From: Anaerolineae bacterium
GTDB lineage: Bacteria; Chloroflexota; Anaerolineae; Aggregatilineales; Phototrophicaceae
Reading direction: 5' to 3'
Length of the DNA stretch: 48,602 bases
Assembly (NCBI GenBank): GCA_026645945.1
Contig: JAPKMO010000023.1
Span: 1-48,602, forward strand
Part shown: positions 1-48,602 of the stretch, one piece after another
Layout: each line of letters starts with the position of its first letter
Numbering within the stretch: the first letter of the stretch is position 1
Translations under genes and position numbers: made by a program
Notes under the pieces: model-generated
Databases searched by the model: none
Seen by the model: the letters and a program-made list of their open reading frames with translations, nothing else
What the model was told of the DNA's origin: nothing

Positions 1-16
1 TGAGGAGAAAATTCGC

Positions 17-1096
17 TTGTTCGATCTAAAAGCCCATCTTAAGACGCTGGTGGAAACGCACGCGCCGTCCGGCTATGAAGGCCCCATCCGCGAGATTATC
101 CGCGCGGCCTGGCAGGGACTGACCGACCGTTTGGAGCAGGATAAACTCGGCAGCCTGATCGGCATTAAACAGGCCGAAAAGCCGCTTGACCCGCCGCGCC
201 GGGTGATGCTGGCCGCCCACATGGACGAAATCGGCCTGATGGTGCGCGACGTGATAGACGGTTTTATCGCTGTTCACCGCATCAGCGGCGTGGATCACCG
301 GCTGATGCTGGCACAGCCGGTCATTGTGCATGGCCGCCGCCCGCTGCCGGGCGTGGTCGCCAGCGTGCCGCCGCACCTGCTTTCTGCCGAAGCGCGCAAA
401 AAGTACCCGCATTTTAACGATCTGCTAATTGACGTGGGACTGCCCGCCGCCGAAGTGTCCGAACTGGTGCGAATCGGCGACCTCATCACGCCGGACGCGC
501 CGCTGCTGGAACTGAACGGCCAGCGCGTGGCCGGCAAGGCGATGGACGACCGTGCCTGCGTGGCGGCGGTTACAGTCTGCCTGGAGGCGCTGAAGGGGAT
601 GCGCCACCGCTGGGACGTATACGCCGCCGCGACCGTCCAGGAAGAAACCGGCCTCTATGGTGCGGCGACGGCGGCCTATCACATCCAGCCGGACATCGCC
701 ATCGCGTTGGACGTGACCTTTGCGCCGCAGCCCGGCGTGGACAGTGACGATACCGCCGAGATGAACGGCGGGCCGGCGGTCGGCATCGGGGCGAATTTCC
801 ACCCCCGGCTGGTCGAAAAAATCAAGGAAACGGCCAAAACCTACGAAATTAAAGTTCAGGACGACATCCTGCCCGCCGCCAGCGGTACGGACGCCTGGGC
901 AATTCAGGTGGCGCTGGCCGGCATCCCGACGGCGCTGTTGAGCATCCCGATACGCAACATGCACTCGCCGGTGGAGACGGTTGATCTGCGCGACATCGAA
1001 CGCACGGGCCGCCTGCTGGCGTTTTTCATCGCCGGCCTGGACGAAAATTTCCTCAAGGCGCTGGCCTGGGACGAGATCAAAAACAGCGCGGGTTAA
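17..1096 (+). CDS. M42 family metallopeptidase (aminopeptidase/deblocking type), paralogue 1
   Basis: A 359-residue protein of the M42 family: cytosolic dinuclear-metal aminopeptidases that usually form tetrahedral dodecamers and trim peptides. The full ligand set is visible: H68 and D70 in AAHMDEIG, D178 in AMDDR, catalytic E209 and ligand E210 in VQEE, D232 in ALDVT, and H316 in MHSPVETVD. The start is TTG at 17, because GAGGAG lies at 2-7 with good spacing and the protein begins like the other family members. The next M42 gene follows after 45 bp, so co-transcription is likely. The preferred substrate cannot be told from sequence; glycosidase annotations sometimes given to this family (FrvX) are not supported here. 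Confidence 0.93.
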   Translation: MFDLKAHLKTLVETHAPSGYEGPIREIIRAAWQGLTDRLEQDKLGSLIGIKQAEKPLDPPRRVMLAAHMDEIGLMVRDVIDGFIAVHRISGVDHRLMLAQPVIVHGRRPLPGVVASVPPHLLSAEARKKYPHFNDLLIDVGLPAAEVSELVRIGDLITPDAPLLELNGQRVAGKAMDDRACVAAVTVCLEALKGMRHRWDVYAAATVQEETGLYGAATAAYHIQPDIAIALDVTFAPQPGVDSDDTAEMNGGPAVGIGANFHPRLVEKIKETAKTYEIKVQDDILPAASGTDAWAIQVALAGIPTALLSIPIRNMHSPVETVDLRDIERTGRLLAFFIAGLDENFLKALAWDEIKNSAG

Positions 1097-1141
1097 CATC
1101 AAAAAACGTTTTTTCACGAATTATCCGTCAGGGAGGGGCGA

Positions 1142-2188
1142 ATGCTGTTACGCGAACTTTCGGAGGCTGTCGGCGTTTCGGGGCAGGAGGACGCCGTTCG
1201 CAAGCTGATTTTACCGGCCATTCAGGAGCATGTGACCGATATTCGCGTGGATGCGCTGGGCAGCATCACCGCCATTAAACCCGGCAGCGACCCAAACGCC
1301 CCGCGCGTGATGGTGGCGGCCCACATGGACGAAGTGGGTTTTATGGTCACGGGGTTTGACGGCGACGGGCTGATTCATGTCGCGCCGGTGGGCGGCATTG
1401 ACGAGCGCATCCTGCCGGGGCTGCGGGTGAAAATCGGCGAAAACCAGGTGCCAGGCGTGATCGTCTGGACGCCTATCCACAAAAGCGCCGGCAATAATAC
1501 GCCGCAAAAAATCAATGCGCTGCGGATAGACATCGGCGCCAGCAGCAAGGAAGAAGTGAACGCCAGGGTCAAACGCGGCGACCGCGTGGCCTTTGACAGC
1601 CGTTATATGGAACTGGGCGACCATATCCTGCGCGGCAAATCATTCGATAACCGCGTCGGCTGTTCGCTGCTGGTGGAGCTTTTGCAGGGCGGGCCGTACC
1701 CGGCAACGGTGCTGGCGGCTTTCACCGTCCAGGAGGAAATCGGGCTGCGCGGCGCGCGGGTGGCGGCGCGGGTTCTGAACCCGGACGCGGCGCTGGTCAT
1801 CGAAGGCACGACCGCCAACGATCTGCCCAGCCCGACCGCCGAACCGGACGACGAAGACGAAATCAACCCGGCCTGCCGCCTGGGGGCCGGGCCGGCGCTG
1901 ACGATCATGGATCGCAGCATGATAACCGACCCGCGTCTGCTGGTCTTTTTGCGCCAGACCGCCGAATCCGCCGGCATCCCTTACCAGCTTAAAACACAGC
2001 TTGGCGGCGGCACGGACGCGGGCGCGATTCACATAATGAACGGCGGCATCCCCTCGGCGGTGATTTCAGTCCCCTGCCGCTACATTCACAGCCCATCGGC
2101 CTACCTGCACCGCGACGACTACGCCAATACGCTGCGGTTGCTGCAAGCCGCGCTGAAGGGGTTTGAGCGAGGTATACTTTCGCGGTAG
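1142..2188 (+). CDS. M42 family metallopeptidase, paralogue 2
   Basis: A 348-residue M42 protein, clearly diverged from its upstream neighbour. Expected metal and catalytic residues are H61 and D63 (AAHMDEVG), D169 (SFDNRVG in place of MDDR), E198 and E199 (VQEE), and H316 (RYIHSPS). The fourth-ligand region reads VIEGTTAND, the Glu variant seen in the YsdC-like branch, rather than the Asp of paralogues 1 and 3. An acidic insert (DDEDE) follows at about 236-240. The ATG has a strong GGGAGG site a few bases upstream. It probably works as a separate homo-oligomer or mixed complex with paralogue 1; that is inference. Confidence 0.93.
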   Translation: MLLRELSEAVGVSGQEDAVRKLILPAIQEHVTDIRVDALGSITAIKPGSDPNAPRVMVAAHMDEVGFMVTGFDGDGLIHVAPVGGIDERILPGLRVKIGENQVPGVIVWTPIHKSAGNNTPQKINALRIDIGASSKEEVNARVKRGDRVAFDSRYMELGDHILRGKSFDNRVGCSLLVELLQGGPYPATVLAAFTVQEEIGLRGARVAARVLNPDAALVIEGTTANDLPSPTAEPDDEDEINPACRLGAGPALTIMDRSMITDPRLLVFLRQTAESAGIPYQLKTQLGGGTDAGAIHIMNGGIPSAVISVPCRYIHSPSAYLHRDDYANTLRLLQAALKGFERGILSR

Positions 2189-2207
2189 GCGGAACTGGAA
2201 TGTTTGT

Positions 2208-3176
2208 ATGAATAATCTACCGCTGTGGGACAGCAGCAAACCAATCGAGACGACTTTTAAACCGGATGCTGAAATTATCCTGTATGAAGGCTATGTGGGT
2301 GATTTTCTGGCCCAGATTCCCGACCGGACGGTTTCGCTGGTGGTTACGTCTCCGCCCTATAACCTGGGGAAAAGCTACGAGACGCGCACAGCTGTTGAGC
2401 ATTATCTGGAAACCCAGGCCGAAATCATCGCTCAGCTTTGCCGGGTTTTGAAGGATGACGGCAGCATATGCTGGCAGGTCGGGAATTTTGTCGAAGATGG
2501 CGAGGTGTTCCCGCTGGACATTTTTTACTACGACATCTTCAAGCGCCATAATTTGCGGCTGCGTAATCGCATCGTCTGGCATTTTGAACACGGCCTGCAC
2601 GCGCAAAAACGATTTTCGGGCCGTTATGAGATGCTGCTGTGGTTCACCAAAAGCGATCAGTACGTGTTCAATCTTGATGCGGTGCGCGTGCCGTCGAAAT
2701 ATCCCGGCAAACGCCATTACAAAGGCCCGAACCGGGGCAAACCTTCCGGCAATCCGCTGGGCAAAAACCCTTCCGATGTGTGGGAGATTTTGCTTCGGGA
2801 ATGGGAAGAAGGAATGTGGGAAATTCCGAACGTCAAAGCCAATCACCCAGAAAAAACCATCCATCCCTGCCAGTTCCCGATTGAACTGGTCGAACGCTGC
2901 GTGCTGGCGCTGACGAACGAAGGCGATTGGGTATTCGATCCGTATGCCGGCGTGGGGTCGTCGCTCATCGCGGCGCTCAAACAGGGACGCCGGGCGATGG
3001 GCAGCGAAAAAGAAGCCGATTACATCACGATAGCCCGCCAGCGAATGCAGGACTTTTTTTCCGGCGCGCTCAAAACACGCCCCATCGGTAAGGCCGTACA
3101 CCAACCGACCGGACGGGAGAAAGTCGCTCAACCGCCGGAAGAGTGGAACAATACGCCGGAGGAAGAGTCAAAGTGA
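2208..3176 (+). CDS. Type II DNA N4-cytosine methyltransferase (beta class)
   Basis: About 322 residues. The catalytic motif TSPPYNLGK (47-55) comes first and the AdoMet-binding FDPYAGVGS (243-251) lies near the C-terminus, which is the beta-class order. TSPPY, rather than DPPY, is typical of N4-cytosine enzymes such as those paired with BglII and BstYI. An in-frame TTG at 2163 would overlap the upstream gene; ATG 2208 gives a normal N-terminus and is preferred. The stop overlaps the GTG of the next gene (GTGA at 3173-3176), so methyltransferase and endonuclease are translationally coupled. It should protect host RGATCY sites at the inner cytosine; the modified base is inferred from family. 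Confidence 0.92.
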   Translation: MNNLPLWDSSKPIETTFKPDAEIILYEGYVGDFLAQIPDRTVSLVVTSPPYNLGKSYETRTAVEHYLETQAEIIAQLCRVLKDDGSICWQVGNFVEDGEVFPLDIFYYDIFKRHNLRLRNRIVWHFEHGLHAQKRFSGRYEMLLWFTKSDQYVFNLDAVRVPSKYPGKRHYKGPNRGKPSGNPLGKNPSDVWEILLREWEEGMWEIPNVKANHPEKTIHPCQFPIELVERCVLALTNEGDWVFDPYAGVGSSLIAALKQGRRAMGSEKEADYITIARQRMQDFFSGALKTRPIGKAVHQPTGREKVAQPPEEWNNTPEEESK

Positions 3177-3745
3177 TTGTTGCGGGAATTTACTCTTTCA
3201 AAGGCGGGCGAGAAGTAGTCGAAACCCGCTATGCGGCTGAACTGAACGAGATCAGACGAGTGATAACTTTGGTGGATCCCGAGGCGCACCGCACAAAAGC
3301 CAGCAAAGAAAAAACGATGCCGGGGAAAATGCTGTACAATCCGCGTTCGCTGAACCGGGCCGTCAAAGAACATTTTACCGCTGCCGGCTGGCGTAACTAT
3401 CGTGTGCCGTGTGAATACTCCAGCGATTACTACACGCCGGAATACAAGCCGGAGACCCCGCAGGTGTCGGCTTATCGGGAGATGGATTTTATCAAGAACC
3501 GTTTGGGTGTGGAGGTTCAGTTCGGCAAATACGCTTTTATGGTCTATAACGCGTGCGCCAAAATGACCATCTTTCATAATCTGGATATGATTGATGCGGG
3601 AATCGAGGTCGTGCCGGTGAAAGCCTTTGCAAAGGAAATGTCTACCGGCGTATCGTACTTCGAGCAGTTTGTCTGGGACCTGGAGCGGCGCGGTGTAGGC
3701 GATATTGATATTCCGGTGCTTATACTGGGAGTTGCAAAAGATTGA
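3173..3745 (+). CDS. BstYI/BglII-family type II restriction endonuclease
   Basis: A 190-residue protein matching the BglII/BstYI endonuclease fold along its length. Key blocks are DPEAHRTKASKEKT near the N-terminus, the catalytic stretch MDFIKNRLGVEVQFGKY, and AKEMSTGVSYFEQ. From the GTG start the catalytic residues are D105, E114 and Q116, with the same 9- and 2-residue spacing as BstYI D119/E128/Q130; the Gln in place of the usual PD-(D/E)xK Lys is a hallmark of this family. GTG at 3173 is chosen over GTG 3143 because GGAGGAAG sits 7 bp before it and the N-terminus (VIVAGIYSF) then lines up with BstYI. It overlaps the methyltransferase by 4 bp. Predicted cut site is R^GATCY, supported by site avoidance across the window. 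Confidence 0.93.
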   Translation: MIVAGIYSFKGGREVVETRYAAELNEIRRVITLVDPEAHRTKASKEKTMPGKMLYNPRSLNRAVKEHFTAAGWRNYRVPCEYSSDYYTPEYKPETPQVSAYREMDFIKNRLGVEVQFGKYAFMVYNACAKMTIFHNLDMIDAGIEVVPVKAFAKEMSTGVSYFEQFVWDLERRGVGDIDIPVLILGVAKD

Positions 3746-3754
3746 AAGGTATTT

Positions 3755-4657
3755 ATGCGTAAACTGCATTATCACCTGGTAGACGTGTTCACCGACCGGC
3801 GCTTTGGCGGCAACCCGCTGGCCGTGTTCACCAACGGGCGCGGCCTGTCCACCGAAACGATGCAGGCCATTGCCAAAGAGTTGAACCTGTCGGAAACAAC
3901 CTTCGTGCTGCCGCCGGACGACCCGGCCAACGACTGGCGCGTGCGGATTTTTACGCCCGCCGCCGAAATGCCGATGGCCGGACACCCGACGGTTGGCACA
4001 TCCTTCGTGCTGGCGTGGGAACATCTGGTCGGCGTTTCGGAACAGCAGCCGGTCATTCGCCTGGAAGAAAATGTGGGGTTAATCCCGGTCACGTTCACGT
4101 TCGCGGACGGCCAGCCGGCGACGGCGACCATGCAGCAGCTAACGCCGCAGTTCGGCCCGGTGTTTGACGACCGCGACACGATAGCCGCCATGCTCTCGCT
4201 GGAGCCGGCGGCGCTGGATGATTACCCGCTGCAAGTGGTGTCGTGTGGGACGCCGTTTTTCATCGTGCCGCTTAAAACGCTGGACGCGGTGCGGAACATC
4301 CGCCTGCGGATAGACATCTGGGAGCGCGCGCTGGCGAACTTCGCCGCGTCCAAAGTGTTCGTGTTTACGCGACAGACCGAATATCCCGGCTCGACCGTTC
4401 ACTCGCGCATGTTCGCGCCCAGCCTGGGCATCCGCGAAGACCCGGCCACCGGCGCGGCCAGCGGCCCGCTGGGCTGTTATCTGGTGAAATATGGGCTGGC
4501 GGCGGGTAATCCCGCGTTAATCGTCAGCGAACAGGGCGTGGAAATGGGCCGCCCCAGTTTCATCCACATCCGCATCGAGCAAACCGGCGGGCAGATCAGC
4601 GGCGTGTTTGTCGGCGGGCGGTGCGTGTATGTTGGTCAGGGACAGATTGAGATTTAA
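3755..4657 (+). CDS. PhzF-family isomerase-like protein
   Basis: A 300-residue member of the PhzF/diaminopimelate-epimerase fold superfamily. The start reads VFTDRRFGGNPLAVF, a typical first strand and turn; the conserved acid is E47 (LSETTFV). GHPTVGTSF near residue 77 and REDPATGAASGPLGCYL near the C-terminus are the usual second-lobe signatures. The gene starts 9 bp after the endonuclease stop with AAGG upstream, so it may share its transcript, but nothing links its chemistry to restriction. No phenazine genes are nearby, so it is better called PhzF-like than a phenazine enzyme. Substrate unknown. Confidence 0.9.
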   Translation: MRKLHYHLVDVFTDRRFGGNPLAVFTNGRGLSTETMQAIAKELNLSETTFVLPPDDPANDWRVRIFTPAAEMPMAGHPTVGTSFVLAWEHLVGVSEQQPVIRLEENVGLIPVTFTFADGQPATATMQQLTPQFGPVFDDRDTIAAMLSLEPAALDDYPLQVVSCGTPFFIVPLKTLDAVRNIRLRIDIWERALANFAASKVFVFTRQTEYPGSTVHSRMFAPSLGIREDPATGAASGPLGCYLVKYGLAAGNPALIVSEQGVEMGRPSFIHIRIEQTGGQISGVFVGGRCVYVGQGQIEI

Positions 4658-4668
4658 GGAAAGCTGTC

Positions 4669-5121
4669 ATGGCTAAGGACAAGATGCCGGATTTGAAAAA
4701 TTCGCAGCCACCGCGTATGTTGGATGTCAAAAAATTTACGGAAGACTCCAACATGGAGCCGCCGCCGTTCCAGGCATGGCGGCACGAGGGTTTTGTTGTT
4801 GTGTACCCGGAGGGGGCCCCCGGATGTATGGCCGCCAGCCTGGATGGGGAAACGTTTATCCAGCGTGTCGGCCCGCCAGCGGTGACGTTCGCTATGATTG
4901 ATGCGCTGTACGGCATCAAGCTTAAGGGGGAACGCCTGTTTCCGCCCACGTATCGAAATCTGAGTGAAGACGAGTTTTTTAAACAGGGAATGGCGGCGCT
5001 CGCCAGTTACATGGCTTTGCGCGAGGTCGGCGACGATGACGAAGAAGTGTATGAGGATATATACCAGGCGGCGCGGGAAGATGTTTTGAGCCAACTCATC
5101 AAACCGCCGAAAAAAGATTAA
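4669..5121 (+). CDS. Hypothetical protein, acidic C-terminal half
   Basis: A 150-residue soluble protein that I do not recognise. It has a polar N-terminus, a middle with short hydrophobic strands (GFVVVYPEG, VTFAMIDALYG), and an acidic helix-prone tail (EVGDDDEEVYEDIYQ) ending in PPKKD. There is no signal peptide, membrane segment or cysteine pair. The ATG is preceded by AAGGAAAG, 11 bp after the PhzF-like stop and 21 bp before the third M42 gene, so it sits inside a tight same-strand series. Codon use and GC look native. Function unknown. Confidence 0.75.
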   Translation: MAKDKMPDLKNSQPPRMLDVKKFTEDSNMEPPPFQAWRHEGFVVVYPEGAPGCMAASLDGETFIQRVGPPAVTFAMIDALYGIKLKGERLFPPTYRNLSEDEFFKQGMAALASYMALREVGDDDEEVYEDIYQAAREDVLSQLIKPPKKD

Positions 5122-5142
5122 CGCTATAAGGAGCGCCATATC

Positions 5143-6135
5143 GTGAAAGAGCTGATACGTAAACTGGTCGAAGCCTGGGGGCCGTCTGGTTATGAACATC
5201 ATGTGCGCGAAATCATCCGGGCGGAAGTAACCGGCCTGGCCGATGAAATCACGGTAGACCCGCTCGGCAACCTGATCTGCCGGGTGGGGCAGGGCGGCAA
5301 AAAAGTGATGGTCGCCGCCCATATGGACGAAATCGGCGTGATGGTCACGTTCGTGGAAAAAAGCGGTTATCTGCGCTTCGCGCCTATCGGCGGGCTGCTG
5401 CACAGCACGCTGCTGGGCAGCCGCGTGCGCTTCGAGGACGGCACAATCGGCGTCATCGGTGTGCATGATGTCTGGGGCGAAAGCCGCACCCACGTGCCTG
5501 ATCTCGATTCGTTTTATATTGACGTGAGCGATGGGAACGGCAGCGGCAGCGTCCAGCCCGGAAACCCGGCGGTTTTCTGGCGAAACATGGAAGAACGCGG
5601 CACGCGCCTGATCGCTAAATCCATGGACGACCGGGTGTGCTGCGCCATCGCTGTCGAAACCATGCGCCGCCTGAACAAACAGACGCCGCATGAGGTGTAT
5701 TTTGTGTTTACCGTGCAGGAAGAAGTTGGCCTGCGCGGGGCGCGCCCGGCGGCCTACAGCGTCAACCCGGATATTGGCATCGCCCTGGATGTGACCAGCA
5801 CCGGGGATGAGATCAAAAACAGCAAAATGGCCGTCAAACTGGGCGGCGGGGCGGCCATCAAACTGCACGATGTCGGCCTGGTCGTGCCGCCTGCCGTCCG
5901 CGACTGGATGATCGAACGCGCGCAGGCCGACGGCATCCCGTACCAGTTGGAACTGCTCGACCTGGGTTCAACCGACGCTGCTGGGATTCAGACCGCGCGC
6001 GCCGGCGTGCCAAGCGGCTGCATCTCTGTGCCGTGCCGCTTCGTGCATACCACCAGCGAAACGGTAGACCTCAACGATGTGCAGGCCAGCGTAGATTTAC
6101 TGGCCGGATTGTTGAGCCATCCGATTCCATTGTGA
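5143..6135 (+). CDS. M42 family metallopeptidase, paralogue 3
   Basis: A 330-residue M42 aminopeptidase. Ligands and catalytic residues are H60 and D62 (AAHMDEIG), D163 (SMDDR), E193 and E194 (VQEE), D216 (ALDVT) and H302 (RFVHTTSE). It resembles paralogue 1 more than paralogue 2 in keeping MDDR and the Asp ligand. The GTG start has AAGGAG about 10 bp upstream. It is the last gene of the first block: an 80-bp repeat and then a strong terminator follow. Three diverged M42 genes within 6 kb, interrupted by a restriction-modification pair, suggest local duplication followed by insertion of the pair; that is inference. Confidence 0.93.
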   Translation: MKELIRKLVEAWGPSGYEHHVREIIRAEVTGLADEITVDPLGNLICRVGQGGKKVMVAAHMDEIGVMVTFVEKSGYLRFAPIGGLLHSTLLGSRVRFEDGTIGVIGVHDVWGESRTHVPDLDSFYIDVSDGNGSGSVQPGNPAVFWRNMEERGTRLIAKSMDDRVCCAIAVETMRRLNKQTPHEVYFVFTVQEEVGLRGARPAAYSVNPDIGIALDVTSTGDEIKNSKMAVKLGGGAAIKLHDVGLVVPPAVRDWMIERAQADGIPYQLELLDLGSTDAAGIQTARAGVPSGCISVPCRFVHTTSETVDLNDVQASVDLLAGLLSHPIPL

Positions 6136-6153
6136 ATATCCGGTTTTGATTAA

Positions 6154-6233
6154 GAGTTTATCCGTAAACCCACCAGACAGTGGGCTTAAGCCCACTGTTC
6201 TGCTATCAGATCAATCGGTTTATGGATAGGTTC
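6154..6233 (-). repeat. 80-bp MITE-like element, copy A
   Basis: One of five 80-bp copies in the window, here in reverse orientation. The ends are imperfect inverted repeats (GAGTTTATCCGTAAACC against GAACCTATCCATAAACC) around a central palindrome AGTGGGCTTAAGCCCACT. It is flanked by TAA on both sides (6151-6153 and 6234-6236), which is TTA in element orientation and fits a 3-bp target duplication. It has no coding capacity. Being between a stop codon and a terminator, its transcript could fold into a long hairpin. Confidence 0.9.
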
Positions 6234-6247
6234 TAAAGGGGTTTTAC

Positions 6248-6276
6248 CGGGTGAGTCTGGCTCACCCGTTTTTTAT
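6248..6276 (+). terminator. Rho-independent terminator
   Basis: A perfect 8-bp stem, CGGGTGAG and CTCACCCG, with loop TCTGG, followed directly by TTTTTTATT. It ends the transcript of the M42/restriction-modification block. Confidence 0.9.
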
Positions 6277-6317
6277 TATGCCTGAAGCGTTAAGGGCGGG
6301 CGAGGCGGTTCAGGGTC

Positions 6318-6323
6318 TATAAT
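6318..6323 (+). promoter_or_regulatory. Probable -10 box for the histidine kinase gene
   Basis: A perfect TATAAT 34 bp before the ATG of the kinase gene and downstream of a terminator. No good -35 is seen at the right distance, as with most candidate promoters in this window. Confidence 0.5.
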
Positions 6324-6356
6324 CCAGAAGTGGGATAATTAAGGATATTTTTCCTT

Positions 6357-7409
6357 ATGTCAGATCGTGACGAACCGCGCGAATTGGTGCCTGATGATGG
6401 GCTGGCGGCGGTTTTCCTGGCCGTGCCGGATGCGCTGCTGGTATTCAGCCGCGAGGGCCGCGTGCGGGCGGCGAACCCGGCGGCGCAGCGTTTTTTGGAT
6501 GCTGACCCAACCGGCTGGAGTCTGGAGCGCCTGGCCGCGCTGGACGGCGTTTTTGCACCCCTGCAGGACTTCCTGGATGACCTGCACCATCAGCGTTCCG
6601 CCTGGACGGCCCAACTGCATTCGGCGCGGCGCAAGCGCGACCTGGCGGTTGTTGCGTCGGCCTGGGATGGCGGCAGCGTGGTTTTACTGCACGACATCAC
6701 CGATCTGCTCGACCGGGGCCGCTTTCGAGACGAGATGCTGCGGCTGGCGTCTCATGATCTGCGCGCGCCGCTGGCGCTGGTGATGAACTACTGCGACCTG
6801 ATCGCCGCCGAACTGCCGGACGCCTCGCCGCGCGTGACGCAGTACCTGGACGTGATTCGCCGGTTCACCGGGCGCATGTTGAATCTGCTGGACGCCATCC
6901 TGCGGATAGATCAGATACGATTATCTCCGCTTGAACTGCACGAGCAAGTCAACCCGGCTGAACTGGCGCGGTTGGCGGTTGAGAATATGATATGGCCTGC
7001 CGACCAGAAAAACCAGCAGCTTGAGGCCGATGTGCAGGCCGGGACGGAGCTGCTGACGGCTGACCCGCTGCTCATCCAGGAAGCGATGGAAAATCTGATC
7101 GGCAACGCGATAAAATATACGCCGGATGGCGGGCATATCGCCGTCCGCGCCCATGTCGAGGCCGGACGTTTTCACTTCGTGGTGGAGGATAACGGGGTCG
7201 GCTTCGGCCAGGAACACCTGCCGCACATTTTCGAGGCTTTTTACCGGGCGAAGCAGCCGGGTACGGAACAGGTCGAAGGCAGCGGCCTGGGGCTGAACCT
7301 GGTCAAAACGGCCATTGAGCGGCATCTGGGTGAAGTGTGGGTGGAAAGCCGGGAAGGCGAGGGCAGCCGGTTTGGGTTCTGGCTGCCGCTTCAATCAACA
7401 AAGGAATAA
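6357..7409 (+). CDS. Cytosolic sensor histidine kinase with PAS-like domain
   Basis: A 350-residue two-component kinase with no membrane segment. An N-terminal PAS-like region (about 15-120) is followed by the phosphoacceptor H133 in LASHDLRAPL. The ATPase domain has the N box (N246, N250 in ENLIGNAIKY), G1 box DNGVGF (278-283), F box IFEAFYRA (291-298) and G2 box GSGLGLNL (308-315). All catalytic motifs are intact. AAGGA lies 11 bp before the ATG. No receiver gene is adjacent; the next gene, an esterase, starts 3 bp after the stop. The partner response regulator is unknown. Confidence 0.93.
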   Translation: MSDRDEPRELVPDDGLAAVFLAVPDALLVFSREGRVRAANPAAQRFLDADPTGWSLERLAALDGVFAPLQDFLDDLHHQRSAWTAQLHSARRKRDLAVVASAWDGGSVVLLHDITDLLDRGRFRDEMLRLASHDLRAPLALVMNYCDLIAAELPDASPRVTQYLDVIRRFTGRMLNLLDAILRIDQIRLSPLELHEQVNPAELARLAVENMIWPADQKNQQLEADVQAGTELLTADPLLIQEAMENLIGNAIKYTPDGGHIAVRAHVEAGRFHFVVEDNGVGFGQEHLPHIFEAFYRAKQPGTEQVEGSGLGLNLVKTAIERHLGEVWVESREGEGSRFGFWLPLQSTKE

Positions 7410-7412
7410 AAA

Positions 7413-8078
7413 ATGACGTTACAGGCACAGTCTTTTGAACGCCAGGTTGTTAAAACGGTGAGCCTGAATTACTGGCTGTTTCTGCCGCTCGGTTATGGTG
7501 AAGACCCGGCGCGGCGGTGGCCGCTGATCCTGTTCCTGCATGGCCGGGGTGAACGCGGCGACAACCTTGAACTGGTTAAAAAACACGGCCTGGCGCGGCT
7601 GGCCGGGGAACAGCCGGCGCTGCTGTCGCCCTTTGTCGTGATCGCGCCGCAGTGTCCGCTCGGTACGTACTGGACGCACGAACTGGATGCCCTCAATGCG
7701 CTGCTGGACGAGGCGCTGGAAAACCTGCGTATTGACCCCGACCGCGTGTACCTGACCGGCCTGAGCATGGGCGGCTTCGGGTCGTGGTTTCTAGCAATGG
7801 CGCGGCCAGAGCGGTTTGCGGCGGTCGCCCCCATCTGCGGCGGTGGCGACCCGGACGCGGCCTGCGCGTTGAAGAATGTGCCGGTGTGGGCTTTTCACGG
7901 CGCGAAAGACCGCATCGTGCGCCCGATGGAGTCGCGCCGGATGGTGCGGGCGCTGAAGGCCTGCGGCGGCGATGTTCGGCTGACCATTTACCCGGAGGCC
8001 GATCACGACTCGTGGACAGAAACCTACGCCAACCCAGAACTGTACGAGTGGTTTTTGCAGCATAAACGCGGGGGCTAA
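7413..8078 (+). CDS. Alpha/beta hydrolase, phospholipase/carboxylesterase type
   Basis: A 221-residue serine hydrolase without a signal peptide. The nucleophile elbow is GLSMGGFGS with S118; D166 (FHGAKDRIV) and H198 (EADHDSW) complete the triad. The oxyanion segment is LFLHGRGERGDN. The layout matches short cytosolic esterases of the dienelactone-hydrolase/PHB-depolymerase-like group that are often annotated prolyl oligopeptidase family. The start has AAGGA just upstream. It lies 3 bp after the kinase stop and 3 bp before the GNAT gene, so the four genes 6357-9316 appear to form one operon. Substrate unknown. Confidence 0.88.
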   Translation: MTLQAQSFERQVVKTVSLNYWLFLPLGYGEDPARRWPLILFLHGRGERGDNLELVKKHGLARLAGEQPALLSPFVVIAPQCPLGTYWTHELDALNALLDEALENLRIDPDRVYLTGLSMGGFGSWFLAMARPERFAAVAPICGGGDPDAACALKNVPVWAFHGAKDRIVRPMESRRMVRALKACGGDVRLTIYPEADHDSWTETYANPELYEWFLQHKRGG

Positions 8079-8081
8079 ACC

Positions 8082-8639
8082 GTGAACCTGCGAATCGCCG
8101 ACCTTTCCCCGGACGATCAGACCGCCATCAGGCAGGCGGCGGAACTGCTGACGGTCGCGTTCCGCGAACACTGGCCGGAAAGCTGGCCGGACATGGACTC
8201 CGCTCTGGAAGAAGTGCGCGGGATGCTCGACCCGGCGCACATTTGCCGTGCGGCCTTCGATGAGGGCGGGACGGTGGTGGGCTGGATAGGCGGCCTGCCG
8301 GAATACAACGGCAACGTGTGGGAACTGCACCCGCTGGCGGTGCGGCCCGCTTTGCAGCGGCAGGGCATTGGGCGGGCGCTGGTGGCCGACCTGGAAACGC
8401 GCGTGCTGGAACGCGGCGGCCTGACTCTGCACCTGGGGACGGACGACGTGGACGGTATGACCACGCTGGCGGACGCCGACCTGTACACCGACCTGTGGGA
8501 CAAAATTCAGAACATCCGCAACCTCAAAGGCCACCCTTACGAGTTCTACCAGAAGCTCGGATATACCATCATCGGCGTGATGCCGGACGCCAACGGGCGC
8601 GGCAAACCGGATATTTACATGGCGAAACGGATCGGTTGA
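8082..8639 (+). CDS. GNAT N-acetyltransferase, AAC(6')-like
   Basis: A 185-residue GNAT protein. The acetyl-CoA loop is RQGIGRALV, preceded by WELHPLAVRP on beta strand 4. The C-terminal half (NIRNLKGHPYEFYQKLGY, then a GRGKPDIYMAKR tail) resembles chromosomal aminoglycoside 6'-N-acetyltransferase-like proteins. I infer acetylation of a small amine; drug resistance is not shown by the sequence. The start is GTG. Its stop overlaps the next gene as TGATG. A general GNAT of another substrate is the main alternative. Confidence 0.85.
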   Translation: MNLRIADLSPDDQTAIRQAAELLTVAFREHWPESWPDMDSALEEVRGMLDPAHICRAAFDEGGTVVGWIGGLPEYNGNVWELHPLAVRPALQRQGIGRALVADLETRVLERGGLTLHLGTDDVDGMTTLADADLYTDLWDKIQNIRNLKGHPYEFYQKLGYTIIGVMPDANGRGKPDIYMAKRIG

Positions 8640-9316
8640 TGCGGCTCATCCTGTTTGACATTGACGGCACGCTGCTGCTGCCCAAAGGCGTGGGGCGGGA
8701 AACCACCCGCCGCGCCATGCTGGAGGTGTTCGGCACAACCGGCGACATCAACGGGCATCACTTCGGTGGCAAAACCGACTGGCAGACGTTGTGCGAACTG
8801 CTGGCCGCACACGGTTACGACGAGGCGCGCATCGGCCAGCAGATGCCGGCTTACGAACAGGCCGCCGCCCGCCACATGGCGCGTATCATCGGCGATTTTC
8901 CGGTGCAGGCGTGTCCCGGTGCGCTGGAAGTGGTGGCGGAACTGCGGCGGCGCGGCCTGCCGCTGGGCCTGCTGACCGGCAATGTGTCCAGCATTGCGCC
9001 TATCAAACTCCGCGCTGCCGGCTTTGACCCGGCCTGGTTTGCCGTCGGCGCGTATGGCAGCGAGTCCGCCGACCGTAATCAACTGGCGTTCCTGGCGCTG
9101 GAACGCGCGCGGCGCTGGTTTCAGCGCCCGATTGCGCCGGAACAGGTGGTCATCGTGGGGGATACGCCGGCGGACGTGGCCTGCGCCCGCGCCCTGGGCG
9201 CGCAGGCGGTCGCCGTGCTGACCGGTTTCAGCAGCCGCGAGGTGTTAAGTGCCGCCGCGCCGGACGCGCTGCTGGACGACCTGACGGGATTTTTCGAGGT
9301 TGTGCCGTTATTCTAG
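8639..9316 (+). CDS. HAD-family phosphatase (phosphoglycolate phosphatase-like)
   Basis: A 225-residue HAD hydrolase starting at the ATG that overlaps the upstream stop. Motif I is FDIDGTLL with nucleophile D8 and acid D10; motif II lies in LLTGN; motif IV is VGDTPADVACARALG. A helical cap sits between motifs I and II, as in the Gph/beta-phosphoglucomutase subgroup. A longer reading from 8318 runs through the GNAT gene in another frame and is spurious. The TAG stop forms part of a CTAG that borders a repeat element. Confidence 0.9.
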   Translation: MRLILFDIDGTLLLPKGVGRETTRRAMLEVFGTTGDINGHHFGGKTDWQTLCELLAAHGYDEARIGQQMPAYEQAAARHMARIIGDFPVQACPGALEVVAELRRRGLPLGLLTGNVSSIAPIKLRAAGFDPAWFAVGAYGSESADRNQLAFLALERARRWFQRPIAPEQVVIVGDTPADVACARALGAQAVAVLTGFSSREVLSAAAPDALLDDLTGFFEVVPLF

Positions 9317-9419
9317 TGACAGTGGGCTTAAGCCCACTGTCCGCTTAAGCCCACTGTCCGCTTAAGCCCACTGTCCGCTTAAGCCCACTGCCAGTGTGCA
9401 AATTAAGCTGGTTTATGTA
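9317..9419 (-). repeat. CTAG-flanked repeat element with 4 x 17-bp tandem array, copy 1
   Basis: A 103-bp element bounded by CTAG at 9313-9316 and 9420-9423. Reading the minus strand, about 30 bp beginning TACATAAACCAGCTTAAT is shared with the element at 34412. Then comes an array of four 17-bp units (9324-9391, plus-strand unit CCGCTTAAGCCCACTGT), ending in the palindrome AGTGGGCTTAAGCCCACT that is also the core of the 80-bp MITE. Both flanking convergent genes end on the bordering CTAGs. Confidence 0.85.
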
Positions 9420-10214
9420 CTAGGCGCTCTTTCGCCGGTACAGCGCGACAATCCACTGCGCGCGTTTGTAGGTGGGCAGCCGGTTTTTAATTTTATCCCG
9501 CAGCCCGGCGCGCGCCCGCGCCAGCGCGCCGGATAAGGTTGTGTTCTCCGGGCTGCTGCCGCTGAAGCCGCACTGCGGACAGACTGCCGACGCCGGGAAC
9601 TGCCGGTTTTTTCCCAGGATGCGGTAGGCGGTTCGCAAAACCGGCGCGGTGATATAATCGTCTATGTATACGATCTGGGAACGCGCCAGATCGAAATCCT
9701 GAAAGATGGCGGCCAGGCTGCGTTCATCAAACGAGCGCATATGGTAGTTGACATGAAACCGGCAGCCGCAGTATGGGCAGGGGGTAAAACGCCGCTTTTC
9801 GCGGTACGGGACGGAAACCAGGATATGCCGCCCGGCGACCCGTTCGATTTCGCGCAGCGACCGCTCGTAAAACCCGTAAGGCAGATGCTCGATCACCTCC
9901 AGGGCGGATACCACGTCAAAAGCGCGGTCTTGCCAGGGCAGGGCGTCCAGCGAACCGGCGCGGATTTCTGCCCGGCACACTGCCGCCTCGATGGCCGCCT
10001 GCGACCGCTCCAGCCCCATCAGCGATACGGGCGTCTGGCGCGCTTCCAGCAGGGCCAGGAACGCGCCGTTGCCGGTTCCTACATCCAGCAGGGAGCGCGC
10101 CTCGTTGGGGATAAACCCGGCGGTGATGCTCAGCCGCTGCTGTTCGCGGCTGGAGGCGAAGGTAGCCTCCGTCCACAGGTTGGGGTTTTCGTAATGTCTG
10201 GATTCAGCTGCCAT
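9420..10214 (-). CDS. Class I SAM-dependent methyltransferase with zinc-ribbon cysteines
   Basis: A 264-residue methyltransferase (type 11). The AdoMet loop is LLDVGTGNGAFL and the later acidic strand is FDVVSALEVIEHLPYG. Two CxxC pairs, CPYC (in FTPCPYCGCRFHVN) and CPQC (in VCPQCGF), suggest a structural zinc site. Its 5' end overlaps the 3' end of the upstream GT4 gene by 11 bp, so it is in the same transcript and probably methylates a glycan or glycolipid intermediate; that substrate is inferred from position. The TAG stop is created by the CTAG bordering the repeat element. Confidence 0.87.
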   Translation of the reverse strand: MAAESRHYENPNLWTEATFASSREQQRLSITAGFIPNEARSLLDVGTGNGAFLALLEARQTPVSLMGLERSQAAIEAAVCRAEIRAGSLDALPWQDRAFDVVSALEVIEHLPYGFYERSLREIERVAGRHILVSVPYREKRRFTPCPYCGCRFHVNYHMRSFDERSLAAIFQDFDLARSQIVYIDDYITAPVLRTAYRILGKNRQFPASAVCPQCGFSGSSPENTTLSGALARARAGLRDKIKNRLPTYKRAQWIVALYRRKSA

Positions 10215-11460
10215 CAGTGTTTTCCTGGTGTTCGCCTAGAAGTTGAGCATACAAGGCGTGCAAATGTTTCTCGGCTGCGGCCCAATTATAGATGGCGCGC
10301 GCCTGCCAGGCGGCCTGCTGCATCTGCTTCAGCGTTTCCTGATCCTGAAGCCGGCTGAAAACCTCTTGCAGTATATCCGGCGTCACGTCATCCAGCAGGA
10401 TGCCGGCGGGGATTTTTTCCAGGATGGTGCTGGTATCCCCCGTGCCACGCCGCGCGATCAGGGCTTTTCCGGCGGCGAATGCCTCGTAAAGTTTGTTGGG
10501 CGACGATACGCCGGCCTGCAAGCACATCGCCGGGTTCAGGCAGTAGTACACCACATCCGCCAGCAGGGTATAAACCGGCACATCGCCACTGTCAACCCAA
10601 CCCAACCAGTGGATATTGGGGGCACGCTGCGCGGCGGCCTCCACCAGTTGGGCTTCCACCCCATTTCCGCCGATCAGCAGTGTCACTTCTCGCGTTTTCT
10701 CAACCGCTTGCAGCAGCTCTGCGATATGGCGCTCGCCGTTGAGCGCGCCCAGGTAGGCGATTTTTAACGTCTGGCCGTTCAGATACAGCCGCCGGCGTTC
10801 GGCTTCCAGGCGCGCCGGATCAATCGTATCGTATGTATCGAGACGTTTCCAGTTGCCGACGATGACGACCTGCCGCGCGCCCCGCGCGCGCAGTTCTTTC
10901 GCCAGCAGTTCGCTTGGTGTGATGACGGCATCCGGCTTGCGGATGAACAATCTTTCCAGGCGCGCCGTCATCTCGCCCTTTCTGCCGTCGTACAGCGCGG
11001 CATGGTCTTCATGCGAGTCATAAATCAAGGGGGTGCGTTTGAGTTTTGCCAGCAGCCAGGCGCTGGGCAGGGGCGACAGGTCGTGGCAGTGAACGATGTC
11101 GGCAGGCATTCTTAGCCCTAAACGTAAAACCCACAGGTTAAAAAACAGCATTGAGACGGCATTAGTGGTGCGGGATGGTGGAGGGGGTGTTACATCACCC
11201 AGATGCCCGCGCAGCAGGTCGGCAAATGCTCGAAGCAGGCGCAGCGGTTTTCGAGTCGTTACCATCGGCGCAAGCAGAATAGTCAGGCCGCGCTGTTCGC
11301 CGCGGGTGGGCAGGCCGCCCTGCGGCTTCCGCGCCGCGCCGATGATGCTCACGCGATAACCCGCATCCGCCAGCGAAACACCCTCGTTGATGACTCGCGG
11401 GTCGTCGTAAACATGCGTATTGACGATCATCAAAACGTTTTTGTGTGTTGAGCTGCTCAT
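10204..11460 (-). CDS. GT4-family glycosyltransferase
   Basis: A 418-residue GT-B glycosyltransferase. The N-terminal domain opens with KNVLMIVNTHVYDDPRV and has HCHDLSPLPSAWL in the acceptor domain. The C-terminal donor domain has IAYLGALNGERHI, HWLGWVDSGDVP, and the GT4 acid pair region SPNKLYEAFAAGKALI, where Glu contacts the sugar nucleotide. It is cytosolic or membrane-associated. It is divergent from wecB, with about 100 bp between the two starts. Donor and acceptor cannot be deduced; a role in surface polysaccharide synthesis is likely from wecB, the methyltransferase and the second GT4 nearby. Confidence 0.9.
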   Translation of the reverse strand: MSSSTHKNVLMIVNTHVYDDPRVINEGVSLADAGYRVSIIGAARKPQGGLPTRGEQRGLTILLAPMVTTRKPLRLLRAFADLLRGHLGDVTPPPPSRTTNAVSMLFFNLWVLRLGLRMPADIVHCHDLSPLPSAWLLAKLKRTPLIYDSHEDHAALYDGRKGEMTARLERLFIRKPDAVITPSELLAKELRARGARQVVIVGNWKRLDTYDTIDPARLEAERRRLYLNGQTLKIAYLGALNGERHIAELLQAVEKTREVTLLIGGNGVEAQLVEAAAQRAPNIHWLGWVDSGDVPVYTLLADVVYYCLNPAMCLQAGVSSPNKLYEAFAAGKALIARRGTGDTSTILEKIPAGILLDDVTPDILQEVFSRLQDQETLKQMQQAAWQARAIYNWAAAEKHLHALYAQLLGEHQENTDGS

Positions 11461-11523
11461 GCTTTTCTCGCTTTTGGTTCGGCCATATTATCGTATGCTT
11501 GCTGACCGCTGTCCAGTTAAGGA

Positions 11524-11529
11524 TATAAT
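11524..11529 (+). promoter_or_regulatory. Probable -10 box for wecB
   Basis: Perfect TATAAT 34 bp before the chosen wecB ATG. Transcription from here would begin near 11536, which excludes the longer reading from 11420. The upstream -35 region is weak (TTGCTG at 11499, spacer 19). Confidence 0.55.
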
Positions 11530-11563
11530 GGGGCGGCGCTCAAAATGGGAGATGGATACGCTC

Positions 11564-12652
11564 ATGCTCATCTGTAACGTGGTCGGCGCGCGCCCGAACT
11601 TCATGAAGATCGCGCCGATTGTGGACGAACTGCAAAAACGCCGGATGCCGCAAATCCTGGTGCATACCGGCCAGCACTACGACGCCAATATGTCGCGGAT
11701 TTTTTTCGACGAACTGGGGCTGCCCAGGCCGGATGTTGACCTGGAGATCGGCTCGGACACGCACGCGCGGCAGACGGCGCGCATCATGATGGCGTTCGAG
11801 GAGGTGTGCCGGGAACACCGTCCCGGACTGGTGATCGTGGTGGGGGATGTGAACTCGACGCTGGCGGCGGCGCTGGTGGCAGCCAAGCTGCATATCCCGG
11901 TGGCGCACGTCGAGGCCGGCCTGCGCTCGTTCGACCAATCCATGCCGGAGGAGATCAACCGCGTGCTGACCGATCATCTGTCCACGCTGCTGCTTGTCAC
12001 CGAGCAGACCGGGGTGGATAACCTGCTGCGCGAAGGCGTGGCGGCGGAAAAAATTCACCTGGTGGGCAACTGCATGGCCGATACGCTGCTCAAACACGCG
12101 GCGGTGGCCGTCGAGCGCGCGCCCTGGATGGATTTCGGCCTCACACCCGGCGCTTATGCGCTGCTGACGCTGCACCGCCCGGCCAATGTGGATGACCGGG
12201 ACGTATTTGAGCCGCTGATGGCGGCGCTGTCCAGTGTGACGGCGCGCCTGCCGCTGTTGTTCCCGGTGCATCCGCGCACCCGCGCCCGCCTGGACGAGTG
12301 GCGTCTGCGGCTGCCAGCCAATCTGATGCTGGTCGAGCCGCTGCCATATCTGGCGTTTTTGGGGCTGCTGGCGAAAGCGCGCCTGGTGCTGACCGATTCC
12401 GGCGGCGTGCAGCAGGAAACCACCATGCTGAATGTGCCGTGTTTAACGCTGCGCGAGACAACCGAACTGCCGGTGACGCTGGAATCCGGCACGAACCGGC
12501 TGGTCGGCACGGATGCCGTCAAAATCGAGGACAGCGTGCGGATAATTATGGATGGCGCGTGGAAAACCGGCCAGCGCCCGCCGCTGTGGGACGGTCAGGC
12601 CGGCGCGCGCATTGTGGATGTTCTGGCCGCGTGGTCAGCCGATCAGCTCTGA
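11564..12652 (+). CDS. wecB: UDP-N-acetylglucosamine 2-epimerase (non-hydrolysing)
   Basis: About 362 residues. The enzyme interconverts UDP-GlcNAc and UDP-ManNAc for cell-surface glycans. The N-terminus ICNVVGARPNFMKIAPIV and HTGQHYDANMS are the family signatures, and HVEAGLRSFDQSMPEEINR plus the C-terminal LTDSGGVQQETTMLNVPCLTLRE (split over strand and helix) carry the catalytic and UDP-binding residues. ATG 11564 gives the normal family start; ATG 11552 is possible; the longer ORF from 11420 would start upstream of the -10 box. The 3' end overlaps the convergent GT4 gene by 10 bp. Confidence 0.93.
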   Translation: MLICNVVGARPNFMKIAPIVDELQKRRMPQILVHTGQHYDANMSRIFFDELGLPRPDVDLEIGSDTHARQTARIMMAFEEVCREHRPGLVIVVGDVNSTLAAALVAAKLHIPVAHVEAGLRSFDQSMPEEINRVLTDHLSTLLLVTEQTGVDNLLREGVAAEKIHLVGNCMADTLLKHAAVAVERAPWMDFGLTPGAYALLTLHRPANVDDRDVFEPLMAALSSVTARLPLLFPVHPRTRARLDEWRLRLPANLMLVEPLPYLAFLGLLAKARLVLTDSGGVQQETTMLNVPCLTLRETTELPVTLESGTNRLVGTDAVKIEDSVRIIMDGAWKTGQRPPLWDGQAGARIVDVLAAWSADQL

Positions 12653-13872
12653 CCGGCAGCGTCTAAGAGAACCGCCTCGTACCGCGCGGCAGCTTGTTCC
12701 GCGTCAAAGTGGCGTTCGGCATAAGCGCGCCCGGCCTGGCTGCACCGGCGATAAAAATCCTCGTCATCCAGCAGACGTTGGATGCCGGACGCCAGCCCTT
12801 CGACATCCCCGAATGGTACGGACAAACCGCCGCCGCTTTCACGTAGAATGTCGGCTACGACACCTTCCAGCGCCACCGCCACCGGCACGCCGCTCGCAAA
12901 AGCTTCGTATAACTTGGTGCCGACCGCACCTCGATGGAGAGGATGATTGTGCAGCGCCCAGTAGGCTATATGCGTGGCTGCCCATACCTGCCCGATGTCA
13001 TTGTAGTCTACCCACTCAATCCAGCGCACATTGGGCAGGTCGCCGCGCGCCAACCGTTCCCGAACGATTTGCTGCTGCGTGCCGGTGCCGATGATGGCGA
13101 AACACACATCTTCGCGTTCAACAAAGCGTTTAGCTGTTTCGAGCATTGTCAGGCAGTCGTAAGCAGTACCTAATGTGCCGATATAGGCTACCAGTTTTTT
13201 ATTACCCAATCCGTATCTCTGGCGGAAAGTTGCCCCATCCATACCGGGTTTAAAGCGCGACAGATCAACCCCGCTGTAGATGGTGCGGGTTTTATCCGTC
13301 GGGCCGATGTATCCCTGGATCACTTTTTCCAGGTACGGTGTCAGGGTGATGATGCCCGCAGCGCTGCGATAGGTGGCGTCCACCAGCAGGCGTGCCGCCC
13401 GGTAGATGGGGTGCGTTTCCGTAAGCGCCCCTACCGACAGCAGATGATCCGGCCACAGATCATGGACATCTAGTACGTAAGGCACGTGTTTGATGCGGCT
13501 CAACAATGTCCCGGCCAGGTTGGTAAAAATCGGCTGTGCTTCCACCAGCATGACATCCGGTCGTGGGATACCCAGGCCGCGCAGCCCTGCCGTCAGCGCG
13601 AAGCTGATCTGGCTGATGAACTTCCGGCTGATTTTCGGGCTGTGGGTAGCCCACAGCCACGTCTGGATGACCCGGATTCCGTCCCGGTTTTCGATGACCT
13701 GAAATTTTCCCCGGTAGCCGTCCAGGATGCGCCCGTGCGGGTAGTTGGGCAGGGTGGTTAAGACCGTGACCTGATGGCCGCGCTGGAGTAGTTTTCTTGC
13801 CAGGCGCGTCAGAATGATAGACGCCGCGCCCTGGTCGGGTTCAAAATACGAAGTCACAAGCAGGATACGCAT
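12643..13872 (-). CDS. GT4-family glycosyltransferase (WcaI-like)
   Basis: A 409-residue GT-B enzyme. The start MRILLVTSYFEPDQGAAS and the segment GHQVTVLTTLPNYPHGRI are typical of WcaI-like glycosyltransferases of exopolysaccharide clusters. VLDVHDLWPDHLL lies in the N-terminal domain; the donor domain has KLVAYIGTLGTAYD and GTKLYEAFASGVPVAVA with the conserved Glu. It follows the rimI stop by 9 bp on the same strand, so it is the last gene of the tsaE-tsaB-rimI transcript although unrelated in function. It is convergent with wecB, with overlapping ends. Confidence 0.9.
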   Translation of the reverse strand: MRILLVTSYFEPDQGAASIILTRLARKLLQRGHQVTVLTTLPNYPHGRILDGYRGKFQVIENRDGIRVIQTWLWATHSPKISRKFISQISFALTAGLRGLGIPRPDVMLVEAQPIFTNLAGTLLSRIKHVPYVLDVHDLWPDHLLSVGALTETHPIYRAARLLVDATYRSAAGIITLTPYLEKVIQGYIGPTDKTRTIYSGVDLSRFKPGMDGATFRQRYGLGNKKLVAYIGTLGTAYDCLTMLETAKRFVEREDVCFAIIGTGTQQQIVRERLARGDLPNVRWIEWVDYNDIGQVWAATHIAYWALHNHPLHRGAVGTKLYEAFASGVPVAVALEGVVADILRESGGGLSVPFGDVEGLASGIQRLLDDEDFYRRCSQAGRAYAERHFDAEQAAARYEAVLLDAAGQS

Positions 13873-13881
13873 GGTGGGTTA

Positions 13882-14511
13882 TCAAGCCATTTTGCCCGGC
13901 TGCTGCGCGCGGGGCGGTTCGTGGGCGGTGTACAGGTCGGCGAAGGTGTGGTGGGTCTGGAGCGCCAGGAAACGCTCGCCGGTGCGCTGCCGGTTGGCGG
14001 CGGTCAGCGGCAGGCGCATATCGTAGGCGTCCTCATTGTTGTTGCGGTAATAATGGGACTTCGTGCCGACCGTCTCAAAATTATACTTGTGGTAGAGGTT
14101 CTGCGCTTTGGTATTGCTGACGCGCACTTCCAGAGCCACGAATCCGGCGGCCAGCACTACCGCTCGCTGCACCATTGCCGCCAGCAGGATTTCGCCCCAG
14201 CCGCGCCCACGATAGTCCGGGTGAACGGCTATCGTGCTGATGTGCGCCTCGCTCATAATGTGCCACAGCCCGCCGTAACCAACGATGCGCGGTTGTCCCA
14301 TCGAGCGCCCGTTCAGCGGCAGCCAGCGCCGCCAGCCGCGCGCCGCCTGCACCGGAGTTTCAGCTTCCAGCACCACCATATAACTGTAGGTGGACTCGCT
14401 GATTTCATAGGCGTAAGAGCGTTCCGACCAGGGCAGGTCGAAAGCCAGCCGGTCAATGTAAACCACCTGCGGCACATCCTGGAGGGTCATATAGCGGAGG
14501 GTCAGGTTCAT
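13882..14511 (-). CDS. rimI: Ribosomal-protein-alanine N-acetyltransferase RimI
   Basis: A 209-residue GNAT protein. The family acetylates the N-terminal Ala of ribosomal protein S18. The acetyl-CoA loop is YRGRGWGEILL, preceded by ISTIAVHPD, and the C-terminal part has ALEVRVSNTKAQNLYHKYNFE, the RimI hallmark. It is longer than E. coli RimI (148 residues): there is an internal insert with PVQAARGWRRWLPLNGRS and a 35-residue polar tail. The ATG overlaps the tsaB stop (ATGA). The tsaB-rimI order is conserved widely, which supports the call. Confidence 0.9.
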   Translation of the reverse strand: MNLTLRYMTLQDVPQVVYIDRLAFDLPWSERSYAYEISESTYSYMVVLEAETPVQAARGWRRWLPLNGRSMGQPRIVGYGGLWHIMSEAHISTIAVHPDYRGRGWGEILLAAMVQRAVVLAAGFVALEVRVSNTKAQNLYHKYNFETVGTKSHYYRNNNEDAYDMRLPLTAANRQRTGERFLALQTHHTFADLYTAHEPPRAQQPGKMA

Positions 14512-15188
14512 GGTTCGGGCGAATCCTGGGTTTTGATGTAGATGGGCATCAGCTTGGCCGCCGAAAAACCCTTTGGGTCGGTTTTAAGACGGGCTAACGC
14601 TTCTTCCGCCAGAAAGCCGGCGCGGCGCAGCCGGTAGGCCGACGGAACCAGCGAAACCGGCACGTCCTGGGCCTGGGCGGACTCTAAAGCGGTGTGGCCG
14701 TCCTCGTTGATTTCGCCGGTCAGGTAAGCCGCGCCGTCAATGCTGGCGAACAGCGTTTCCCAGTCCATCAATGCCGGCTCGCCCCGGCTGCCCCAGCGGC
14801 CTTTGCGCCACTGGTAGCGCGCCACGATGATACGCCCACGCCCGGCCTGTACCACCACCAGCAGCCCACCCTGGTAATACGGCTGCCCGGCGGCGATGGT
14901 GTCCAGGGTGGAAATGCCTACCAGCGGCAGGTTATTGGCCGCCGCCAGCCCTTTCGCCAGCGCCACCCCCACCCGCAGCCCGGAATACGAACCCGGCCCG
15001 ATGGAAACGGCCAGCGCGTCCAGCGCCTTTAGCTCGACGCCGCAGCGGTCGAGCAAAGCCTGGATGGCCGGCGCGAGTTCGACGGTGTGGTTGTTGAAGG
15101 TGTGCCAGGTTTGTTCGGCCAGCAGCTTGCGCCCATCGTGCAGCGCCAGGCTCATAATCTGCGTGGCGGTGTCAATTGCCAGTAACAT
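14508..15188 (-). CDS. tsaB: tRNA threonylcarbamoyladenosine protein TsaB
   Basis: A 226-residue ASKHA-fold protein that partners TsaD and TsaE in making t6A37 on tRNAs reading ANN codons. The start MLLAIDTATQIMSLAL and the GPGSYSGLRVGVALAKGL stretch are diagnostic. The variable C-terminal half carries ALMDWETLF and RLRRAGFLAEEAL. The gene lies 9 bp after tsaE and overlaps rimI by 4 bp. tsaD itself is not in the window. Confidence 0.95.
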   Translation of the reverse strand: MLLAIDTATQIMSLALHDGRKLLAEQTWHTFNNHTVELAPAIQALLDRCGVELKALDALAVSIGPGSYSGLRVGVALAKGLAAANNLPLVGISTLDTIAAGQPYYQGGLLVVVQAGRGRIIVARYQWRKGRWGSRGEPALMDWETLFASIDGAAYLTGEINEDGHTALESAQAQDVPVSLVPSAYRLRRAGFLAEEALARLKTDPKGFSAAKLMPIYIKTQDSPEP

Positions 15189-15197
15189 GCGGTTTAT

Positions 15198-15698
15198 CTA
15201 AATTCCAAAAGTCAGTTCTCGAAAACTGGCGATCAATGTTTCGGCGCGTTTGCCGCTGCCCACAAAAACCAGATTGCGCCGCGTTGGTTCCAGGATACGC
15301 AGTTCCACCCACAGCCGCTGGCGGGGCAGCGCGGCGCTGATACGTTCCGGCCACTCAATGATGACCGGCCCGCGCCCGTTCAGGATGTCCTCAAAACCGA
15401 TGGCTTCGATTTCGGCGGCGCTGTTCAGCCGGTAACAGTCCAGGTGGAACAGGCGCTGCGAGTCCGCGCGGCGGGTATGTTCGTGAACCAGGTTAAAGGT
15501 CGGGCTGGTGAGCGGCTGTTCAACGCCCCAGCCCCTGCCAATGCCGGCAGCAAAAACCGTCTTTCCCGCGCCCATATCGCCCGCCAGACAGATCACATCG
15601 CCGGGCAGCAGCAGCGTCCCCAGGCGCGCGCCAAAACGCAGCGTTTGTTCGGCGCTGTGGCTGATGATGTCCAGTTGGCCTTCTTTCAAAATCGGCAA
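15198..15698 (-). CDS. tsaE: tRNA t6A biosynthesis ATPase TsaE
   Basis: The small ATPase of the t6A complex. The P-loop is AGDMGAGKTVFAAGIG, followed by SPTFNLVHEHTR and FHLDCYRL, the usual TsaE blocks, then IIEWPERISAALP. The open frame extends to 15734, but TATAAT at 15726-15731 lies inside it, so a start downstream is needed; TTG at 15698 with GGAG just upstream is the best choice, and the domain proper begins at DIISHSAEQTL. It is the first gene of the tsaE-tsaB-rimI-GT4 series. Function is certain; the exact start is not. Confidence 0.9.
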   Translation of the reverse strand: MPILKEGQLDIISHSAEQTLRFGARLGTLLLPGDVICLAGDMGAGKTVFAAGIGRGWGVEQPLTSPTFNLVHEHTRRADSQRLFHLDCYRLNSAAEIEAIGFEDILNGRGPVIIEWPERISAALPRQRLWVELRILEPTRRNLVFVGSGKRAETLIASFRELTFGI

Positions 15699-15725
15699 GT
15701 CGGACTCCGAATCGCTACCCCTCGC

Positions 15726-15731
15726 ATTATA
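15726..15731 (-). promoter_or_regulatory. Probable -10 box for tsaE operon
   Basis: A perfect TATAAT on the minus strand (context TTGTATAATGCG), 28 bp before the chosen tsaE start. It argues against the longest reading of that gene. Confidence 0.5.
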
Positions 15732-15864
15732 CAATGCCAGCCCCGGCCTAAAAAGGGCGGTAGATAGAAAAATATTCGCACCAGAAATAAACCAAAAATA
15801 AATCGCCCCAGGACAAGCGAATTTTTATTTTCATTAAAATGAGAAGTATGGCGAAAGAGGGTTT

Positions 15865-18366
15865 ATGTGGACTCATTCTGAATGGGGGCTGCGCCGGCAG
15901 CTTGTACTTATCATCGTTGGTATTTGCGTGTTGATGGTCGCGGCGGTGGCGATGATCGCCCTCAACGCGAACGCCGCCGCGCTGCGCGCCCAGACCGAAA
16001 CCGCCCTGGTGCGCCACAACCAGATGATGGCGAACGCGCTGGACGCCGAACTTCAGTTCGTTGTGGCCTCGACGCAGGCATTTGCAGCGGCACTGAACGA
16101 CCAGGCGGTGCTGCCGGTTTCGCAGGCGCGGGCAATGGCGACCAGCTATCTGTCGGAAGCCGGGCGTTTGATTCACCGCCTGAATGTCTACGGCCCTTTC
16201 CGCGATACGCACCAGACTTTGATCGTCAACGCCCCGGAAGTCGGCTCCACCTTCGCGCCGATGCTGCGCGCCATCAGCGGCACGCTGCCCCCGTCAAGCT
16301 GGTTCCTGGAGCCGCTGCGAGACGGCTTGGAACGCTGGCACGGCCCGGACCGCGCTTTTGACGCCAACGAAACCGAAGCGGTCGTCTCCTATGCCGTGCC
16401 GTTCGGGTCGGCTGCTGGGGAACTGGCCGGGGTGGTGTGGGCCGATGTGCCGGTCAGCCGTCTGCAGGCGGTCGTGCGGGCGACCGTGAACCTGGAAAAC
16501 CGCGATGGGTACAGCCTGCTGCTGAACGGGCGCGATGAACTGGTGATGGCCGACAATCTGCCGGGCGGTGTCGTGCCGGGCGTGCTGCCGGACGGCCTGC
16601 TGCGTTTGCCGGAAATCGAAAGTTTTCGCGCCGGCCTGCGGGCGGATGGCGGCCTGATGGTAGCCGATGTGGGCGGCGGACGCACTTCTGCCGTCATTAT
16701 CAGCCTGCTACCGCAGACCGGCTGGCAGCTCATCAGCGTTTTGCCTGCCGGCGCGCTGCACCAGCCCTACGACCGCGCCATTTTGCAGGTTGCCGTCATC
16801 ACGCTGGCCGGGTTGGTGGGGCTGGCCGCCATTGTGCATGTGTATATCGGCAGGGTGGTGACGGAGCCGCTGCTGACCCTGGGCGATGCCGCCCAGGGAA
16901 TCGGCGCGGGCGATCTGCGTTATGAGATCGGGTTCCGGCAGCGGCAGGATGAAATTGGGCGGCTGGCCGGCGCGATGGAGGACATGAAACGCAACCTGGA
17001 ACATTCCTATCGCCAGCTTTCGCTGTGGAGCCAGACGCTCGAAAAGCGTGTCGAACAGCGCACCCAGGAGCTTGAAATCGCCCGGCGGGAAGCCCAGGCC
17101 AGTGCCGCCGAACTGCGCGCCGTGTACGACGCCTCGCTGTCGGTTGTCGGCGATTACCAGTTGGAGGCGCTGCTGCGGCATCTCAACCAGAACATCCTGG
17201 AACTGCTTAAAACGCGCTACGGCGCGGTCTGGCTGGTCGAGCCAGACGGCGAGCGGCTGCGGCTGGTAGACGCAACCTCCGACCGGATACTGCCCGGCAC
17301 GACCATCGGCAGCCAGGAAGGGCTGATCGGCCAGGTGATCCAGGAAAACTGCCTGCTGGTGATCGAGGATTACGCCGGCTGGCCGGGGCGCTGCGCGGCT
17401 GATTGGGTCAGCCCGGATACGGCGCAGGTGATGGCTGTGCCGCTGACGTTTTACAACAAAATCATCGGCGTGGCGCTGGTGGGGCGGGCTGCCGACGACC
17501 CGCCTTTTGCCGAACGTGACCGGCGTTTGCTGACGCTGTTCGCCAACCTGGTTTCGCCGGTGGTGCGGAATGCCCAGTTATTCGTCCAGCGCGAGGAGGC
17601 CGTTCAAGCCGCCGAACGCGCCAGCAGCGTTAAAACGCGCTTCCTCGCCAGTGTCACCCATGAACTCCGCACGCCGCTGAACCTCATCATCAACAATATG
17701 GACTTTATGCGTATCGGGGAGTTCGGGCCGGTTAACGAGGAGCAGCGCGAACGGCTTGACCAGGCCATCCGCAGCGCCGAACACCTGCTGTACCTCATTA
17801 ACGACCTGCTGGATGCCAGCAAAATCGAAGCCGGTGAGATGCGTTTGTTCATCCAGCCCGCCGATCTTTACCCGGTGCTGGAGGACGCGCTCGACTCCGC
17901 CATGATGCTGATCGAAGCGCGCGGCGGCCAGATCATCCTCCAGGCGCACATCCCGGACGGCCTGCCGGCCATCCCGATGGACGCCCGGCGGGTGCGGCAG
18001 GTGCTGACCAACCTGTTGAGCAACGCCGTCAAGTTCACACCGGAAGGCCAGATCAACCTGACGGTGCGGCTGCTGGATGACCAGATCGAATTTTCCGTCA
18101 CCGACACAGGTATCGGCATCCCGCCGGAGGAAATCGAAAAGTTATTCGAGCCGTTCGAGCGCGGCGCGCGCGCCCGCCATCTGGGCATCGAAGGCACGGG
18201 GCTGGGGCTGCCGATCTCGCGCTTTCTGGTCGAAGCGCACGGCGGGCGGCTGATCGTCCAGAGCCAGGTGAACCGGGGCAGCACCTTCAGCTTTATGCTG
18301 CCGATACGCTCCCCCGGCCAGATGGCCGATTTTGCCGGGCAGGCGGCGGGCAGCGCGCAGCGTTAA
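15865..18366 (+). CDS. Membrane sensor histidine kinase (Cache-like/HAMP/GAF/HisKA/HATPase)
   Basis: An 833-residue transmembrane kinase. TM1 is at about 11-34 (LVLIIVGICVLMVAAV), an extracytoplasmic dCache-like sensor spans about 35-300, and TM2 (VAVITLAGLVGLAAIVHVYI) is near 305-325. Next come a HAMP domain with VTEPLLTLGDAAQGIGAGDL, a coiled coil, and a GAF domain at about 425-575. The phosphoacceptor is H599 in ASVTHELRTPLN; the ATPase has NLLSNAVKFTPEG, DTGIGIPPEEI and GTGLGLPIS (777-785). No receiver is fused. It stands alone, convergent with the dehydrogenase gene. The ligand is unknown; the shape fits sensing of a small extracellular molecule. Confidence 0.93.
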   Translation: MWTHSEWGLRRQLVLIIVGICVLMVAAVAMIALNANAAALRAQTETALVRHNQMMANALDAELQFVVASTQAFAAALNDQAVLPVSQARAMATSYLSEAGRLIHRLNVYGPFRDTHQTLIVNAPEVGSTFAPMLRAISGTLPPSSWFLEPLRDGLERWHGPDRAFDANETEAVVSYAVPFGSAAGELAGVVWADVPVSRLQAVVRATVNLENRDGYSLLLNGRDELVMADNLPGGVVPGVLPDGLLRLPEIESFRAGLRADGGLMVADVGGGRTSAVIISLLPQTGWQLISVLPAGALHQPYDRAILQVAVITLAGLVGLAAIVHVYIGRVVTEPLLTLGDAAQGIGAGDLRYEIGFRQRQDEIGRLAGAMEDMKRNLEHSYRQLSLWSQTLEKRVEQRTQELEIARREAQASAAELRAVYDASLSVVGDYQLEALLRHLNQNILELLKTRYGAVWLVEPDGERLRLVDATSDRILPGTTIGSQEGLIGQVIQENCLLVIEDYAGWPGRCAADWVSPDTAQVMAVPLTFYNKIIGVALVGRAADDPPFAERDRRLLTLFANLVSPVVRNAQLFVQREEAVQAAERASSVKTRFLASVTHELRTPLNLIINNMDFMRIGEFGPVNEEQRERLDQAIRSAEHLLYLINDLLDASKIEAGEMRLFIQPADLYPVLEDALDSAMMLIEARGGQIILQAHIPDGLPAIPMDARRVRQVLTNLLSNAVKFTPEGQINLTVRLLDDQIEFSVTDTGIGIPPEEIEKLFEPFERGARARHLGIEGTGLGLPISRFLVEAHGGRLIVQSQVNRGSTFSFMLPIRSPGQMADFAGQAAGSAQR

Positions 18367-18387
18367 ATTTTTCCTACAGGCGCGGCA

Positions 18388-19407
18388 TCACCCATAACGT
18401 TTCGCAATTGTCGGAATCAGATACTCGTCAAAGGCCGCGCGCAGGTCGTACTTCGGCTGCCAGCCCCAATCGCGCCGCGCCGCCGAGTCGTCCAGGTCGG
18501 CGGGCCAGGAGTCAACAATCGCCTGCCGCTTCATATGCGGCTGGAAGGTGATGTGCGCGCCGGAAAAGGTCGAAAGCGTCAGATCGCGGATTTCGGCGGC
18601 AGTGGGGCTGAAGCTGGTGACGTTGTACACCCGCTGAGACAGGTGTTCGGTGGGCGCGTTCGCCAGCGCCAGCAGCGCCGTGATGGCATCCGGCATCGCC
18701 ATAAAGGGGATGCGCGTGTCCTCGCGCACGAAACAGGCATACGGTTTGCCCTGTGCGGCGGCGTGCAGCATCTCCGGTGCGTAATCGCTGGTTCCACCGG
18801 TGGGCAGCGTCAGCGCGCTGATAAGGCCGGGGAAACGCACGGCGCGAAAGTCCACCCGGTATAGTTCGTCGGTGACGGCCAACTGCCGGTAGTGGAAAGC
18901 ATAATAACGCCCCAGGTGTTCGCAGTACAGTTTGTTGCAGCCGTACATGGTGGTGGGGTTCAAAAACTGTTCTTCGCTGATCGCGCCGGCGGCGGCTTTG
19001 GTGGGCAGGTCCGGCAGGCCGTAAACGGCGATGGAACTGGGGAAAATGAACTTCACCGTTTGCCCGCGCAGGTGCGATTGTTCGGTCGCCATCCGCAGCA
19101 GGTTGACCGTCCCCTGGACGTTGACCCGGTGCGCTACTTCGGGGTTAAACTCCGAATGGGTGGAAAGCAGGGCGGCCAGATGGTAAACCGTCTCGATTTC
19201 GTATTCGTTAATCAGCGTTTCTAGCAGGGCGGTGTCCAGGATGTCGCCCACGATGGTTTCATAGACGCGCGGGCGCATGTGGTCATCCAGCCCGCGAATG
19301 TCCAGCACGATGACCGGCGGCATATCCGCCATGCCGGAAAGCTGGTGGATCAACCCGTGTCCGACCTCGCCGTTCGCGCCGGTGATTAAGATGACTTTTT
19401 TTCGCAT
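18388..19407 (-). CDS. SDR-type (epimerase-fold) L-threonine 3-dehydrogenase
   Basis: A 339-residue extended short-chain dehydrogenase. The Rossmann motif is GANGEVG (10-16); catalytic Tyr and Lys are Y155 and K159 in TTMYGCNKLY. Several blocks are specific to the NAD-dependent threonine dehydrogenases of the epimerase fold: YHLAALLSTHSEFNP, FPSSIAVYG, RFPGLIS, GGTSDYAPEML, EDTRIPFMAMPDAI and DSWPADLDDSAARRDWGW. The reaction oxidises L-threonine to 2-amino-3-ketobutyrate. No glycine C-acetyltransferase (kbl) is adjacent. A sugar epimerase is unlikely given these blocks. Confidence 0.88.
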   Translation of the reverse strand: MRKKVILITGANGEVGHGLIHQLSGMADMPPVIVLDIRGLDDHMRPRVYETIVGDILDTALLETLINEYEIETVYHLAALLSTHSEFNPEVAHRVNVQGTVNLLRMATEQSHLRGQTVKFIFPSSIAVYGLPDLPTKAAAGAISEEQFLNPTTMYGCNKLYCEHLGRYYAFHYRQLAVTDELYRVDFRAVRFPGLISALTLPTGGTSDYAPEMLHAAAQGKPYACFVREDTRIPFMAMPDAITALLALANAPTEHLSQRVYNVTSFSPTAAEIRDLTLSTFSGAHITFQPHMKRQAIVDSWPADLDDSAARRDWGWQPKYDLRAAFDEYLIPTIAKRYG

Positions 19408-19599
19408 AAAGCGTCCTTTTCGGTGTTGTTATAAATTCCCCAGGGCGTTTGTATTTGCGACTTTCTATTGTAATGCGGGCGGCGGCTTTGCCCAACCGAA
19501 CGATACGGGCAGTTTGCCCCAATTGGCGGCGGTTGGGAAACCGGAAATGAGGGTAAGGGCGATTGCACATCAAATCTTAATCGGTTCATGGCCCTTTCA

Positions 19600-19704
19600 G
19601 ACCCCTCCCCGACCCTCCCCGTATACGGGGAGGGGGATGAGACACGCAAGCGTTCATCCTCCCCTAGTATACGGAGGAGGTGTCCCGAAGGGACGGAGGG
19701 GGTC
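19600..19704. repeat. Complex inverted-repeat element in a 416-bp intergenic region
   Basis: The gap 19408-19823 holds a 105-bp element with ends GACCCCTCC and GGAGGGGGTC. Inside are a palindrome CCCTCCCC-GTATAC-GGGGAGGG (19613-19634), a second related half (CATCCTCCCC / ACGGAGGAGGTG) and GTCCCGAAGGGAC. It can fold into several stacked hairpins. No coding sense is seen in the rest of the gap. Confidence 0.65.
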
Positions 19705-19823
19705 GAGAAGCAGATTGAGAACACTTATACCGTTTATATGCAATTGCTCTGAAATGAGGGTTGAAAAGGGCTTACAAAGATTTATAATGGGTTAGAAGGG
19801 TTTTTATATCTGGTGGAGAAGCC

Positions 19824-20618
19824 TTGAACACGTATATCGAGAGCCAGCGTAACGCGCTGCCGGATGTGGCGGCGGTTCTGCCCGCGCCTTTTGAGTGGGT
19901 GTTTGTGCCTGGCGGACAGGTGACGCTCGATCACAAGGGCGGTTATCTGGCGCAAAACACCACCTTCGATGTCGCGCCGTTCGCCATCAGTAAATACCCG
20001 GTGACGGCGGCCCAGTACCAGGCTTTTGTGGATGCGCCGGACGGTTATCGTGACCCGATCTGGTGGGTGTATTCGTCTGCCGCTTACGAGTGGCGGGCGG
20101 AAAACGAAAACCCGGTGCGCCCGCCCTATGGCGGCGGCGACCATCCGCGAACGCATATCACCTGGTATGAGTCGGCGGCTTTCTGCCGCTGGCTGATGGA
20201 AACGGTGCGGATACGCTCTGGCGCGTCCTTATCCATCAGCCTGCCGACGGAACAGCAGTGGCAGCGGGCGGCGCAGGGCGACGACGGCCGGGTATTTGCC
20301 TGGGGGAATGCCTGGGACGCAAGCCGGTGCAAAAATAATCTCGAAAAAAACAGCATCGGCCCCTCGTCCGTGACCGAATATGCCGGTAAGGGCGACAGTC
20401 CTTTTGGCGTGGTGGATATGACGGGCAATGTGTGGGAATGGTGCCTGACGAGTTGGGGAACCGGCGTGAACGACCCGCGCGGCGACGATGTGCGCGTGCT
20501 GCGCGGCGGCTCGTGGTTCGATGATGTGATGAGCTTTTTCCGTGTTACAACCCGCAGCAGTTGGAGTCCCGACATCCGGTCGGATATGCGGGGCTTCCGG
20601 CTGGTGTGCCAGTTTTAG
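19824..20618 (+). CDS. SUMF1/FGE-fold protein lacking the catalytic cysteines
   Basis: A 264-residue protein with the formylglycine-generating-enzyme/sulfatase-modifying-factor fold. Blocks in order are FAISKYPVTAAQYQAFVD, HPRTHITWYESAAFCRWL, LPTEQQWQRAAQG, GNVWEWCLTSW and VLRGGSWFDDVMSFFRV, ending RGFRLVCQF. In true FGE the stretch after RGGSW carries the two active-site cysteines; here those positions are Asp and Phe residues, so sulfatase activation is unlikely. It may be a binding or lectin-like member of the fold. The start is TTG with GGAG 5 bp before it. There is no signal peptide and no sulfatase gene nearby. Confidence 0.85.
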   Translation: MNTYIESQRNALPDVAAVLPAPFEWVFVPGGQVTLDHKGGYLAQNTTFDVAPFAISKYPVTAAQYQAFVDAPDGYRDPIWWVYSSAAYEWRAENENPVRPPYGGGDHPRTHITWYESAAFCRWLMETVRIRSGASLSISLPTEQQWQRAAQGDDGRVFAWGNAWDASRCKNNLEKNSIGPSSVTEYAGKGDSPFGVVDMTGNVWEWCLTSWGTGVNDPRGDDVRVLRGGSWFDDVMSFFRVTTRSSWSPDIRSDMRGFRLVCQF

Positions 20619-20628
20619 GCGAATGATT

Positions 20629-20678
20629 GTAGGGGTGTCTGCATAAAGGGCGGCCACGTTGGGCCGCCCGCCCCTACA
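20629..20678. terminator. Nested inverted repeat between convergent genes
   Basis: An outer arm TGTAGGGG/CCCCTACA encloses an inner stem GGGCGGCC-ACGTT-GGGCCGCCC. It lies between two convergent genes and includes the TAG stop of the minus-strand one. No long T-tract follows, so termination in both directions is plausible but not certain; it may also be a dispersed repeat. Confidence 0.5.
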
Positions 20679-21714
20679 GCCCTGACCGGCCTTCGCCCGG
20701 CTCGATCACGTCTAGCGCGAAGGGCAGGCGCGGGCGCTCCAGCGTAAACGCCAGCGAACGCTGGTCGAAGTTGGTGACGAACAGCCGTCCAGGGGCGGCA
20801 TAGGTCACGTCGCTTGCGCCGCGAAAGTTCCCGGCGACAGGCGTCAGCTGGCCGCTGTCCAGCCGCAGGACGCGGTTAAGGCCGAGCGCAGCCGCATAAA
20901 TCGTCCCACCTGGCGTCACCGTCAGGCCGCCGAAGCCGGGCGCGTCTGCCTGGCTGGTGTGCCGGTAGAGCATTTCGGTTGTGCCGTCGGCCACTAAAAC
21001 GCGGTAGATGATGTTCAGCGCGCCGTCGGCGACCAGCAGCGCATCGCGCGCCGGGTCGTAGGCCAGCCCGCCGGGTTCGTAACCCAATGCGCCCCCGGCT
21101 TCCCCCGGCGGCGACCACCAGGCTAGGCCGCCGCTGCCGTCAGGATTAAAACGCCAGACTTCATCGCGCCCCCGGTCGCTGACGTAAACGTAACCCCGCC
21201 CATCCAGCGTAATATCAAACGGCAGCACGAAACCGCGTTCGTCCGGGATGGCGGCGAAGTCGCTTATTTGACCGTCCGGCAGCAGTTGTTTGATGCCGCC
21301 GCCCGAAGTGCGAATGTCGGAGTCCACATGGTCAACCACCAGCAGCCGCCCATCAGGCGTGAGGGCCAGCCCCGCCGCCGCGCCGATGGCGTCCCGCGTG
21401 GCGGGGATTTCGGTCACGGCTGCATCGGGGCTGATCCGGTAAACCGCGCCGGTTTTGTAGCTGGCGGTGTAGATCGTGCCGTCCGGCGCGGCGGCCACAA
21501 AAGCCGGATACCCATCCTCGCCGGGCAGGGCGGCAAATTCGCGCACGATCAGCCCTTCAACCAGCGCCGAAGCGGCAGTGCGCGGGGCAGAATTAAGCGC
21601 GCCGAGGATCAGCGCCGCGCTGATCGCCAGCAGCGCCAGGATGCCGCCGCCGAACAGCAGCACAAAAACCAGCACCCGCTGGCGGCGGCTCGACTGTTGA
21701 AGGTTACGCAGCAT
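20674..21714 (-). CDS. Membrane-anchored beta-propeller (SMP-30/NHL-like) protein
   Basis: About 346 residues from ATG 21714, which has AGGTG just upstream; the frame is open to 21756. A single N-terminal membrane anchor (VLVFVLLFGGGILALLAISA) is followed by repeats of propeller type: DGTIYTASYKTGAVYRI, DGRLLVVDHVDSDIR, DGRGYVYVSDRGRDEVWRF, YDPARDALLVADGALNIIYRV and GGTIYAAALGLNRVLRL. The pattern matches SMP-30/gluconolaconase-like or NHL propellers facing the outside of the membrane. No catalytic acid set can be assigned with confidence, so enzymatic function is open. It is convergent with the FGE-fold gene. Confidence 0.82.
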   Translation of the reverse strand: MLRNLQQSSRRQRVLVFVLLFGGGILALLAISAALILGALNSAPRTAASALVEGLIVREFAALPGEDGYPAFVAAAPDGTIYTASYKTGAVYRISPDAAVTEIPATRDAIGAAAGLALTPDGRLLVVDHVDSDIRTSGGGIKQLLPDGQISDFAAIPDERGFVLPFDITLDGRGYVYVSDRGRDEVWRFNPDGSGGLAWWSPPGEAGGALGYEPGGLAYDPARDALLVADGALNIIYRVLVADGTTEMLYRHTSQADAPGFGGLTVTPGGTIYAAALGLNRVLRLDSGQLTPVAGNFRGASDVTYAAPGRLFVTNFDQRSLAFTLERPRLPFALDVIEPGEGRSGL

Positions 21715-21754
21715 AAAACACCTGCCTTTGGATGAGGGAATTCGCGGCGCAGTC

Positions 21755-21781
21755 AAACAGAAAAGCGCAGCACGCTGCGCT
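21755..21781 (-). terminator. Rho-independent terminator of tRNA-Ser
   Basis: On the minus strand, stem AGCGCAGC/GCTGCGCT with a 2-base loop, followed by TTTCTGTTT. It lies about 25 bp downstream of the tRNA. Confidence 0.75.
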
Positions 21782-21804
21782 CCTGGTGAAGATTTTTCGC
21801 TCTG

Positions 21805-21889
21805 CGGAGAGGGTGGGATTCGAACCCACGAGGGTGTTACCCCTACTCGCGTTCCAGGCGAGCGCGTTAGGCCACTACGCTACCTCTCC
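21805..21889 (-). tRNA. tRNA-Ser (anticodon GGA)
   Basis: An 85-nt tRNA. The acceptor arm pairs GGAGAGG with CCTCTCC; the anticodon stem CTCGC/GCGAG holds loop CTGGAAC with anticodon GGA (reads UCC and UCU). A long variable arm (AGGGGTAACACCCT) marks it as class II, and the T arm has GGGTTCGAATCCC. The discriminator is G, as expected for serine. CCA is not encoded. Confidence 0.97.
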
Positions 21890-21900
21890 CAACGGCGCGC

Positions 21901-21906
21901 ATTATA
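21901..21906 (-). promoter_or_regulatory. Probable -10 box for tRNA-Ser
   Basis: A perfect TATAAT on the minus strand, 11 bp before the tRNA 5' end, the distance expected for a promoter with a very short leader. Confidence 0.6.
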
Positions 21907-21922
21907 ACAGCACCCGGAGGCT

Positions 21923-22777
21923 TTATCCAGGGTAGGGGGGCAGAATCCCCGCGCCCGGCAGGTCGTCGCGCTGTGGACGGCTGAGTTTTTTCAGGAAGTT
22001 GCTCACCTGCCATGCAAACACGTCCGGTGTTTCGAGCTGCGGCATATGCCCGCAGTCGGCGATTTCCGTCAATATCGCGCCGGGAATGCTGTCTTTAATG
22101 ACTTCCGCTCCGGCCAGAGTCGCCACCTGGTCGTTGGCACCCCACAAAATCAGCGTCGGCACCAGCGGGGTTTGCTGCTGCTGGGGCGGGCTGGCGACGA
22201 TCATCCTCAGCAGGCCGGAAAAGCCGGGCGCGGCAGCGCGCACCCCGCGTAAAAAGTCGTCGGTCAGGATGTCCTCGACGTACAGCATGGCGCGCAGGCT
22301 GGCCGGCGTGAGCGATGCGCGCGTCACCTGCGTAAACAGCAGGTGCGACACCCCTGGCACGCGCTCCAGAATACGCATCAAAGGCGGAAAATCCGGGACA
22401 GCGCCGCCGTTCAGCAGGATGACAGCCGGCACGAGCTGGGGATTATTAGCGGCGAACAGCCGGGCGATCAAACCGCCCAGAGAGTTGCCGACGACGACCG
22501 CCTGATCCAGCCCCAGATTGTCCAGGAAACCCCTGAGCCAGTGCATTAAAACATTCGTCCGCTTTACCGGCAGCGCCTGGCTGCCGCCGAATCCCGGCAG
22601 GTTGGGGGCCAGGATATGAAATTCCTCGGTCAGCAGCGGGGCAATCGGCCCCCAATGCTGGCTGGCGTCACCCAGGCCGCCGTGTACAAGCAGCAGCGTG
22701 CGCCCGTTGCCCTGGCCGCCTTCCCAATATTGAATCGTCAGACCATCCACCGATGTCGTTTTTGCTTCAAAAACCAT
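21923..22777 (-). CDS. Alpha/beta hydrolase
   Basis: A 284-residue alpha/beta-hydrolase fold protein. The oxyanion region is LLVHGGLGDASQHWG; the nucleophile elbow is VVGNSLGGLIARL with the Ser in GNSLGG; the acid is in ILWGANDQVA and the His in ADCGHMPQLE. Helices between LPGFGGS and the elbow match the C-C bond hydrolase/haloperoxidase-like group. There is no signal peptide. It runs in the same direction as the glutaredoxin-like gene 10 bp upstream, so it is probably the last gene of the amidase transcript. Substrate unknown. Confidence 0.88.
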   Translation of the reverse strand: MVFEAKTTSVDGLTIQYWEGGQGNGRTLLLVHGGLGDASQHWGPIAPLLTEEFHILAPNLPGFGGSQALPVKRTNVLMHWLRGFLDNLGLDQAVVVGNSLGGLIARLFAANNPQLVPAVILLNGGAVPDFPPLMRILERVPGVSHLLFTQVTRASLTPASLRAMLYVEDILTDDFLRGVRAAAPGFSGLLRMIVASPPQQQQTPLVPTLILWGANDQVATLAGAEVIKDSIPGAILTEIADCGHMPQLETPDVFAWQVSNFLKKLSRPQRDDLPGAGILPPYPG

Positions 22778-22787
22778 GCCGTTTTCC

Positions 22788-23135
22788 TCATTCCAGATCG
22801 GATTCCTGGATAAAACCGTTTTGGGCCAACCAGGCCGCCAACTGGTCGGCGCTGGGTTCGGTAATCATCGAGCCGCGATGAATGCCGCGCGGGCTGGTGC
22901 CGGCGGGCAGCGGCGACGGGTCACGATAAGGCAGATCGGAGCCGGCGTCGGCAATCACCAGCGTCGGCACGGATAAAAATCCCGTCCATTGTAATACGCG
23001 CTGGCGGGCCAGTTCGTTCTGGTCAATCAGGATTTCGCGGTAGGGCAGGCCGTAATCGCCCAACACCTGTTTGACGACGGTGATAAATGGGCAGCCCAGC
23101 GAGCGTGAATACAGCACCAGTTCTCGGCTCACCAT
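22788..23135 (-). CDS. Glutaredoxin-like protein, single active-site Cys
   Basis: About 115 residues starting at the ATG at 23135, which has AGGAG 7 bp before it. The start LVLYSRSLGCPFITVVKQVL is the beta1-alpha1 unit of glutaredoxins, and SVPTLVI has the conserved cis-Pro. The active site is CPFI rather than CPYC, so only a monothiol mechanism is possible. The C-terminus is extended by about 45 residues without a known domain. The start lies immediately after the amidase stop, so the two are translationally coupled. Confidence 0.82.
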   Translation of the reverse strand: MVSRELVLYSRSLGCPFITVVKQVLGDYGLPYREILIDQNELARQRVLQWTGFLSVPTLVIADAGSDLPYRDPSPLPAGTSPRGIHRGSMITEPSADQLAAWLAQNGFIQESDLE

Positions 23136-23136
23136 G

Positions 23137-24231
23137 TTATGCTCCTGGCACATAAGTTGGCGGCGGATGGTTAGGTTCCAGAAAACACAGGATGCCGTCG
23201 GTGATGCTGCGCGCCAGCCGTTCCTGCTGGCCGGTGAGGATGGGCCGGTCGGCCAGCATAAAGCCCAGTTCGATAATCGCCGCCGGGGTGGAGGGGTGAA
23301 TTTCGCGGAAGGTATGGTAATCGGTCATATCCACCGTCAGCCCTTCGCGGCGCTGCAAGCCGCTGGCCTGCTGGTAATACCGCGCGATGCAGTTGACCAG
23401 GGTTTCGTCGCTGCCGCCGGATGCGCGCCGGGCCGCCGCCGCCGCGATCAAAAAGCCGGAGACGACTTCGCCCGGCCATTCCTGGCAGGTGTTGGCGTGG
23501 ATGGACACCAGCGCCGCCGCCTGATAATTATCCAGCCGGGGGTCGAATTCGTCCAGCAGGTCTACCGCGTAACCCTGCGCGCTGAGGTAGCGCACCACCT
23601 GCTGCGCGACGGCGAAGTTGATTTCGGCTTCCGTCAGGCCATCCGGGCAGACCGCGCCGGGGTCGGGCGGGACCTGCGGCCCGCGATGCCCGGAGACGAT
23701 GCCGATTCGCCGCAGCCAGTTGGGGGTCGGCAGGCCGGTCGGCACGACCGTCATCTGGCTGGTGGCCTGGGCGATGCTCAGTTCCAGCTTAACTTCATCG
23801 GTCAAAAACCCCGAAGGCGTCCACCAGGTGAAGATGGTCGCCAGCAGCCCGGCGGCCACCGTCACCACCAGAAAAGTGCGGAAGATGCCGCCCAGGACGC
23901 CGACCGTGTGACGGCGGCGGCGCGCCTTGCGCCGTTTGATGCGCCGGATGCGCTGTTCTTCGATGGCGGCTTCGCGGGCGGACTGCGCCGGCGAGTCGGG
24001 TTTGGGCGCGCCGGGCGAAGCGGCAACCTCCTCCTCCGCCGGTTCGGGGAAAGGCGCGGGCCGGACGGGCCGCCGGAAAAGCTGTTCCGCCGAATCGGAG
24101 GCGGGTTTGGCAGATTTGGCCGCTGCCTGGCGCATGATCTCCATAAACGTCACCGAAGGCGGCACTTCGATGTTGTCGGGGTTATCGTCCCAGCGCGGCT
24201 CGTCAGGATGCAGGGTGTTATCGTCTGGCAT
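23137..24231 (-). CDS. N-acetylmuramoyl-L-alanine amidase (Amidase_3), membrane-anchored
   Basis: A 364-residue cell-wall amidase. It has a charged cytoplasmic N-terminus (about 1-115, rich in Ala, Pro, Arg and Lys), one membrane segment (VGVLGGIFRTFLVVTVAAGL), and an external Amidase_3 domain from about 170. Zinc ligands are H in VSGHRG, E in GLTEAEINF and H in LVSIHANTC; the catalytic Glu is in AAIIELGFM. It cuts the bond between MurNAc and the stem peptide. A long polar cytoplasmic tail is unusual for this enzyme and could dock it to a division or elongation complex (inference). Confidence 0.92.
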   Translation of the reverse strand: MPDDNTLHPDEPRWDDNPDNIEVPPSVTFMEIMRQAAAKSAKPASDSAEQLFRRPVRPAPFPEPAEEEVAASPGAPKPDSPAQSAREAAIEEQRIRRIKRRKARRRRHTVGVLGGIFRTFLVVTVAAGLLATIFTWWTPSGFLTDEVKLELSIAQATSQMTVVPTGLPTPNWLRRIGIVSGHRGPQVPPDPGAVCPDGLTEAEINFAVAQQVVRYLSAQGYAVDLLDEFDPRLDNYQAAALVSIHANTCQEWPGEVVSGFLIAAAAARRASGGSDETLVNCIARYYQQASGLQRREGLTVDMTDYHTFREIHPSTPAAIIELGFMLADRPILTGQQERLARSITDGILCFLEPNHPPPTYVPGA

Positions 24232-24356
24232 GGAGATGAACTCGTTTAAGTGCGCCTATTGTACCTGAATTAAAGCGTTTTGTGCGAACGCGCCCGGATG
24301 AATACCAGGGCAATCGCATGAAGATACTTCGTCTCAATAAGTAGGCTTTCGCCTTT

Positions 24357-24493
24357 TGATCCCACTCCCAAACTCCCTCGCGCTCAGGGGGGACATACGT
24401 CCCCATTCGGCTCGCCGAATTCAGGGCGAGGGCTTAATCACGCCAGCAGCAAAGTCTCCCCCGAATTCGGGGGAGATTTAGAGGGGGTCTGAT
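24357..24493. repeat. Palindrome-rich intergenic element
   Basis: The 317-bp gap 24232-24548 holds a set of nested palindromes: CCCTCGC/GCGAGGG around GGGGACGTATGTCCCC-type and ATTCGGC-TC-GCCGAAT stems, then TCTCCCCCGAATTCGGGGGAGA (first and last halves 10 bp each). It recalls the element at 19600 in base style but is not a copy. The rest of the gap includes a possible TACAAT -10 (minus strand, 24258-24263) for the amidase gene. Confidence 0.55.
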
Positions 24494-24548
24494 CGCCATC
24501 ACGGCTATGGTGGTTGACCCGAATGCTTTTGAAGCGATTACCCTACCC

Positions 24549-26456
24549 TCATCCGCCCGGCAGTACTTCATAAACCAGCGCGCCGTCGGCCTCGAACACC
24601 TGCCGCAGGTAGGGCGCGTCCGCCACGCTGGAACGCATTTCGATGTCGGCGGCGAACGGCCTGGCCCAGCGGAACAGGCTTTCGATGCTGGCCGGGTTGG
24701 TCACGATCTGCGGCACAATCACATAGCCGATACCGGCCTCGCGCAGCAGGTCGGCGTTGGCCGGGTCTGCCGGGTTCTGCCAGAAGGCGCGCATCTGTTC
24801 CTGTTCGGCCAGGCTGGCCTCGCTGCCCCGGAAAAACGGCTGCCAGCGGTAGTATATGCTGTCCCGCTCGCTGATGACCGGCACCCAGTCGCTTTCGTGC
24901 GAGTTGTCCTTGAGCGTGCCGGGGAAGTTTAACACGCGCGCATCCGGCGGCGTATTGTCGCGCAGCCATTCCATCGCCTGCACGTCCGCCTGGGACGAAA
25001 ACGCGCCATGAATACCCAGCCGCCCTTTGCTGAAGTCGAGCAGCTGCCGGTTGAAAACCAGCGCCAGCAGCCCAATGACGATCAGGCCGCCCAGCAGGGC
25101 ATACGCGCCGCGATGCAGACGCGCGCCCAGGCGCGGCTCGAACCAGCGATCCCAGACCCACAGCAGCCCCATCCCGCCCAGGATGCTGTAGGGGATGATC
25201 GGCCCGTGCCAGGCGATGCTGAAAGGATAATCGTACCGCAGCACCGGCGCGACCAGCCAGGGGACGAGCCGCTCCAGCAGCCCCAGGGTGGAAAAGTCCA
25301 GCGCCAGCGCCAGCCAGCCGACCGACAGGATAGCCGCCTGGTTACGCCCGCGCAGGCCGGCCACCGCGCCAACGAAAGCAGCCGGCACGACCCACACGCC
25401 ATGATAAAAAATCATCATCCGCCAGTAGTCGGGGCTGCGCTCGAACGGCGATTGAATATCCGCGCCGAGCAGTTCCCGGATGTTCCATAACCAGGGCGAA
25501 ATCGCCAGCGCGGCCAGCAGCGGCACGCCTATCGTCAGGACAAGCGTCACGCGCAGGGTGGGGCGTGGTTTGCCGAACCACATCGTCAGCAGCCAGGGAA
25601 CGTATCCCAAGCCCAGGATGATAGTTGTGTCCGGGTGGGACAGCACCACCGCGCCGAGCATCAGCCCGGCGGCCACCGCGTCCGGCCAGCGGCGGTCGCG
25701 CTGGTAGCGCAGCGCGTAGGTGATGCAGGCCAGCGCAAAAACCAGCCCCAGCAGCGTCGTGAAGTGCGAGTCCAGGAAGGCCGTGTACAGCCCCAGGCTG
25801 CCCAACATGGTGATCGCCATCGCCCGCCCCAGGCGTTTGTCGCGTATCTCCGACCCCAGGTCGTAGGCCAGCCATACCAGCAGCACCCCCAGCACCGCCG
25901 CCACACTGAATTGGATGGTGTGCATCCCCTGGCCGAGCTGCTGGCTGAGGTAAGCGATCAGCAGGGGGAAACCGGGCGAATAAAGGTAGCTGATTTCGGG
26001 ATGCCAGGGCGCGAGCGATTGGAAGCCGCCGCCCAGCCGCGCCAGCAGCCCCAGGTAGCCGAAGCCCTGCGCGTCCGTGCCAAGCGGTACGGGCAGCGCC
26101 AGTGCCGGGGCGATAAAAATCAGCGCCGCCAGACCAAAAAACAGCAAATCGCGCGGGCTTGTCCAGCCCTGATCGGCGTCCAGCAGGACAAGTCCCAGTT
26201 TTTCTGCCCGCCGCTGCCCGTAAGACAGCGTGCCGCCCAGGAAAATCGTCGTTACCAGGGCGAACAGCAGGTAATCAATGACCAGCGTATTCCAGCCGAA
26301 CAGCGCCGCCCAGAAGATCGCGCCGCCCATGATGAGGCCCAACGCCAGCGCCGCCGCCAGCCCGATGCGCGGCTGCGCCGTATCCCAGGCCGGGGCCAGC
26401 ATCGCGCCAGCGCCGATCACCACCGCACCAAATATGAAGATGACAAACAGAGTCAT
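24549..26456 (-). CDS. Polytopic membrane protein, GT39/mannosyltransferase-like architecture
   Basis: About 635 residues starting at ATG 26456, which has AGGAT 5 bp upstream; longer starts lie too close to that site. Roughly 12-14 hydrophobic segments fill residues 1-470, for example LFVIFIFGAVVIGAGAMLA and GRAMAITMLGSLGLYTAFL. A soluble C-terminal region of about 160 residues follows (DVQAMEWLRDNTPPDARVL, SERDSIYYRWQPFFRG), typical of the periplasmic end of GT-C membrane glycosyltransferase-like proteins. A conserved catalytic Asp in the first loop cannot be named with confidence. Transfer of a lipid-linked sugar is a guess from architecture. Confidence 0.75.
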   Translation of the reverse strand: MTLFVIFIFGAVVIGAGAMLAPAWDTAQPRIGLAAALALGLIMGGAIFWAALFGWNTLVIDYLLFALVTTIFLGGTLSYGQRRAEKLGLVLLDADQGWTSPRDLLFFGLAALIFIAPALALPVPLGTDAQGFGYLGLLARLGGGFQSLAPWHPEISYLYSPGFPLLIAYLSQQLGQGMHTIQFSVAAVLGVLLVWLAYDLGSEIRDKRLGRAMAITMLGSLGLYTAFLDSHFTTLLGLVFALACITYALRYQRDRRWPDAVAAGLMLGAVVLSHPDTTIILGLGYVPWLLTMWFGKPRPTLRVTLVLTIGVPLLAALAISPWLWNIRELLGADIQSPFERSPDYWRMMIFYHGVWVVPAAFVGAVAGLRGRNQAAILSVGWLALALDFSTLGLLERLVPWLVAPVLRYDYPFSIAWHGPIIPYSILGGMGLLWVWDRWFEPRLGARLHRGAYALLGGLIVIGLLALVFNRQLLDFSKGRLGIHGAFSSQADVQAMEWLRDNTPPDARVLNFPGTLKDNSHESDWVPVISERDSIYYRWQPFFRGSEASLAEQEQMRAFWQNPADPANADLLREAGIGYVIVPQIVTNPASIESLFRWARPFAADIEMRSSVADAPYLRQVFEADGALVYEVLPGG

Positions 26457-26588
26457 GGACATCCTAACGTCATGCGTGCCGGACAAACGGCGTTAGTATA
26501 GACGAGGCGGGGCGGATTGGCTACGGGGGTGGAGGAATGAGAAAAACAAACGGAGCGGGCCAGCCGGCCCGCCCTCTGAAACAACTTA

Positions 26589-26668
26589 GTATCTATCCGT
26601 AAACCGATTGATCTGATAGCCGAACAGTGGGCTTAAGCCCACTGTCTGGTTGGTTTACGGATAAACTC
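26589..26668 (+). repeat. 80-bp MITE-like element, copy B
   Basis: Same 80-bp element, left end GTATCTATCCGTAAACC and right end GGTTTACGGATAAACTC. TTA precedes it but AAA follows, so the 3-bp duplication is missing. The right side abuts the body of a Uma2-family gene that stops inside the element; loss of the duplication fits deletion of the far half of that gene. Confidence 0.9.
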
Positions 26669-26833
26669 AAAAATATAGCCATTAATCCGTGACGCAATCT
26701 TGGATGAATATGGATTCGATACCACCTCGACAATACTTCCCCCAACGTATTCAAACAGGCGGTTGGCGTTTTCGGGCCGCATCACAAATTCATCAAATTC
26801 CTGCACGGTCAGCAGTTTTTCCTGTACAACCAC
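26633..26833 (-). pseudogene. Uma2-family protein, 5' fragment truncated by MITE copy B
   Basis: A 66-codon frame with a good AGAGGAAG site before its GTG. Residues 1-55 (LLTVQEFDEFVMRPENANR, then LFEYVGGSIVEVVSNP) match the N-terminus of Uma2-type PD-(D/E)xK proteins, up to SKIASRINGYIF. From 26668 downward the frame reads element sequence ([11 protein letters not shown]) and stops at 26633. The catalytic half of the protein is absent, so this is a remnant. No continuation is seen on the far side of the element. Confidence 0.85.
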
Positions 26834-26889
26834 CGTTCTTCCTCTCCACTCTGCCCGTTATTATACCCCCCGCGCCCGCCGCCGGTGAA

Positions 26890-27858
26890 TCAGGCCAGCA
26901 AAGCCTGCCGGAGGTGGTCGAGCGAGGTGTTGCCGCCGGAACACACCAGCCCGACTTTTTTGCCGCGCAGTTCATCGCGCAGCTTATAGGCCGCTGCCAG
27001 CGGCGACGCGCCCGCGCCCTCCGCCAGCGTGTGCGCGTCCTCAATCATCCAGACCATCGCCCGCCGGATGTCATCGTCCGTCACCAGCACAAAATCGTCC
27101 AACTGCTGCCACAAAATCGCCTGCGGCAGCGCGAAAGCCGTGCCGGTCGCCAGCCCTTCGGCGAAGGTGCGGTTGGGGGCTTCGCATAAAGCCTTGCTGC
27201 GCCAGGAATTGTAACCGGCGGGGGATGCCTCCGACTGGACGCCGATCACCCGGATGGCCGGGTTGATGGCATGGGCGGCGATACACACGCCCGCCGCGCC
27301 GCTGCCCCCGCCCAGCGGCACGATTATCACGTCCAGGTCTGGCTCGACCTCCAGCATTTCCAGCGCCTCGGTCGCCACGCCGGCGATCAACAGCGGCTCG
27401 TCGCCAGAATGCACGTAGCGATAGCCGCGCTCCAATGCCAGCGCCTCGCAGCGGCGGCGGGCTTCGTCGAAGTTCGCGCCATGAAAAATCACCTCCGCGC
27501 CCATGCCCTGCATGGCGGCCACTTTGCCGGGGTTGGCCGCCTCCGGCACGACGATGCGCGCCTGCACCCCGAACAGCCGCGCCGCATAGGCCACCGACTG
27601 GCCGTGATTGCCGGTCGAAGCGGCGATTAACCCAGCCTGGCGCTCCTGGGGCGAAAGCTGCGAAACCAGGTTGACGCCGCCGCGCACCTTAAACGCGCCG
27701 ACCGGCTGGTAGTTTTCGTGTTTGACATATACCGCCGTCCCCACCCGTTTATCCAGCGCCGGGTAGCGGTGCAGCGGCGTGGGCGGCAGATGCAGGCGAA
27801 TCTGGCGGCGGGCCAGCAGCACATCCTGAAAAGTCGGTAGGTTAAGCGTGGTCATCAT
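26890..27858 (-). CDS. PLP-dependent threonine/serine dehydratase family protein
   Basis: About 322 residues of fold-type II PLP enzyme, the IlvA/TdcB catalytic domain without a regulatory ACT domain. The Schiff-base Lys is in PVGAFKVRGGVN, the substrate loop is AASTGNHGQSVAYAA and the phosphate loop is LGGGSGAAG. ATG 27858 has AAAGGA upstream; the longer frame to 27993 overlaps the galT promoter region and is rejected. The reaction is deamination of Thr or Ser to a 2-oxoacid; serine racemase or 3-hydroxyaspartate dehydratase are alternatives. Divergent from galT. Confidence 0.9.
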   Translation of the reverse strand: MMTTLNLPTFQDVLLARRQIRLHLPPTPLHRYPALDKRVGTAVYVKHENYQPVGAFKVRGGVNLVSQLSPQERQAGLIAASTGNHGQSVAYAARLFGVQARIVVPEAANPGKVAAMQGMGAEVIFHGANFDEARRRCEALALERGYRYVHSGDEPLLIAGVATEALEMLEVEPDLDVIIVPLGGGSGAAGVCIAAHAINPAIRVIGVQSEASPAGYNSWRSKALCEAPNRTFAEGLATGTAFALPQAILWQQLDDFVLVTDDDIRRAMVWMIEDAHTLAEGAGASPLAAAYKLRDELRGKKVGLVCSGGNTSLDHLRQALLA

Positions 27859-27938
27859 CGGATTTCCTTTCTGGAAAAACAGTTCCGGGTGCTGAATTTT
27901 GAGTATAAACCAATTATGATGAACGGCTGCCCCCGCGT

Positions 27939-27944
27939 TATAAT
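27939..27944 (+). promoter_or_regulatory. Probable -10 box for galT
   Basis: A perfect TATAAT 30 bp before the galT ATG. On the other strand, TATACT at 27902-27907 is a candidate -10 for the divergent dehydratase gene. Confidence 0.5.
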
Positions 27945-27973
27945 CCGGCAGGTGTTTACCCCGGAGAGTGACC

Positions 27974-29020
27974 ATGCTACCGTTCAACCCCACCGATCAC
28001 CCGCACCGACGGCTGAATCCGCTGACCGGCGACTACGTGCTGGTTTCGCCGCACCGCACTAAACGCCCCTGGCAGGGGCGGCAGGAGCGCCCGCCGCAGG
28101 CCAACCGCCCGCCATATGATCCGGGCTGTTACCTTTGCCCCGGCAATACCCGCGCCAGCGGCGACCGCAACCCCGATTATACCGGCACGTTCGTATTCCC
28201 CAACGATTACGCTGCGCTGCTGCCGGATGTTCCCGCCGCGCCGCCGCCCGCCAACCCGCTGCTGGCGGCCCAGGCCGTGCGCGGCGAGTGCCGCGTAGTG
28301 TGTTTTTCACCCCGCCACGACCTGACGCTGCCGCTGATGCCCGTCGAGGACATCCGCCGGGTAATAAACGTCTGGGCGGAGCAGACCGTCGAACTGGGGC
28401 GGACGTACCGCTGGGTGCAGGTGTTCGAGAACAAGGGCGAGATGATGGGTGCGTCCAATCCGCACCCGCACGGGCAAATCTGGGCCGGGGACTGGCTGCC
28501 GAACCAGATCGGCGCCGAAGACCGCCACCAGCGCGTTTATGCCGAACGCGAAGGCGCGCCGCTGCTGGTGGATTATCTTAACGCGGAAGTGGAAGCCGGC
28601 GAACGCATCGTGGTCGAAAATGCCGATTGGGTGGCGGTCGTACCGTACTGGGCGCTGTGGCCGTTTGAAACGCTGCTGCTGCCGCGCCGCCATACGCTGC
28701 GCCTGCCCGACTTAGACGATTCCCGGCGCGATACGCTGGCGGACATCCTCAAACGCCTGCTGACGAAATACGACAACCTGTTTGAGATCGAATTTCCGTA
28801 TTCGATGGGCTGGCACGCCGCGCCCAACGACGACGGCGATTATGCCCACTGGCAGCTTCATGCCCATTTTTACCCGCCGCTGCTGCGTTCGGCCTCGGTG
28901 CGGAAGTGGATGGTGGGTTACGAGATGATGGCCGAAGCTCAGCGGGACATCACGCCGGAGCAGGCGGCGGAACGGCTGCGCGCCCTGCCGGAAAGACACT
29001 ACAGCCTGCCGGAAGCCTGA
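27974..29020 (+). CDS. galT: Galactose-1-phosphate uridylyltransferase
   Basis: About 348 residues. It exchanges UMP between UDP-glucose and galactose 1-phosphate in the Leloir pathway. [13 protein letters not shown] carries the active-site HPHGQ with nucleophile H166; CYLCPGN near the N-terminus holds zinc cysteines; [16 protein letters not shown] and [15 protein letters not shown] are further family blocks. ATG 27974 has GGAG 7 bp before it; GTG 27968 is too close to that site. No galK or galE is adjacent. The gene ends 16 bp from the convergent response regulator. Confidence 0.95.
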
Positions 29021-29036
29021 CAGATGAATGCCTCAT

Positions 29037-29468
29037 TCAGCGCAGCGCGATGTGGGCGGCCAGTTCGGGAATGTCCAGGATTAAGACGAGCAGGTCTTTC
29101 ATAAACGTTCTGGGCGTCAGCGGTTTGGTCAGAAAATTGAGGAAACCGGCGGCGATGGCGCGGTCGCGGTCGCCGGTCATGCCGTGCGCCGTCAACGCGA
29201 TGGCCGGGATGTCCGCCGTCGCCCGGTTAAGCTGGAGCTGGTGCAGCATTTCCCAGCCGCTTAACACCGGCATATTCAGGTCGGAGATGATAAAATGCGG
29301 GCGTTCGGCGCGGACGGCTTCCAGCCCTTCCTGGCCGTTGGTCGCGGTGGTTACGATCGCGCCGTAGTGCCGCAGGATGCGGGCGGCGATGTCCAGGCTG
29401 TCGGGGTCATCGTCCACCACCAGAACAGGCCAGTCTTCCAACAGGTCGCGGGGCAGTTGTTCGTCCAT
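29037..29468 (-). CDS. Single-domain response regulator
   Basis: A 143-residue receiver domain with no output domain. The acidic pair is in VLVVDDDPDSLD, the phosphoacceptor Asp in FIISDLNMPVLSG, Thr in IALTAHG and Lys in LTKPLTP, so it is fully equipped for phosphorylation. It probably relays from a histidine kinase such as those at 6357 or 15865. The tail (FMKDLLVLILDIPELAAHIAL) is hydrophobic and helix-prone. It is convergent with galT. Confidence 0.92.
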   Translation of the reverse strand: MDEQLPRDLLEDWPVLVVDDDPDSLDIAARILRHYGAIVTTATNGQEGLEAVRAERPHFIISDLNMPVLSGWEMLHQLQLNRATADIPAIALTAHGMTGDRDRAIAAGFLNFLTKPLTPRTFMKDLLVLILDIPELAAHIALR

Positions 29469-29590
29469 ACAGAATAACTTTCGGTGAGATTTTTAGATTG
29501 GCGTTCGATGCTTTTATTATAGTTGAATTGTCAAAACCGGCCTGACGATAGTTTTTAATGTCACCAAACCGCATTTATTCCAAAGGCTTA

Positions 29591-29670
29591 GTATCTATCC
29601 ATAAACCGATTGATCTGATAGCACAACAGTGGGCTTAAGCCCACTGTCTGGTGGGTTTACGGATAAACTC
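29591..29670 (+). repeat. 80-bp MITE-like element, copy C
   Basis: Same element with perfect TTA duplications (29588-29590 and 29671-29673). Left end GTATCTATCCATAAACC, right end GGTTTACGGATAAACTC, core AGTGGGCTTAAGCCCACT. It lies in the 423-bp gap between the response regulator and the NHL gene; the remainder of the gap is AT-richer than its surroundings. Confidence 0.92.
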
Positions 29671-29839
29671 TTAAACTCACTGTCAAATGCAGGCATTCTC
29701 AGCTTGTTGGTGTACTGGTTTTCTCCAATCCGCCGTTATTCATCCTCCCTTCATTATGCGCTGTTACAATCCCCAACAGTAAAGCGATTCAGAAACGAAG
29801 CGATGAAGATATGTTCATCCACGCGCACGAAAAGCGTTT

Positions 29840-29874
29840 TTGACTCGCTGCTCGGCACTCGAAACTCGGTACTG
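29840..29874. repeat. Heptanucleotide tandem repeat
   Basis: Five period-7 units, each ending CTC or CTG: TTGACTC, GCTGCTC, GGCACTC, GAAACTC, GGTACTG. It lies 17 bp before the NHLRC2-like start. The same unit GGCACTC recurs in the satellite at 35313 and, reversed, at 40099. Confidence 0.65.
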
Positions 29875-29891
29875 TATTCAAGCGAGGTATT

Positions 29892-31946
29892 ATGCGCCGG
29901 TTATGGTTTATTGGTATGGTGATGGTTGTGGCGGCTGCCGCGCTGTCGGCGGCGGCGCAGGAGGGAGGCAGCGATTTGGACAGCCGTTTTATGGGCGATC
30001 CCCGTTTCCCCGCGCCGGAGTTCCCGACCGGCCTGGACTGGCTGAACGTCCCCGCGCCGCTGACGGTCGAGGCGCTGCGCGGCAAGATCGTGCTGCTGGA
30101 TTTCTGGACGTATGGCTGTATCAACTGCATCCATATGATCCCGGTGCTGCAAAAGCTGGAAGCCCGCTACCCCGATGAACTGGTGGTTATCGGCGTGCAT
30201 TCGGCCAAGTTTGAAAATGAAGGGCAGACCGAAAATATCCGGCAGATCATCCGGCGTTACGGGCTGGAACACCCGGTCATCAACGATAACGCCTTCGTGG
30301 TGTGGAACACGTTTCGCCCCTATGGGGTCAACGCCTGGCCGACGTTTGTGGTGATAGACCCGCGCGGCAACCTGTTCGCGGTGCAGGCCGGCGAAATCCC
30401 GTTCGAGGCGTTCGACCGGGTGGTCGGCGGCATGGTCAATGCCTTCGACAGCCTGGGGGAAATCAACCGCCAGCCGCTTGAAATGGCGCTGGAACGCGAG
30501 GCCGTGCCGGCCAGTACCCTGGCTTTCCCCGGCAAGGTGCTGGCCGACGCCGCCGGCGGTCGGCTGTTCATCGCCGACAGCAGCCACCACCGCATCGTCA
30601 TCGCCGACCTGACCACCTATGAAGTGCTGGATATCATCGGCGGCGGGCGCGGCCTGAAGGATGGCAGCTACCGGGAAGCCGCCTTCGATACGCCGCAGGG
30701 TATGGCGCTGCGAGACGGCACGCTGTATGTGGCCGACACTTACAACCACGTCATCCGCGCCGTGAACCTGGCCGAGCGCACCGTGACGACCATCGCCGGG
30801 ACGGGCAGGCAGGGTTACGAACGCAACATCAGCGGGCCGGCGCTGCAAATTCCGCTCAGCAGCCCCTGGGATGTCGAGTTCGGGGAAGGCGACATCCTGT
30901 ATATCGCTGTGGCGGGGACACACCAGCTCTGGCGGCTGAACGTGGCCGCAGGCGCGGTCAGTTCGCTGGTCGGCAGCGGCATCGAAGGGCTGAAGGACGG
31001 CGATTTTGGCGACGCGCAGCTTGCCCAGCCCAGCGGCCTGTTTTACCGGGACGGCATTTTATACTTCGCGGACAGCGAATCGAGCAGCATTCGCGCCGCC
31101 GACATTCGTAAAGGACAGGTATCCACGCTGGCGGGGCCGGTGTTTAACAACCTGTTCGAGTACGGCGACAAAGATGGCCGCGTGGGCGATTCGCGACTCC
31201 AGCACGCGCTGGGCATCACCGGCGGGGCGGACGGCCTGCTGTATGTGGCCGATACCTACAACAGCAAAATCAAGGCGCTCGACCCTACCACGACCGAAAT
31301 CAGCACTCGCTTTGGCCTGGGCGGGGTGGGCGGCTTCCGCGATGGCGGCCCGGATGCGGCGTTGTTTGACGAACCGGGCGGCCTGGATTATGCCAGCGGC
31401 AGGCTGTACGTGGCCGATACCAACAACCACGCCATCCGGGTGATAGACCTGGCCGCCAACACCGTCAGCACCGTGATTTTCCCTAACCCCGAAGCCCTGC
31501 TCATCGGCGGCCAGGTGACGGTCATCGGCGGTAATGCCGCCCTGGGCGAGCAGATCAGCCTGCCGGAACAAACCGTCGGGCGCGGCAGGGGGGAAATCGT
31601 GCTGTATATCAACCTGCCGCAAGGTTATAAACTCAACCCGCTGGCCCCCTTCACCGCCGAATGGACGGTTTCCGGCGAGGCAGCCGCTCTAGACGAGGCC
31701 AACCGCGTCCAGCGTATCGCTGCCCCGGAACTGCCGGTTCGCATTCCGGTTTTGCTGGCCGAAGGCCGCGACCTGCTGCACGGCGAACTGACGATTTATT
31801 ACTGCGAGGCCGTCAAAGAGGAGCTGTGCTTTATAGATCAGGTTGGCGTGGATGTGCCGGTCGTTGTCAGCCCGGACGCCGCCGGGACGGAAATTCGCAT
31901 CGAGCGCACGATCATCCCGCCGGAACTGCCGGGCGGCGGCCTGTAA
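29892..31946 (+). CDS. Exported thioredoxin-like/NHL-repeat protein (NHLRC2-like)
   Basis: A 684-residue protein. The signal peptide is MRRLWFIGMVMVVAAAALSAAA, cut before QEGG. A TlpA/thioredoxin-like domain follows with redox motif C76-I-N-C79 in FWTYGCINCIHMIPVL and cis-Pro in NAWPTFVVID. From about 200 to 540 NHL repeats form a propeller (GRLFIADSSHHRIVI, GTLYVADTYNHVIRA, GLLYVADTYNSKIKAL, GRLYVADTNNHAIRVI). The C-terminal 130 residues form a beta-rich domain with two Cys (IYYCEAVKEELCF). The order matches NHLRC2. It acts outside the membrane; the redox partner is unknown. Confidence 0.93.
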   Translation: MRRLWFIGMVMVVAAAALSAAAQEGGSDLDSRFMGDPRFPAPEFPTGLDWLNVPAPLTVEALRGKIVLLDFWTYGCINCIHMIPVLQKLEARYPDELVVIGVHSAKFENEGQTENIRQIIRRYGLEHPVINDNAFVVWNTFRPYGVNAWPTFVVIDPRGNLFAVQAGEIPFEAFDRVVGGMVNAFDSLGEINRQPLEMALEREAVPASTLAFPGKVLADAAGGRLFIADSSHHRIVIADLTTYEVLDIIGGGRGLKDGSYREAAFDTPQGMALRDGTLYVADTYNHVIRAVNLAERTVTTIAGTGRQGYERNISGPALQIPLSSPWDVEFGEGDILYIAVAGTHQLWRLNVAAGAVSSLVGSGIEGLKDGDFGDAQLAQPSGLFYRDGILYFADSESSSIRAADIRKGQVSTLAGPVFNNLFEYGDKDGRVGDSRLQHALGITGGADGLLYVADTYNSKIKALDPTTTEISTRFGLGGVGGFRDGGPDAALFDEPGGLDYASGRLYVADTNNHAIRVIDLAANTVSTVIFPNPEALLIGGQVTVIGGNAALGEQISLPEQTVGRGRGEIVLYINLPQGYKLNPLAPFTAEWTVSGEAAALDEANRVQRIAAPELPVRIPVLLAEGRDLLHGELTIYYCEAVKEELCFIDQVGVDVPVVVSPDAAGTEIRIERTIIPPELPGGGL

Positions 31947-32052
31947 AGCACATTTCAACGGCGCGCCCATCCTTACAAACCTTTAGTATGGTTTGTGTTA
32001 GGTTGGCTTCATATAACAAAAGTGAATCAACTTTGAGAAGGACGGGCGCACG

Positions 32053-32583
32053 ATGTTACATGAGGAAACACGCTCCCAATGGGAACGTTATAACCCGCAG
32101 CATTTTATCAATACAGTGATGCACGGTGCGCTCCAGGACAAAATAAAGCTCACGTCAACCGTCATCCACGTTTATACCCAGATCATCTTTCGGCTGCCGG
32201 AAACCGACGCCGTGCTGCTGGCCGACCCGATGCCCGGCGACCTGCCGACCACCGGCCTGCGCGACGTGTTTGTGACCATGCGCTGGAACGCCGCCGAAAT
32301 GGTGGACATCATCCAGGGCGGCAGCGCCACGCTGCCCACCCAGTATACGCCGGCGCTGTATATCATGAGCATGGTGCAGGCGCTAAAAGAACACGCGGTT
32401 TATATTCATCAGGCCGCCAGCACCGTCCAGTCCGACCCAGCGGTGCGGGCCATCCGGCGGCGGCTGCCAAACGGCAAGGGCATGACCGAGGTAGCGGCGG
32501 AAATCCTCGACCACACCACTGAGATCATGCGTTTTCTGAACTTCGCGCAGTATTACGTGGACAAACTGAAAACCTGCGCCTGA
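32053..32583 (+). CDS. Hypothetical helical protein
   Basis: A 176-residue soluble protein I do not recognise. It looks mainly alpha-helical: WERYNPQHFINTVMHGALQ, VIHVYTQIIFRL and the C-terminal AAEILDHTTEIMRFLNFAQYY. There is no signal peptide or known motif; the only Cys is next to the C-terminus. The preceding 106-bp gap contains ATATAAC (32011-32017) as a possible -10. It is monocistronic, convergent with the Y1-like gene. Confidence 0.75.
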   Translation: MLHEETRSQWERYNPQHFINTVMHGALQDKIKLTSTVIHVYTQIIFRLPETDAVLLADPMPGDLPTTGLRDVFVTMRWNAAEMVDIIQGGSATLPTQYTPALYIMSMVQALKEHAVYIHQAASTVQSDPAVRAIRRRLPNGKGMTEVAAEILDHTTEIMRFLNFAQYYVDKLKTCA

Positions 32584-32676
32584 TCGTGGGAAAAGCGCCG
32601 CCATACCCCGAAGGGTACGGTTTCCAGAAAACCAGGTCCCCTGAAAGGGCTAGAGAGCTGCAAGTCGAAGGCCGCC

Positions 32677-33183
32677 TTAAGAAGCAGCTTTCTGCGCGTC
32701 CGCTGCCTTTTCGGTTTCCGCCGGTTTTTGGAAGCCGCTGTAGGCCGAAACGGCCGCCGCATAACGTGGATTGGCTGAACTGTAAGGATACGAGGCGGCC
32801 ATCTCCACAATGCCGCAGGCGACCGGGGCCAGCAGCAGCATCGCCAGCCGGGCATCCAGCGCCCGCTGGGAGGTCAGCGGAATTTGCATGAAGCGTTTTT
32901 CCCAAATCAAGTTCGCGCCCGGCAGCAGGATCGCCAGCAGCGGAATTGTTTCCGACTGGATATGGGCGACCATACCGGCCACGCCCTGTTTGGTGGGGGT
33001 CGCTACCAGTTCCAGCGCCTCTGGCAGCACGACAAATCCGTGAAGCTGCATCCACTCCTGCTTCTGCGCTTCAATCACCACGCCGATGACTGCTTCGGCA
33101 CAGCTTCGATTTTTCAGGTAAGATGTTTCGTTTTCGGTCGGTATACGCACGTAAACCGGATAGTTATGAATCATCGTCTGCAT
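32677..33183 (-). CDS. Inactivated Y1 (REP-associated/IS200-like) transposase-related protein
   Basis: A 168-residue protein whose layout follows the Y1 (HUH) transposase domain of RAYT type. YPVYVRIPTENETSYL is the first strand, LHGFVVLPEALELV stands where active enzymes read LHAYVVMPNHVHLL, and VACGIVEMAASYPYSSAN matches the usual VRAGLVERPEDYPYSSA ending. The HUH histidines are A56 and E58, and the position of the YIxxNP tyrosine is M115, so DNA cleavage is not possible. The frame is intact and codon use normal, so it looks retained for another role, perhaps binding hairpin DNA. A charged tail (ETEKAADAQKAA) follows. Confidence 0.65.
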   Translation of the reverse strand: MQTMIHNYPVYVRIPTENETSYLKNRSCAEAVIGVVIEAQKQEWMQLHGFVVLPEALELVATPTKQGVAGMVAHIQSETIPLLAILLPGANLIWEKRFMQIPLTSQRALDARLAMLLLAPVACGIVEMAASYPYSSANPRYAAAVSAYSGFQKPAETEKAADAQKAAS

Positions 33184-33266
33184 CCGTAGCTGATTCCCAT
33201 GCCATCATTATAAACGTGGACGTTTCTCTGCATAGCTTAATGATTTTAACGAGACGTGACAGTTTT

Positions 33267-34391
33267 TTAACCGATACTTTCAGGTTTGTATCCCGGTGCG
33301 GCGTTTTCCAGAAAAGCCAGGATGCGCGCCTCCGCCTCGTCTACGCCGATGCCGTCGCGCGCCCAATCCCAGTCTTTCGGCGGGCCGCCGGCTACCCCGC
33401 TCCGGCTGACAGTGGCCGGTTTCCACAGCGCGATGGCGTTGTCGGCAAAAGGCGCATACCGCGCCGGGTCGGACGGCCCCAAAATCATCACCGCCGGCGC
33501 GCCGGCTGCCGCCGCCAGATGGGTGAGGCCGGTATCGTTGCCCACATACAGCCGCGCCCCCGCCGCCAGCGCCGCGATCTGGCCGAAAGTCAGTTTTCCG
33601 GCCAGCTGCAGGGCCGGCGCCTGCATGATTTCCGCCACCGCCGCCAGCAGCAGGTCGTCATCCGGCCCGCCGACCAGCACCACCCGCGCCGCCAGCCGCG
33701 CCGCCAGCCGGTCGGCCAGGGCGGCCAGGTGATGCGGCGGCCAGCGTTTGGCGTCCATCACCATGCCGGGGTTGCGCCCGCCCGCCGGGGATAGGACGAT
33801 ATACGGCGCGCCGATGCCCTGCTCATCCAACAGCGCCCGCACGTAATCCCGATCAGCTTCCTGCGTGGGGATGGTGGCGCGGCAGCCGGTCGCGTCCAGC
33901 CCCAGCGCGCGCGCCACATCCAGGTAAATTTCGGCCTCGTGGCGAGGCGCGTGGGGGTCAACCGGAACGCGCAGGTTATAGCCAAAACCGCGCCCGGCGC
34001 TGTCCAGGCCGGCGCGTCGCGGGATGCCCGCCAGCAGCACGGCGGCGCTCATCAACGGGGAGCGCACCAGCGAAACCGCCAGGTCAAAACGCCCGGCGCG
34101 CAGGTCGGCGGCAAAACGCCATAGGCTGCGCGGCGAATACACCGGCAGCACCTCCGGGCCGGTGTCCATCACGGCGTCCACCATCGGGTGCGCCTCGATC
34201 ACCCCTTTTGACCAGCTTCCGACCGCCCAGGTGATAAACGCCGCCGGATACGCGCGCCGCAGCGCGGCCAGCGCCGCCGTCGCCAGCACCACGTCGCCGA
34301 TGCAGCAGGGCTGAATCAGCACAATACGCCGGGGATTTTCCGGCGCGGGGCGGGTGGGAAATAGTCGGGACAGCACTTCGTAGATGGTCAT
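33267..34391 (-). CDS. GT9-family glycosyltransferase (heptosyltransferase-like)
   Basis: A 374-residue GT9 protein. RIVLIQPCCIGDVVLATAAL at the N-terminus matches the acceptor-domain start of ADP-heptose:LPS heptosyltransferases; the donor domain has LVGGPDDDLLL, LYVGNDTGLTHLAAAAGAP and ILGPSDPARYAP, where GNDTGLTHLA is the nucleotide-sugar signature. If the host is a monoderm Chloroflexota the acceptor would not be LPS; another surface glycan is likely. The ATG is clear. Upstream lies the CTAG-type tandem-repeat element, so its leader may include that array. Confidence 0.88.
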   Translation of the reverse strand: MTIYEVLSRLFPTRPAPENPRRIVLIQPCCIGDVVLATAALAALRRAYPAAFITWAVGSWSKGVIEAHPMVDAVMDTGPEVLPVYSPRSLWRFAADLRAGRFDLAVSLVRSPLMSAAVLLAGIPRRAGLDSAGRGFGYNLRVPVDPHAPRHEAEIYLDVARALGLDATGCRATIPTQEADRDYVRALLDEQGIGAPYIVLSPAGGRNPGMVMDAKRWPPHHLAALADRLAARLAARVVLVGGPDDDLLLAAVAEIMQAPALQLAGKLTFGQIAALAAGARLYVGNDTGLTHLAAAAGAPAVMILGPSDPARYAPFADNAIALWKPATVSRSGVAGGPPKDWDWARDGIGVDEAEARILAFLENAAPGYKPESIG

Positions 34392-34411
34392 CGGTCGTTC
34401 GGTCTCTCTAG

Positions 34412-34533
34412 TGCATGAACCAGCTTAATCTGCATACCAGCAGCAGGCTTAAGCCGGACAGTGGGCTTAAGCCGGACAGTGGGCTTAAGCCGGACAGTGG
34501 GCTTAAGCCGGACAGTGGGCTTAAGCCCACTGT
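34412..34533 (+). repeat. CTAG-flanked repeat element with 18-bp tandem array, copy 2
   Basis: A 122-bp relative of the element at 9317, here in plus orientation, between CTAG (34408-34411) and TTAG (34534-34537). The shared left part reads TGCATGAACCAGCTTAAT. Four 18-bp units GGCTTAAGCCGGACAGTG fill 34446-34517, and the array ends in the palindrome AGTGGGCTTAAGCCCACT. The unit is 1 bp longer than in copy 1. A frame through it reads as LKPTVR repeats, which is not a gene. Confidence 0.85.
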
Positions 34534-34617
34534 TTAGTCTACCGCCATTGGCCCAAAAGCAAAGTATCACCATAGTCCGGTCGAGAATAGGGAAAGACAC
34601 GGTTATCCCGGCTTATC

Positions 34618-34652
34618 TTCTGACCAACGACTAACAGCTAAAGCCTAACGAC
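34618..34652. repeat. Heptanucleotide tandem repeat
   Basis: Five period-7 units (TTCTGAC, CAACGAC, TAACAGC, TAAAGCC, TAACGAC) end just after the TlpA-like gene. On the minus strand they read GTCGTTA-like, matching the satellite on the other side of that gene. Confidence 0.65.
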
Positions 34653-34656
34653 TGTA

Positions 34657-35241
34657 TTAAGAACCGGGCGTTAAGGCTGCCACATAAGCGGCCAGGTCGT
34701 CGGGCGTGATTTCGCCGATATGGATATACCGCACCACGCCCGCCGGGTCAAGCACGTAGGTCGTGGGCAGGCGGTCGGCACGGTAGCGGCGGCTGACGGC
34801 AAAATCGGCGTCCAGCAGCACCGCCAGCTTTTGAACGCCGTTCGACTCCAGAAAGGACTCGACCTGTTCTGCCGTTTCGCCGTTATTGACCGCCAGAACT
34901 TTCGCGCCGGCGGCCTCAAAATCGTCCAGCGCGGGCAGCTCGCGGCGGCACGGCTCACACCAGGTGGCCCAGAAGTTGATGAACACCACCTGCCCGCGAT
35001 AGCTGGACAGCCGGTAAGTCTCGCCGTCCAGCCCCGGCAGTTCAAAATTGGGCGCGGTCTGGTTCATCAGCGACGGCTGCGCCAGCGTCACCGGCAGCGG
35101 CGTGGGCGGCGCGCCGGCATCATCCCGGTTCGCCAGCGCAAAAGCCGCCGCCGCCACCAGCCCCAGCGCCGGGAAGATCAGAAAAATCAGCAGCACCGGC
35201 GATGGCCGGCGGTCTGATGGAGGTTGGTTCGGGGAAGTCAT
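34657..35241 (-). CDS. TlpA-like thioredoxin-fold protein, membrane-anchored
   Basis: A 194-residue extracytoplasmic thioredoxin of the TlpA/ResA type. The N-terminal anchor is VLLIFLIFPALGLVAAAAFAL. The domain has FINFWATWCEPCRRELPAL with active site CEPC, VLAVNNGETAEQV, and cis-Pro in RLPTTYVLD. It should reduce disulphides in exported proteins such as cytochrome c apoproteins, although no such gene is near. It is boxed in by heptanucleotide satellites on both sides; the upstream one starts at its own ATG. Confidence 0.92.
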   Translation of the reverse strand: MTSPNQPPSDRRPSPVLLIFLIFPALGLVAAAAFALANRDDAGAPPTPLPVTLAQPSLMNQTAPNFELPGLDGETYRLSSYRGQVVFINFWATWCEPCRRELPALDDFEAAGAKVLAVNNGETAEQVESFLESNGVQKLAVLLDADFAVSRRYRADRLPTTYVLDPAGVVRYIHIGEITPDDLAAYVAALTPGS

Positions 35242-35306
35242 AGGTCGGTAGTCAATAGTCGTCAGTCTGTAGTTGTTAGTCTGTGGTCGTCAGTCATCAG
35301 TTGCCG
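35237..35306. repeat. Heptanucleotide tandem repeat, 10 units
   Basis: Ten consecutive period-7 units of form GTCNNNA/G: GTCATAG, GTCGGTA, GTCAATA, GTCGTCA, GTCTGTA, GTTGTTA, GTCTGTG, GTCGTCA, GTCATCA, GTTGCCG. It covers the start codon and upstream leader of the TlpA-like gene. Confidence 0.8.
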
Positions 35307-35312
35307 GGATTA

Positions 35313-35347
35313 AAAACTCATCCCTCGGCACTCGTTCCTCAGCACTC
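35313..35347. repeat. Heptanucleotide tandem repeat, second type
   Basis: Five period-7 units AAAACTC, ATCCCTC, GGCACTC, GTTCCTC, AGCACTC. Reversed, four of the unit types are those of the satellite at 40099 (GAGGAAC, GAGTGCC, GAGGGAT, GAGTGCT) in another order. Confidence 0.8.
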
Positions 35348-35349
35348 CC

Positions 35350-36822
35350 TTACGGCACCCAGCGCGGGTAAAAAGCGTCCACCGCCACCTGTGTCAGCGC
35401 GCCGGTTGACAGGTTGTACGTCCAGATTTCCGGCGTGCCGGTATTGTTCAGCTGGCCGTCCGGCATAAGCTGCGGAAAACGCTGGATGGCGATTTGTTGG
35501 CCGGTGGGGTCGAAGGAAAAAAAGCCGTTGGCGTAACGCTCGTCCACCACCAGCGGCTCGGCGCTGCCGTCCGCCGGGTTCATCAGAAAAAGCTGCCGCC
35601 CCGGCGTGAAGCGGTCGTCGGTATAACGCCGCGCGATGACCAGCTTTTGGCCGTCAGGACTCCAGGCCGCCGCGTCGTCGTCCACTGCATCGTCGGGGTA
35701 GCTCAGCGGCTCGACCGTCTGCGCGGTCACGTCGGCCAGCTGCAAATACGAACGCGCCTGGCCGGCGGCCAGCGTCACTTCCGGGAATACGATTTTTGTG
35801 CCGTCCGGCGAAAGCGCCCCGGTGCTGCCGTAACGGCTGGGGATGATGGCCGTCAGGCCGGTGTTGAAGTCGTGCAGCAGAATGCCCTGGCTGTTGATGT
35901 CGAATACGGTGGCGCGGCTGCCGTCCCGCGACCACTGCAAGCCGTAACCGAGAATTTGCGAGTCGTCGAACAGCGGGCGCGTGGTGGCGGGCGTCGTACT
36001 CAGGTCAATCAGCCAGATGCGGGTGGGGCTGACGCCCACGTTCTCCAGGTCGCTGTTTAACTCCACGCGCTCGTAGCCGATGACGCGGCCATCAGGCCGC
36101 CAGACCGGGGTCGTACAGTCGGCGTCCTGGCAGTTGGTAAGCTGCTGCACCGCGCCGGTTTCCAGGTTTAGCAGTTTGATGTCCGACGTGCCGGTGCTGC
36201 TGTTGCGCTCGGAATAGGCGACTGCGCTTCCGTCCGGGCTGACGCCAAAATCGAACACGCCCGACGGGCTGAAGGTGATCTGCCGCGCGCCGGACAGGTC
36301 GGCAGGGTCGGCCAGCCAGATGTTGAGCGGCGCGCCGCTGGCAGGGGCGAGATAAGCCACGCGCGGGCTGCGTACCATAAAACTGAAGCGGTATTCCGAA
36401 AGCACCTGCCGCCCGGTTTCGCCAGCTGCGCCGGCCTCCAACTGCACCAGATAGGCCGCACCCGGCATCAGCGCCGCCGCCGGGGTGAAGGTTAACGTCG
36501 CGCCGCTCCAGGTGATCTGCCCGCTGATCTGCGCCAGCACGTCATCGGGACGCAGCGCGTCGGGGTTGGCCGCCGCTTCCGGCTTCACCTGCGTCACGTA
36601 CAGCCGTTCGGCCACGCTGTCGCGGTTCATGGTTTCGCTGAACTGCATGATAATGCGGCTGGTGCTGCGGGCCTGTCCCAGCGGCGCGGCGCGCTGGAGC
36701 GTCACGCCCACCCGGTCGCCCAGGACGAGTGTCAGCCCGACCGCGCCCACCAGCAGCAGCGCGACGACCAGTACCAGCCGGTCGAAAGGGGATAAAAAGA
36801 TGGTGCGCGTTCCGAGTTCCAA
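35350..36822 (-). CDS. Membrane-anchored Ig-like/PD40 beta-propeller protein
   Basis: A 490-residue extracytoplasmic protein. The membrane anchor is LVLVVALLLVGAVGLTLVL; an SbsA-type Ig-like domain follows (IIMQFSETMNRDSVAERL, WSGATLTFTPAAALMPG), then a TolB-like propeller of PD40 repeats: SPDGSAVAYSE, RPDGRVIGYE, SRDGSRATVFD, SPDGTKIVFPE, SPDGQKLVIAR, DPTGQQIAIQRF. The start appears to be TTG at 36822 with a weak ribosome site; no other start is found before the anchor. A binding or scaffold role at the cell surface is likely; no catalytic motif is visible. Confidence 0.85.
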   Translation of the reverse strand: MELGTRTIFLSPFDRLVLVVALLLVGAVGLTLVLGDRVGVTLQRAAPLGQARSTSRIIMQFSETMNRDSVAERLYVTQVKPEAAANPDALRPDDVLAQISGQITWSGATLTFTPAAALMPGAAYLVQLEAGAAGETGRQVLSEYRFSFMVRSPRVAYLAPASGAPLNIWLADPADLSGARQITFSPSGVFDFGVSPDGSAVAYSERNSSTGTSDIKLLNLETGAVQQLTNCQDADCTTPVWRPDGRVIGYERVELNSDLENVGVSPTRIWLIDLSTTPATTRPLFDDSQILGYGLQWSRDGSRATVFDINSQGILLHDFNTGLTAIIPSRYGSTGALSPDGTKIVFPEVTLAAGQARSYLQLADVTAQTVEPLSYPDDAVDDDAAAWSPDGQKLVIARRYTDDRFTPGRQLFLMNPADGSAEPLVVDERYANGFFSFDPTGQQIAIQRFPQLMPDGQLNNTGTPEIWTYNLSTGALTQVAVDAFYPRWVP

Positions 36823-36845
36823 GTTACAGGCGTTGTTTCAACTAA

Positions 36846-36925
36846 GTATCTATCCGTAAACCGACTGATCTGATAGCAGAACAGTGGGCTTAAGCCCACT
36901 GTCTGGTGGGTTTACGGATAAACTC
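36846..36925 (+). repeat. 80-bp MITE-like element, copy D
   Basis: Same element with perfect TAA duplications (36843-36845 and 36926-36928). It sits in the 119-bp gap between the permease stop and the propeller gene start, both on the minus strand. Confidence 0.92.
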
Positions 36926-36941
36926 TAAACGTCTCGATCTT

Positions 36942-37979
36942 TTAGAATGCCACATTCAGGTTCAGCCATACGCCGGCCAGCAGCGTCATCAGCAGCGGCA
37001 GCAGGATGAGGTAAACCACCACCCGCCGCTTGAAAACGCCCATAAACATCAGCGCGCTTTTGATGTCCACCATCGGGCCGAAGGTCAGGAAGGTGAGGAT
37101 TGAGCCGGTGGTGAAGGTGCCGACGAACGCCAGCGCCAGGAAGGCATCCACCGTCGAACACACGCTCAACACGAACGCTAAAGCCTGCATCACCAGCACC
37201 GAAACCACCGGGCCGCGCCCCAACGCCAGCAGGACTTCCTGCGACACCAGCGTTTGCATGGCGGCGGCCAGCGTCGCGCCGATGACCAGATAACGCCCCA
37301 TCTCAAAAAATTCGTCCCCGGCCTGCCGCAGCGCGTCCATCAGGCCGGCACGCAGCGGTTTGCGCGGCGCGGCGGGCAGGCTGATCTGCCCGGAACCGCC
37401 CATCACCGGCATCCACGACTGCGCCCGCAGCACCTCCTGGGGTTTCGCGCCCAGGGCGAACACCAGCCCTACGCCGACTGCCACGACGGCGGTGAGCAGG
37501 TAGCGCCCGTACAGCATGGGCGTGGCGCCGAAGGCCACAAACGTGCTGACCAGCACGACCGGGTTCATCACCGGCGCGGCCAGCAGGAACGTCACGCCCA
37601 CCCACATCGGCAGCCCTTTGTTGAACAGCCGCCGCACCACCGGCACGACGCCGCATTCACAGACCGGGAAGGCAAAACCCATAAATGCCCCGACGATGGT
37701 CGCCAGAACAGGATTACGCGGCACGACGCGGGCGATGTCCTCCGGTGTCAGAAACGAATCGATCACCCCGGACACCAGCGTGCCGAGCAGCAGGAAGGGC
37801 GCGGCCTCGATGAAGATGCCCAGGAAGCGTGTGCTGAAAATGCCGATGATCGTCCCCAAGTCATCACCCGTGCCGATGAGCGCCGCCAGCAGGCCGCCCG
37901 CCACCCCCAGGCCGATGGCCGACCACCCCAGACTGCCCAGCGCGCGCCGCGCTGTTTGTTCACCTGCCGTCTTTTGCAT
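36942..37979 (-). CDS. UPF0718/YraQ-type permease
   Basis: A 345-residue polytopic protein with about eight to ten membrane segments, including [59 protein letters not shown] and [34 protein letters not shown], with two Cys and a Glu, is the family signature, and the second half repeats the pattern of the first. The fold is a two-lobed permease related to ArsP; substrate is not established for most members and no arsenic or metal genes are nearby. The ATG is divergent from the pseudo-receiver gene. Confidence 0.87.
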
Positions 37980-38162
37980 GTTCCGCGAAAACCCGTTCGT
38001 TAACCCATTCTGTGGTTCATTCTACCCGAAACCGCCGCCGCCGGAGCGTTTCTCATGCAATTTTTAACACGGCCTTCGTTTTGGAGCGAATTGGAGCGAA
38101 TCGGGCAGCCGGGAGCTTGCGTCCTCTTTCACAAATATTTCACAAAGACATATTACATTTTG

Positions 38163-38190
38163 TTACATCTACGTGGTAATCTTGTAATAA
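38163..38190 (+). promoter_or_regulatory. Possible promoter of the pseudo-receiver gene
   Basis: TTACAT and TAATAA are separated by 16 bp, 26 bp before the ATG, in an AT-rich part of the 236-bp divergent gap. GGAG lies 8 bp before the ATG. A direct repeat TGGAGCGAAT (two adjacent copies near 38082-38101) is upstream and could bind a regulator. Confidence 0.35.
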
Positions 38191-38215
38191 AGGCATGTAG
38201 CGTGGAGCGGTTTTT

Positions 38216-38596
38216 ATGGCGACCATCATGGTCGTGGATGATCTGGTCGAAATCACCAACCTGATCGGCACGGTGCTGGCGATGAACGGTTATGAGATCA
38301 TCGTCGGCCATAATGGGCAGGACGGTATGGCGCTGTTGGAAACCAGCGCGCGGCCCGCGCTCATCATCAGCAATCTGCGAATGCCTGCGATGAACGGGTT
38401 TTCGTTTTTACAGGCGGTCAAACACGATGCCCGGTGGCGTTCGATTCCGTTTATCCTGATGACCGCCGACGACTCGGCAGCCGTCCGCCAGGAGGCGCTG
38501 GCACAGGGGGCGAATGCCGTGCTGGGCAAACCCTTCCAACCGGGCGAAATCCTCGATCTGATCTGGCGGTTGGGCATCCAACCGTCCGATAACTGA
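38216..38596 (+). CDS. Pseudo-receiver domain protein (phosphoacceptor Asp replaced by Asn)
   Basis: A 126-residue stand-alone CheY-like domain. The acidic pair D8-D9 (IMVVDDLVE), the Thr in ILMTADD and the Lys in AVLGKPFQPGE are kept. The residue that should be phosphorylated is N53 (ALIISNLRMPAMNG, codon AAT). It therefore cannot use normal aspartyl phosphorylation and may be a constitutive or protein-binding receiver. It stands alone between a divergent permease and radA. Confidence 0.9.
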   Translation: MATIMVVDDLVEITNLIGTVLAMNGYEIIVGHNGQDGMALLETSARPALIISNLRMPAMNGFSFLQAVKHDARWRSIPFILMTADDSAAVRQEALAQGANAVLGKPFQPGEILDLIWRLGIQPSDN

Positions 38597-38668
38597 CGCC
38601 CCGGCGCGCCCCCCCCACTCGCCGGTTATTCGCCCATACGCTTCCCTCCCCCGCCCACGAATTGAATG

Positions 38669-38677
38669 TGCTATAAT
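38669..38677 (+). promoter_or_regulatory. Extended -10 promoter for radA
   Basis: TGCTATAAT is a perfect extended -10, 43 bp before the radA ATG, which explains the absence of a -35. The 124-bp gap otherwise holds a C-run near 38610. Confidence 0.6.
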
Positions 38678-38720
38678 CGCCATCATTAGCACAGGTGTTC
38701 AAGTTAAAGGGCGCTCACCA

Positions 38721-40100
38721 ATGGCGAAAACGCGCACCAAATACGTCTGCCAGAACTGCGGCTACCAGTCGCCCAAAGGTTTTGGCCGCTGCCCCGGCTG
38801 CGGGCAGTTTAACACGATGGCGGAAGAAGTGGTCGAAGCGGCCAGGCCGGCTTCGGCGCGGCATCCCGGCCCGGTGGGCGCGACCTCACCCGCCCCGCAG
38901 CGGTTGAGCGAAATCAGCGCCGACGTGGGTGAACGGCTGTTTGTGCCGGTCGAGGAATTCAGCCGCGTGCTGGGCGGCGGCATCGTGCCGGGCAGCATCA
39001 TCATGATCGGCGGCGAACCGGGTGTGGGCAAAAGCAGCCTGCTGCTGCAAATCTGCGGCGTGATGTCCGACCATACCGGCACGGTGTTATACGTCAGCGG
39101 CGAGGAAAGCGCTCGGCAGATCAAAATGCGCGCCGACCGTTTTAACCTGCAATCCGACAACCTGTACCTGCTGACCGAAACCAACCTGGGCAGCATCTTT
39201 GAACACGTCAGACGGCTGAACCCGGTCATTCTGGTGATCGATTCGATCCAGACCACTTACATGGACGAAATCGAATCCTCGCCCGGAAGCGTCACCCAGG
39301 TGCGCGAGTGTGCCAGCCGCTTGCAGCATCTCGCCAAGTCCAGCGGTTTGAGCGTGTTCCTGGTGGGGCATGTCACCAAAGAAGGCAGCATCGCCGGGCC
39401 GCGCGTGCTGGAACACATCGTAGATACGGTGCTGTATTTAGAGGGCGATCCGTTCCAGGCTTTCCGGCTGCTGCGCAGCGTCAAAAACCGCTTCGGCGCG
39501 ACCAGCGAAGTCGGCGTGTTCGAGATGTCCGGCGACGGCCTGACCGAAGTGCCGAATCCGTCGGAGGCGTTTTTGGCCGAGCGGGTGGTCAACGCGCCGG
39601 GGTCGGCTATCGCCGTGACGATGGAAGGCACGCGCCCGCTGCTGGTGGAGGTGCAGGCGCTTACCAGCCCGACCAGCTTCGGCAACCCGCGCCGCACGCC
39701 CAACGGCGTGGACTTCAACCGGCTGCTGCTCATCAGCGCCGTGTTGAGCAAGCGCGTCGGACTTAAGCTGCACGAACAGGATATTTTCGTCAATGTCATC
39801 GGCGGTTTGCAGGTCAGCGAACCCGCTGCCGATCTGGCGATGGCGGTGGCGATGGCCTCCAGCTATTACGATCGGCCCATCCCTGCCGATCTCGCCATCG
39901 TCGGTGAAGTCGGCCTCAGCGGCGAACTGCGTGCGGTGGGGCAGCTTCCGGCGCGGCTGAACGAAGCCGCCAAGATGGGTTTTAAGCGCGTGCTGCTGCC
40001 CAAGACGCGCCGCAAAATAGACGGCCTGCCGCCGTCGCTCAAACTCATCGAAGCGCGTAACCTGGCCGATGCGCTGGCCTCGGCGCTGCCGAAGGAATGA
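38721..40100 (+). CDS. radA: DNA repair protein RadA
   Basis: A 459-residue RecA-like branch-migration ATPase of homologous recombination. The N-terminal zinc finger has C10, C13, C24 and C27 (YVCQNCGY and GRCPGCGQ). Walker A is GEPGVGKS (98-105), Walker B is in ILVIDSIQT, and the RadA-specific KNRFG motif is in VKNRFGATSEVGVF. The C-terminal Lon-like domain has VNVIGGLQVSEPAADLAMA and GEVGLSGELRAV. All motifs are complete. Its stop codon overlaps the first unit of a heptanucleotide satellite. Confidence 0.96.
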   Translation: MAKTRTKYVCQNCGYQSPKGFGRCPGCGQFNTMAEEVVEAARPASARHPGPVGATSPAPQRLSEISADVGERLFVPVEEFSRVLGGGIVPGSIIMIGGEPGVGKSSLLLQICGVMSDHTGTVLYVSGEESARQIKMRADRFNLQSDNLYLLTETNLGSIFEHVRRLNPVILVIDSIQTTYMDEIESSPGSVTQVRECASRLQHLAKSSGLSVFLVGHVTKEGSIAGPRVLEHIVDTVLYLEGDPFQAFRLLRSVKNRFGATSEVGVFEMSGDGLTEVPNPSEAFLAERVVNAPGSAIAVTMEGTRPLLVEVQALTSPTSFGNPRRTPNGVDFNRLLLISAVLSKRVGLKLHEQDIFVNVIGGLQVSEPAADLAMAVAMASSYYDRPIPADLAIVGEVGLSGELRAVGQLPARLNEAAKMGFKRVLLPKTRRKIDGLPPSLKLIEARNLADALASALPKE

Positions 40101-40133
40101 GGAACGAGGGATGAGTGCCGAGTGCTGAGTAAA
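40099..40133. repeat. Heptanucleotide tandem repeat
   Basis: Five period-7 units GAGGAAC, GAGGGAT, GAGTGCC, GAGTGCT, GAGTAAA right at the radA stop. The units recur in reverse at 35313. The rest of the gap to 40251 shows nothing further. Confidence 0.75.
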
Positions 40134-40251
40134 ATTGTGCTAGGATAGGGGTGAGGGTAATTTCTCAGACGCGGCAGTTCGACGGTCAATGTGCGTTAAT
40201 GTGTTACCAGCCGCGCTTGTTTCGGGCGTAGGTAGATAGAATGGAATGACG

Positions 40252-40815
40252 ATGGCAGCACTTGAACGTGTGCGGATGACCCCCGCCGAGTTTAAGCAGC
40301 TTGGTGAAACCATGCAGCCCACAGAACTGATTGATGGTGAGGTAATGGTGAGTCCGACACCGCGTAATATTCACCAGGAAATCGTCGGGGAAATCTTCTT
40401 TTTATTTAAACAGATTGCCAGGCAGAATCCTGCGCTTGGGACAGTGGTTATTTCGCCGATGGATGTATAGCTGGACGAGGACTGCGTACAGCCGGATGTG
40501 TTCTGGGTGAGCGGCGCGGACAGCCGGTGCAGGCTGGGTGAGGACGGCTGCCGGTACGGCGCGCCCGATCTGGTGGTCGAGGTGCTGTCGCCTTCTACGG
40601 CGCACAAAGACCGGGGCGTGAAGTTCGACCTGTACGAAAAACACGGCGTGCGCGAATACTGGCTGCTTGACCCGGAAGGCCGGTATGCCGAAGTCTACCG
40701 GCGCGAGAGGGAACGCTTTGACCGGGTGGGCGTGTTTGGGCCGGGGCAGTCTTGGGCTTCCGGCGTCCTGGGCGGCGTTTCGATAGACGCCGGGAGTTTG
40801 CTTAAAGCCGAATAA
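40252..40815 (+). pseudogene. Uma2-family PD-(D/E)xK protein interrupted by an in-frame TAG
   Basis: A Uma2 gene of normal length (about 187 codons) in one frame, broken only by TAG at 40468-40470. The context PMDV-stop-LDEDCVQPDVFWV shows that the stop replaces the Tyr usual in PMDVYLDE, a one-base change from TAT or TAC. Before it are RMTPAEFKQLGE and IDGEVMVSPTP; after it the catalytic residues are intact: QPDVF, GAPDLVVEVLSPSTA and DRGVKFDLYEKHGVREYWL. No shift or deletion is seen, so inactivation is recent. Restart downstream is unlikely to give a folded protein. Confidence 0.85.
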
Positions 40816-40854
40816 CCGGCATCAGTTATCAACGGCGATCACGAGGCTTCTGTA

Positions 40855-42024
40855 ATGGCGAACAGCGTTTACTTCAGCGATACCAGCAGCGAACTGCAAG
40901 ATTTACGTCCGGTCATCGTCGAGCGCATTCAGGCGGCGGGGCTGATTCCGGTCTGGCTGGAGGAAACCGAGCGCCATTCGCCGGACATGCTGGAACACCT
41001 GCGGCGGAAAATCGGGTCGGCAACGGCTTTCATCAGCCTGGTCACTTACCGGCGCGCCTGGGAGACGGCAGGCGGCAGGGCGCTGGCGGAAGTCGAATAC
41101 GAGATCGCGCGCGAGTACGGCAAGCCGCTGGCCGTCCTGCTGCCCAGGCCGGGCAGCGAAATGGCGATGTACCTGCGGCGGCGAGCCTTCAACCAGTCCG
41201 GCGAACAGCGCGAGGCGCAGGAAGCCTTCTGGGGGCGGCTGCTGGACGACGGCGCGGCCACCACCTTCGATGACGAAACCGATCTGCTGCTCAAACTGGA
41301 ACGCATTCTGGAAAGCTGGTCGGCGGTCGAACCGCTTGTCCCCCAGGCCGCGTCCGCAATGCCGCCGCCCCCGGCGCCGGCGCCCGCCGCGCCCGGCCAG
41401 GCCCGCGAAACCGCGCGCGGTTTGGCCCTGGGCGAGCCGGAAATCGAAACGCTGGCAGAGCGCATCGCCGCTAAAACCGCCGCGCGGCTGGATGACTTGC
41501 AAACCCGCCGCCAGGCCGACCTGGCCGAACAGGCGCTGAAGGTTAACGACGCGCTGCGCGTGTGGCCGGGCGAACTGGTGTTTGGCCGGCCCTCAAAAGG
41601 GCGGCAGTTCCAGAGCGATGTGTTTGTGATTATGCCGTTCGCAGCACAGTTCGCCGGGGTTTATGCCGATGTTATCAAACCGCTGGCGGCGGAACTGGGG
41701 CTGACGGTTTTACGCGGCGACGAACTTTCCTCCTCGCGTGGTTCGATCATGGAAGAAGTATGGGCGGCGCTGAATGCCTGCCGCTTCGTGATTGCCGAAA
41801 TCACCGGCGGCAACGACAACGTATTTTACGAACTGGGTATCGCGCACACTCTGAACAAACCGGCGCTGCTCATTACCCAGGCCGCCGCGCCGGAAAACGT
41901 GCCGTTCGACATCCGCCACCTGCGTTACATCGTCTACAGCGCCCAGGACGGTGCGAAACTGCGCGACGATCTGCGGACGGCCATCACGCGGCTGCTGACG
42001 GAACTTTCTGACGGGGGTATGTAG
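40855..42024 (+). CDS. DUF4062 / nucleoside-2-deoxyribosyltransferase-like (TIR-like) fusion protein
   Basis: A 389-residue cytosolic protein with two Rossmann-like halves. Residues 3-100 match DUF4062 (SVYFSDTSSELQDLRPVIVE, ATAFISLVTYRRAWE, ALAEVEYEIAREYGKPLAVL). Residues 165-180 are a Pro/Ala linker, and 195-230 a probable coiled coil. Residues 252-389 resemble the TIR-like/NDT-like domain (DVFVIMPFAAQFAGVY, CRFVIAEITGGNDNVFYELGIAHTLNKPALLI) with conserved E326 in FYELG, the usual catalytic Glu position for NAD or nucleoside cleavage. Such architectures occur in immune and conflict proteins. No sensor partner is adjacent; the broken Uma2 gene lies 39 bp upstream. Function is inferred. Confidence 0.78.
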   Translation: MANSVYFSDTSSELQDLRPVIVERIQAAGLIPVWLEETERHSPDMLEHLRRKIGSATAFISLVTYRRAWETAGGRALAEVEYEIAREYGKPLAVLLPRPGSEMAMYLRRRAFNQSGEQREAQEAFWGRLLDDGAATTFDDETDLLLKLERILESWSAVEPLVPQAASAMPPPPAPAPAAPGQARETARGLALGEPEIETLAERIAAKTAARLDDLQTRRQADLAEQALKVNDALRVWPGELVFGRPSKGRQFQSDVFVIMPFAAQFAGVYADVIKPLAAELGLTVLRGDELSSSRGSIMEEVWAALNACRFVIAEITGGNDNVFYELGIAHTLNKPALLITQAAAPENVPFDIRHLRYIVYSAQDGAKLRDDLRTAITRLLTELSDGGM

Positions 42025-42030
42025 CAGCCG

Positions 42031-42582
42031 CTATTCGCCGCGCGCCGACTCCAACCGCGCGCGCGCCCGCGCCAGCCAATCCGGCGCGCCGTCATCCAGG
42101 CCGCTGAGAAACAGCAGCACGCGCCGGGCGATGATGGCTTCCACCTCATCCGGGTCGTGTTCTACCAGATCAAACAGGTAGGGTACGTGGCGTTGGTCGC
42201 CCAGGACGGCCAGCAGCGCCGCCCCCGCGCCGATGCGGATTTCGGCGTTGGTTTTCTGGTTGGCGATCTCCAGAAATTCGGCGGTGCTGTGCCATCCGGG
42301 TATGGCGTCCAGGTCGGCGGCCAGCGATTCCCGGAACGACAGCCCCCACCCTGCCAGAACTGCCTCGCTTTCCGCGATGACAGCCGCCAGCGCGGCGACG
42401 ACTGCCCGCGCCATTTCGCCGGGGGCAGCACGCGCCGCCGCATCCTGCGCGATGGTCTGGGCGTCGGCATCGCTCAGGTCGAGTCCCTGGGCGGCCAGTG
42501 GGCGTTTAAACTGTTTGAGCAGGACGGCCACCAGGGTTTCAAACGGCCAGGTGGCCGCCGGGCTGGTACGGTCGAAAGCCAT
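42031..42582 (-). CDS. Hypothetical helical-repeat (HEAT-like) protein
   Basis: About 183 residues from ATG 42582, 14 bp after the SET gene stop. Strongly alpha-helical and Ala/Leu-rich. Residues near the C-terminus, IRIGAGAALLAVLGDQRHVPYLF then EVEAIIARRVLLFL, resemble paired helices of HEAT-type repeats. There is no signal peptide, Cys or catalytic motif. A longer frame to 42765 overlaps the SET gene and is not used. It probably belongs to the transglutaminase-SET transcript. Function unknown. Confidence 0.7.
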   Translation of the reverse strand: MAFDRTSPAATWPFETLVAVLLKQFKRPLAAQGLDLSDADAQTIAQDAAARAAPGEMARAVVAALAAVIAESEAVLAGWGLSFRESLAADLDAIPGWHSTAEFLEIANQKTNAEIRIGAGAALLAVLGDQRHVPYLFDLVEHDPDEVEAIIARRVLLFLSGLDDGAPDWLARARARLESARGE

Positions 42583-42596
42583 CGGCGCGGGCCGTT

Positions 42597-43148
42597 TCAA
42601 GCCGTTTCGGGCAGCGGGTGCGCGCCGTTGCTGCGCGCTGCGGCGTGCTGCCGTTCGATGCGGCGCTGGAGGTAGGGCGAAAAATGCCCCTGATAGCGCG
42701 CTTGCAGCTCCGGCAGTTTCCAGTCGTCGCCGGTCACGCGGCCCCGGCAGTTGGGCGCGCCACACCGGCAGTCGAATTCATCGTAGGGGCTGCCGTCGGA
42801 CATGGCGTAGTCGTAACAGATTTCCTCGCCAGGCTGAATATCCCGCAGCGCCACCAGCGCGATCTGGCCGCTGAGGCCCGCGTTTGGGTCGCAGGAATGG
42901 TTGATGAAGTCAGAAGGTTCGGTGCGGGCGGGGGCCAGGAACAAATCGTCCTCCACCTGAAGGCTGTGGCTTTGCGCCAGCGGCGGCAGCCGGCGCAGCG
43001 CCTCCAGGTTCACCACTATGCCCGTCCACACCACCAGCAGTTCCCCGGCGGCGATGGCCTGGCGGGCAAAAACACCAAAAGCGCCCTTCCGTTCCAGCGG
43101 GCGAACTTCCAGGCGCGGCGATAGGTAAGATGCGGGTTGGTCGTCCAA
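42597..43148 (-). CDS. SET-domain protein with post-SET zinc motif
   Basis: About 183 residues: a compact bacterial SET domain, the fold of protein-lysine methyltransferases. Blocks are KGAFGVFARQAIAAGELL (AdoMet side), FINHSCDPNAG (pseudoknot with AdoMet-binding N-H), GEEICYDYAMS (catalytic Tyr) and a post-SET DCRCGAPNCRG zinc cluster. The start is taken as TTG 43148, because AAGGAG is 5 bp before it; GTG at 43154 overlaps that site. The protein that would be methylated is unknown. It is second in a three-gene minus-strand series. Confidence 0.88.
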   Translation of the reverse strand: MDDQPASYLSPRLEVRPLERKGAFGVFARQAIAAGELLVVWTGIVVNLEALRRLPPLAQSHSLQVEDDLFLAPARTEPSDFINHSCDPNAGLSGQIALVALRDIQPGEEICYDYAMSDGSPYDEFDCRCGAPNCRGRVTGDDWKLPELQARYQGHFSPYLQRRIERQHAAARSNGAHPLPETA

Positions 43149-43201
43149 GATCACTCCTTGTATTTAACAGCGCGGCATACAGGATAACGGCGCGGGCCGG
43201 A

Positions 43202-44059
43202 TTAAGGCTGCCAGCCGGGCGGCACGCGCAGGCGGTCATCGTTTTCGTACAGGGCGCGTACTTCAGGGAAAACCGCGTTGCCCGCCAGCGAAAGCTCGGC
43301 CAGGCGGTCAATTTGTTCGGCGTCTGCGGCGGCCTCCTGGTCGCTGGCGGCGATCCAGCCCCAGTCATCCCAGGGCAGGATTTCGACCTTGTTGAGCGCC
43401 AGAAAGTCGCGCACGACGTTGCCCCGGATGAACGCCAGGCCATGCATGTCGAAAATGCCAAAACGGGTGGGGTCGGCGCCCTCGCGGCGGGCCATCAGCC
43501 AGGCTTTGCCGCCGGTGATGAACTGGTCGCGCGGCACGTCGAAGGTGTCGAAGCCGACGCCCAGCGCCTGCTGCTGGAAGGCATCAAGCTGGGCGTCCAC
43601 CAGAAACCAGCGCGCCAGCTGCGTATCCCAGATTTCGCATACCCAGTGATCTTCGTAATGGTCGGGCAAAAAATACGCGCCGAAACCGGCCCGCGCCCGT
43701 GCCGGCACGCCCTGATGCCGCAGCATGGCGCACAGCATCACCGAAAAATCGCGGCAGTTGCCGACCAGCCGCCGGTCGAGCGGGCGTTCTTCGGTCAGCG
43801 GGCGGTCGTCCAGTTCCAGCAGGCGTTTGAGCTTTTTTGTCACCGGGCGCAGGTTAACCTCCTGCTTGCGCTCCTCGGTCAGCGTGAGGCCGTACCGTTC
43901 CGCCCAGAAGATATGCGCCATCAAACCCTGAACGATTTTAACCAGGGACGGCAGATCGGGCGGCAGGCGGTCGAAGTGGGCGGCGTATTCGCCTGGATCG
44001 GTCATCAGGCCGGGCGCGGTGTAATAGGTCTGGGGAGTGTCGGAAACCATAACAGGCAC
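43202..44059 (-). CDS. Transglutaminase-like cysteine protease-fold protein
   Basis: A 285-residue cytosolic protein with a transglutaminase-like core. The catalytic triad is C102 (VGNCRDFSVML), H138 (YEDHWVCEIWD) and D155 (WFLVDAQLD). The region RHQGVPARARAGFGAYFLP between them is typical. There is no signal peptide. GTG 44059 or ATG 44050 is the start; the sequence does not decide. The SET gene follows after about 50 bp on the same strand. Peptidase, amidase or cross-linking activity are all possible. Confidence 0.87.
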   Translation of the reverse strand: MPVMVSDTPQTYYTAPGLMTDPGEYAAHFDRLPPDLPSLVKIVQGLMAHIFWAERYGLTLTEERKQEVNLRPVTKKLKRLLELDDRPLTEERPLDRRLVGNCRDFSVMLCAMLRHQGVPARARAGFGAYFLPDHYEDHWVCEIWDTQLARWFLVDAQLDAFQQQALGVGFDTFDVPRDQFITGGKAWLMARREGADPTRFGIFDMHGLAFIRGNVVRDFLALNKVEILPWDDWGWIAASDQEAAADAEQIDRLAELSLAGNAVFPEVRALYENDDRLRVPPGWQP

Positions 44060-44120
44060 TTTCTCTACGGGAGATCGTAATACGCCGGCGACGGCGGCCA
44101 GGTTGGATTCTACACCGGCT

Positions 44121-45116
44121 TCAGCCGCCGGACAACCACCGCTGGACGGCCATCACGCCGCGCAGGTTGCGCTCGAACTCGCTGTCACGGGTGCCGGAAA
44201 GTTCCACGTCCACCGATGGGATCCCCTGGCCGTCGAACCAGTTGGGTGCCGTACCGGTGACCTGGTAGGCGGTGAAGGGCTGGCCGTAGGGATAGCCCGC
44301 CGCCTCGCCCAAAACGGCAGCCAGCGTCCACGATACGCCGCCGCCGGGACAGTCCCCGGCGAAAACGCCGCGCGCGGCGCTGTGATAAAAAATGGCCGCC
44401 GCCGGGCGCAGTTCGTTTGCCAGGGCGGCCAGCGCCCGCGTCTCCGGCTCGGAAAACGGCCCCGCGCCGGGGTTGACCTGCCGGCTGCGCCAGTACGCCT
44501 GCGCCGACCATTCGCAGCTCCAGTTGCGGTTGAGGTCTACCCCGCTGGCGTTAAAACGCCCGTCGGCCACCCGCCCCTGGGCGAATCCATCCGGGTTGGC
44601 AGCCGGAATCAGCACCAGAGTTATGTCCGGCAGCACGTCGCCGGGGCTGCGCTCGAAGTGGGCGACCAGTTCGTTGAGCAGGGTGATGGTATTGGCTTCG
44701 TAACCGGCGTGGATGCCGCCCACCAGCAGCAGCGTTTGCCGCCCGCTGCCAAAACGCCAGGCCAGGATGTCCCGCCCGCCGGCGGACTGGCCGACGGTGA
44801 AAACATGGCGCGGACGGGCGGACAGGTCGGCGGCGGCGATTCCTACGGACGGATTGGCCGGCAGCGGTGTGATGGGCGGCGGCGCGGGCGTGTCGGACGC
44901 CGGCGGCAGAATGATGCCGCGCGGCGTGTGGGTGGCGCGCGGCGCGGCTAGCACAGCGGGCGTAGGCGTGCCGGTAGGGACTTCTGTTAAGACTAAAGTC
45001 GGCTGGCAAGCGGCGGCAGATACGAGTATGATTAACGCAAAGCGGTTATATACCGGCTGCCCCGTGTGCCGGCGCCGAAGGTGGTGTATGATGTCTCGAA
45101 TCCAGGCTGCCTTCAT
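44121..45116 (-). CDS. M14-family zinc carboxypeptidase, lipoprotein
   Basis: A 331-residue exported M14 peptidase. A long n-region precedes [12 protein letters not shown] with a lipobox Cys, then a Thr/Pro spacer. The zinc motif is in [12 protein letters not shown] (HxxE), with [14 protein letters not shown] and GVDLNRNW; the third ligand His is in AIFYHSA and the catalytic Glu in [14 protein letters not shown]. In this frame the only start before the lipobox is ATG 45116, so its 5' end overlaps the divergent lipoprotein gene by 29 bp. Likely role: trimming peptides or murein stems outside the cell. It contains one of the two GGATCC sites in the window. Confidence 0.88.
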
Positions 45117-46152
45117 CTTCGTACTGCTGCTCCTGGCGGCTTGCCAGCCTCAGGCGGAGGAGATCGTTGATCTGCCGACGCTGGCGGTGCTGCCCAGCCT
45201 GACGCCCAGCAACACGCCGACGTTCACGCCGACGGCGACCGATACGCCCACGCCGACGGCCACTTTTACGCCGACGGCGACCGATACGCCCACGCCGACG
45301 GCCACTTTTACGCCGTCGCTGACGCCGACCTTCACCATCACGCCGACGTTTACCATCACGCCCACGTTCACACCAACCAATACCCCGACGCCGACGGAGA
45401 CCTCCACTGCTTCGCCAACGCCAAGTACGCCCCAGATTATCACATTTACGGCCAGCGCCACCAGTGTCGCGCCCAACACGAGCATCACGCTGACGTGGCA
45501 GACGATTTCCGACACGGCGCGTATTGACCAGCTCAACCAGCAGGGGGCCGTCGTGCAGACGTTTTCGGTCGTGCCGTCCGGCCAGCTTCCGGTATCGGTT
45601 CCGGGCAACCTGGGGCGGCTGGTGGTCTACCGGCTGGTGGCGATACGCGGCGGTCAGGAAGCCACCGCCTCCGTGCCGATCACGATACAGTGTTCCATCG
45701 GCTGGTTTTTCGGCAACGAGTTCGCCCCGCCGGGTTCGGGGTGTCCGACGGCGGTGGGCGCTATCGGGCAGGGGGCGTTCCAGTCGTTCGAGCGCGGGTT
45801 TATGGTGTACGTCAATGCCAACGGCCTGAACACCATTTACGGCTTGCAGGCGCAGAACAACCTGTACATCGGTTATACCAACGGCTGGGATGGCACGACC
45901 AGCTATACCTGTTTCGGCACGCCGCCGGGCGGGCTGCTGGCCCCGCAGGAATTGTTCGCCTGGGCGTTCTGTAATACCAACGCGCCTATCGGCTCGTGGA
46001 CTGGGGCGCTGGGGTGGGCCACCTCCGGCCTCAACCGGGACCAGCGCACCATCCAGTTTGAAGAAGGCACGGGCGCGTTTTACATTGACGCGCCGGTGGG
46101 CGTGTTCCGCCTCAGCGGCTCGCAGACCCGCACCTGGACGAAAATCAAGTGA
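45088..46152 (+). CDS. Lipoprotein with Thr/Pro repeat spacer and C-terminal beta domains
   Basis: A 354-residue exported protein. Signal peptide [15 protein letters not shown] ends in a lipobox Cys. Residues about 45-115 are a Thr/Pro spacer made of repeats, including two tandem 42-bp units (45226-45309, [14 protein letters not shown]) and TFTITP repeats. A PKD/Ig-like segment follows ([20 protein letters not shown]), then an unknown C-terminal domain with four Cys ([35 protein letters not shown]). AAGG lies before ATG 45088. The spacer would hold the C-terminal domain away from the membrane. Ligand unknown. Confidence 0.83.
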
Positions 46153-46168
46153 GCAGCAGGCGGCCAGC

Positions 46169-46738
46169 GTGAACCCGACCCTGATTCTGTTCGCCGGAAT
46201 GCCCGGCAGCGGCAAAACTACGCTGGCGCGGATGCTGGCGCGCGAGTTAAACATCCCGGTATTCGCCAAAGACCGCATCCAGCGCGTGCTGCGCGACCAC
46301 AACCTGGCGGACGCCTCCAGCGGCGATGGTTATTACATCATCCTGGATATGGCCGATGAGCAGCTTTCGCTGGGTTTGAGCGTCATCCTGGACGCGACCT
46401 TCCCGCTCGATCACTTCCGCACCGTCGCCAGTGAGATCGCCGCCCGCCACAGCGCCAATTTCGCCGCCATTTACTGCACCTGCTCCGACGATACGGTGTG
46501 GCGGGAGCGCATGACCCACCGCGTCCAGTATGTGCCGGGCTGGAAGCCAGTCGGCTGGGACGACGTGGTGCGGATGCGCGATTATTACCAGCCCTGGAAC
46601 GATAACGCGCTGGTGGTGGATTCGCTGCACTTGCCGGAGGAGAACTTCCCGAAGGTGCTGGAATATGTTCAGCAGGCCGGGCCGCGCGTGTACACGGCAG
46701 TGCAGCCCCTGCCGGAGCGCGACCGACGCAAACGTTAA
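46169..46738 (+). CDS. P-loop kinase (AAA_33-type)
   Basis: About 189 residues from GTG 46169; no other start is available before the P-loop. Walker A is FAGMPGSGKTTLARML. Further blocks are NIPVFAKDRIQRVL, VILDATFPLDHFRTVAS and AIYCTCSDDTVWRERMTHR, typical of the AAA_33/zeta-like kinase group that phosphorylates small molecules or sugar nucleotides. The protein is soluble and starts 17 bp after the lipoprotein stop. Without a nearby antitoxin it is not assigned as a toxin. Substrate unknown. Confidence 0.85.
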   Translation: MNPTLILFAGMPGSGKTTLARMLARELNIPVFAKDRIQRVLRDHNLADASSGDGYYIILDMADEQLSLGLSVILDATFPLDHFRTVASEIAARHSANFAAIYCTCSDDTVWRERMTHRVQYVPGWKPVGWDDVVRMRDYYQPWNDNALVVDSLHLPEENFPKVLEYVQQAGPRVYTAVQPLPERDRRKR

Positions 46739-46798
46739 GACTGCCGCTTGGCTGCAACGCGCGGCCCTCTTTTTCGTATACCGAATAGTGTACACTAA

Positions 46799-46878
46799 GA
46801 ACCTATCCATAAACCGATTGATCTGATAGCAGAACAGTGGGCTTAAGCCCACTGTCTGGTAGGTTTACGGATAAACTC
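46799..46878 (+). repeat. 80-bp MITE-like element, copy E
   Basis: Same element with perfect TAA duplications (46796-46798 and 46879-46881). The left end GAACCTATCCATAAACC is the variant shared with copy A. Confidence 0.92.
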
Positions 46879-46885
46879 TAAGCAC

Positions 46886-46924
46886 CCTCACCCCTAACCC
46901 CTCTCCATTGGAGAGGGGGTGAGG
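46886..46924. repeat. Hairpin-forming C/G-rich repeat
   Basis: CCCCTCTCC-ATT-GGAGAGGGG with outer arms CCTCACC/GGTGAGG directly after MITE copy E. No T-tract follows. It is probably a dispersed repeat, with a possible RNA hairpin ahead of the lipoprotein gene. Confidence 0.6.
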
Positions 46925-46988
46925 TCATCGAAAACCGTTAGACAGTGGTTTAAACCGTGCTGCGTTTCACTTGCGGAAGGATGACGTT

Positions 46989-47705
46989 GTGCGACGTTTT
47001 GTCATTGTGTTACTGCTGCTCAGTTTTGGATGCACCGGCGCGCCTACCGAAGCGCCGCCCGACCCGCAGCAGCTTTTGACTCAGGCGGCAGCCAATATCC
47101 GTCAGACCGAGACATTTCGGATGACGGTCGAGCGCACCGGCAGAGAATACTACATCAACACCGATTACGGATATGCCGAATTCCGGCGGGCGGACGTGCA
47201 GTACGCCGCGCCGGATACCATCCAGGCCGGGGTGCGCGTGGTGGCCGCCGGCCTGCCGATTGACCTGGAAATTTTTTTCCGGGGGCAGGATCAATGGCTG
47301 CGCGGCATCTGGACGAATAATGCCTGGGTTCGGCTGGCCTTTGTGCCGGGCTTCACCCCGGCGGCGCTGATGGCGGCGGAAACCGGCTTTCAGGCGGCCA
47401 TCAAGGCGCTGACCGGCTTGCAGATGATCGGCAGCGAGCAGTTGGTGGACGGCACGCCGGTTTACCACATCAAAGCCGAGGCGGCCGGCGAGGACGTTTC
47501 GGCTTTTATGGCCGGTTTGATTCAGGTCACGGGGCAGGTGGTGGCGGATGTGTTCATCCACCGCGAATCGCTGCTGCCGGTGCGGTTCGAGATCGTCCAG
47601 CCGGAAGGCGCGGGCGCGGAGGATGCCGAACCGACGGTCTGGGAGATTGAGGTCTACGACTTCGACCAGCCCGCCCGCCTGGACGACCCGGAAGCGGCCT
47701 CATGA
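46989..47705 (+). CDS. LppX/LprG-like lipoprotein
   Basis: About 238 residues from GTG 46989, which has GGAAGG 8 bp before it; TTG 46971 is an alternative. The signal peptide VRRFVIVLLLLSFGC ends in the lipobox Cys. The mature part begins with AAANIRQTETFRMTVERTG, the usual first helix and strand of LppX/LprAFG-type lipid-binding lipoproteins, and continues with APDTIQAGVRVV and alternating strands. In mycobacteria this fold carries lipids across the envelope. The stop overlaps the ATG of the transporter gene, a pairing also known for LprG and its MFS partner, which supports lipid export. Confidence 0.8.
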   Translation: MRRFVIVLLLLSFGCTGAPTEAPPDPQQLLTQAAANIRQTETFRMTVERTGREYYINTDYGYAEFRRADVQYAAPDTIQAGVRVVAAGLPIDLEIFFRGQDQWLRGIWTNNAWVRLAFVPGFTPAALMAAETGFQAAIKALTGLQMIGSEQLVDGTPVYHIKAEAAGEDVSAFMAGLIQVTGQVVADVFIHRESLLPVRFEIVQPEGAGAEDAEPTVWEIEVYDFDQPARLDDPEAAS

Positions 47706-48602
47706 CCACAGTAACAGGACAATCGAAGGCACATCCGGCGCGGCCCTGGGTCGTGCTGGCGTTGATCTGCGTCCCGGTGTTCATCGGGTCGCTGGATTTA
47801 ACGATTGTTTCGGCCTTTCTGCCGGAAATCATCGTCGGCCTGGGGCTGCCGCTGCAAACCTCGCTGGACGATTCGGCCTGGATTGTCAGCGGGTATCTGC
47901 TGGCATATGCTGTCAGCATGACGTTTATGGGGCGCATCAGCGACCTGCTGGGGCGGCGCTGGGTGTACGTAACCTGCCTGCTGATTTTTATCGCCGGCTC
48001 GGTGCTGGTGGCAACGGCGCACCTGGGGCCGACCGATGCGCTGTACACGATTTTTCGCCGCCTGGGGCAGCGCCCCGACCGGGAGAGCGTGACCCTGCTG
48101 GCGATCATCCTGGGGCGCGTGGTGCAGGCATTTGGCGCGGGCGCGCTGGTGCCGGTCAGCCTGGCGTTGGTGGGCGACCTGTTCCCGGCGGCGCGGCGGG
48201 CGCAGCCGTTGGGCGTGATCGGCGCGGTGGATACGCTGGGCTGGGTGCTGGGCCACCTGTACGGCGGCCTGCTGGTGAACTTTTTTGCCACCCACCGGGA
48301 TGGCTTCCGGCAGTTTCTCGACAGCCTGGGTTTAAGCTACTGGCCGTCCCCGGACTGGCGGACGCTGTTCTGGATCAATGTGCCGGTGACGCTGGCGGCG
48401 CTGGCGCTGGTGCTGTGGGCGCTGCGCCGCGTGCCGATGCACCGCGCTGCCGGGCGCTTCGACTGGGCCGGGGCGCTGCTCATCACCGGGGCGCTGGTGG
48501 GGCTGATCGTCGGGCTGGGCGCGAACATCGAGGTTTCCAGCGCGGCGGCCACTTTCCAGGAATTAACGCGCATCCCGTCCTATGCCGGGCCGGTGCTGCT
48601 GC
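47702..48602 (+). CDS. DHA2-type MFS transporter (partial, cut by window end)
   Basis: The first 300 codons of a major-facilitator protein, open to the window edge. The start PWVVLALICVPVFIGSLDLTIVSAFLPEII and the loop GRISDLLGRRWVYVT (family motif A between TM2 and TM3) identify it; AWIVSGYLLAYAVSMT and VVQAFGAGALVPVSLALVGD fit the 14-helix DHA2/EmrB-QacA branch. The Asp in SLDLTIV within TM1 is the usual DHA2 position. An insert of about 30 residues (AHLGPTDALYTIFRRLGQRPDRESV) precedes TM4. The ATG overlaps the lipoprotein stop by 4 bp, so the two are coupled. Confidence 0.9.
   Translation, partial: MTTVTGQSKAHPARPWVVLALICVPVFIGSLDLTIVSAFLPEIIVGLGLPLQTSLDDSAWIVSGYLLAYAVSMTFMGRISDLLGRRWVYVTCLLIFIAGSVLVATAHLGPTDALYTIFRRLGQRPDRESVTLLAIILGRVVQAFGAGALVPVSLALVGDLFPAARRAQPLGVIGAVDTLGWVLGHLYGGLLVNFFATHRDGFRQFLDSLGLSYWPSPDWRTLFWINVPVTLAALALVLWALRRVPMHRAAGRFDWAGALLITGALVGLIVGLGANIEVSSAAATFQELTRIPSYAGPVLL

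Follow-up and report, generated by a model that had tools for sequence, protein, structure and literature searches.

The window analysed here is a stretch of 48,602 nucleotides, contig C155 of the draft genome G000 (4.71 Mb in 254 contigs, 92.6% complete) of an Anaerolineae bacterium of the Chloroflexota. It carries a restriction-modification (R-M) cassette of two genes, bordered by a peptidase gene and a PhzF-like gene. The features considered are:

1..48602, no strand: the whole window, with RGATCY 2, AGATCC/GGATCT 0, and a general depletion of 6-bp palindromes
1142..2188, + strand: M42 peptidase gene, the left border of the R-M cassette, which adjoins the PhzF gene in G008, G001, G007 and G010
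2211..3176, + strand: DNA methyltransferase, PF01555 (Pfam E 3.6e-49; motif IV TSPPYN)
3143..3745, + strand: BstYI-like restriction endonuclease, PF09195 (Pfam E 6.5e-23; BstYI 1sdo E 2.9e-37)
3274..3279, no strand: GGATCC within the endonuclease gene (exact count)
3755..4657, + strand: PhzF-like gene, the right border of the cassette
44219..44224, no strand: GGATCC within a zinc carboxypeptidase-like ORF (44121-45116, reverse strand)

The methyltransferase open frame begins at 2163, with a likely start at the ATG at 2211, and the gene overlaps that of the endonuclease by 34 bases. The endonuclease matches PF09195 with 81.7 bits (cut-off 26) over positions 3-163 of the 163 in the profile. It is homologous to BstYI (PDB 1sdo/1vrr/2p0j) over residues 14-198 of 200 (131.7 bits, E 2.9e-37), although about 14 BstYI residues are absent from the alignment. 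BglII, the AGATCT enzyme, belongs to the same Pfam family, but the match is far weaker (30.9 bits, E 2.3e-6) and the site avoided here is wider than AGATCT. BstYI cuts RGATCY, as work on another PF09195 enzyme also implies. R.Nph3I of phage NrS-3, a PF09195 nuclease, has been shown to cut RGATCY (PMC10734518). Given the likeness to BstYI and the published activity of a PF09195 enzyme, the resident pair very probably has RGATCY specificity. The R.Nph3I/M.Nph3I system differs in being phage-borne, in having a Campylobacterota host and in that M.Nph3I makes m6A (PMC10734518).

Homologous loci occur in several phyla. Among the best 80 of 196, 50 are Chloroflexota by their record titles, and the nearest nuclease homologue in named genomes, from an Aggregatilineales MAG (L001), is 75% identical. 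A methyltransferase match is present in all 81 loci, the window included, and has the same orientation in 80. The methyltransferase may make either m4C or m6A. The solved structure nearest to it is that of M.RsrI (E 6.6e-29), an m6A enzyme; the PvuII m4C enzyme matches at E 2.4e-8, and the SPPY motif is one read as m4C. Published modification at RGATCY is m6A in several cases, m4C being described in Microcystis panniformis. Record L046, from a Microcystis sp., carries a nuclease 63% identical to that of the window.

The first-pass annotation drew attention to a GGATCC inside the endonuclease gene. The site is indeed there, at 3274, but a special role for it was rejected: RGATCY is found in 13 of the 81 homologous nuclease genes at a density of 0.32/kb, compared to 0.31/kb in the flanks, and the codon position of the window's GGATCC is unique among the 81. 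The gene for R.Nph3I also contains GGATCC (PMC10734518), which looks like coincidence; RGATCY was not enriched across the nuclease genes of this family.

The R-M pair interrupts an operon. PhzF matches were obtained in 12 of 17 genomes of the genus, and eight congener loci were compared. In G000, G005 and G013 the pair sits between the M42 peptidase and PhzF genes. In G008 a gap of 6 bases, counting the stop codon, separates these two genes, and in G001, G007 and G010 they likewise adjoin with no cassette between them. About 0.7 kb of DNA separates them in G012, and the expected neighbours are absent at the PhzF locus of G014. The R-M copy and the PhzF gene of G004 lie on different contigs, and G002 has an R-M copy and no PhzF match. 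The uninterrupted operon is likely the ancestral form, which would make the cassette an insertion. The closest R-M copy, that of G005 (L221:4131-5648), is 90-97% identical by piece, each gene being split into two overlapping pieces by frameshifts or assembly errors.

Exact recounting of GATC contexts in the window gave the figures first reported: 171 in all, with 53 RGATCR, 54 YGATCY, 62 YGATCR and 2 RGATCY. Both RGATCY sites are GGATCC, at 3274 and 44219; AGATCT, AGATCC and GGATCT are each missing, again as first noted. The size of the expectation varies with the null chosen. The expectation of about 46 sites in the first-pass annotation is reproduced as the odds ratio 53*54/62, but it falls to 18 if the two flanking bases are independent, against which the 2 observed give a Poisson P of 2.8e-6. 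Synonymous-codon shuffling of 38 long ORFs that do not overlap one another (38,715 bases; chosen by length, gene calls uncurated) gave an expectation of 34.4 +/- 4.9, compared to the single RGATCY present in the ORFs. For AGATCC and GGATCT together, none were seen against 6.8 expected (P 0.001), or 17.9 +/- 3.6 under codon shuffling, where 0 of 500 shuffles reached 0.

The window is short of other palindromes as well, including TGATCA (0 observed, 20 expected), CGATCG (2/19), TGGCCA (0/30), CCGCGG (1/39) and many more. In a sample of the genome consisting of the window and L082-L101 (448.6 kb, or 9.5% of the total), 34 of the 58 6-bp palindromes that could be tested were below half of expectation, compared to 13 of 1,998 non-palindromic hexamers, and pooled palindromes stood at 0.40 of expectation. 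Since most testable 6-bp palindromes are depleted, the scarcity of AGATCT and GGATCC is weak and non-specific evidence. The non-palindromic members of RGATCY are more informative. In the same sample AGATCT was seen 8 times against 74 expected and AGATCC with GGATCT 10 times against 60; AGATCC was the 7th most depleted of the 1,998 non-palindromic hexamers, and the remaining non-palindromic GATC contexts showed no depletion. In the whole genome, AGATCC on both strands was seen 99 times compared to an expectation of about 590 derived from context odds (AGATCA, CGATCC, CGATCA), a ratio of 0.17.

When the 16 palindromic cores were compared in a 400 kb sample, the A..C form was at or above 0.9 of expectation in 12; it was low for GATC (0.19) and TCGA (0.05) and more mildly so for GGCC (0.57) and AGCT (0.72). 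Around BstYI-like genes, GATC was the lowest of the 16 cores both in 50 Chloroflexota loci (0.56) and in 29 loci of other phyla (0.76), sorted by record titles with L029 excluded. It is highly improbable that RGATCY scarcity is a by-product of general 6-bp palindrome avoidance or of composition alone. The breadth of palindrome depletion speaks for such an origin, as does the weakness of that depletion (0.92, 0.89 and 0.74) in G034, G027 and G032, which do not avoid RGATCY; it leaves unexplained the ratio of 0.17 for a non-palindrome and the near-normal A..C form of most cores. Because AGATCC/GGATCT is strongly depleted, the degenerate site is what is avoided. Avoidance of RGATCY, wider than AGATCT or GGATCC as first claimed, is real and genome-wide.

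RGATCY is one among at least six degenerate sites avoided in this genome. Counted as observed/expected, the non-palindromic members of GDGCHC (26/468), CYCGRG (4/102), CCRYGG (6/151) and RTCGAY (7/150) are avoided more than those of RGATCY, and those of GGYRCC (94/315) and CCWWGG (16/58) somewhat less. YGATCR, RGCGCY, RCCGGY, GRCGYC and others are not avoided. Avoided words agree with Type II specificities: GDGCHC is cut by Bsp1286I, CYCGRG by AvaI, CCRYGG by BtgI/DsaI and GGYRCC by BanI. RTCGAY is given in one article as a restriction-site sequence of Bifidobacterium breve UCC2003 (PMC12592239). The AvaI/BsoBI family PF09194 was considered as the source of CYCGRG avoidance and rejected, there being no match in the window's genome; in 61 genomes searched, three matched part of the profile, none of them within the genus. 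Panels differ in relatives, as judged from 38-80 kb samples: RCCGGY is avoided in G001 and G054, and GRCGYC in G004. No tested degenerate site was clearly avoided in the sample of G034. Pooled palindromes show almost no depletion in G034 (L203-L206) and G027 (L261-L266), of the same family, and the pooled ratio ranges over 0.21-0.74 in ten other genomes, the window's included. The first-pass annotation held that avoidance independently predicts the specificity of the enzyme. This is not supported, since the genome avoids no fewer than five further degenerate sites, four of which more strongly, and AGATCC ranks 7th among the non-palindromic hexamers; the specificity itself is favored by a nuclease far closer to BstYI than to BglII.

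The association between the system and avoidance, a partial one, was followed in 61 genomes. Their completeness is 74-100%, so that an absent gene may in some cases reflect missing sequence. A PF09195 match was obtained for 14 of them, the nuclease by sequence in 15 and the methyltransferase (E <= 1e-30) in 17. A close copy was defined as a nuclease at least 49% or a methyltransferase at least 65% identical to that of the window, and depletion as an AGATCC ratio of 0.33 or below. All 12 genomes with a close copy were depleted over the whole genome (0.017-0.327, median 0.174), compared to 19 of 44 without the system (0.014-1.52, median 0.423). The close-copy group includes G005, with both genes in pieces, G042, with its nuclease in pieces, G048, with the methyltransferase only, and G052, whose methyltransferase match has one stop. 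Five genomes with divergent, BglII-type or broken systems were set apart: G016 (0.76), G019 (0.085), G026 (0.52), G027 (1.10) and G032 (0.92). G026 meets the identity cut-off, but as a broken copy in pieces.

The comparison of close copy with none gives a rank p of 0.002 and a Fisher p of 5e-4, ancestry not corrected for. These become 0.005 and 0.003 when G026 is added to the close group, 0.04 and 0.02 when all five set-apart genomes are added, and 0.017 and 0.002 when G005, G042 and G048 are dropped. Within the genus, 5 close-copy genomes against 11 without give 0.01 and 0.03; the initial set of PF09195 carriers, taken ahead of the regrouping, did not differ significantly from the remaining genomes (p 0.13). 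All these p-values are descriptive, since the groups were drawn after the ratios were seen, ancestry was uncorrected, and 5 of the 44 system-free genomes are nearly free of GATC and make poor controls (19 of 39 are depleted without them). In G021, G029, G030 and G035 the four GATC-context counts total only 415-1,542 per genome, compared to 6,790-45,866 elsewhere except in G033 (2,262), and GATC itself seems to be avoided in the four. The locus set and the genome set are not fully independent, because some organisms are probably common to both (L001 and G013:C305; L063 and G022:C35).

The first-pass annotation took the avoidance to imply long exposure of the lineage to this enzyme. That the resident enzyme brought it about by long residence, so that the avoidance reports its specificity, is quite unlikely. 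The agreement between enzyme family and avoided word and the association across relatives are in its favor, and of the four congeners whose operon is unbroken G010 (0.516) and G007 (0.626) are the less depleted. The other two, G008 (0.249) and G001 (0.211), are depleted without the cassette, which indicates that depletion exists apart from this copy, though not everywhere. So are the 19 system-free genomes counted above, and G042, with its fragmented nuclease gene, still stands at 0.055. CYCGRG (4/102) is also scarce here with no match to PF09194, the sole AvaI-related family searched. Conversely, the distant homologues in G027 and G032 (nuclease plus a methyltransferase at 54-60% identity) are accompanied by no RGATCY avoidance, and G016 is likewise not depleted. 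The possibility that distant PF09195 homologues go with avoidance of AGATCT instead found no clear support in 120-140 kb samples (18/27 in G027, 28/31 in G032, 25/43 in G016). Depletion where this cassette is lacking would be most simply caused by earlier or other RGATCY systems, for which the copies in G004 and G002 speak.

Other systems of that specificity, from unrelated nuclease families or phage-borne, might also impose the avoidance at present in place of the BstYI-like pair. G023 (0.014), G044 (0.077) and G011 (0.081) are strongly depleted with no BstYI-like system detected. A search of 30 loci around PF01555 genes in seven genomes and of a G054 locus, with 18 distinct neighboring ORFs scanned, named ScaI-, DpnII-, EcoO109I- and CfrBI-like and HNH nuclease families among those ORFs. 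In genomes that avoid RGATCY and have no BstYI-like system, candidate pairs of a methyltransferase and a partner are conserved: in G023 and G006 (L237/L241), in G006 and G011 (L234/L235) and in G008, G011 and G006 (L248/L251/L254). No candidate partner could be linked to RGATCY through its family or a solved relative. The L237/L241 partner matches DpnII weakly (E 2.7e-6 to 6.8e-6), and no solved relatives were found for three of the partners. Present-day systems of this kind are accordingly a doubtful source of the avoidance. In G054 (L227:2873-4423) the genes for a ScaI-like nuclease (PF09569) and for a methyltransferase with 35-39% identity to the window's are arranged tail to tail.

The reading we favor, and consider probable, is that RGATCY became scarce through restriction-site avoidance, the legacy of a turnover of Type II R-M systems in this Chloroflexota lineage, the resident system matching one of the avoided words. 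By an established principle, unmethylated sites that escape protection would be cut, and site-removing mutations would accumulate under selection over long exposure. RGATCY-specific systems may have been gained and lost within this order, with the BstYI-like pair at 2211-3745 as the one now resident, and the loss of most 6-bp palindromes and of no fewer than five further degenerate Type II sites could be due to the same process. The scarcity is then a known kind of long-term footprint and not proof of the enzyme's action, because other words and enzyme-free relatives are depleted too.

Orthodox Type II systems have been described as causing avoidance of their sites, to a degree that depends on their lifespan, and as leaving 'traces of lost R-M systems' in relatives without them (Rusinov et al., 2015; PMC4687349). 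The same article finds avoidance to be common to related genomes whatever systems they encode (PMC4687349). The present case is alike in that a Type II site is underrepresented in the host and in system-free relatives; it differs in that the site is degenerate, its non-palindromic half was tested alone, and the bacteria are uncultured Chloroflexota. The article's main text, searched by term, yielded no RGATCY, BstYI or Chloroflex- (PMC4687349), and in an open-access library nothing was found that pairs RGATCY with avoidance, or palindrome avoidance with Chloroflexi or Roseiflexus. Avoidance and the traces of lost systems are already known, and the present case adds a degenerate site, a general palindrome depletion and an uninterrupted-locus comparison.

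An avoided word adjoining a matching R-M system is not proof that this system made it. Testing a degenerate site through its non-palindromic members, together with relatives whose locus is uninterrupted, is a way to tell the two apart. We give an even chance to the broader proposal that genomes in this order are a readable archive of restriction exposure, in which the panel of avoided sites is genome-specific and outlives the enzymes; the panel here would be RGATCY, GDGCHC, CYCGRG, CCRYGG, RTCGAY and GGYRCC, and the signal would be almost wholly lost in some relatives such as G034. The avoided-word panel could help predict the specificities of uncharacterized R-M systems in uncultured bacteria and, if the genomes are such an archive, past and unseen specificities could be listed from bare sequence.
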